This document shows positions 1 to 24,796 of a stretch of DNA of 24,796 bases, piece by piece. The notes beneath the pieces were generated by a model. That model saw nothing but the letters and a program-made list of their open reading frames with translations. It was not told the DNA's origin and made no database searches. Location of the stretch: IMG/VR virus record IMGVR_UViG_3300032278_001503, positions 1 through 24,796 of that record. One strand, written 5' to 3'. The first letter of the stretch is position 1. The number at the start of each line of letters is the position of its first letter. A program made the translations under genes and the position numbers. Source of the DNA: a virus.

Positions 1-78
1 CTCGATTTCTTTCAGTTTCTTAACCGAGTTTTTCAGTTGAACTTGTTTACGTAAGGCGTAGGCAGTTTTCTGTTTCAC
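1..78 (-). CDS. Partial gene, N-terminal 26 codons, function unknown
   Basis: An open frame enters from the left edge and begins at a GTG (76-78) preceded by a GGAGG ribosome site with a 5-base spacer. It is open for all 26 codons to base 1 and is rich in lysine, glutamine and leucine, like the start of a basic helical protein. An ATG at 80-82 just upstream is in another frame and stops after 11 codons, so GTG is preferred. The remainder lies outside the window, so no family can be assigned. It is the last gene seen of the minus-strand run that includes the small membrane protein just upstream. Confidence 0.5.
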   Translation of the reverse strand, partial: MKQKTAYALRKQVQLKNSVKKLKEIE

Positions 79-118
79 TCATTCCTCCGTTATTATGGGA
101 AAATTAAGTCAAGGTCTC

Positions 119-229
119 CTATCTCTGAATGGTGTCTATGAACTTGTTCCAGGTTTTAACTGCTATTGTTTTCTCTTTAGCAAACCAACCTAGAGCAAAG
201 CCTACAATAAACATAAATGTTGTAAACAT
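119..229 (-). CDS. Small single-pass membrane protein, 36 aa
   Basis: A 36-codon frame starts at ATG 227-229 with an AAGGAG ribosome site four bases upstream; that site overlaps the stop codon of the lipoprotein gene before it. Residues 1-17 are strongly hydrophobic (Phe, Met, Ile, Val, Gly) and the rest is basic and polar, so a single membrane-anchored helix with a cytoplasmic tail is likely. It is too short for ordinary gene calling. The tight coupling to the upstream gene and the strong ribosome site argue that it is translated. Function unknown; tiny membrane proteins of this type are common between larger genes in T4-like phages. Confidence 0.6.
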   Translation of the reverse strand: MFTTFMFIVGFALGWFAKEKTIAVKTWNKFIDTIQR

Positions 230-237
230 ATTTCTCC

Positions 238-798
238 TTATCTAGTTAATTGAATTGTGATGGCAACTTTCTGATGATTGAAAGGAGGCTTGTTTCGTTG
301 TCGTAAAACAAACGTCTTTCCACCATACTCATACGTTACACGATAATGTGAAAGTTCACGTGTGGTAGTTTCGTGATAAGTCGTATTGCAATGCCTTTGG
401 TTACTAGAATGTGCGTGCCCATCTTCCATATTGTTAGCAATTACACCACCAACTACTGCACCGGCAACGGTTGCCCCTGCATCGTGATTACCAATTTGAT
501 TTCCGATTACGCCACCGATGATAGCACCCATTAATTCGTTAGCGATATTGTGGTCGCTATTATGATAATTGGTACTGTGGTCATAATGACAATCCGTGTG
601 TCTTGGTGTGCGTACAGTTCGGTACACCTCTTCAACACTATGTATTTTTGCGAAGTCGGTATATGTTACCATTCCGTTTGCTCCGCCTCTTTGCAAGCCG
701 CCTCTGTCAAATCCGCCGTGGTCTGCTGAAACGGTAGTAGGATATGTTGCACAAGCGGAAGTCATTACTGCTAGTGCCAATATTGTGGTTAGTTTCAT
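238..798 (-). CDS. Glycine-zipper outer-membrane protein, rickettsial 17 kDa antigen type
   Basis: The start is placed at ATG 796-798 because AAGGAG lies eight bases upstream; an earlier in-frame start at 831 has no such site. The 186-residue product opens with a signal peptide (residues 1-15) ending near Cys16. The residues before that Cys (Thr-Ser-Ala) are a poor lipobox, so either a lipoprotein or a type I-cleaved protein is possible. Residues 90-123 hold a glycine zipper with repeated GxxxG spacing (GAIIGGVIG and AGAVVGGVI), the hallmark of the glycine-zipper 2TM / 17 kDa surface antigen family. The C-terminal part (HYRVTYEYGGKTFVLR) matches the usual end of that family. In bacteria these are outer-membrane proteins. 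In a phage it may alter the host envelope or superinfection; that is inference. Confidence 0.8.
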   Translation of the reverse strand: MKLTTILALAVMTSACATYPTTVSADHGGFDRGGLQRGGANGMVTYTDFAKIHSVEEVYRTVRTPRHTDCHYDHSTNYHNSDHNIANELMGAIIGGVIGNQIGNHDAGATVAGAVVGGVIANNMEDGHAHSSNQRHCNTTYHETTTRELSHYRVTYEYGGKTFVLRQRNKPPFNHQKVAITIQLTR

Positions 799-823
799 CG
801 ATAGTCTCCTTCCAGTTTTAAAA

Positions 824-949
824 TCAATCAAAAAGTTTTACCAGGATGACAACTTGGATAATGAGAACAATCAGAGGAATAATAGTACGTACTAATTCCA
901 TCTGGTGATTACATTTGTCAAGTGCTATTTCTAGTTTATTCTTTTGCAT
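824..949 (-). CDS. Small single-pass membrane protein, 41 aa
   Basis: A 41-codon frame begins at ATG 947-949 with AAGGT about four bases upstream. Residues 1-20 are polar and could form a short amphipathic helix. Residues 22-39 are almost entirely Ile, Leu and Val, a clear transmembrane helix at the C-terminus. It lies directly downstream of a consensus promoter (978-1006) and just upstream of the glycine-zipper protein, so that promoter would transcribe both. It is not recognisable by sequence. C-terminal anchors of this kind are seen in small phage inner-membrane proteins, but no function can be claimed. Confidence 0.6.
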   Translation of the reverse strand: MQKNKLEIALDKCNHQMELVRTIIPLIVLIIQVVILVKLFD

Positions 950-977
950 ATTTACCTTTTTTCTTCATTATGTGTAT

Positions 978-1006
978 ATTATACTCTAATTTAGGGCCGC
1001 TGTCAA
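978..1006 (-). promoter_or_regulatory. Consensus sigma70-type promoter, probably early
   Basis: Read on the minus strand, TTGACA (1001-1006) and TATAAT (978-983) are separated by exactly 17 bases. An A-tract and GAG precede the -35. The site overlaps the last codons of the deoxyribonucleotidase gene and would start transcription of the 41-aa membrane protein and the glycine-zipper gene. Confidence 0.85.
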
Positions 1007-1480
1007 CTCTTTTTTTACCTTTGTGAGGCTATCTTTATTCGCCTGATAGCGAATTCCTATGCCGCCCTTTGCAATCCAGTTGCTGATGTTCTCCGGTTTA
1101 TCGTCAATCAGAACATTTGGTTTACCATTCTTCACTGCATATTTTGGCTTGTTGCTCGTCAGAATGAGGTTCTCACCCTTAGGTGGAACAAATCCTTTCT
1201 CACTCAACCAGACTTTCTTCCAATATGAAGAGTTCTTGTGGTCACCGCGTAGTGGTGAGGAACAGATTCCCCAATCATCACCAGCGAATTTCTTCACTAA
1301 GTCAACCAACGCTTTAGACGTTGGGTATAATTCCAGCGTGTTAAAGAAGTCGGTCTTGGCTAGTTCGTTAATCTTAGTCTCAATATCTTCTACGTCTTTC
1401 CAGTGCTTTTTGCCGTTTGCTTCTGCAAATGCTTTGAAAAAGTCAGCAATCACACCATCCATATCTAAGTAAACTGTCAT
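986..1480 (-). CDS. 5'(3')-deoxyribonucleotidase-like HAD phosphatase
   Basis: The 164-residue product has HAD motif I near its start (YLDMDGVIADF, with the two catalytic Asp), motif II around ICSSP, and a C-terminal acidic motif (LIDDKPENI). This layout matches the NT5C-type 5'(3')-deoxyribonucleotidases, which remove phosphate from deoxynucleoside monophosphates and are known from T4-like cyanophages. The start at 1480 is chosen because the product then begins just before motif I and leaves a leader below the promoter at 1514-1542. The longer frame from 1507 would begin right at the predicted transcription start. With nrdAB upstream it fits nucleotide-pool control during phage replication. 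Substrate preference cannot be read from sequence. Confidence 0.8.
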   Translation of the reverse strand: MTVYLDMDGVIADFFKAFAEANGKKHWKDVEDIETKINELAKTDFFNTLELYPTSKALVDLVKKFAGDDWGICSSPLRGDHKNSSYWKKVWLSEKGFVPPKGENLILTSNKPKYAVKNGKPNVLIDDKPENISNWIAKGGIGIRYQANKDSLTKVKKELTAALN

Positions 1481-1513
1481 ATATTTTTTTAACTCTTTCT
1501 CAATCATAACTCT

Positions 1514-1542
1514 ATTATACTGTATTCGAGTCGGTATGTCAA
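1514..1542 (-). promoter_or_regulatory. Consensus sigma70-type promoter, probably early
   Basis: On the minus strand TTGACA (1537-1542) and TATAAT (1514-1519) are 17 bases apart, with an A-tract and GGG before the -35. It precedes the deoxyribonucleotidase gene, and its predicted start point falls near base 1507, which supports the inner start codon at 1480. Confidence 0.85.
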
Positions 1543-1567
1543 CCCTTTTTTAACACTTTTTTTGCAT

Positions 1568-1624
1568 ATTTTACCGTTTTTTGTCGTTTTGGTAAAATTG
1601 TTGCAAAAATACAACAGATTTTAC
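1568..1624 (-). repeat. Overlapping inverted repeats, possible attenuator or terminator
   Basis: ATTTTACC (1568-1575) is complementary to GGTAAAAT (1591-1598). The latter, with the next bases to 1603, can instead pair with CAACA and ATTTTAC (1612-1624, one bulged G) to form a 12-bp stem. The two stems are mutually exclusive. They lie between the 29-aa micro-ORF and the deoxyribonucleotidase promoter. No clean U-tract follows on the minus strand, so the role is uncertain. Confidence 0.4.
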
Positions 1625-1710
1625 GGCATTCGGTCGTGGTCTCTCCAGAGTATCCAGATGACCACGACCCCGAACGCACATATCCACTGATATATTATTG
1701 GTAAATCCAT
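1621..1710 (-). CDS. Small single-pass membrane protein, 29 aa
   Basis: A 29-codon frame starts at ATG 1708-1710, directly after the TAA of the SbmA-like gene, with AAGG five bases upstream inside that gene's last codons. Residues 4-22 are hydrophobic and aromatic, enough for one membrane helix, and the tail (RDHDRMP) is charged. The start is likely coupled to translation of the transporter, so it may be a small partner of that transporter; this is inference from position alone. It resembles nothing I can name. Confidence 0.5.
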   Translation of the reverse strand: MDLPIIYQWICAFGVVVIWILWRDHDRMP

Positions 1711-2745
1711 TTATACCTTGGTTTCATATTTTATTAAATTCCCCTCAAATTCGTGTAGACGTTTCCAGATAGAACGTAGTTCTGTAATCGTGGTCCAGTT
1801 GTGTAAGAATAGAGCGAATCCGCCGTGTACTTTGCTGAACGCATTACTGACTTGAACTAGGATTCCTAGCATTATTGCACCAGTAAATAGACTCGGCCCC
1901 ATAATCAAATATGGAACGATAATCATAAACTGGTCATATGTAATCATCCAAGTATCGAAATATCCGTAATGTAGATACAGACGATGATAGTTGAATCTTA
2001 TGCCTGTGAATAGACTCCATATCGTTTCTGGTTTGGCATAATTAATCTTGTCATCTTCACCAAGCACTAAGTCTTTTCTGAAGGCCGCTTCTACTTTCTG
2101 ATTGTTGTATTCCAGTCCTGGAAGTTTCCAACCAACGAACCAACTGATTACTACACCGCCCAAAGATACGACAAGCGTTACCCAAACTAATGAGCCGGGA
2201 ATATCACTGAAAAATGGAATCGTTACGTGAACGCTCAATGCCCAAAGAACTGGGATAAACGCTACGAGTGTCATTACTGCTCGGACTACTTGTAAACCTA
2301 GACCTTCAACAATTCTGGCAAATCTATTACAGTCTTCCTGTATACGCTGACTTGCCCCTTCGATTTCTTCTTTAACAGTTTTCCATCTCGGAATATAATC
2401 AAAAGTAATTGATTCTCGCCATCGTAGTCCATACAATCGAGTAAACCAACCTGTTAGTACGGCTAACAATACATATGGAAATGCCAGTACAGCGAAAGAA
2501 GGTTCACCTTCAAACCCGTTAGTCCAGTAAGCAATACTGACTAACTTATCATAGAATAACGCAATACCTTCTGCTTGTCTGTCTGAATATTCAGCGGATG
2601 TTTGTAGTAAATTATAGAAGCCTCCGTACCATCTGTTTATCGCTACTGTAATTTGTACTTGTATCCATAGAGAAGCAATTAATAATGCCCCTCCACCGTA
2701 GGCCCATAAGGCCCATTTCTTACTTCTATAAAACGCTCTAATCAT
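1711..2745 (-). CDS. sbmA: SbmA/BacA-family peptide transporter homologue
   Basis: The 344-residue product is a polytopic membrane protein that follows E. coli SbmA closely along its length. Shared stretches include NRWYGGFYNLLQT, IEGASQRIQED, VGWKLPGLEYNNQKVEAAFR, LVLGEDD, NYHRLYLHYGYF and a closing WTTITELRSIWKRL. SbmA and BacA are proton-driven inner-membrane importers of peptides and peptide antibiotics. The phage protein is about 60 residues shorter because the first N-terminal segment of SbmA is missing; the core is intact. ATG 2743-2745 is chosen over a GTG six bases upstream because GAGGA is nine bases from it. It lies downstream of nrdB in the same direction. Its role in infection is unknown: peptide or cofactor import, or a change in antibiotic sensitivity, are possibilities. 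Confidence 0.88.
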   Translation of the reverse strand: MIRAFYRSKKWALWAYGGGALLIASLWIQVQITVAINRWYGGFYNLLQTSAEYSDRQAEGIALFYDKLVSIAYWTNGFEGEPSFAVLAFPYVLLAVLTGWFTRLYGLRWRESITFDYIPRWKTVKEEIEGASQRIQEDCNRFARIVEGLGLQVVRAVMTLVAFIPVLWALSVHVTIPFFSDIPGSLVWVTLVVSLGGVVISWFVGWKLPGLEYNNQKVEAAFRKDLVLGEDDKINYAKPETIWSLFTGIRFNYHRLYLHYGYFDTWMITYDQFMIIVPYLIMGPSLFTGAIMLGILVQVSNAFSKVHGGFALFLHNWTTITELRSIWKRLHEFEGNLIKYETKV

Positions 2746-2750
2746 AATCA

Positions 2751-2764
2751 CGCTTCCTCAAGCG
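2751..2764 (-). promoter_or_regulatory. Hairpin with the ribosome site of the SbmA-like gene in its loop
   Basis: On the minus strand CGCTT and AAGCG form a perfect 5-bp stem whose 4-base loop is GAGG, the ribosome site for the transporter gene. Folding could limit or present the site. It lies in the 28-base gap after nrdB. Confidence 0.45.
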
Positions 2765-2773
2765 TATCTCTAG

Positions 2774-3937
2774 TTATAAATCATCTAATGCAAAGTCCTC
2801 ATCTTTACTGTTGTCAATCGCCGCTATGTAATTTACAGACTCAATTTCTTGAGGTGCCGATTTCACATTGCTCGAATCAAGGTAGTTATCTACCCACGGT
2901 ATTGGGTTAAATAACTGGTCGTTCAGTCCAATCTTCTTAGGATTCAGTCCGATATTCTTCATTCTGACCCAGAAGATATAATCTATATAATCTTTCAAAA
3001 TCTGTGCGTTCATACCAATCAAAGGTGTGCCCTTAGAGAATAGATATTCAATCCACTCCATCTCTTCTTCGTATGCTACTTTAAACATATCATACGTTTC
3101 ATCATCGAGGTCTTTGATAATTTCTTTGAATCCTTCGTTCTTATCAGACCGGAGAAGCATCAGGACACGCTGGAATACGTCTAAGTGTATCATTTCATCT
3201 CTAGCAATCAATTTGAATATATTGCTGGAACCAGTCATTAACTTGACAGGTTGCTCAGAGAAGGACCAGTTAGTCACAAATGTAGCAAAGAATCTGATTC
3301 CTTCAAACATATTAAATGCTAGAGCCGCTTTGTATATGGCGGTCTTAATCATTTTCTCGTTAACTTCTTTATAAATCTTCTTTCCGCCATTCTTGATGGA
3401 TGTCTCATTTGCTTCCATCTTTTCAAAGACGCTATTAGACCAATCAAAGGCACTGAGTAGGCTCGTTGCTCGTTTTTGAATATACTCATCATCTATAATC
3501 GACTCGACAAAATCATCAATGTCATTATAGATGGCACGAACCATCTCTGTATATGATTCAGAGTGGAGTAATTCGTTGTTCTGGTGATTTGTTATGTAGA
3601 GTTCCCATTCAGGATTGTTGGACAGACCACCGTTATTAAATAACTGGAGTGGTGCCCTACCCGCCATTGAGTCTAGCGTAATTGCAAATTTTAGACCTGC
3701 TTCGTAGATGTGTCTACCCGCTTCGTCAAGACTATCGAAATCTGTTTTGTCCTTGGACAAGTCAATCTCATTCTTACTCCAATTTCCAATCGCTCTCAAC
3801 TCTTCAGCGAAATCTAGAATCCACTTATACTTGGGGTCGTGATAGGTTTGAATATTCCTATGACCAGAATCTGGTCCGAGAAATAGACGAGTTTTCTTGC
3901 TGTTTACTGTATCTCCAAGTGAGAATATATTACTCAT
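2774..3937 (-). CDS. nrdB: Class Ia ribonucleotide reductase, small (radical) subunit
   Basis: A 387-residue R2 protein. It supplies the tyrosyl radical that NrdA uses to reduce ribonucleoside diphosphates to deoxy forms. All metal ligands of the E. coli enzyme can be placed: Asp89, Glu122, His125, Glu212, Glu248 and His251. The radical Tyr is Tyr129 in LLHSESYTE. The C-terminus (DEDFALDDL) is the acidic, hydrophobic tail that docks on NrdA. GGAG lies six bases before the ATG. It follows nrdA by 11 bases, so the two are co-transcribed as in T4. No intron or intein interrupts it. As both the Tyr and the full ligand set are kept, a conventional diiron-tyrosyl enzyme is expected. Confidence 0.97.
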   Translation of the reverse strand: MSNIFSLGDTVNSKKTRLFLGPDSGHRNIQTYHDPKYKWILDFAEELRAIGNWSKNEIDLSKDKTDFDSLDEAGRHIYEAGLKFAITLDSMAGRAPLQLFNNGGLSNNPEWELYITNHQNNELLHSESYTEMVRAIYNDIDDFVESIIDDEYIQKRATSLLSAFDWSNSVFEKMEANETSIKNGGKKIYKEVNEKMIKTAIYKAALAFNMFEGIRFFATFVTNWSFSEQPVKLMTGSSNIFKLIARDEMIHLDVFQRVLMLLRSDKNEGFKEIIKDLDDETYDMFKVAYEEEMEWIEYLFSKGTPLIGMNAQILKDYIDYIFWVRMKNIGLNPKKIGLNDQLFNPIPWVDNYLDSSNVKSAPQEIESVNYIAAIDNSKDEDFALDDL

Positions 3938-3948
3938 TTATTTCTCCG

Positions 3949-6306
3949 TTAAATAGTACAAGCACCGCTCTCGCAGGCTTCATCCCCTTCAATGGGGAGG
4001 TCGTTGTTCATTGACTCTTGATAGTTTAGATTTATTTCGCTCGTATTCTCTTTATCCTTAGAACGGATATAATACAGGCTCTTGAGTCCATATTTATAGG
4101 CTGTTAGAATATCTCGCTTAACTCTATTTGCATCCAGTATCTTCCCTTCAATCTTTGTCAAATCGTACCACTGATTGACACTCATTCCTTGGTCAATAAA
4201 CTTCTGGAGAATTGCCATCAATTTGATATACTCTGAACTGTCGTTATTGGGAAACTCCCACGCTTTCATATAATAACTTTCTTTATCGTAATCTGGCACC
4301 AAACTCTTAACTGTGTATGCGGCAGATTCAAATGTATCTGTCACTGACTGAATTGGGTCGATGCCTTGAGTAGAATTAGAAACGAGGCTAGAACTAGCAG
4401 TTGGCGGAATCGCTGATAGGGTACAGTTCCTCATGCCATATTTTTTTACTTGCTTTCTTAGGTGCTCCCAATCACATAACAGATTATTATCGACAATCTT
4501 ATTCACATTCTTATTGTATGTATCGATTGGAAATTTAACCTCTGAGTATCTACTCTTTTTAAATGCTGTACAAGGACCTCGTTCTTTGGCTAGTCTCATA
4601 CTCGCTTTAATCAGTCCATATTGGAATCGTTCTGCCCATCTGTGTGCTAACTCTTTACTTTTTACAGTGCCGAGTCTTGCTTCGTGTTTAGCGAGAAAAT
4701 GAGCAAAGTCTGAGATACCAATTCCTAAGAATCGATATGCTCTTGTTGGGTATTCGGCCGCGTCTAATGGATATACTTGTATGTCGATTAGATTGTCCAG
4801 AAAACGAACCAACAGATATGTTAGTGCATCAAGTCTAGTAATAGTCTGGAGTTTGCCGAAATTAACACAACTCAGAATGCAGAGGGATATCATACCTTTG
4901 TCGGTATCATAGTCCTCTATATTCTCATACTTAGTAGTTTTCAGTCCCTCGAAAGTCATTGGTTTCGTAGGCAAGAAAATTTCTGAACATAAGTTTGTCT
5001 GTGTGATTGGTTCCTTGAACATACCCTGCTTATTCATATTATCAATGAAATGTATATAGATACGGCCAGTTCCAACTCGTTCTTTGACAAGTTTATTAAA
5101 GATATCAATTGCGGGAACGCTCTTCTTTCTGATTCCACGCTTAGTCTCATATCTTAAATAAGCCTCTTCAAATTTCTTGGTATCTCCATAATGCTCAAAT
5201 AATTCAGGCACATCTTCAGAACTGAATAGGGTAAAGTCCTCTTTCTTCATATATCTATCAATGAAGATACTAGGAACACCAATTGAATAATCTATGAATC
5301 TTGCTCTTGTCGTATTGGAACCTTGATTGTTCTTATACTCAAGAACGTCCATAATCTCCCAATTAAAAATAGGATAGTTTACTACAGTAGCACCAGTCCT
5401 CAGTGAATTTTGTGTGAACTGTTTTGATACTGATTCGATTGCTTTAAGTAATGGAAGTGCGCCAGTATGTTTTACTGTGCCTTGTTTTACTGGAGCGAGA
5501 ACTCCTCTGACTGGGCCCATATCGATACCAATACCTGCCCTCTGACTTGTCATCAATGAAGTAGCATATTCGGTAGCGAGAATCGACTCAGCCGTATCAC
5601 CCATCTTAATCTTACAACACGAACTAAACATTTTCAATTTAGTGCGAACACCAGAGATTACTGGAGTCGGCAGACTTATCTCATCATTCTTTAAAGCATT
5701 GTAGAAGTCAATAACCAAATTCATTCTTGCGCCGTTGCCATTGGAATTTTCATCAGCAAAAATGACCATAGGAATAATCATAAAAGTTTCCTGTGGCATC
5801 TCCAATAGAACGTCTTTATTCTTTACATCTCGGATTAAATACTTTGAGTCTAACTGAACCACGGAAGCATATCCGCGATTTATGTCATTGTCATAATCTA
5901 AAAACGTACCGAGTTCTGCTATCTCTTCTTCGGTATATTTTTCGAGTATGTCAGGCGAGTACAGTTTTCTGTCTACGTGGCCCTTTATGTATTCAAGAAA
6001 TGGCGTGGGCTCAATATTCTTGTATACCTGCTTCCGCATATCAATCATAAGCAAACGCCCTGCAAAGATGTCATAGTCTGGCATCTCAGGACTTATTTTT
6101 TCAGCGGCAGATTTAATTAATGTCTGTTGAATATCTCGTGAAGATATTTTATTGACAATCTTGATGTGGGCGGTAATTGCGGTTTCGGAAACGGATACGT
6201 TCAACCCATTTGAACACCATTCCAGCATCTTGTGTATTTTATCATAATCTAGTGGCTCCAGGGTTCCGTCCCTTTTTCGTACTAGATTTTCCTTAATTTC
6301 AACCAT
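3949..6306 (-). CDS. nrdA: Class I ribonucleotide reductase, large (catalytic) subunit
   Basis: A 785-residue catalytic subunit. Residues 1-90 form an ATP-cone allosteric domain (starting near NLVRKRDG). The active-site motifs are present: the Cys pair in SSCCKIK (230-231), Asn438-Cys440-Glu442 in TNLCSEIF and Cys480 in LSCVNFG. A Tyr-Tyr pair near the end (SLYYIRS) carries the radical, and the C-terminal CESGAC supplies the shuttle cysteines re-reduced by thioredoxin or glutaredoxin. The start at 6306 has GGAG five bases upstream; an in-frame ATG at 6324 has none. It is followed 11 bases later by nrdB. The presence of the ATP cone suggests dATP feedback control is retained, which some phage enzymes lose; this is inference. 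Confidence 0.97.
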   Translation of the reverse strand: MVEIKENLVRKRDGTLEPLDYDKIHKMLEWCSNGLNVSVSETAITAHIKIVNKISSRDIQQTLIKSAAEKISPEMPDYDIFAGRLLMIDMRKQVYKNIEPTPFLEYIKGHVDRKLYSPDILEKYTEEEIAELGTFLDYDNDINRGYASVVQLDSKYLIRDVKNKDVLLEMPQETFMIIPMVIFADENSNGNGARMNLVIDFYNALKNDEISLPTPVISGVRTKLKMFSSCCKIKMGDTAESILATEYATSLMTSQRAGIGIDMGPVRGVLAPVKQGTVKHTGALPLLKAIESVSKQFTQNSLRTGATVVNYPIFNWEIMDVLEYKNNQGSNTTRARFIDYSIGVPSIFIDRYMKKEDFTLFSSEDVPELFEHYGDTKKFEEAYLRYETKRGIRKKSVPAIDIFNKLVKERVGTGRIYIHFIDNMNKQGMFKEPITQTNLCSEIFLPTKPMTFEGLKTTKYENIEDYDTDKGMISLCILSCVNFGKLQTITRLDALTYLLVRFLDNLIDIQVYPLDAAEYPTRAYRFLGIGISDFAHFLAKHEARLGTVKSKELAHRWAERFQYGLIKASMRLAKERGPCTAFKKSRYSEVKFPIDTYNKNVNKIVDNNLLCDWEHLRKQVKKYGMRNCTLSAIPPTASSSLVSNSTQGIDPIQSVTDTFESAAYTVKSLVPDYDKESYYMKAWEFPNNDSSEYIKLMAILQKFIDQGMSVNQWYDLTKIEGKILDANRVKRDILTAYKYGLKSLYYIRSKDKENTSEINLNYQESMNNDLPIEGDEACESGACTI

Positions 6307-6364
6307 TTCGACTCCATAAAACAAATAAGATGCACAATGTCTGCACCTGTAATCTCATTCCCCC

Positions 6365-6393
6365 ATAATATAACTCATATCAATGGGACTCAA
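6365..6393 (-). promoter_or_regulatory. Possible weaker sigma70-type promoter before nrdA
   Basis: On the minus strand TTGAGT (6388-6393) and TATTAT (6365-6370) are 17 bases apart, with an A-tract before the -35 as in the strong promoters here. Each hexamer departs from consensus. It would give nrdA an untranslated leader of about 50 bases. Confidence 0.4.
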
Positions 6394-6433
6394 ACTCTTT
6401 TTCGGCAAGCGACTTTCTATTTATATTTTGGTC

Positions 6434-6859
6434 TTATCTACTGCTGGCAGGAATATCATATTCATTCTTAATGTGTTTCTTTAAGTGTGATGAACTAAAT
6501 CTGTGGTCTCTCCTATTATAGAAGATTTCTATATTGGGGAGATTATCTCCAGAAAATGATTTATTTCTATAATCCTCGCCTATAAATCGTATGTTGATTT
6601 GAAACAATTGAATCAAATCAATCAATTCTTGTTCCGTATTATAAGGAACAATTTCATCAACATATTTAACAGCACTCAACTGTGTATATCTTTCGACTAC
6701 CGACTGGACAGGATACTGTCCATCTTTCTTAGGATTTACATTAAGCCCGACAATTAATCTATCACAATTACTTCGTGATTCCTTTAACATCGCTATGTGG
6801 CCTGCGTGTAACAAATCGAATGACGAACAAGTAAATCCTAATTTTTTTATACTCATCAT
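6434..6859 (-). CDS. Cytidylyltransferase-like nucleotidyltransferase (TagD/RfaE type)
   Basis: A 141-residue single-domain protein of the cytidylyltransferase-like superfamily. HAGH at residues 18-21 is the HxGH signature that binds the nucleotide phosphates, and RFSSSHLKK near residue 127 stands where the family has its ISST-type motif. Size and layout resemble glycerol-3-phosphate cytidylyltransferase and the RfaE nucleotidyl domain, which make CDP-glycerol or ADP/CDP-activated sugars. The start at 6859 has AAGG seven bases upstream, overlaps the stop of the 29-aa micro-ORF, and lies before a second ATG. It is the last gene of a cassette that holds three glycosyltransferase-like genes, so it may make their activated donor. 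The exact substrate cannot be decided; an NMN-type adenylyltransferase is a weaker alternative. Confidence 0.75.
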   Translation of the reverse strand: MMSIKKLGFTCSSFDLLHAGHIAMLKESRSNCDRLIVGLNVNPKKDGQYPVQSVVERYTQLSAVKYVDEIVPYNTEQELIDLIQLFQINIRFIGEDYRNKSFSGDNLPNIEIFYNRRDHRFSSSHLKKHIKNEYDIPASSR

Positions 6860-6945
6860 TCGGCGACCTTCGCTAATTGTGACATTACCCATATTATAAA
6901 CCAAATTGCAGTTAGTCCAAGAACTACGTCTGCAAGTTTGCTCAC
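6856..6945 (-). CDS. Small single-pass membrane protein, 29 aa
   Basis: A 29-codon frame starts at GTG 6943-6945, overlapping the stop of the glycosyltransferase gene by four bases (GTGA), with AAGGA about eight bases upstream. It ends at a TGA that overlaps the start of the nucleotidyltransferase. Residues 6-20 form a hydrophobic helix with two Trp. Its precise fit between two coupled genes and the ribosome site support translation. It could tether the cassette enzymes to the membrane, but only position suggests this. Confidence 0.55.
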   Translation of the reverse strand: MSKLADVVLGLTAIWFIIWVMSQLAKVAE

Positions 6946-7901
6946 ACTCTATTTCCTTTCTTATCCGTATTCGTTAAGACAAGTCCATAATTATTATCGA
7001 CTGCAGGAAGATTCTCAAACTCAGGCTTGTACTTCAGTTTGTTTTTCTTAAATGGCCCATAGTCACAATAATGATGCCATCTTCCGTATTTCCATACTAT
7101 GCGACAAACGTCTGGGTGCATATCCACTAACATCTGACTCTTCTTAATAGTTCCCTCAGGATTATAATAACTCTCTTTAAACTCTTCATTGTCTGTGGCT
7201 TCAGCGTGATAAAATTCTTCTGTATTACCACCCCCTACAGTTTGCGTTGCACATTTGCCTTGGAGAAAATGATTGAACTGTACTGTACAATCACCGTCTT
7301 TTAGAATTCTCAATGAAAGGTCAGTATCTTCGTTGTAGCGACCTCTCCATCTATGTACACAATCATTCTTGATTAAGTTGCAAGAGTATATTCGAGTGTT
7401 AGTCACAAATGGTGGATACTTCTGATTCGGTGCTATGAAGAATCTATATTGCAGTCCAGACATTTTGATGTTCTCATATCTATTACAAAAATCTTCGCAC
7501 GACCTAAACAGTGAACCATTCTCTACACGATATCGAAAATTCTTTTGTAGCCTATAGAAATCAGAAATGTTATCATCCATTACCCAATGCCACTCTGTAC
7601 CTAGAACATCTTTAGCGTGGTCCCAACACCAATTTCTCGCTCTACCTGGGCCGTCTCCGTGATTTGAAAACGGAAGAATCAATAGTATAGCATAGTTCGA
7701 TAGACCGAACTTCTTTAATGCTAGTTCATACGGCTTTTCGTCTTGTGGTTCAATAGCAATATAGTGATGTATTTTCATCCGAGTCAAAGACTTAGATGTT
7801 ATCATCGAATCGGCACGCCCTTTACTAATAGTGTAAAGAGGGTATTGTGGATAATGCGGGTCCTCACATCCGTTTCTTTGTCGTTGTGGACTCATAGGCA
7901 T
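6942..7901 (-). CDS. GT-A glycosyltransferase-like protein, resembling the TET-associated (TAGT) family
   Basis: The 319-residue product has a run typical of this group: GPGRARNW at 84-91, then WVMDDN at 106-111 where GT-A enzymes carry a DxD metal motif, and an acidic NEDTDLSLR near residue 192 in the place of the catalytic ED. From memory these match TAGT, described by the Aravind group as glycosyltransferases linked to oxidised or hydroxymethylated pyrimidines in phage and eukaryote genomes. No TET/JBP dioxygenase or pyrimidine hydroxymethylase is visible in this window. A ribosome site AGGAG lies nine bases before ATG 7901. Its neighbours are two more glycosyltransferase-like genes and a nucleotidyltransferase. 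DNA, protein or glycan could be the acceptor; a plain GT2-like enzyme is the main alternative. Confidence 0.65.
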   Translation of the reverse strand: MPMSPQRQRNGCEDPHYPQYPLYTISKGRADSMITSKSLTRMKIHHYIAIEPQDEKPYELALKKFGLSNYAILLILPFSNHGDGPGRARNWCWDHAKDVLGTEWHWVMDDNISDFYRLQKNFRYRVENGSLFRSCEDFCNRYENIKMSGLQYRFFIAPNQKYPPFVTNTRIYSCNLIKNDCVHRWRGRYNEDTDLSLRILKDGDCTVQFNHFLQGKCATQTVGGGNTEEFYHAEATDNEEFKESYYNPEGTIKKSQMLVDMHPDVCRIVWKYGRWHHYCDYGPFKKNKLKYKPEFENLPAVDNNYGLVLTNTDKKGNRV

Positions 7902-7981
7902 TTGAGAAATCTCCTAACTTTATATTGGGTTATCCATATAGCATTAAGAACTCTCGCTTTAATTATATACCATTCAATCAC
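7892..7981 (-). CDS. Micro-ORF, 29 aa, basic, overlapping the next gene
   Basis: A 29-codon frame starts at GTG 7979-7981 with AGGAG five bases upstream and stops just inside the next gene. The product is aromatic and basic (Trp, Tyr, Arg, Lys) without a clear membrane helix. It could be real or only a leader that couples translation to the following glycosyltransferase gene. Nothing is recognisable in it. Confidence 0.4.
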   Translation of the reverse strand: MIEWYIIKARVLNAIWITQYKVRRFLKCL

Positions 7982-7989
7982 ATCGTCTC

Positions 7990-8136
7990 CTATTTTTGTA
8001 GGGTTAAGGGGTCTGCATTACCCACCCAATGCTTTGGAAAATCAGCCTCCGTAGAGCATCTATAAAAAAACATACAATAAATTACTACCGTGCAGATGAT
8101 ACCCATCCACAATCTAAAATCCCATTTACCAGTCAT
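7990..8136 (-). CDS. Small membrane protein, 48 aa
   Basis: A 48-codon frame begins at ATG 8134-8136, overlapping the TGA of the GT-B gene by four bases (ATGA), with GAGG four bases upstream. Residues 8-25 are hydrophobic with Met, Ile, Val and Phe, making one transmembrane helix followed by a polar tail of about 23 residues. A consensus promoter (8211-8239) ahead of it can transcribe it with the downstream glycosyltransferase and nucleotidyltransferase genes. It is not recognisable by family. Confidence 0.6.
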   Translation of the reverse strand: MTGKWDFRLWMGIICTVVIYCMFFYRCSTEADFPKHWVGNADPLTLQK

Positions 8137-9251
8137 AATACCTCACAGTGAAATGTATCCTGATTCATAAAATTGGTCAATGATGGTTTTTCTTTTATAT
8201 CAAATGTTGTATTATACACCATCTGGTACCATTTGTCAACCCATTTTTCTTTGCTGTGTTTCTTCTTTGTTGCATCGCTTATGGTCAATCGGTCCTCATA
8301 AGAATATTTTTTGAATTCGTTAATTGATTCTGCTAACTCGTCTGGCGTACATTTTATGGACATTCTCTCAAAATGAGCATAGTCCGCTGGAATGATTTCC
8401 GAAGCGTGTCTACCACTCTTATCACATAAGAGAATAACAGGCAATCCGTGTAGGAGTGCTTCCATACAAGTGATACCCCACGATTCTACAGGCATAGTTG
8501 AGACATAGACTGATGCCTCAGACATCGAATCTAGCGTATCTCTGTGACTCAGTCCTCTGTAGGTACACTGAGGCTCTTTCCAATGTAGATTATCATCCCA
8601 ATATTTTACTTGATTTGCGCCGTGTTGAAAATTGTCTTTGTTGGTTAGAACGAGGGAAGACAATCCAGTAGACTGTAATTTCTTATGAAGAAGAAATGGA
8701 TTCTTCGTCAAGTCCGTTCTGCCAATAGTTACTGCATCATACCAATTCAAGGAGTGTTTTGCTACTAACTCATTACCAGTAGCAAAGCCTGAGTTTATTG
8801 TTCCTTTGACTCCAATCAATGGGTCTCCAGTGACTCGTTCAACGTGACTCTCGTGAAATTTTTGTTGATACGCTGACACAAAATATAAATGACCGCCCGC
8901 ATTGATGAATTTCTGCATACCTTTCCACCAGGCTACATATCGTATATCTCGCACAAGTGGTTCGTGAGCAACTGCAATTGTTGGTATACCCTCGTCTATC
9001 TGAGGAAGTAACCAATACGCATCAATATCATTGACTATAATAATGTCTGGATTATGTCTACGGACAGCATCGAGATAAATCTTTTTTGTCTTTTTTGCTT
9101 TTCTATCTTCTGGTGTAATTTCTACTGGAATTGCTTCAGGAAATACCTCATACAAACTCTTAGTGAATTTCTCAATTCCGCCAACTACAGTTTGACTGTG
9201 TATGTTATTACCGCTTCTTGACAAGTAAGGAAGAAGAATTTTCTTGCTCAC
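8133..9251 (-). CDS. GT-B fold glycosyltransferase, family 4-like
   Basis: A 372-residue protein with the two-domain layout of GT-B enzymes. The C-terminal half carries the EX7E signature of GT4-like retaining enzymes (ESWGITCME, Glu256 and Glu264), followed by a GLPVI segment and a serine-rich stretch typical of the nucleotide-sugar site. T4 DNA alpha-glucosyltransferase also has a GT-B fold, but I see no close similarity to it. The GTG start (9249-9251) overlaps the previous stop by four bases (GTGA); an in-frame TTG at 9263 is less likely. It is the third gene of the operon that begins at 10527. Donor and acceptor are unknown. DNA glycosylation or surface glycan synthesis are both possible. 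Confidence 0.8.
   Translation of the reverse strand: MSKKILLPYLSRSGNNIHSQTVVGGIEKFTKSLYEVFPEAIPVEITPEDRKAKKTKKIYLDAVRRHNPDIIIVNDIDAYWLLPQIDEGIPTIAVAHEPLVRDIRYVAWWKGMQKFINAGGHLYFVSAYQQKFHESHVERVTGDPLIGVKGTINSGFATGNELVAKHSLNWYDAVTIGRTDLTKNPFLLHKKLQSTGLSSLVLTNKDNFQHGANQVKYWDDNLHWKEPQCTYRGLSHRDTLDSMSEASVYVSTMPVESWGITCMEALLHGLPVILLCDKSGRHASEIIPADYAHFERMSIKCTPDELAESINEFKKYSYEDRLTISDATKKKHSKEKWVDKWYQMVYNTTFDIKEKPSLTNFMNQDTFHCEVL
8211..8239 (-). promoter_or_regulatory. Consensus sigma70-type promoter inside a coding region
   Basis: On the minus strand TTGACA (8234-8239) and TATAAT (8211-8216) are 17 bases apart. The whole site lies inside the final codons of the GT-B gene (encoding part of WYQMVYNTT) and would drive the 48-aa membrane protein, the TAGT-like gene and the nucleotidyltransferase. 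Confidence 0.85.
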
Positions 9252-10168
9252 ATTATACCCCAATCTTTAATCAGTGGGCGACCATTCGCCGCAAACTCTT
9301 CAAGTGGAGATTTCACTTTAGGTCTATATACTTTCGACCAACAATGTCTATATTTCATATCACCATCTTTATTCTTTTGAAGTTTTAATCCGTGTGGAAA
9401 TTTCTTCTTAATATATTCATATCCAACTTTAGCGGCATCAGACGTATTGTACCATTTGTGATAATCTTTAATAGTATCTGGAATTTTCTTGTCATCATAC
9501 ATTCCTGTCCAGATTTCTCTAGTGTCTTTCATTTCTTTATAGTTACTTAGAGATTGATTATCGTGCATCCATTCTGTGGATTGGCGAGTATTAATACCTC
9601 GTGATAAACATTCAAACAAAAACAAAATATCTTCTGCTACTCTGATTGAGGTGATATCCATATCATCAATTTCTTTTGACAACATACGTCCATCAATCAT
9701 TATAATTTCTGTAATACATTTAGTGTCAACATATTCAGTGTTCGCTGGTGGGAATCCCGATTGTGAAAATCCAGCGATACCAATATCAGGCTCATCTAGC
9801 CACTTGTCCATAGTATCAAACGCTTCGAGAATTTCTTCTGGCTTGGCTCTTCGTCTAGACTTTTCCATATTGGACTTTCCTGTCCAATACTTTGCGTTTC
9901 TTCGCCCAAGGAGAATATCATCATCAGCGACACAATACTTAATCGCACCAGCGTGTTTGTGGATAAACTTTCGGGTCTCTGCTAATTGAGTCCAAGTGCC
10001 AACTAATTTTTCTGGGATTTCTAGATACTTGCAAGGATAATTATAGAGGTATCTTTCTTTAGACTCTATAACCATAATGACTCTCTTCTTCAACTCATCA
10101 GGAAGATTGTCATACGTAATTTGGTTGTTAGCCCGCCTTACAGTAGGAATGTAGATTCGTTCTATCAC
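9248..10168 (-). CDS. GT-A glycosyltransferase-like phage protein
   Basis: About 306 residues. It opens with ERIYIPTVRRANNQITYDNL, a start I know from a widespread set of phage proteins of glycosyltransferase type, and has an acidic triplet DDD at 82-84 within VADDDILLG, the expected DxD metal and nucleotide-sugar site. The start is placed at GTG 10166-10168, which overlaps the previous stop by four bases and puts the conserved IYIPT four residues from the N-terminus. A TTG at 10186 opens a slightly longer frame. It is sandwiched between a conserved phage protein of unknown function and the GT-B gene, all coupled by GTGA overlaps. The reaction is not known; similarity to the TAGT-like neighbour is limited to the general fold. 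Confidence 0.65.
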   Translation of the reverse strand: MIERIYIPTVRRANNQITYDNLPDELKKRVIMVIESKERYLYNYPCKYLEIPEKLVGTWTQLAETRKFIHKHAGAIKYCVADDDILLGRRNAKYWTGKSNMEKSRRRAKPEEILEAFDTMDKWLDEPDIGIAGFSQSGFPPANTEYVDTKCITEIIMIDGRMLSKEIDDMDITSIRVAEDILFLFECLSRGINTRQSTEWMHDNQSLSNYKEMKDTREIWTGMYDDKKIPDTIKDYHKWYNTSDAAKVGYEYIKKKFPHGLKLQKNKDGDMKYRHCWSKVYRPKVKSPLEEFAANGRPLIKDWGIM

Positions 10169-10527
10169 TTCTCGTCTTCCATCCAACGGAGAAGTGAATT
10201 TGCTGTTACATCAAGGTGGGGGTGCCAAGCAGATTTAGTTTTTGCCGTCATTCTCTGCCCGATTAACTTCTGAAACTCTTCGTAGTCTTCCTGATTTCTG
10301 AAAGACATAATAACTTGTTTATAGGCTCTATTATTCTCTTGAGTGTAAGAAGGCATACCTTTCCAGTGACTTCTCCACGAATCAATGTCTACTTCTTCAT
10401 TGACGCCTTTATCTTCACCCATAAACTCTCCGAGCGTTGAGGGTAGTGATGAATCATCTACCTCACCCAGATAATTGTCGTACTCTGCCGACTCTTTCAC
10501 TTCAACTTTTCGCTTATCATCACTCAT
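10165..10527 (-). CDS. Conserved phage protein, WxGMP-type, function unknown
   Basis: A 120-residue protein with an acidic, low-complexity N-terminal half (to about residue 48) and a conserved C-terminal domain: HWKGMPSYTQEN, then VIMSFRNQEDYEEFQKLIGQ and TKSAWHPH. I recognise this pattern from many phage genomes, where it occurs alone or fused to other domains and often near modification genes, but I know no experimentally assigned function. It is the first gene below a consensus promoter (10559-10587) and overlaps the next gene by four bases, so it heads the glycosyltransferase operon. A weak AGGT precedes the ATG. A substrate-recognition or adaptor role for the cassette is speculation. Confidence 0.6.
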   Translation of the reverse strand: MSDDKRKVEVKESAEYDNYLGEVDDSSLPSTLGEFMGEDKGVNEEVDIDSWRSHWKGMPSYTQENNRAYKQVIMSFRNQEDYEEFQKLIGQRMTAKTKSAWHPHLDVTANSLLRWMEDEK

Positions 10528-10558
10528 AATATACCTATTTTTATGTTAAATTTTATCT

Positions 10559-10587
10559 ATTATACATCATTCTATACCATTTGTCAA
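10559..10587 (-). promoter_or_regulatory. Consensus sigma70-type promoter of the glycosyltransferase operon
   Basis: On the minus strand TTGACA (10582-10587) and TATAAT (10559-10564) are 17 bases apart. It is the only one of the eight strong sites that lies entirely in a short intergenic gap (10528-10594) with no coding overlap, and it directly precedes the 10527-8133 operon. Confidence 0.85.
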
Positions 10588-10594
10588 GTGATTT

Positions 10595-11161
10595 TTACGC
10601 ATCCATCACTCTATAGTCTCCTCTTTGCCAAATTTCTCGTTCAAGGGCTCTTCGTTGTATCAGACCTTTGTTATATTTTCCATCTGCACAGGTAAATCCA
10701 CGGCGTTTATCAAATGCTTCGATTAAGAAGAGATTGATATGTCCGCGATTTAAATGTTTCAGTGCGGCAGAATTTTTAAAGGTAGTCGGTCCGATATTGT
10801 AGACCAAAGATACCAAAGCATTTCTTTGATGCTTGTTAAGTTTGTAGGTGACCAATCGGTCAATGTATTCATTTGCCTCTAGCAACTTAAACAACATTAT
10901 ACGTTCGGCTTCGTCTAACGTATTGTCAGAAAACAAATTGGCTCTGTTTCCATAACCTTTGGCCTTGTGACCGACATCATCATATACTTCTAGAACGGCA
11001 TCACCCCTCATAAGAGCGGGATTTTCCATAGTCTTGACAAAGACTTTTAAATCTTCATCAGGTACCCAGGGCCTTGTTGCTTCAACATCAGTGCTACAGC
11101 CAATGGTGGCAAAACCTAAAAATAGTGCGATAAGGACAAATGAGAAAATCTTAGTAATCAT
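10595..11161 (-). CDS. GH24 (T4 lysozyme-fold) envelope protein with altered catalytic residues
   Basis: A 188-residue product with an N-terminal hydrophobic signal or anchor (residues 5-21, ending at IGCS, Cys22, a possible lipidation site). The rest follows the GH24 lysozyme pattern: VYDDVGHKAKGYG in place of the catalytic-loop motif, then LNKHQRNALVSLVYNIG and FKNSAALKHLN, the family's C-terminal signature. Against T4 lysozyme, the Asp of the Glu-Asp-Thr triad is kept, but the Glu seven residues before the Tyr is replaced (Arg-Gly-Asp there) and the Thr aligns with Ala. It may be inactive, use other residues, or bind rather than cut peptidoglycan. A GAGG site lies upstream of the ATG. Alternative: a signal-arrest endolysin that has diverged. 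Confidence 0.75.
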   Translation of the reverse strand: MITKIFSFVLIALFLGFATIGCSTDVEATRPWVPDEDLKVFVKTMENPALMRGDAVLEVYDDVGHKAKGYGNRANLFSDNTLDEAERIMLFKLLEANEYIDRLVTYKLNKHQRNALVSLVYNIGPTTFKNSAALKHLNRGHINLFLIEAFDKRRGFTCADGKYNKGLIQRRALEREIWQRGDYRVMDA

Positions 11162-11178
11162 AAGAACTCTTCCTCAGT

Positions 11179-11451
11179 TTATATTGCGTAATTAAATATC
11201 AAGCCTATTATAGAGACTAATGCAATGGCTAAATTTGTGGTAACAATAGAATACTTGCCCCACAAAAATCCAACACTAATCCATATACCTGCACCTGCAA
11301 TCATTACTACAACACCCTCTGGGTAATGCCCTAGAGCGTTGATTCCAACTCCGACTATTACTGTCGCAGTACCTAACCATTCTAAAAACTGTGTCAGTAC
11401 ACGTTTGTAAATAAATGCCTCGATTCGTGTTAACTTCTTATTATCTATCAT
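11179..11451 (-). CDS. Small polytopic membrane protein, function unknown
   Basis: A 90-residue protein with three predicted membrane helices, about residues 20-38, 42-62 and 66-88, rich in Gly, Val and Ile. The N-terminus is short and basic, so it is probably inside. It recalls small bacterial three-helix proteins of the PnuC/SemiSWEET-like size class, but no diagnostic motif is visible. The ATG at 11449-11451 is only seven bases below the -10 of its own promoter and has no ribosome site, so its transcript may be nearly leaderless. A GTG at 11466 opens a longer frame but lies inside the -10 region, which makes it unlikely from this promoter. It precedes the lysozyme-fold gene. Confidence 0.6.
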   Translation of the reverse strand: MIDNKKLTRIEAFIYKRVLTQFLEWLGTATVIVGVGINALGHYPEGVVVMIAGAGIWISVGFLWGKYSIVTTNLAIALVSIIGLIFNYAI

Positions 11452-11457
11452 ACTAAC

Positions 11458-11486
11458 AGTATACACCCAAATCAGTCATCTGTCAA
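11458..11486 (-). promoter_or_regulatory. Near-consensus sigma70-type promoter
   Basis: On the minus strand TTGACA (11481-11486) and TATACT (11458-11463) are 17 bases apart, with an A-tract upstream. It overlaps the 3' end of the preceding gene and precedes the small membrane protein and the lysozyme-fold gene. Confidence 0.75.
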
Positions 11487-11837
11487 CTTCTTTTTTTCTT
11501 CGGATGTTAATGTGTTCTGCTTTATCTCTTGGATTTTCTCCATCGATTTCACCATTCCTTTTGGAATCTGGTGAATGGTACCGACACATCTATCTTCTCT
11601 TACGGTGTCGGTAATGTAGATACATTCTTTGTCGCTCATAAAGTGGACTCCGTATGTATCAAAATAATCTAACTCTATAGGAAGGTCGTCAATTTCGTGC
11701 CATCCGTCATTATATGTGGCCGCATCTAACCAAGTAACTTTTACTAGATAAAGTGGCGGCTTCAGCAAGTTCTTATTTAAGTCTTTTGTGTACGGATACG
11801 CCATTCTAGTGACTTTCCTCGGTGTTATTTCTTTCAT
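11472..11837 (-). CDS. Conserved phage protein, function unknown
   Basis: A 121-residue protein with a compact central region of alternating hydrophobic and aromatic residues (YLVKVTWLDA, GWHEIDDLP, CIYITDTV) that suggests a small beta-sheet domain, and a charged Lys/Glu-rich tail. ATG 11835-11837 has AAAGG four bases upstream; an in-frame ATG at 11849 has none, though it lies four bases after the preceding small ORF, so both starts remain possible. I recall proteins with a similar WLDA...W.EIDDL pattern in T4-like marine phages, without known function. The -35 of the next promoter lies in its last codons. Confidence 0.6.
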   Translation of the reverse strand: MKEITPRKVTRMAYPYTKDLNKNLLKPPLYLVKVTWLDAATYNDGWHEIDDLPIELDYFDTYGVHFMSDKECIYITDTVREDRCVGTIHQIPKGMVKSMEKIQEIKQNTLTSEEKKKLTDD

Positions 11838-11852
11838 TTTCCCTTTCATTAT

Positions 11853-11981
11853 TTAGTCATAATATAAGTGGGTTCTTCGCATTGAGTTATCACGTTCTCG
11901 GTATTGAGAACTTTCCCTCAATCCTTTCTTGACGAGATATTCGCCATTATTAGGACTTCCCCCATTGCCCAAACCACTCAA
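11853..11981 (-). CDS. Small basic protein, 42 aa, TTG start
   Basis: A 42-codon frame fills the space between two genes exactly: it begins at TTG 11979-11981, overlapping the previous stop, and ends four bases before the next in-frame ATG. Composition is coding-like, with a Gly/Asn-rich start (LSGLGNGGSPNNGEY) and an Arg-rich second half (RESSQYRERDNSMRR). No good ribosome site precedes the TTG, so translation would depend on coupling. No family is recognised; the basic tail could bind nucleic acid. Confidence 0.5.
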   Translation of the reverse strand: MSGLGNGGSPNNGEYLVKKGLRESSQYRERDNSMRRTHLYYD

Positions 11982-12256
11982 CTTCGTAAATAATCGGGAC
12001 AATCATTTGTTTGTCGGTAATCCGAACGCCGAAATTTACGATGTTTATCTTCTGCTGGCTGGTCCTTAAACCAATCAATAGAAAATTCAGCCCCGTCTAC
12101 GTAATGTCCTACAGACCCCTTCTCGATATCTTTCTTCAACGCTTTCACGATATCCATCGGGTCGTATCCAAAGCCAGGAAACATATCACTATGAAACTTC
12201 ACTTTAAAAGAAACTTCCCACTCAGGTGCTGGAATAATCGGTTTCAAGTCACTCAT
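11978..12256 (-). CDS. Small conserved phage protein, function unknown
   Basis: A 92-residue protein. The start at 12256 is chosen because GGAGAG lies about seven bases upstream, inside the end of the previous gene; the longer frame to 12298 has no such signal and would overlap that gene. The N-terminal half (EWEVSFKVKFHSDMFPGFGYDPMDIV) looks like a beta strand followed by a helix with VKALKKDIEKG; the C-terminus is charged (HRKFRRSDYR). The general shape recalls small DNA-associated or regulatory phage proteins, but no function is assigned. It belongs to the run of short, tightly spaced genes from 13680 to 11472. Confidence 0.6.
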   Translation of the reverse strand: MSDLKPIIPAPEWEVSFKVKFHSDMFPGFGYDPMDIVKALKKDIEKGSVGHYVDGAEFSIDWFKDQPAEDKHRKFRRSDYRQTNDCPDYLRS

Positions 12257-12257
12257 A

Positions 12258-12476
12258 CTATCTCTCCAATACCACGTAATCGCCGAAGTAACTGTCAAAC
12301 ACTTCGACTAGGTTTTCATAATCACCAGACTTCATTTCGGTAGTAATTAGTTTATCATCTAATCCCAATTGACGAGACAAACTAAACGCTAATCCCAAGA
12401 GATTAAAGGCGTTACCTTTGGGTCCAGTTAAGTCAATAACAAATTCTTTGGGTGTTGTTTTGGCTCTGATTGTCAT
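12258..12476 (-). CDS. Small conserved phage protein (IDLTGPxGNAF type)
   Basis: A 72-residue acidic protein with a pattern I know from several phages and some bacterial genomes: FVIDLTGPKGNAFNLLG, a central helix LSRQLGLDD, then SGDYENLVEVFDSYFGDYVVL. No function is known to me. GGAG lies six bases before the ATG. The stop and the ribosome site of the next gene overlap, so the two are translationally linked. The conserved length suggests a complete single domain. Confidence 0.65.
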   Translation of the reverse strand: MTIRAKTTPKEFVIDLTGPKGNAFNLLGLAFSLSRQLGLDDKLITTEMKSGDYENLVEVFDSYFGDYVVLER

Positions 12477-12487
12477 AACTATCTCCG

Positions 12488-12736
12488 TTAAGCGTGTTCA
12501 ATATCACCTGAAACCGTCATCTGGCCAAGTGCGATTTGCTGGCGCAACATATTCAATTTCGCCATCGTTTGTTTGATATCTGGGTGCTTACTATTATTTA
12601 TCTGCAAATTACGACACAACCAGGACAGGTTACCAAACGACATTTCCAATCGTTTCATAGGAACTTGCATATCATCAGGAACCAACGAAATCAGCATATC
12701 GCTTACGTGTACGTTTCCCTTTAAAATATTTTCCAT
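12488..12736 (-). CDS. Small helical phage protein, function unknown
   Basis: An 82-residue protein predicted to be mainly helical, with two amphipathic stretches (about residues 24-45 and 52-72). AAGGAG lies nine bases before the ATG, and its first base overlaps the stop of the preceding gene. There are no Cys motifs or nucleotide-binding motifs; one Cys (Cys41) is present. It is part of the same compact run of small genes. I cannot name a family. Confidence 0.6.
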   Translation of the reverse strand: MENILKGNVHVSDMLISLVPDDMQVPMKRLEMSFGNLSWLCRNLQINNSKHPDIKQTMAKLNMLRQQIALGQMTVSGDIEHA

Positions 12737-12909
12737 TATGAATCGCTCCTTACGTTGTCATCTTCTATGATAAAACTGGACATACCTGCTAGTTCTTTCT
12801 GAACCTCTTTTTTCGCATTCTGTCTGCCTCTAGCCTTATCCGCTTTTCGTTGGCGAATCGTCTCGGCTCGGCTAAGAGAATGTTGTCTTTCATTTCCTAG
12901 CGGTTTCAT
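12736..12909 (-). CDS. Small basic protein, function unknown
   Basis: A 57-residue product once the start is placed at ATG 12907-12909, which has GAGG four bases upstream at the end of the previous micro-ORF. A longer frame to 12954 exists but lacks a ribosome site. The first 40 residues are Arg/Lys/Gln-rich (RAETIRQRKADKARGRQ), probably one long basic helix; the last 12 are acidic (IEDDNVRSDS). Nucleic-acid binding is plausible from composition only. Confidence 0.55.
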   Translation of the reverse strand: MKPLGNERQHSLSRAETIRQRKADKARGRQNAKKEVQKELAGMSSFIIEDDNVRSDS

Positions 12910-12916
12910 TTTTACC

Positions 12917-13030
12917 TCACAAATGTCCGCGCCACGTACATATTTCATCCACAATAATCCGGCTATGTTCGTGTCCGCAGGTATTTAATAATATTAGCAT
13001 TAGTAGTATAATCACCGACCATTTAAACAT
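12917..13030 (-). CDS. Small lipoprotein-like membrane protein, 37 aa
   Basis: A 37-codon frame starts at ATG 13028-13030, eight bases after the putative OB-fold gene, and its stop runs into the ribosome site of the next gene. Residues 5-17 are Ile/Leu-rich and end at LLNTCG, which resembles a lipobox around Cys18. The tail is polar. No clear ribosome site precedes the start, so confidence is moderate. If real, it could be a very short lipoprotein of the kind phages use for lysis control (spanin-like Rz1) or superinfection exclusion; neither can be shown. Confidence 0.45.
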   Translation of the reverse strand: MFKWSVIILLMLILLNTCGHEHSRIIVDEICTWRGHL

Positions 13031-13038
13031 CAATCAAT

Positions 13039-13680
13039 TCACGCGGAAAGAAAGTCCATCAACTCTCGTGTTGTCTCTGCTTTCTTATCTGCGGCCTCTT
13101 CTTTCGCAATAACGTCTTGCGATTTTGGTTTTGGCTTCAGTGCGGCGAAAGCCTCTCTTGTGACTTTGCCCTCTTCTGGGTCGACTATCACCGAATTTTG
13201 CGGATATGAGTAGAACCCGAAGCCTAATTCTTTCTGCCTTAGTTTGGCGTTAAACTTAACAAAGTCTCCTACCTTAACTTCTTCGTCAAGCAAGAAACCT
13301 GGAACAGTACCGAAAACTCGATACCCTTTGAAATCTTCGACCAGCATCTTAAAAACATAAGAGCGGCCATAGTTGAACTGGTTCTCCTGTTGCTTGATTG
13401 AAATTACTTCTCCAATCACTTCGCCCTTGCCGTCTTTCATCGGCGTCATTCTTGCCAGGCGTTCTTTGTTCTTTCTCGCATATTCCTCGTCATTTCTGAC
13501 GACCTTCTGAACTGCCGATATTTGCTTGGCAGTCACGTTACCAAATTTTTCTGCTCTGCTGAGGACATCCTTCACAAAGTCATTTTTGCCAGCGTATGAA
13601 TTGGCTAGCAAGTCTTTGAACCAATCAAAAGTGGTTTCATCGATGCTAGTGGCATCTCCTCTAATCGTCAAATCTGACAT
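13039..13680 (-). CDS. Putative OB-fold nucleic-acid-binding phage protein
   Basis: A 213-residue protein. Residues 15-80 are helical and charged. Residues about 88-165 read as a beta-barrel of OB type: GEVISIKQQENQFNYG, KMLVEDFKGYRVFGTVP, then VGDFVKFNAKL and GFGFYSYP. The tail (168-213) is Lys/Ala-rich and probably flexible. Phage proteins with this GxVxxIKxQE...YRVxGTVP...GDxVxFxA pattern are common, sometimes inside larger helicase- or primase-linked proteins; a single-stranded nucleic-acid-binding role is inferred from the fold only. It is not recognisably T4 gp32 (no zinc-binding motif). AGAGG precedes the ATG, and a consensus promoter lies 44-72 bases upstream. Confidence 0.6.
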   Translation of the reverse strand: MSDLTIRGDATSIDETTFDWFKDLLANSYAGKNDFVKDVLSRAEKFGNVTAKQISAVQKVVRNDEEYARKNKERLARMTPMKDGKGEVIGEVISIKQQENQFNYGRSYVFKMLVEDFKGYRVFGTVPGFLLDEEVKVGDFVKFNAKLRQKELGFGFYSYPQNSVIVDPEEGKVTREAFAALKPKPKSQDVIAKEEAADKKAETTRELMDFLSA

Positions 13681-13723
13681 ATTTGCCTCTCAATCTGTTA
13701 ATATTTATCTTACTATAGATACT

Positions 13724-13752
13724 ATTATACTCTATCCTGGGCCCCTTGTCAA
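13724..13752 (-). promoter_or_regulatory. Consensus sigma70-type promoter, leftward
   Basis: On the minus strand TTGACA (13747-13752) and TATAAT (13724-13729) are 17 bases apart, preceded by an A-tract and GGG. It fires leftward into the putative OB-fold gene and the run of small genes behind it, with a leader of about 35 bases. Confidence 0.88.
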
Positions 13753-13946
13753 CCCTTTTTTCGATAAAATTTGCTTATATTTACTATTAATTTTGATTAT
13801 GTGACATTTTTACAACAAACCCTGTCATTTCGGACTATTGGAACCCGTTATAAAGAGTATTGGAACTGGTTATAAAATGTAGTCGCATAAATAGATATAT
13901 AGTTGGAGATAGTGTTCTCTTCCTATCAGTGTAGTCTTAACTAAGA
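13753..13946. other. Divergent intergenic control region without a gene
   Basis: The stretch 13681-13972 lies between the leftward and rightward genes and holds no supportable ORF. Apart from the promoters it contains an inverted pair TGACA (13802-13806) / TGTCA (13823-13827), the tandem repeat described separately, and CATAAATA (13886-13893), a weaker late-promoter-like octamer on the plus strand. It is A+T-rich. Confidence 0.6.
13836..13876. repeat. Two-copy direct repeat, 22-bp period, operator-like
   Basis: TATTGGAAC-N2-GTTATAAA occurs at 13836-13854 and again at 13858-13876: all 17 specified bases are identical and the copies are offset by 22 bases, about two helical turns. It lies between the diverging promoters, so a protein dimer or a two-site regulator could bind here. 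A role in replication is also possible. Confidence 0.6.
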
Positions 13947-13954
13947 TATAAATA
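13947..13954 (+). promoter_or_regulatory. T4-type late promoter element
   Basis: TATAAATA matches the T4 late -10 element used with a gp55-type sigma factor. It lies 18 bases before the first ATG of the only plus-strand gene block, followed by AAGGGG as the ribosome site. No -35 is present, as expected for late promoters. Confidence 0.7.
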
Positions 13955-13972
13955 TACTAGAAGGGGAATAAA

Positions 13973-14599
13973 ATGAAAAAACTTATTACATTCTGCATTG
14001 CAGTTGTGTTCGGTACTATGTTGCTGAATAGTCCTGTGTTGTCAGAAGCATCTAAAGTTCCACCTGAAATGGGAGTCGATGAACGACAAGATAAAGAGTT
14101 AATGGAATCCCAAAAGAAAGAAGAAGGTAGCGGAACAGATACTAAACCACCACAAAATCCACCAATAATCCAAAAATGGCCAGGTTTCTTTGACTGTGGA
14201 CCCAATGAAGTTATAATGGGTATAATTCACGGTAAATACAAAGAAAAGCCAATGATTCAAATGGGCGGTGTTTTACAAATACCAGGCGGCCGAGTTGTTC
14301 AGGCACCTACAGTAATTTATTTCAATCAAGAAACAAATACTTTTTCCATTGTCGCACATTTTCAGAATTCTTTTTCTTGTATAATAATGTACGGCCAGGG
14401 TGTGGGACCAGCGTCTGGAAATCCAGCGATGCAACAGCCTCAGAAACAGAAACAATATTTTGATAAAGAAAATCCTCCGAAGGAATTTAAAATCAAAAAG
14501 AATCAGCCAAAATGGCGAGGAACTAGCCATACTGATACGTTAGTTCAAATACTGAAAACTATTCCAGTAAATTGGTACAGCAGATTTACATTAGTGTGA
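13973..14599 (+). CDS. Secreted two-cysteine protein, marine phage family
   Basis: A 208-residue protein with a type I signal peptide (residues 1-25, hydrophobic core FCIAVVFGTMLL). The next 40 residues are Glu/Lys/Pro-rich and probably disordered. Residues 64-145 form a domain with a Cys near each end: FFDCGPNE, then KEKPMIQMGG, YFNQETNTFSIV and FSCIIMYGQG. The spacing of Cys, Glu-x-Pro, a Thr-containing NTFSI turn and C-I-x-x-G recurs in the gene at 15150, so the two are diverged paralogues. The tail (Pro/Gln/Lys-rich) is again extended. It should act in the periplasm or on the virion. Start: AAGGGG upstream of the ATG and a late promoter. Function unknown. Confidence 0.65.
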   Translation: MKKLITFCIAVVFGTMLLNSPVLSEASKVPPEMGVDERQDKELMESQKKEEGSGTDTKPPQNPPIIQKWPGFFDCGPNEVIMGIIHGKYKEKPMIQMGGVLQIPGGRVVQAPTVIYFNQETNTFSIVAHFQNSFSCIIMYGQGVGPASGNPAMQQPQKQKQYFDKENPPKEFKIKKNQPKWRGTSHTDTLVQILKTIPVNWYSRFTLV

Positions 14600-14609
14600 G
14601 GAGGCATAT

Positions 14610-14816
14610 ATGCTATGGTTACTGATAGTAATTCATTTAAACTTGCAGTCGGTCCCAATACAAGTAGAACACGGAGAAATAATTGGAACTTTCCAGAATG
14701 CTCAAGACTGTAATAAGAAACACGCTGAATTTTTCGAGGCAGCGAAGGCCGATGGGCAGGTAATACCGCCCTTCTTCAACCTCGGATGTATAATGTTAAA
14801 AATGGTACACGTATGA
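14610..14816 (+). CDS. Small secreted or membrane-anchored protein, function unknown
   Basis: A 68-residue product with a short hydrophobic N-terminus (MLWLLIVIHLNL) and a polar body with two Cys (DCNKK and LGCIM), which could be joined by a disulfide in the periplasm. GGAGG lies five bases before the ATG, a strong ribosome site. The stop overlaps the start of the following Fe-S carrier gene by four bases (ATGA), so it sets that gene's translation. Not recognisable by family. Confidence 0.6.
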   Translation: MLWLLIVIHLNLQSVPIQVEHGEIIGTFQNAQDCNKKHAEFFEAAKADGQVIPPFFNLGCIMLKMVHV

Positions 14817-15124
14817 TTAAAATATTAGAAAATGCTAAAAGCAAATTAGAAGAACTTAGGGTTCAACACGATAAAAAATTCGTTAGACTATCTGTTACGG
14901 GTGGTGGTTGTGCTGGACTAGGATATGAATGGGAGTTTGAGGATGCTCCCGATTTATCCGATATAGTTGTTGATAATATGTTATTGATTGACCAAATGTT
15001 TGAAATGTATATTATGGGAATGGAATTAAACTACAACGCTTCTGCGTTTGAGTCAGGCTTCACTTTCAACAATCCCTTAGCCACATCCCAATGCGGATGC
15101 GGTACAAGTTTCTCCGTACAATAA
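14813..15124 (+). CDS. A-type iron-sulfur carrier (HesB/IscA family)
   Basis: A 103-residue protein of usual length for the family. The three ligand cysteines are present: one in VTGGGCAGLGYEW and the C-terminal pair in SQCGCGTSF. A-type carriers accept Fe-S clusters from a scaffold and pass them to apo-proteins in the cytoplasm. ATG 14813-14815 overlaps the preceding stop; a longer frame upstream to 14786 is unlikely. HesB/IscA-type genes have been reported in marine myoviruses. Lying in a late-type unit between secreted proteins, it may serve a phage Fe-S protein made late, or support host cluster delivery under stress. It is one of two such genes here. Confidence 0.9.
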   Translation: MIKILENAKSKLEELRVQHDKKFVRLSVTGGGCAGLGYEWEFEDAPDLSDIVVDNMLLIDQMFEMYIMGMELNYNASAFESGFTFNNPLATSQCGCGTSFSVQ

Positions 15125-15149
15125 CCCACCACAACACGAGACAATACTA

Positions 15150-15527
15150 ATGAAAAGTATAATAATTGGGCTAGGCCTCCTTATGGTCGCTGTACCCTCA
15201 ATAGCAGGGCCTCCTGCTGACGCGGCACCTATGCCGTTCCAGACACAGGTACTTTGTACTCCAACTATGACATCAATGGTTTCGGCAATGACGAAAGATT
15301 ATGCAGTCCATATTTCTATGACGTTCGAGGCATCACCTGAAGAAGGTATTGTTGTTGTAGAAAATCCTGATACAGGCACTGCGGCGATACTTCACACAAT
15401 GGCAGGAAGAACTTGCTTAATTTTTTCTGGTATGAATCTAAGACATTTTGACAGACCAGAAGGAATGGCACCGCCAGAAGTACAAGTTAATCCAGAATTT
15501 CAGAAAAATTCTGACGTAGGGGCCTAA
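15150..15527 (+). CDS. Secreted two-cysteine protein, paralogue of the gene at 13973
   Basis: A 125-residue protein with a signal peptide (residues 1-19, GLGLLMVAVPSIAG, probable cleavage after Ala19). The mature part has Cys near residue 36 (VLCTPT) and near 90 (RTCLIFSG), with FEASPEEG, NPDTGTAAIL and C-L-I-x-x-G between and after them. These match the order Cys, Glu-x-Pro-like, Thr-rich turn, Cys-x-I-x-x-G in the 208-residue protein upstream. The likely disulfide fits a periplasmic or extracellular place. The last 20 residues are Pro-rich. Only a weak ribosome site is visible. It ends directly before the ATG of the second Fe-S carrier. Confidence 0.65.
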   Translation: MKSIIIGLGLLMVAVPSIAGPPADAAPMPFQTQVLCTPTMTSMVSAMTKDYAVHISMTFEASPEEGIVVVENPDTGTAAILHTMAGRTCLIFSGMNLRHFDRPEGMAPPEVQVNPEFQKNSDVGA

Positions 15528-15848
15528 ATGTCCATTACAGTTACTCAAGCCGCACAAGAAAAGATTGCGAGTCTATGTTCGGAATCCAATATGATAGGTG
15601 TTAGAGCATTCGTCTATGGAGGCGGATGCTCTGGTATGAATCATAGTCTGACGTTTGTAGATGAAGTGGAAGACCGAGACACCAAAATATCAGATAATTT
15701 TTATATCGACCCAGTGGCTATGCAGTTTATGGTAGGTGCTACAGTAGATTATGAAAATACGGATTCGAGACAATCTTTTGTGTTTTCTGATGTATTCAAA
15801 GAACAAGGCGGTTCTGGCGGATGCCAGGGTTGCGGAATGAGTTACTAA
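15528..15848 (+). CDS. Second A-type iron-sulfur carrier (IscA/ErpA-like)
   Basis: A 106-residue protein of the HesB/IscA family. It opens with ITVTQAAQEKI, the usual first helix, then has the first ligand Cys in YGGGCSGMNH. The C-terminal pair is in GGCQGCGMSY: the cysteines are two residues apart rather than in the canonical Cys-Gly-Cys, which may change cluster geometry. AGGGG lies five bases before the ATG, and the gene starts right after the previous stop. It differs from the first carrier (14813) over most of its length, so the two are not a recent duplication and may have separate clients. A bidirectional hairpin follows. Confidence 0.88.
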   Translation: MSITVTQAAQEKIASLCSESNMIGVRAFVYGGGCSGMNHSLTFVDEVEDRDTKISDNFYIDPVAMQFMVGATVDYENTDSRQSFVFSDVFKEQGGSGGCQGCGMSY

Positions 15849-15886
15849 AAAAAGAAGCGGCCCCCGAAGGGGCCTCCTCTTTTAGG
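15844..15886. terminator. Bidirectional terminator with a C(UUCG)G hairpin
   Basis: GGCCCC (15859-15864) and GGGGCC (15869-15874) form a perfect 6-bp stem. On the minus strand the loop is TTCG closed by C-G, an exceptionally stable tetraloop, followed by a T-rich run. On the plus strand the hairpin is followed by TCCTCTTTTA. It separates the converging Fe-S carrier and porin genes. Confidence 0.85.
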
Positions 15887-15891
15887 TTAAT

Positions 15892-15912
15892 AAAAAACTC
15901 TTTTAGAAAGAG
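15892..15912 (-). terminator. Terminator overlapping the porin stop codon
   Basis: On the minus strand CTCTTT (15907-15912) and AAAGAG (15898-15903) form a 6-bp stem with a 3-base loop, followed by six Ts (15892-15897). It spans the porin stop codon and precedes the stronger hairpin. Confidence 0.6.
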
Positions 15913-16775
15913 AGTCTAAATCCTACAGTAAGGATGTTGTCATCATTATGTACGCCGTTAACATACACGGACGCATTTTCATCTAAATTATGTGCCACTT
16001 CTAAGATGTACTGATTAGTACCATCTTCGATGTTTTGATACCCACCTTTAAGGTCATTCTGACCAAGTGAATACTGAGCAACATAACTTAACGTGTTAGT
16101 CGTAACACCTGCAGAGGTTTCATCCTGTGCAAAAGTACCACCGATTGTAACCCCTTTCAGAGTGTAAGTGCTACCACCTAAAATGGTGCTGACACCCGTA
16201 ACGTCATCTTTAGCATATGCTCCGACAAGACCGATTCCAGCGATTCGATAAGAAGCGCCTGCTCCCCAAGAATCTAGGCTATCAAAGTCATTATCAACTT
16301 CAGCGGTACCTACTAGAGATACACCACCCAAAGAAAATTTTGTCTTTGCTTGATTGCCCACTCGACCAGAACTTTGGTCACCTTCAAAATATGCTCCTTC
16401 AAAAATATTGACAGTGTTATCTGCAACATTTCTTTCGATGCTAGGCATACGTCCAATTGAGAACTCAACTGGTCCTAGTCCAACACCTATAAAAGCATCT
16501 CTTGCCGAGATATCTATGTCCTCATCAAGTTCACCTGATAGAGTGCCAAAGACATTGGTTCCCCATAACTCTCGTTCTACAGATACTCCAGCATAAGTTC
16601 CCCCACCAGTTGTAAAATCGTGGTCGTTGTTATACTGATATGCCCCTTCGATTTGACCAAATGTGAGAGTCTTGATTCCTAAATCGGCCTCAACACTCTT
16701 TTCATTGGCAAAACTAAGAGTCCCAGCCGTCGCCAGGGTTAACGCAACAATTGTTGCTATGAAATATTTCTTCAT
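15903..16775 (-). CDS. Gram-negative outer-membrane porin, phage-encoded
   Basis: A 290-residue protein with a signal peptide (residues 1-23, cleavage likely after LSFA). The mature part shows alternating polar/hydrophobic beta strands with tight Asp/Asn/Gly turns throughout, for example SYRIAGIGLVGAYAKDD, and ends in TVGFRLSF: a C-terminal Phe after alternating residues is the signal for beta-barrel assembly by BAM. Length (about 267 mature) fits a small 16-strand porin. The start at 16775 has GGAAGG upstream; the ORF itself opens further upstream. It is read alone from a late-type promoter. Phage porins are known (lambdoid phage PA-2 Lc), but I do not know a close relative of this one. It may change permeability or mask receptors. 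Confidence 0.85.
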   Translation of the reverse strand: MKKYFIATIVALTLATAGTLSFANEKSVEADLGIKTLTFGQIEGAYQYNNDHDFTTGGGTYAGVSVERELWGTNVFGTLSGELDEDIDISARDAFIGVGLGPVEFSIGRMPSIERNVADNTVNIFEGAYFEGDQSSGRVGNQAKTKFSLGGVSLVGTAEVDNDFDSLDSWGAGASYRIAGIGLVGAYAKDDVTGVSTILGGSTYTLKGVTIGGTFAQDETSAGVTTNTLSYVAQYSLGQNDLKGGYQNIEDGTNQYILEVAHNLDENASVYVNGVHNDDNILTVGFRLSF

Positions 16776-16828
16776 TTTTACCTTCCGTTTCATCATTTAA
16801 ATCTAATAGATATCCCTATCTATCACCT

Positions 16829-16847
16829 ATTTGTGGTTCTCACAAAT
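16829..16847 (-). other. Hairpin in the porin leader
   Basis: ATTTGTG (16829-16835) and CACAAAT (16841-16847) form a 7-bp stem with a 5-base loop. It lies just below the late promoter and would sit near the 5' end of the porin transcript, where it could protect the RNA or act as a regulator site. Confidence 0.5.
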
Positions 16848-16853
16848 TCTTTT

Positions 16854-16861
16854 TATTTATA
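16854..16861 (-). promoter_or_regulatory. T4-type late promoter for the porin gene
   Basis: TATAAATA on the minus strand, the exact T4 late consensus octamer, lies 78 bases before the porin start and directly next to the stop of the upstream HAD gene. It matches the element before the plus-strand block. Confidence 0.7.
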
Positions 16862-17218
16862 TCACTCTCGACCCATAAAATATTTATCAGCATTTACAGA
16901 CTTATCGCAGATATATAGGTCAAAATGTGGTTTATCTCCACATATGAGGGCTGTATGTTTTGCTCCCCATTTGTGTAGTTGTGCCATAGTTGTGTCGTAC
17001 CAATCAATACCTGATTGGGTACCACGGGCTGTCCAGTAAGTGATATTATGCCCTTGTTCATATAGTCTATTAATCTCAGCAATTCTGTCCATCATAGGTA
17101 TAGCATCTTCATAATTCCAAGGTCTTTCTTTGTCTTGCACACCAGTACAAATGGTACCATCTATGTCTACAAAAATACTCTTTACGTTGCCATTAGAACT
17201 AAGTTCGTATTCACGCAC
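16862..17218 (-). CDS. HAD-family phosphatase, small
   Basis: A 118-residue protein. HAD motif I is FVDIDGTIC (two Asp at residues 18 and 20), motif II is in YWTARG, and CGDKPHFDLYICDKSVN gives the conserved Lys and acidic motifs, so the catalytic set looks complete in a capless minimal fold. The family includes small phosphatases acting on sugars and nucleic-acid ends; the middle part (RIAEINRLYEQGHNITYW) resembles those seen in capsule and polynucleotide-phosphatase contexts. The GTG start (17216-17218) overlaps the end of purM by eight bases and has GAGGG upstream. Substrate unknown. It is a separate gene from the deoxyribonucleotidase at the other end of the window. Confidence 0.75.
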   Translation of the reverse strand: MREYELSSNGNVKSIFVDIDGTICTGVQDKERPWNYEDAIPMMDRIAEINRLYEQGHNITYWTARGTQSGIDWYDTTMAQLHKWGAKHTALICGDKPHFDLYICDKSVNADKYFMGRE

Positions 17219-18227
17219 CGTTTTTCCCTCTCATAGCATCCGTGCCTTTTGGTAGTCGCTTCTCAATTCGACCACAAATAACTGGAGATTCTCCAAGTTC
17301 TGTTAATTGTTCTATGATTTTTACTGCAAAATCTTTATCAACAATCAGTATCATTCCAATGCCGTCATTGAATACTCTTTTCATCTCTTCGTCTGAGATA
17401 TCACCTTTGTCTTGAATCCAATCAAACTCTTCTGGGCGACTCCAATCGTCACTCCATATTGGTCGTAGATTAAATCCTTCTCCTAGAAGTCTGAGAATAT
17501 TGTCTCTGCCGCCGCCAGTGATATGAGCAATGCCCCTAACTCTTTTTGGATATTTTTTCGTTACTGCTAATACAGAACTCACATAAATTCGTGATGGTGC
17601 TAAGAGGCTTTTCAAAATATTATCAGTAACAACATTGTTTTTTGACACTACGTTGTCCCAGACTTTTCTAATCAGCGTATATCCATTGCAATGAAATCCA
17701 GACGATTTCAAACCAATCATCATATTGCCACCGTTGATTTCTCTACCATCAATGAAATCAGTTTTCTTACAGACGCCAACTCCAAAGCCAGCAAGATTGA
17801 ATTCGCCCTTCTTGTGGTCGCCAGGTAGTATAGCAGTCTCGCCACCGATTAATGGCACATTGGGGCCGCACTGTAAGAGGGCTTCTTTAATACCATCAAA
17901 CAATTCTAGATACTCGTCTCCTGATTTTAAATCGTGTACTGAAAGATAATCATTCATAAACAATGGTCTTGCGCCAGTGCAAACAATATCATTCATCACT
18001 GCCGACACAAGGTCGTGCCCAAGATTCTTAATCTGAGCATCAGGACTATCTCTATTCTGAGTATATAATTTTATTTTTGTTCCGATGCCATCTGTTGCTG
18101 ATACAATATAATCGTCTCCGATATCGTATGCTCCAGCATAGCCACCAATCCACGGCATCTTCGCCGCGAGTTTGGCGTTGAACATATTCTGGTCTTGTAA
18201 ATCTACACCTGCTGATTGATAGTCCAT
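17211..18227 (-). CDS. purM: Phosphoribosylformylglycinamidine cyclo-ligase (AIR synthetase)
   Basis: A 338-residue enzyme of normal PurM length. It closes formylglycinamidine ribonucleotide to aminoimidazole ribonucleotide with ATP, the fifth step of purine synthesis. Visible signatures include SATDGIGTKIKL near residue 45, NDIVCTGARPLFMNDY, LIGGETAILPG and GIAHITGGG. It follows directly on the Cys-rich gene, with the ATG one base after that stop codon. purM is a known auxiliary gene of marine T4-like phages, where extra purine synthesis supports genome replication alongside nrdAB. No truncation or missing motif is seen. The rest of the purine pathway would be supplied by the host or genes outside this window. 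Confidence 0.95.
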   Translation of the reverse strand: MDYQSAGVDLQDQNMFNAKLAAKMPWIGGYAGAYDIGDDYIVSATDGIGTKIKLYTQNRDSPDAQIKNLGHDLVSAVMNDIVCTGARPLFMNDYLSVHDLKSGDEYLELFDGIKEALLQCGPNVPLIGGETAILPGDHKKGEFNLAGFGVGVCKKTDFIDGREINGGNMMIGLKSSGFHCNGYTLIRKVWDNVVSKNNVVTDNILKSLLAPSRIYVSSVLAVTKKYPKRVRGIAHITGGGRDNILRLLGEGFNLRPIWSDDWSRPEEFDWIQDKGDISDEEMKRVFNDGIGMILIVDKDFAVKIIEQLTELGESPVICGRIEKRLPKGTDAMRGKNGA

Positions 18228-18228
18228 A

Positions 18229-18516
18229 TTACCATTTTCCTATTGGGCATTTAGACTTCTTTAGTCTCGTTTTCATTTTAAGCATACAACCGCAAATGTC
18301 ACAATAATTAATCCAGCCTCGACTGTATAAGTCTTTGCTGTGTTCACAATCCTTACAGATAGCGAGGCGACTCTTCTGAAGTTCCTTGGTATCTGCTTTA
18401 TTTATGTCTTTGATGGAATCCACTATACCCCACTTGCCCTTCTCTGATTCACAATCTGGGCAGTCCTTTTCTTCATATAATTCCATCTTCCACGGGTTCA
18501 ATTTCATTTTAGGCAC
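18229..18516 (-). CDS. Cysteine-rich, probable zinc-ribbon protein
   Basis: A 95-residue protein with clustered cysteines: CPDC at 19-22, CKDCEH at 54-59, then CDICGC and a final CPIGKW. The last part (AICKDCEH...CDICGC...KCPIGKW) is a pattern familiar from phage genomes as a two-knuckle zinc-binding domain without assigned function. The GTG start at 18514-18516 overlaps the previous gene; ATG 18505-18507 is an alternative that would remove three residues. Neither has a close ribosome site, so coupling is likely. The N-terminal half is not recognisable. It is encoded just before purM. Confidence 0.6.
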   Translation of the reverse strand: MPKMKLNPWKMELYEEKDCPDCESEKGKWGIVDSIKDINKADTKELQKSRLAICKDCEHSKDLYSRGWINYCDICGCMLKMKTRLKKSKCPIGKW

Positions 18517-18736
18517 GATAGAGCGGATGCTCCTTTCCTTTTACTACAATGTATGGGAATGGTTTATTTATTTGTTTTTTCTCGTCTTTGTTCTCTTTCA
18601 CCTTCTTTGCCCACTTATCGTGAGCCCCTTTACAGAGTTCATTTCGTTTGGCTTTGGCATCTTGCTTTTTCTCAAAGCCCTTAGCGATAACTTTATCACT
18701 TGTTACGTATTTTACGGCATATATGTCTTTTGTCAT
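18509..18736 (-). CDS. Small basic protein, function unknown
   Basis: A 75-residue, Lys-rich protein. The start at 18736 is chosen because AAGG lies eight bases upstream at the end of rpsU, and the sequence from there (DIYAVKYVTSDKVIAKGF) reads as a short beta-alpha unit; a longer frame to 18835 runs over rpsU in another frame and is less likely. The centre (KKQDAKAKRNELC) is a basic helix. Its position directly behind bS21 might imply a ribosome- or RNA-related role, but nothing in the sequence proves it. Confidence 0.5.
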   Translation of the reverse strand: MTKDIYAVKYVTSDKVIAKGFEKKQDAKAKRNELCKGAHDKWAKKVKENKDEKKQINKPFPYIVVKGKEHPLYRA

Positions 18737-18737
18737 T

Positions 18738-18941
18738 TTAGTAGCCTTCTTTCTGGGCTTTAAGTCTTTTGACTTTAGCGACACGGTTGATGGATTCTTT
18801 CTTTTCTCTTCGGCGTCTTGCACTTGGTTTTTCATAGTATTTTTTTAACCTCAAGTCTCTAAATAGTCCGTCCTTCATAAGTTTCTTTTTTAAGATTCTG
18901 TACGCTTTCCCGACATTGTTATTCCGTACGATAACTTCCAT
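18738..18941 (-). CDS. rpsU: Ribosomal protein bS21 homologue
   Basis: A 67-residue, strongly basic protein. The order of features matches bS21: N-terminal beta strand (MEVIVRNN), a helix (GKAYRILKKKLMKDG), then the signature YYEKPSARRRREKKE and a basic tail. bS21 sits near the anti-Shine-Dalgarno end of 16S rRNA in the small subunit. It is among the ribosomal proteins most often found in phage genomes, including marine T4-like ones. ATG 18939-18941 is used; AGGAG lies unusually close (two bases), and a GTG just upstream would add one residue. It is encoded between DNA ligase and a small basic gene. It may replace host bS21 and bias initiation toward phage messages; that is a published hypothesis, not shown here. 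Confidence 0.85.
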   Translation of the reverse strand: MEVIVRNNNVGKAYRILKKKLMKDGLFRDLRLKKYYEKPSARRRREKKESINRVAKVKRLKAQKEGY

Positions 18942-18953
18942 CACTCCTGCTTT

Positions 18954-20297
18954 CTATAAATTATCTGCCTCAGATTTGTCTAATCTAAGTTCTTGGAAGA
19001 TTGGCAAAAACAATCTCGAAACTGAACTATTTTTGTCTTGAATCTTCTCATTGTACTTAACGGAAACTATTTTCCCGATAAACTCGTCTGGGTCTCTTTT
19101 TCTATCTTCATCGGTGAGACCAGAACCAACTCTGACTTTAAGAGTTCCATCTTTCGATGTACACTCAAGGGCGCCTATTAAACCGTCATTTTTGCCTGTA
19201 CCGTTTGTGACTCCTTCTACTAAAAGGTCTGCTTCTAATTCTGCTTTCATTTTGACTTGATATTTAGAACGCTTATTTTCCCAAGGGGAATCTCCATTCT
19301 TAACAATAACTCCTTCTTCGCCATCTGCTAATGCTTCTTGAAATACGGCTTCACATTGTTCATAATTATCTACAGGTGCCGCTGGAAGAATCATAACTAG
19401 ATGCTTATCTTGAGCATTATATACGGCATCCATTCTTTCTTTCAGAACGTCTAGTCTGTCATAATATGGTATAGCACAAAATCCTTTTTTGAAATCTTCT
19501 AGGGGTATCATATCCCAACACCACAATCTTACTCGCTTTGTCTCTTCTTTTGAAATTGTTCCCTTTACTGCTTTATTTAGGATTCCATTACCAGTCTTTC
19601 TGTCTAATATCTTTTCTTCATTCTCATCAAGAACAATTAATTCTCCATCGAGAACGGCTCCGTGAAAATGAGATAAGTCTTCCAAAGTGGATGATTTGTA
19701 AAATATCTGCATCACAAACGCATCGAAATGTCCATCAAGAGAAATCTGTTTACCGTTACGTGAACGCACATCTACTCCGCCCTCTTTATCGATGATAACA
19801 TTTGCTCTCATACCATCCATTTTCGTCTGTATCAGAGCGGGATATTTGATGTTCTCAAAAGACTTTTGATTGAAAGCACTTGCCAACATACACGGATATG
19901 TCTCTATAAACTTCTTGCCAAATATCTTATTGACTGTCGCAATCTGTACTCCACACTTCAGGTCCTTCGTCACCACACGTTTAATGACCATTGCATCATC
20001 TTCTTCTATTCTGCCCAGAAGATTGCTTAAATAGTTAATGGCTTCGTTGCCGGTTTTCTCTCTGCTAGTTAAAATGAATAATTGGTCTAGGGCCCAGTCG
20101 AGGTCCATCGTTGCTCTTGTTATAGAGTTGCGGTCATATTCTGGAATTTTCCTCTGATGATACTGTGTATATGGGTCTAATGCGGCCCTTAATACTCGTT
20201 TAAGGGTCTCATTATCCTTATTCTCTTCAAGAATGGCCTCTTTAGCCAATCTTGAATTATCAGATTCAAGTGCCTTTAATATGTCGCTTACTTTCAT
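18954..20297 (-). CDS. 30: ATP-dependent DNA ligase, T4 gp30-like
   Basis: A 447-residue ligase. The adenylated lysine is Lys159 in IQTKMDGMRANV, the same number as in T4 gp30. Further nucleotidyltransferase motifs follow: RSRNGKQ, GAVLDGELIV, EEGVIVKNGDSPW and KYQVKMKAELEADLLV. An OB domain occupies roughly residues 350-440. It seals nicks in lagging strands and repaired DNA and pairs functionally with RNase H encoded upstream. It is about 40 residues shorter than T4 gp30. AGAGG lies seven bases before the ATG, inside the end of the 59-aa gene. No missing motif is seen. Confidence 0.96.
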   Translation of the reverse strand: MKVSDILKALESDNSRLAKEAILEENKDNETLKRVLRAALDPYTQYHQRKIPEYDRNSITRATMDLDWALDQLFILTSREKTGNEAINYLSNLLGRIEEDDAMVIKRVVTKDLKCGVQIATVNKIFGKKFIETYPCMLASAFNQKSFENIKYPALIQTKMDGMRANVIIDKEGGVDVRSRNGKQISLDGHFDAFVMQIFYKSSTLEDLSHFHGAVLDGELIVLDENEEKILDRKTGNGILNKAVKGTISKEETKRVRLWCWDMIPLEDFKKGFCAIPYYDRLDVLKERMDAVYNAQDKHLVMILPAAPVDNYEQCEAVFQEALADGEEGVIVKNGDSPWENKRSKYQVKMKAELEADLLVEGVTNGTGKNDGLIGALECTSKDGTLKVRVGSGLTDEDRKRDPDEFIGKIVSVKYNEKIQDKNSSVSRLFLPIFQELRLDKSEADNL

Positions 20298-20445
20298 TCT
20301 CTAACCTCTCTCGTTCCTGTCTCGGTAAAATAATATGTTTGTACCATTTCATTAACCATTTAACTCTACGTGGATAATGGTCTGGGTTGGGGATTTGGTC
20401 CCCAAAATAATCAATAAAGCCTTGTACCTCTTCATCCGTTGTCAT
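20266..20445 (-). CDS. Small conserved phage protein, 59 aa
   Basis: A 59-codon frame starts at ATG 20443-20445 with AGGA four bases upstream and ends 31 bases inside the ligase gene. The product begins acidic and contains DYFGDQIPNPDHYPRRVKW followed by a basic, aromatic helix (KWYKHIILPRQERERL). I recall short proteins with a similar YFG...NPxxxPRR pattern in T4-like cyanophages, with no function known. The ligase ribosome site lies within its end, so the two are coupled. It fills an otherwise empty gap of about 150 bases. Confidence 0.65.
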   Translation of the reverse strand: MTTDEEVQGFIDYFGDQIPNPDHYPRRVKWLMKWYKHIILPRQERERLENESKRHIKGT

Positions 20446-20451
20446 CTTTTC

Positions 20452-20628
20452 CTAGTGTATTGTGTCGTATTCATCTGGTTCCGAATGCTCTTCTACTGCT
20501 AGAAGATTCTTTATTGAAACGCCTGTTTGTGAAAATGTCTTACAGGCATCTTTAAAGTCCATCGCTACTATCTCAATTTGTTCTTTATCGTCCGTAACGA
20601 ATACAAAAGTCTTGGGCGTGTCAGTCAT
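20452..20628 (-). CDS. Small acidic protein, function unknown
   Basis: A 58-residue acidic protein. ATG 20626-20628 lies two bases after the stop of the preceding gene; GTGG just upstream is the only hint of a ribosome site. The N-terminal part (TFVFVTDDKEQIEIVAMDF) looks like two beta strands followed by a helix with one Cys (DACKTF); the C-terminus is rich in Glu and Asp. No family is recognised. It belongs to the run of small genes between RNase H and ligase. Confidence 0.55.
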   Translation of the reverse strand: MTDTPKTFVFVTDDKEQIEIVAMDFKDACKTFSQTGVSIKNLLAVEEHSEPDEYDTIH

Positions 20629-20630
20629 AT

Positions 20631-20882
20631 CTACCACTTTCTTTGTTTGAGGGATTTTGGTAAGTGAATTACATTACCAAGAATCGTTGTTGGATAAACG
20701 GTATCGAAAGAATTAACTAATCGTGTTGCTTCTATGTTTATGTCTAATCCTTTCATTCTCCCTTCCTCATTGAAGAGTAGAACATCTCCGTTTGGAAGTT
20801 CTAGTTTTTCAACATATCCTTCTACATATGCTTGGGCTTCTTTCAAAGCAGGAATATCTTCTTTGTTCTCAATCGTTTTCAT
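20631..20882 (-). CDS. DUF3846-like phage protein
   Basis: An 83-residue protein. The pattern GYVEKLELPNGDVLLFNEEGRMKGL, NIEAT and TTILGNVIHLP corresponds to DUF3846, a domain seen in phages and mobile elements with no assigned function. ATG 20880-20882 is chosen because GGAG lies nine bases upstream in the end of the RNase H gene; the frame also opens at 20897. It is fairly acidic. Only its place among replication genes hints at its role. Confidence 0.7.
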   Translation of the reverse strand: MKTIENKEDIPALKEAQAYVEGYVEKLELPNGDVLLFNEEGRMKGLDINIEATRLVNSFDTVYPTTILGNVIHLPKSLKQRKW

Positions 20883-20883
20883 T

Positions 20884-21732
20884 TTAAAAATCTCCAATCA
20901 CATCGGTCAATCTAGATAACTTATTCATCACGAAATAGTCATATAACTTCTTACGGGCGCCTCTCGGCTCTTTCTTGAAAGCGTTTTGAATATCGTTTAC
21001 AAGTAACTGTGGAATTCGGTCTAAATTAACTAACTTATCATTACGTTCCCATCTTTCGGCCATATCAGAGTTGTTTCCAACTATATCTTCTGGTAGTTGA
21101 GTCAACCAGACTTCGACTTTCTTTTTCGATATGGGAGTTTGTCTAACACCCTCAACAAAACAATTATCTTGTGATAAGAAGTTCGGTATACCATCACCTC
21201 TATCGCCACGAATAGTGTGTTCTTTTAAATACGCTTTGGGCGATACGTGTTTGAGAAATTTCTTCTGCATCGGTGAATACTGTCTGACTCCTTTATACTT
21301 ATGAAGTTGGATAAAATCTTTGTCGCTCGACAAGATAAGCATATTTTCTTCTGCGTGGTGATACTTACATATCACACCAATAATATCATCGGCTTCTGCT
21401 CCCATCACTTCGAGAAATTTATATGGGAAATTACTTCGTAACTCTTCTTTGATTTTATCAAAGATACCAAATATCATTTCCCAATCGAATGGGGATTTGT
21501 CTCGGCCCTCTTTGCGTCCCGCTTTGTAATATTTGTAAATGTCTTTTCGCCAGTAGTGTCTACTGTCGTTGCATATTACCATTTCGCCATATGTCTTATG
21601 AAACTGTTTACGGTACATACGTAACGAATTCAGCATCATATGTCTGAGCAAGTCCTCAGAAATATCACCTTGAGTCTTGGCGTTCATCATCAAGGAGCCA
21701 ATCATAACTTGATTGAAGTCAACTAATATCAC
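20884..21732 (-). CDS. rnh: T4-type RNase H, FEN-1-like 5' nuclease
   Basis: A 282-residue 5' exo/flap nuclease (T4 RNase H is 305). It removes RNA primers from lagging-strand fragments before ligation. The acidic metal-binding clusters are present: ILVDFNQ at the start, GAEADDIIG near residue 120, LSSDKDFI and GDRGDGIPNF, the last forming the helix-hairpin-helix region typical of the family. GTG 21730-21732 overlaps the previous stop (GTGA) and has GGAG eight bases upstream. It is encoded near topoisomerase and ligase, as expected for a replication module. Confidence 0.93.
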   Translation of the reverse strand: MILVDFNQVMIGSLMMNAKTQGDISEDLLRHMMLNSLRMYRKQFHKTYGEMVICNDSRHYWRKDIYKYYKAGRKEGRDKSPFDWEMIFGIFDKIKEELRSNFPYKFLEVMGAEADDIIGVICKYHHAEENMLILSSDKDFIQLHKYKGVRQYSPMQKKFLKHVSPKAYLKEHTIRGDRGDGIPNFLSQDNCFVEGVRQTPISKKKVEVWLTQLPEDIVGNNSDMAERWERNDKLVNLDRIPQLLVNDIQNAFKKEPRGARKKLYDYFVMNKLSRLTDVIGDF

Positions 21733-21935
21733 TTATTTTTCTCCAGTTCGTCTACTAACTCCCAAAAGAAATCACGGAGAGTATCGACATCTTGGACTTT
21801 AACGTCCTTTAACTCGAAACTAACATCGCCATTTTTGTATCTGACGAATCCTATTTCAAGAGAACTCACAGGTCCTCTCGGCTTCTGTTTCTTTTTCTCT
21901 TTCTCTTTCTCGTTTATTTCATTTACGAATTCCAT
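21729..21935 (-). CDS. Small charged protein, function unknown
   Basis: A 68-residue protein. The first 22 residues are a Lys/Glu-rich segment (NEKEKEKKKQKPRG), then LEIGFVRYKNGDVSFELKDV suggests a beta hairpin and TLRDFFWELVDELEK a C-terminal helix. AAGGG lies eight bases before the ATG, and the stop overlaps the RNase H start. Not recognised; it may be a small partner of the replication proteins on either side. Confidence 0.6.
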   Translation of the reverse strand: MEFVNEINEKEKEKKKQKPRGPVSSLEIGFVRYKNGDVSFELKDVKVQDVDTLRDFFWELVDELEKNK

Positions 21936-21936
21936 C

Positions 21937-23229
21937 TTATAATCCCTTCAGTTCTCTAATGAATTCTTTGGTTGTGTTGATAACTTTCCATTTTTCTATC
22001 TGTTTGTATAGGGCAGTACCGTCTTTCTTTAGCCTATCTAACTCGTCTTGACAGAGGGAGTATATAGGCATTTTGATTAATATATCTATTATATCAGATT
22101 TAAAGTGGGCTGTCAACTCTTTTTTGATAGTTTTTCGGTTTTTATTCTTAAAATCTAGTCTTCCATCAAGCACCATTTCAATAAATTGTATCTTGGCCTG
22201 AATCGTTTCCAGCGCCTCATGCCCTTCGGCAATCAGGAATTTATATCGTTCGGCATATTTCTTAATACGATAGTCACAAAAATCTTTGATGATATCAATC
22301 GGAGAGTCATAGACTTTCAATTTACCATCGTGATTGATGACCGTCATATTCTCATTAATCTTTTTCTTCAACTGGAACATTGCTACTATGCCAGAACCAG
22401 TAGGCTTCTTACCACGCTTTAGAGTAACATCAAATTTGAATCCTGTTTTATCACACTTATCAGTATACGATACAATCTTACCGGCATCTTCTAACTTGTC
22501 CAATACCTGAACATATGACTCACGAGTGAATCCGATTGGAACTTCTGTGATTTGTAATTTCGTTGAACCAGAAATTGTCGCTTTGCCTTCGCAATATGTG
22601 GCATCGTTTTCCACATACACTCGACCAGAGAATTCTGGATAATGTGGTAGTGGCTTCTCTTCGAGGTCTATGTCATATCCATCAAGATACATTCGACATA
22701 AATCAGCAATCTCTTGTGGGTCCCTGGGCTGAATCTCAGTGGCGAATCCAACTGCAATTCCTTTGATTCCATTCACTAACACCCACGGGATGATAGGAAG
22801 ATAGAATGCCGGTTCTGGGTCTTCCGGGTCGATGCTCTTATCAGCGACCATTGTATCAGCAAAATACTTATCAAAATTTTCGCTCATTTTGACATACGTG
22901 TATCGTGGGGCAGCGGCATCTGGTACCAGTCTCGACCCGAAACTCCCCTCACCCTCTAGTAATGGTATATTATTCGAGTGAGACTGGACCATTTTTGTAA
23001 TTGCTTCGTTCAACGAGGCATCGCCGTGATGATAGTTCGCACTTGATATCGTATTGCCACTTAACGAGGCAGTTTTAAGACGACCATTCTTAGCAGTCTT
23101 TAACGCTGTATAGAGAATCTTCCTCTGTGATGGTTTGAGACCATCAATCATATGAGGAATTGCTCTGCTATACAGAACGTATTTGCTATAGTCTTTGTAT
23201 TGTCCGTCAATCAGTTCAGTTATATTCAT
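21937..23229 (-). CDS. 52: Type II topoisomerase medium subunit, T4 gp52-like (GyrA/ParC-type)
   Basis: A 430-residue DNA breakage-reunion subunit (T4 gp52 is 442). It follows the GyrA N-terminal region: DGLKPSQRKILYTAL near residue 30, SANYHHGDASLNEAI, LLEGEGSFGSR and the catalytic Tyr in AAAPRYTYVKMS. There is no C-terminal beta-pinwheel, as in T4. ATG 23227-23229 overlaps the stop of the large-subunit gene (ATGA), so the subunits are translated in step; a longer frame to 23241 is possible. The enzyme relaxes and decatenates phage DNA in replication. A consensus promoter lies within its 3' end. Confidence 0.95.
   Translation of the reverse strand: MNITELIDGQYKDYSKYVLYSRAIPHMIDGLKPSQRKILYTALKTAKNGRLKTASLSGNTISSANYHHGDASLNEAITKMVQSHSNNIPLLEGEGSFGSRLVPDAAAPRYTYVKMSENFDKYFADTMVADKSIDPEDPEPAFYLPIIPWVLVNGIKGIAVGFATEIQPRDPQEIADLCRMYLDGYDIDLEEKPLPHYPEFSGRVYVENDATYCEGKATISGSTKLQITEVPIGFTRESYVQVLDKLEDAGKIVSYTDKCDKTGFKFDVTLKRGKKPTGSGIVAMFQLKKKINENMTVINHDGKLKVYDSPIDIIKDFCDYRIKKYAERYKFLIAEGHEALETIQAKIQFIEMVLDGRLDFKNKNRKTIKKELTAHFKSDIIDILIKMPIYSLCQDELDRLKKDGTALYKQIEKWKVINTTKEFIRELKGL
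22088..22116 (-). promoter_or_regulatory. Consensus sigma70-type promoter inside gene 52
   Basis: On the minus strand TTGACA (22111-22116) and TATAAT (22088-22093) are 17 bases apart, with an A-tract and GAG upstream. It lies within the coding part of gene 52 (around FKSDIIDI) and could transcribe the genes from 21935 on: the charged protein, RNase H and ligase. Confidence 0.85.
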
Positions 23230-24796
23230 TTCATTAACCATAGTTTTCTCGGAATAGGATTCTTTCCGAATGCGGTTTCGAGTGAAGAATTCGCCTCACT
23301 GTCGTATTCAAGTACCTCTGTCACTGGGTCATTAATCATCAAATCATACTCATCGACTGATAAACTACCTAATCCCTTATTATACTCTATTTTCCAACTC
23401 GTGTCAAGTCTTTCGTTCTCAAAATCTTTGAGGTCATAGTATCTCTTAATGTCTTTGCCTTTCTTGGCAATCACGATTGGAGACTTAATCAGTAACACTC
23501 GCTCTTCCTCGAACAACTCTTTCCAGTTAGAGAAGAAGTTGACGAGTAGGGCGGCGATAGAGAATCCATCGAAATCAGCATCCGCTAGAATGCCAATCTG
23601 TCCGTAATTCAAATCTTCTGCTGGCTCACCCAGTTCAAGACCGATGATGCTCATCAGTTCTGATAATTCTTTGTTCTTCATAATGTCAGTGGGTTTCAGT
23701 TCTCTCACATTACGCACTTTACCACGCAATGGAAATCCACCGTGGATGTCTGTCTTTCTTACGTTGATTAAATTACTGATTGCGGATTGTCCCTCTGTGA
23801 TAAACAGAATCTTATCATCTGGATTCTTGCTTGATGCAGAGATATGACTCGCAACCTTTTTCTTTCTGGCATCTTTGTTTGCTTTACGTAAGTTACGTGC
23901 CTCTGCTAACTGTTGCTTGAGTAATAGAGCCTCGATGATAGGCTGAATCAACTCTTCGTTTCGCATAATGCGACCGATGAATTTCTCTTCAGTCACGCCA
24001 TCAAAGACTGGCTTTATCTCATTAGCATTGTTGGTCAATCGCTCTTTTGTCTGACTATCAAATTTCGGGTCACCAATCGAATTCGTGACTACAACAAACA
24101 ACAATCGATTTTTGATATCAGCAGGGCGAATAGTTAATTTGAATTTTCTTTTGATTGCATCTTTCAGAGCCCAAGCGATATCACTAGAAACAATATCAAT
24201 ATGAACACCACCGCCGAAGGTATCAATGCCATTGACAAAACTAATGGTACCCATACTCTCTGCTGGCAGAACTGCCACTTTGAATTTAGGAGTTTCAAGA
24301 ACCTCATTAGTCTCTCCTAACTTTTTGAGATATTGTTTGAACGTGCCTGCTTGTACGACTCGGCCATTATATTTGAATCTGATTTTCGGAAAACATACTG
24401 CGAGGTCGTGTACTCGTTTTTCAATCAGCCCTTTGTGGTCGTCATCGACTGATTTCATTCCGAGACGGTCAAAGTCTGCGAAATACGAAACGGTTGTGCC
24501 TCGTTCTCCTTTTGATTTTGTTATTTCTGTATCATACTCACTTAGATTACGAGTACAATGGAGACGAAAATGTTTCTTCCCATCGTCTGTGTGAGCGATA
24601 AATTTCTTTGATAGAATGTTTACAAGAGTAGCGCCAAGACCGTGAGTACCGATAGATACGTGTCCATCATCGTCAAAGTTTGCACCCGCTCTTAGATTAG
24701 TGAAGGCTTGTTCTGCTTGGGTGATACCAACATCGTCAAGAGATTCAACTACTGGAATTCCTCGACCGTTGTCGGTCACTGTGATTTTACCGTTGT
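23226..24796 (-). CDS. 39: Type II topoisomerase large subunit, T4 gp39-like (GyrB/ParE-type), 5' partial
   Basis: The frame runs to the right edge, so the N-terminus is missing. What is seen (about 523 residues) starts just before DNGRGIPV, a GHKL ATP-site motif, then HGLGATLVN, a transducer domain, and a TOPRIM domain with ITEGQSA (catalytic Glu) and ILADADFDG (metal-binding Asp). It is one continuous gene where T4 splits the subunit into 39 and 60 with a translational bypass. It hydrolyses ATP to drive strand passage with gp52, encoded next and overlapping by four bases. A consensus promoter lies near its 3' end. Confidence 0.95.
   Translation of the reverse strand, partial: NGKITVTDNGRGIPVVESLDDVGITQAEQAFTNLRAGANFDDDGHVSIGTHGLGATLVNILSKKFIAHTDDGKKHFRLHCTRNLSEYDTEITKSKGERGTTVSYFADFDRLGMKSVDDDHKGLIEKRVHDLAVCFPKIRFKYNGRVVQAGTFKQYLKKLGETNEVLETPKFKVAVLPAESMGTISFVNGIDTFGGGVHIDIVSSDIAWALKDAIKRKFKLTIRPADIKNRLLFVVVTNSIGDPKFDSQTKERLTNNANEIKPVFDGVTEEKFIGRIMRNEELIQPIIEALLLKQQLAEARNLRKANKDARKKKVASHISASSKNPDDKILFITEGQSAISNLINVRKTDIHGGFPLRGKVRNVRELKPTDIMKNKELSELMSIIGLELGEPAEDLNYGQIGILADADFDGFSIAALLVNFFSNWKELFEEERVLLIKSPIVIAKKGKDIKRYYDLKDFENERLDTSWKIEYNKGLGSLSVDEYDLMINDPVTEVLEYDSEANSSLETAFGKNPIPRKLWLMK
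23379..23407 (-). promoter_or_regulatory. Consensus sigma70-type promoter inside gene 39
   Basis: On the minus strand TTGACA (23402-23407) and TATAAT (23379-23384) are 17 bases apart. It lies in the coding part of gene 39 (around WKIEYNKGL) and could transcribe gene 52 separately from gene 39. Confidence 0.85.

Follow-up and report, generated by a model that had tools for sequence, protein, structure and literature searches.

The window analysed here, the whole 24,796-nucleotide stretch counted in full as positions 1..24796 of IMG/VR record IMGVR_UViG_3300032278_001503, is a fragment of a T4-like marine myovirus from an uncultured phage that contains no GATC and no AGCT, and long selection by several Type II restriction-modification systems of its hosts very probably purged these and other words. 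Neither the cutting enzymes nor the host were found, and we therefore infer the cause from the pattern.

Several palindromes are absent or depleted in the window

An exact count confirmed the claim of the first-pass annotation that GATC does not occur in the window (0 in 24,796 bases), and the ~80 copies it had expected at ~38% GC agree with the 85 calculated from base composition at the exact GC content of 39.0%. The Markov comparison that it proposed gave expectations of 110 (first order) and 98 (second order), and zero sites against the second-order expectation corresponds to a Poisson P of ~3e-43. For the genes of the window we used a codon-shuffle null of 300 shuffles, in which amino acids and codon usage were held fixed; 71.8 ± 6.1 GATC were expected, the lowest shuffle contained 46, and none was observed. 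Codon choice shows the same absence: Asp preceding C is encoded by GAC, as had been remarked, in 48 cases and by GAT in none (elsewhere 134 GAC and 291 GAT), and ATC is never used for Ile following G.

GATC is one among several purged palindromes. AGCT is absent as well (48-75 expected from the Markov models, 59 from the codon shuffles), and CATG occurs only twice (77-102 and 61 expected, respectively). Under both the codon-shuffle and the Markov expectations, the observed/expected ratio (O/E) of all three words lies below 0.1, the criterion for elimination (GATC 0, AGCT 0, CATG 0.03), and CGCG, CCGG and GCGC are found at ~0.3-0.4 of expectation. The first-pass annotation had overlooked the absence of AGCT and the near-absence of CATG.

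Gene content and host clues

The T4-type replication and nucleotide genes of the window (PHROG matches with E-values <1e-80) fit membership in the T4-like marine myoviruses (Kyanoviridae-like). These genes, which like all others named here are on the minus strand, encode the medium (21937..23241) and large (23226..24779) subunits of a T4-like type II topoisomerase, a T4-like ATP-dependent DNA ligase (18954..20297), and the large (class Ia; nrdA, 3949..6324) and small (nrdB, 2774..3937) subunits of ribonucleotide reductase; purM is located at 17211..18227. NrdA, which together with the large topoisomerase subunit served as a tree marker, is ~40% identical to cyanomyovirus NrdA. T4-type capsid and tail genes were not found in the window, and G027, a relative that overlaps it, carries large virion-like ORFs. 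The phage is presumably lytic.

Some of the predicted genes bear on the host. A phage lysozyme (endolysin, 10595..11161) points to a host with peptidoglycan. An outer-membrane porin-like protein (15903..16796), which weakly resembles the porin of Pelagibacter phage HTVC008M, suggests a Gram-negative host. The SbmA/BacA-family transporter (1711..2751) is nested among homologues from marine Alphaproteobacteria, its nearest ones, and may hint weakly at such a host, weakly because the gene is mobile and occurs in only two close contigs. The porin-like protein had no match in 21 of the SbmA-sharing genomes. DpnII (PF04556) was found in 0 of 20 SbmA-sharing genomes, which are not established hosts, and GATC enzymes other than DpnII exist; a search of SbmA-sharing genomes for ICEA/NlaIII gave no matches but lacked a positive control and was uninformative. 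A phage-encoded methylase was rejected, as PF01555, PF02086 and PF00145 (N6/N4, D12 and C5 DNA methylases) had no match in the group A and group B records, including one of 124 kb. The deeper relatives G013, G023 and G043 do have PF01555 matches. With regard to global protection by hypermodified bases, the thymidylate synthase/dCMP hydroxymethylase family had no match in 18 records, most of which are fragments.

The purged set switches among relatives

Seven group A contigs (227 kb) contain 0 GATC, 4 AGCT and 13 CATG against 952, 694 and 962 expected, a total that excludes G026, a near-copy of G002 (99.9% identity); G026 is included in the pooled codon-shuffle counts of group A (GATC 0 vs 686, AGCT 4 vs 540, CATG 10 vs 547). 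Further words are purged in the pooled relatives, among them GCWGC, CGWCG, TTCGAA, ATGCAT and AACGTT, and nearly all of them are palindromes. The depletion is concentrated in short palindromes, the kind that Type II enzymes recognise: the three most depleted 4-mers are palindromic, and an O/E <0.1 was reached by 9 of 41 palindromic 6-mers vs 20 of the 1,939 others (Fisher P 2e-9).

The missing words differ from lineage to lineage. Group B lacks CATG, yet it has 585 GATC where 702 are expected; group C is without GATC, CATG, CCGG and GGCC, AGCT not being missing; group D is without GATC and CCGG and avoids GGWCC; and none of these words is avoided in group F, which belongs to the same NrdA family. 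GATC is near expectation in close relatives of similar composition and mostly so in 80 loci from bacterial genomes that share a gene with the phage; the avoidance belongs to the virus and not to the background DNA. The rows without GATC are not monophyletic (AU p 0.0008, for a group named after the tree had been seen), and group B is nested among them in two trees. Avoidance of GATC and of AGCT mostly changes in step (both are missing from 17 rows, GATC alone from 2 and neither from 30), a pattern that only three independent tree contrasts support. Joint switching of this kind is not predicted by several independent systems.

Group B has lost part of its GATC and AGCT, chiefly in 6-bp sites (AAGCTT 1/62, AGATCT 1/59, CAGCTG 8/40); in most other contexts its GATC is near neutral. 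Weak selection on the 4-mers was rejected as the source of this shortage because the loss is concentrated in the 6-bp sites instead.

Replacement of GATC at homologous positions

The routes by which GATC was lost can be read from orthologous genes. None of the 187 GATC sites of group B is kept in the group A orthologues, whereas same-letter control words at homologous positions are kept in roughly 18-47% of cases, and 116 of the 187 losses involve no amino acid change. The most frequent replacement is GACC (73), and GTTC (13) and GATT (11) are far fewer. A spectrum of this kind carries no C-to-T signature.

Contexts of the surviving sites

Both CATG sites that survive in the window lie in the context CCTCATGCC, i.e. 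GGCATGAGG, one inside nrdA (4432..4435) and the other inside the gene of the topoisomerase medium subunit (22218..22221). GGCCATG is found at neutral frequency in the window's lineage (7 observed, 6.8 expected), and CATG outside the GGCC overlap is found 3 times vs ~222 expected. All seven CATG survivors of group B are CCATGG. GATC survivors in other groups showed no clear shared context. The survivor contexts are a new detail of this case and suggest that overlapping motifs in the phage DNA carry methylation. Tentatively, and with a probability that we place a little short of even, the survivors may be the footprint of this methylation: the phage would always have been made in GGCC-methylating cells, which would render GGCC-overlapped CATG immune, and methylation of CCATGG would do the same in group B. 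If this is true, survivor contexts would tell which restriction and which methylation an uncultured virus has encountered, with no need for methylation data.

Restriction and alternative explanations

We propose that the ancestors of the phage repeatedly met hosts that cut unmethylated GATC, AGCT and CATG, along with GCWGC, CGWCG and several 6-bp palindromes. Site-bearing phages would be cut at entry, and sites would thus be removed one base at a time, mainly by synonymous change. The purged set, which differs between close lineages, appears to track the restriction systems of the hosts that were met; once a system is no longer met, its sites would drift back, as may have happened to GATC and AGCT in group B, and survivors would sit where methylation of an overlapping motif, GGCC in the window's lineage and CCATGG in group B, could protect them from the cutter. 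The suggestion made at first pass, restriction by a GATC-cutting host system, is the best supported of the explanations but covers only part of the pattern: AGCT, CATG, GCWGC, CGWCG and 6-bp palindromes are purged too, which favours several Type II systems over a GATC-only process. Lone GATC methylases, with no partner nuclease, are common, and a GATC-recognising process other than cutting is conceivable.

It is scarcely conceivable that damage, deamination or polymerase bias removed these words, or that they are simply rare community-wide. The composition of the phage is biased in other ways too, for instance by fewer A-runs, but the substitution spectrum without a C-to-T signature and the normal retention of same-letter words led us to reject deamination or another mutation bias, the near-expected GATC in close relatives of similar composition argues against composition, and that in the bacterial DNA of the gene-sharing genomes argues against community rarity. 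Phages can use sequence-specific nucleases to degrade host DNA, and a process of the phage's own directed at GATC, AGCT or CATG, for example a self-made nuclease of this kind that also cuts the phage, could be encoded outside the contigs, which are fragments. We consider it highly improbable, given the lack of methylase matches in groups A and B and the dependence of the CATG survivors on an overlapping motif that differs between lineages.

Methyl-directed mismatch repair, in which MutH cuts replicating phage DNA at GATC that is unmethylated or hemimethylated, would also select against this word. phiX174 has, like the window, wholly lost GATC, and counter-selection by Dam/MutH has been proposed for enterobacteriophages (PMC5014478); phiX174 is a single-stranded DNA phage, however, and the window has also lost words without a role in mismatch repair. 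Mismatch repair predicts the loss of GATC only, whereas AGCT and CATG are equally purged, as are GCWGC, CGWCG and 6-bp palindromes, and MutH had no match in 20 gene-sharing genomes, not established hosts, with a positive E. coli control. We regard this explanation as very unlikely, and a GATC-only process (Dam or mismatch repair) as the sole cause was rejected because other palindromes are equally lost. An archaeal host would account for two of the words: ammonia-oxidising Thaumarchaeota methylate exactly GATC and AGCT, as in BD3 (m6A in GATC, m4C in AGCT) and in a further report for Nitrosomarinus (PMC6329791), a phage infecting them would avoid both, and avoidance of both mostly switches together here. 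Nevertheless, these enzymes were reported as lone methylases (PMC6329791), CATG is not among their motifs, and the gene products of the window include, besides a class Ia ribonucleotide reductase and a proteobacterial SbmA transporter, a lysozyme acting on peptidoglycan and a porin-like protein of the outer membrane, all of which makes an archaeal host extremely unlikely.

Comparison with known systems

Avoidance of restriction is already known, and the window is a strong further example of it. Palindromic Type II sites are avoided or eliminated in prokaryotic viruses, and GATC is under-represented in 46/46 phages whose hosts encode a matching enzyme (Rusinov et al. 2018, PMC6286503). In that work hosts and enzymes were known beforehand, whereas here it is the phage sequence that tells which words are avoided. 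Most earlier examples come from phages in culture whose hosts are known; ours is an uncultured ocean clade. Its relatives, with their different missing words and few survivors, give an unusually clear record of restriction avoidance, in which a panel of purged sites switches on and off among close relatives and orthologous genes let each change be read. If the missing words mirror host restriction enzymes, they would hint at the host from nothing but the sequence; should the survivor contexts report methylation, they would supply the modification side of restriction-modification as well, and long-read viral metagenomes that already exist would allow a test of this.

Staphylococcus phage K is, like the phage of the window, a large myovirus, and in the 50 kb counted it has 0 GATC of 125 expected and 0 GGCC of 32 expected; its loss of GATC (Sau3A avoidance) has been described as restriction-site elimination (PMC6532042). 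Phage K differs in its virus family, its Gram-positive host and the presence of AGCT (205/185) and CATG (87/127), and in the window's clade more words are purged, in sets that change from one close relative to another. Among related marine T4-like phages, 50 kb of HTVC008M contain TCGA at 0/62 and GATC at 24/100, and 50 kb of P-SSM4 contain CCGG and GCGC at 0/25 each and GATC at 235/206; particular palindromes are thus missing from both as from the window, but the words are different.

GATC is missing from the phage and some of its relatives

The window, a 24,796-base virus record, contains no GATC, as the first-pass annotation had reported from reading it by eye, and because GATC is self-complementary, the zero holds for both strands. 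Base composition predicts 85 copies, and first- and second-order Markov models predict 110 and 98, respectively; the annotation's guesses of 38% GC and ~80 copies came close to the exact values (39.0% and 85). Because the window is mostly coding, we also used a stricter null, synonymous codon shuffling with proteins and codon usage held fixed, in which the window's genes were expected to hold 71.8 ± 6.1 GATC (minimum 46 among 300 shuffles; observed 0). The accompanying remark on codon choice was right as well: aspartate before C is encoded 48 times by GAC and never by GAT, and elsewhere 134 times by GAC and 291 times by GAT.

Two other words are purged from the window, AGCT (0 vs 48-75 by Markov models and 59 by codon shuffle) and CATG (2 vs 77-102 and 61). 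CCGG, GCGC and CGCG are at ~0.3-0.4 of expectation, and GGCC, ACGT, GTAC, CTAG and GANTC are normal. Across the seven distinct GATC-free contigs that include the window (group A, 227 kb; G026, 99.9% identical to contig G002, is left out of the totals), GATC occurs 0 times vs 952 expected, AGCT 4 vs 694 and CATG 13 vs 962. These contigs are mostly 75-85% identical in DNA, so they are not one genotype counted over and over, and their pooled DNA outside ORFs of at least 100 aa (~51 kb) is likewise GATC-free. Further depleted words in group A include GCWGC (26/190, observed/expected), CGWCG (14/164), TTCGAA (5/83), ATGCAT (0/40) and AACGTT (2/45). With 6-mers containing GATC, AGCT or CATG left out, 9 of 41 palindromes fall below a tenth of expectation vs 20 of 1,939 non-palindromes (P 2e-9). 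In group A genes, GGAGG/CCTCC also reaches just 0.35 of its expected count and the coding DNA is depleted in A-runs, possibly because internal sequences resembling ribosome-binding sites, and slippery runs, are avoided.

Relatives differ in the words they lack. Group B (G009, G047, G011, G029) still bans CATG in its genes (5 vs 471) and contains GATC (585 vs 702), its GATC and AGCT shortfall falling chiefly on 6-bp sites, among them AGATCT (1/59) and AAGCTT (1/62). Topoisomerase and NrdA trees place group B among the GATC-free rows, and trees forcing those rows together were rejected (AU p 0.0008, for a grouping picked after the tree was seen). Three related loci, L012, L013 and L015, are intermediate (4 GATC vs 31-39 expected). 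Group C lacks GATC, CATG, CCGG and GGCC with AGCT normal, group D lacks GATC and CCGG and avoids GGWCC, and group F avoids none of GATC, AGCT, CATG, CCGG, GGCC and GGWCC. The contig L081, nearly identical to the window across ~9.5 kb, has its sole GATC and AGCT in the initial 300 bases, an end that may be chimeric or divergent. The NrdA match in two other loci (L141:8021-11577 and L142:1971-5527) stretches over ~3.6 kb for 757 residues, so an intein or intron probably lies inside the gene.

When group B genes were aligned with their best group A orthologues, none of 187 GATC sites in group B was kept in group A, and words made of these four letters in another order were kept at rates from about a fifth to almost half. 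The amino-acid pair was unchanged at 116 of the 187 sites, GATC to GACC was the commonest change (73), and no C-to-T signature was seen among these changes.

Surviving sites and their contexts

In the window's lineage (the window, G001 and G027), 10 of 13 leftover CATG overlap GGCC as GGCCATG or its complement, a context that makes up only ~3% of expected CATG sites (P ~1e-13); the other three, including both window sites (4432 and 22218), are GGCATG. In the genes of this lineage, GGCCATG is at expectation (7 vs 6.8) and all other CATG is nearly gone (3 vs ~222). Elsewhere in group A, the genes have lost GGCCATG as well (0 vs 6.1). All seven group B survivors are CCATGG (P ~2e-8), with more in the further contigs L355 and L440. 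The AGCT survivors of group A, a small set, are all CCAGCT/AGCTGG (4 of 4); later contigs give more, one inside a tRNA-like stretch. All these survivors drew attention only after the counting, and some of those added later repeat one site in a different assembly. Methylation of an overlapping motif probably protects the surviving sites from the cutter. A flank preference of the cutting enzyme is less likely, because survivor contexts differ between lineages.

Cause of the purge and the host

The first-pass annotation had proposed selection by a GATC-cutting host restriction system; as a kind of cause this is the best supported, but GATC is not the only word purged. A phage entering a host with a Type II system would be cut at unmethylated sites, and long exposure of lineages to such hosts would lead to loss of the sites; the palindromes and the lineage specificity are jointly what Type II restriction predicts. 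Mismatch repair could explain GATC but leaves the other purged words unaccounted for, mutation bias fails both the substitution test and the comparison of relatives, and a search of the group A and B records for a phage-encoded enzyme, by DNA methylase families, found none. The window's lineage has GGCC at normal to enriched levels: a GGCC methylase in nearly all hosts would keep the phage always methylated there, without pressure, and systems carried by some strains only would purge their sites. One marine study counts GGCC as a motif with methylation in viral assemblies and none in cellular ones (PMC9516812).

In Thaumarchaeota, the methylated words are exactly GATC and AGCT (PMC6329791). 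The coincidence is interesting, as the two words mostly switch together in these phages, but the class Ia reductase, lysozyme and porin-like protein predicted in the window argue for a Gram-negative bacterial host. The SbmA/BacA-family transporter (1711-2751, minus strand; 91% identical in G027) nests among marine Alphaproteobacteria homologues, a weak hint at the host source; among 20 genomes sharing the gene, which are not established hosts, none had a DpnII or MutH match. A contig filed under a Chloroflexi MAG (L258, PCAX01000075.1) has, next to an ORF resembling a methyltransferase, an SbmA gene with 90% identity to the window's copy, and is probably a misbinned phage contig.

Gene content and known parallels

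The window encodes T4-type topoisomerase subunits, ligase, an RNase H-like exonuclease and NrdA/NrdB, together with PurM and an endolysin. Cyanomyovirus NrdA is ~40% identical to its NrdA; no named phage close in DNA was found, and many IMG/VR contigs are close. Two glycosyltransferases (6942-7901 and 9248-10186, minus strand) belong to a PHROG family that takes its name from the T4 DNA glucosyltransferase; the records searched yielded no member of the dCMP hydroxymethylase family. Two distinct genes for A-type (ErpA/IscA-like) iron-sulfur carriers (14786-15124 and 15528-15848, plus strand) lie opposite to most genes, separated by a small gene whose start looks signal-like. The porin-like outer-membrane protein (15903-16796, minus strand), present in several clade contigs and weakly similar to the Pelagibacter phage HTVC008M porin (25% identity, E 2e-9), could change the surface of the infected cell.

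Complete GATC loss like the window's is already known in phage K (PMC6532042; 0/125 in the 50 kb recounted here) and phiX174 (PMC5014478), and Type II site elimination is widespread among phages (PMC6286503), so the window phage is a further case of a known phenomenon, with unusually good comparative material. A limited literature search found no paper with a description matching the survivor-context signal. Among our entries for marine phages, HTVC008M (L285) has no TCGA (0/62 in 50 kb) and P-SSM4 (L284) has neither CCGG nor GCGC (0/25 each in 50 kb).
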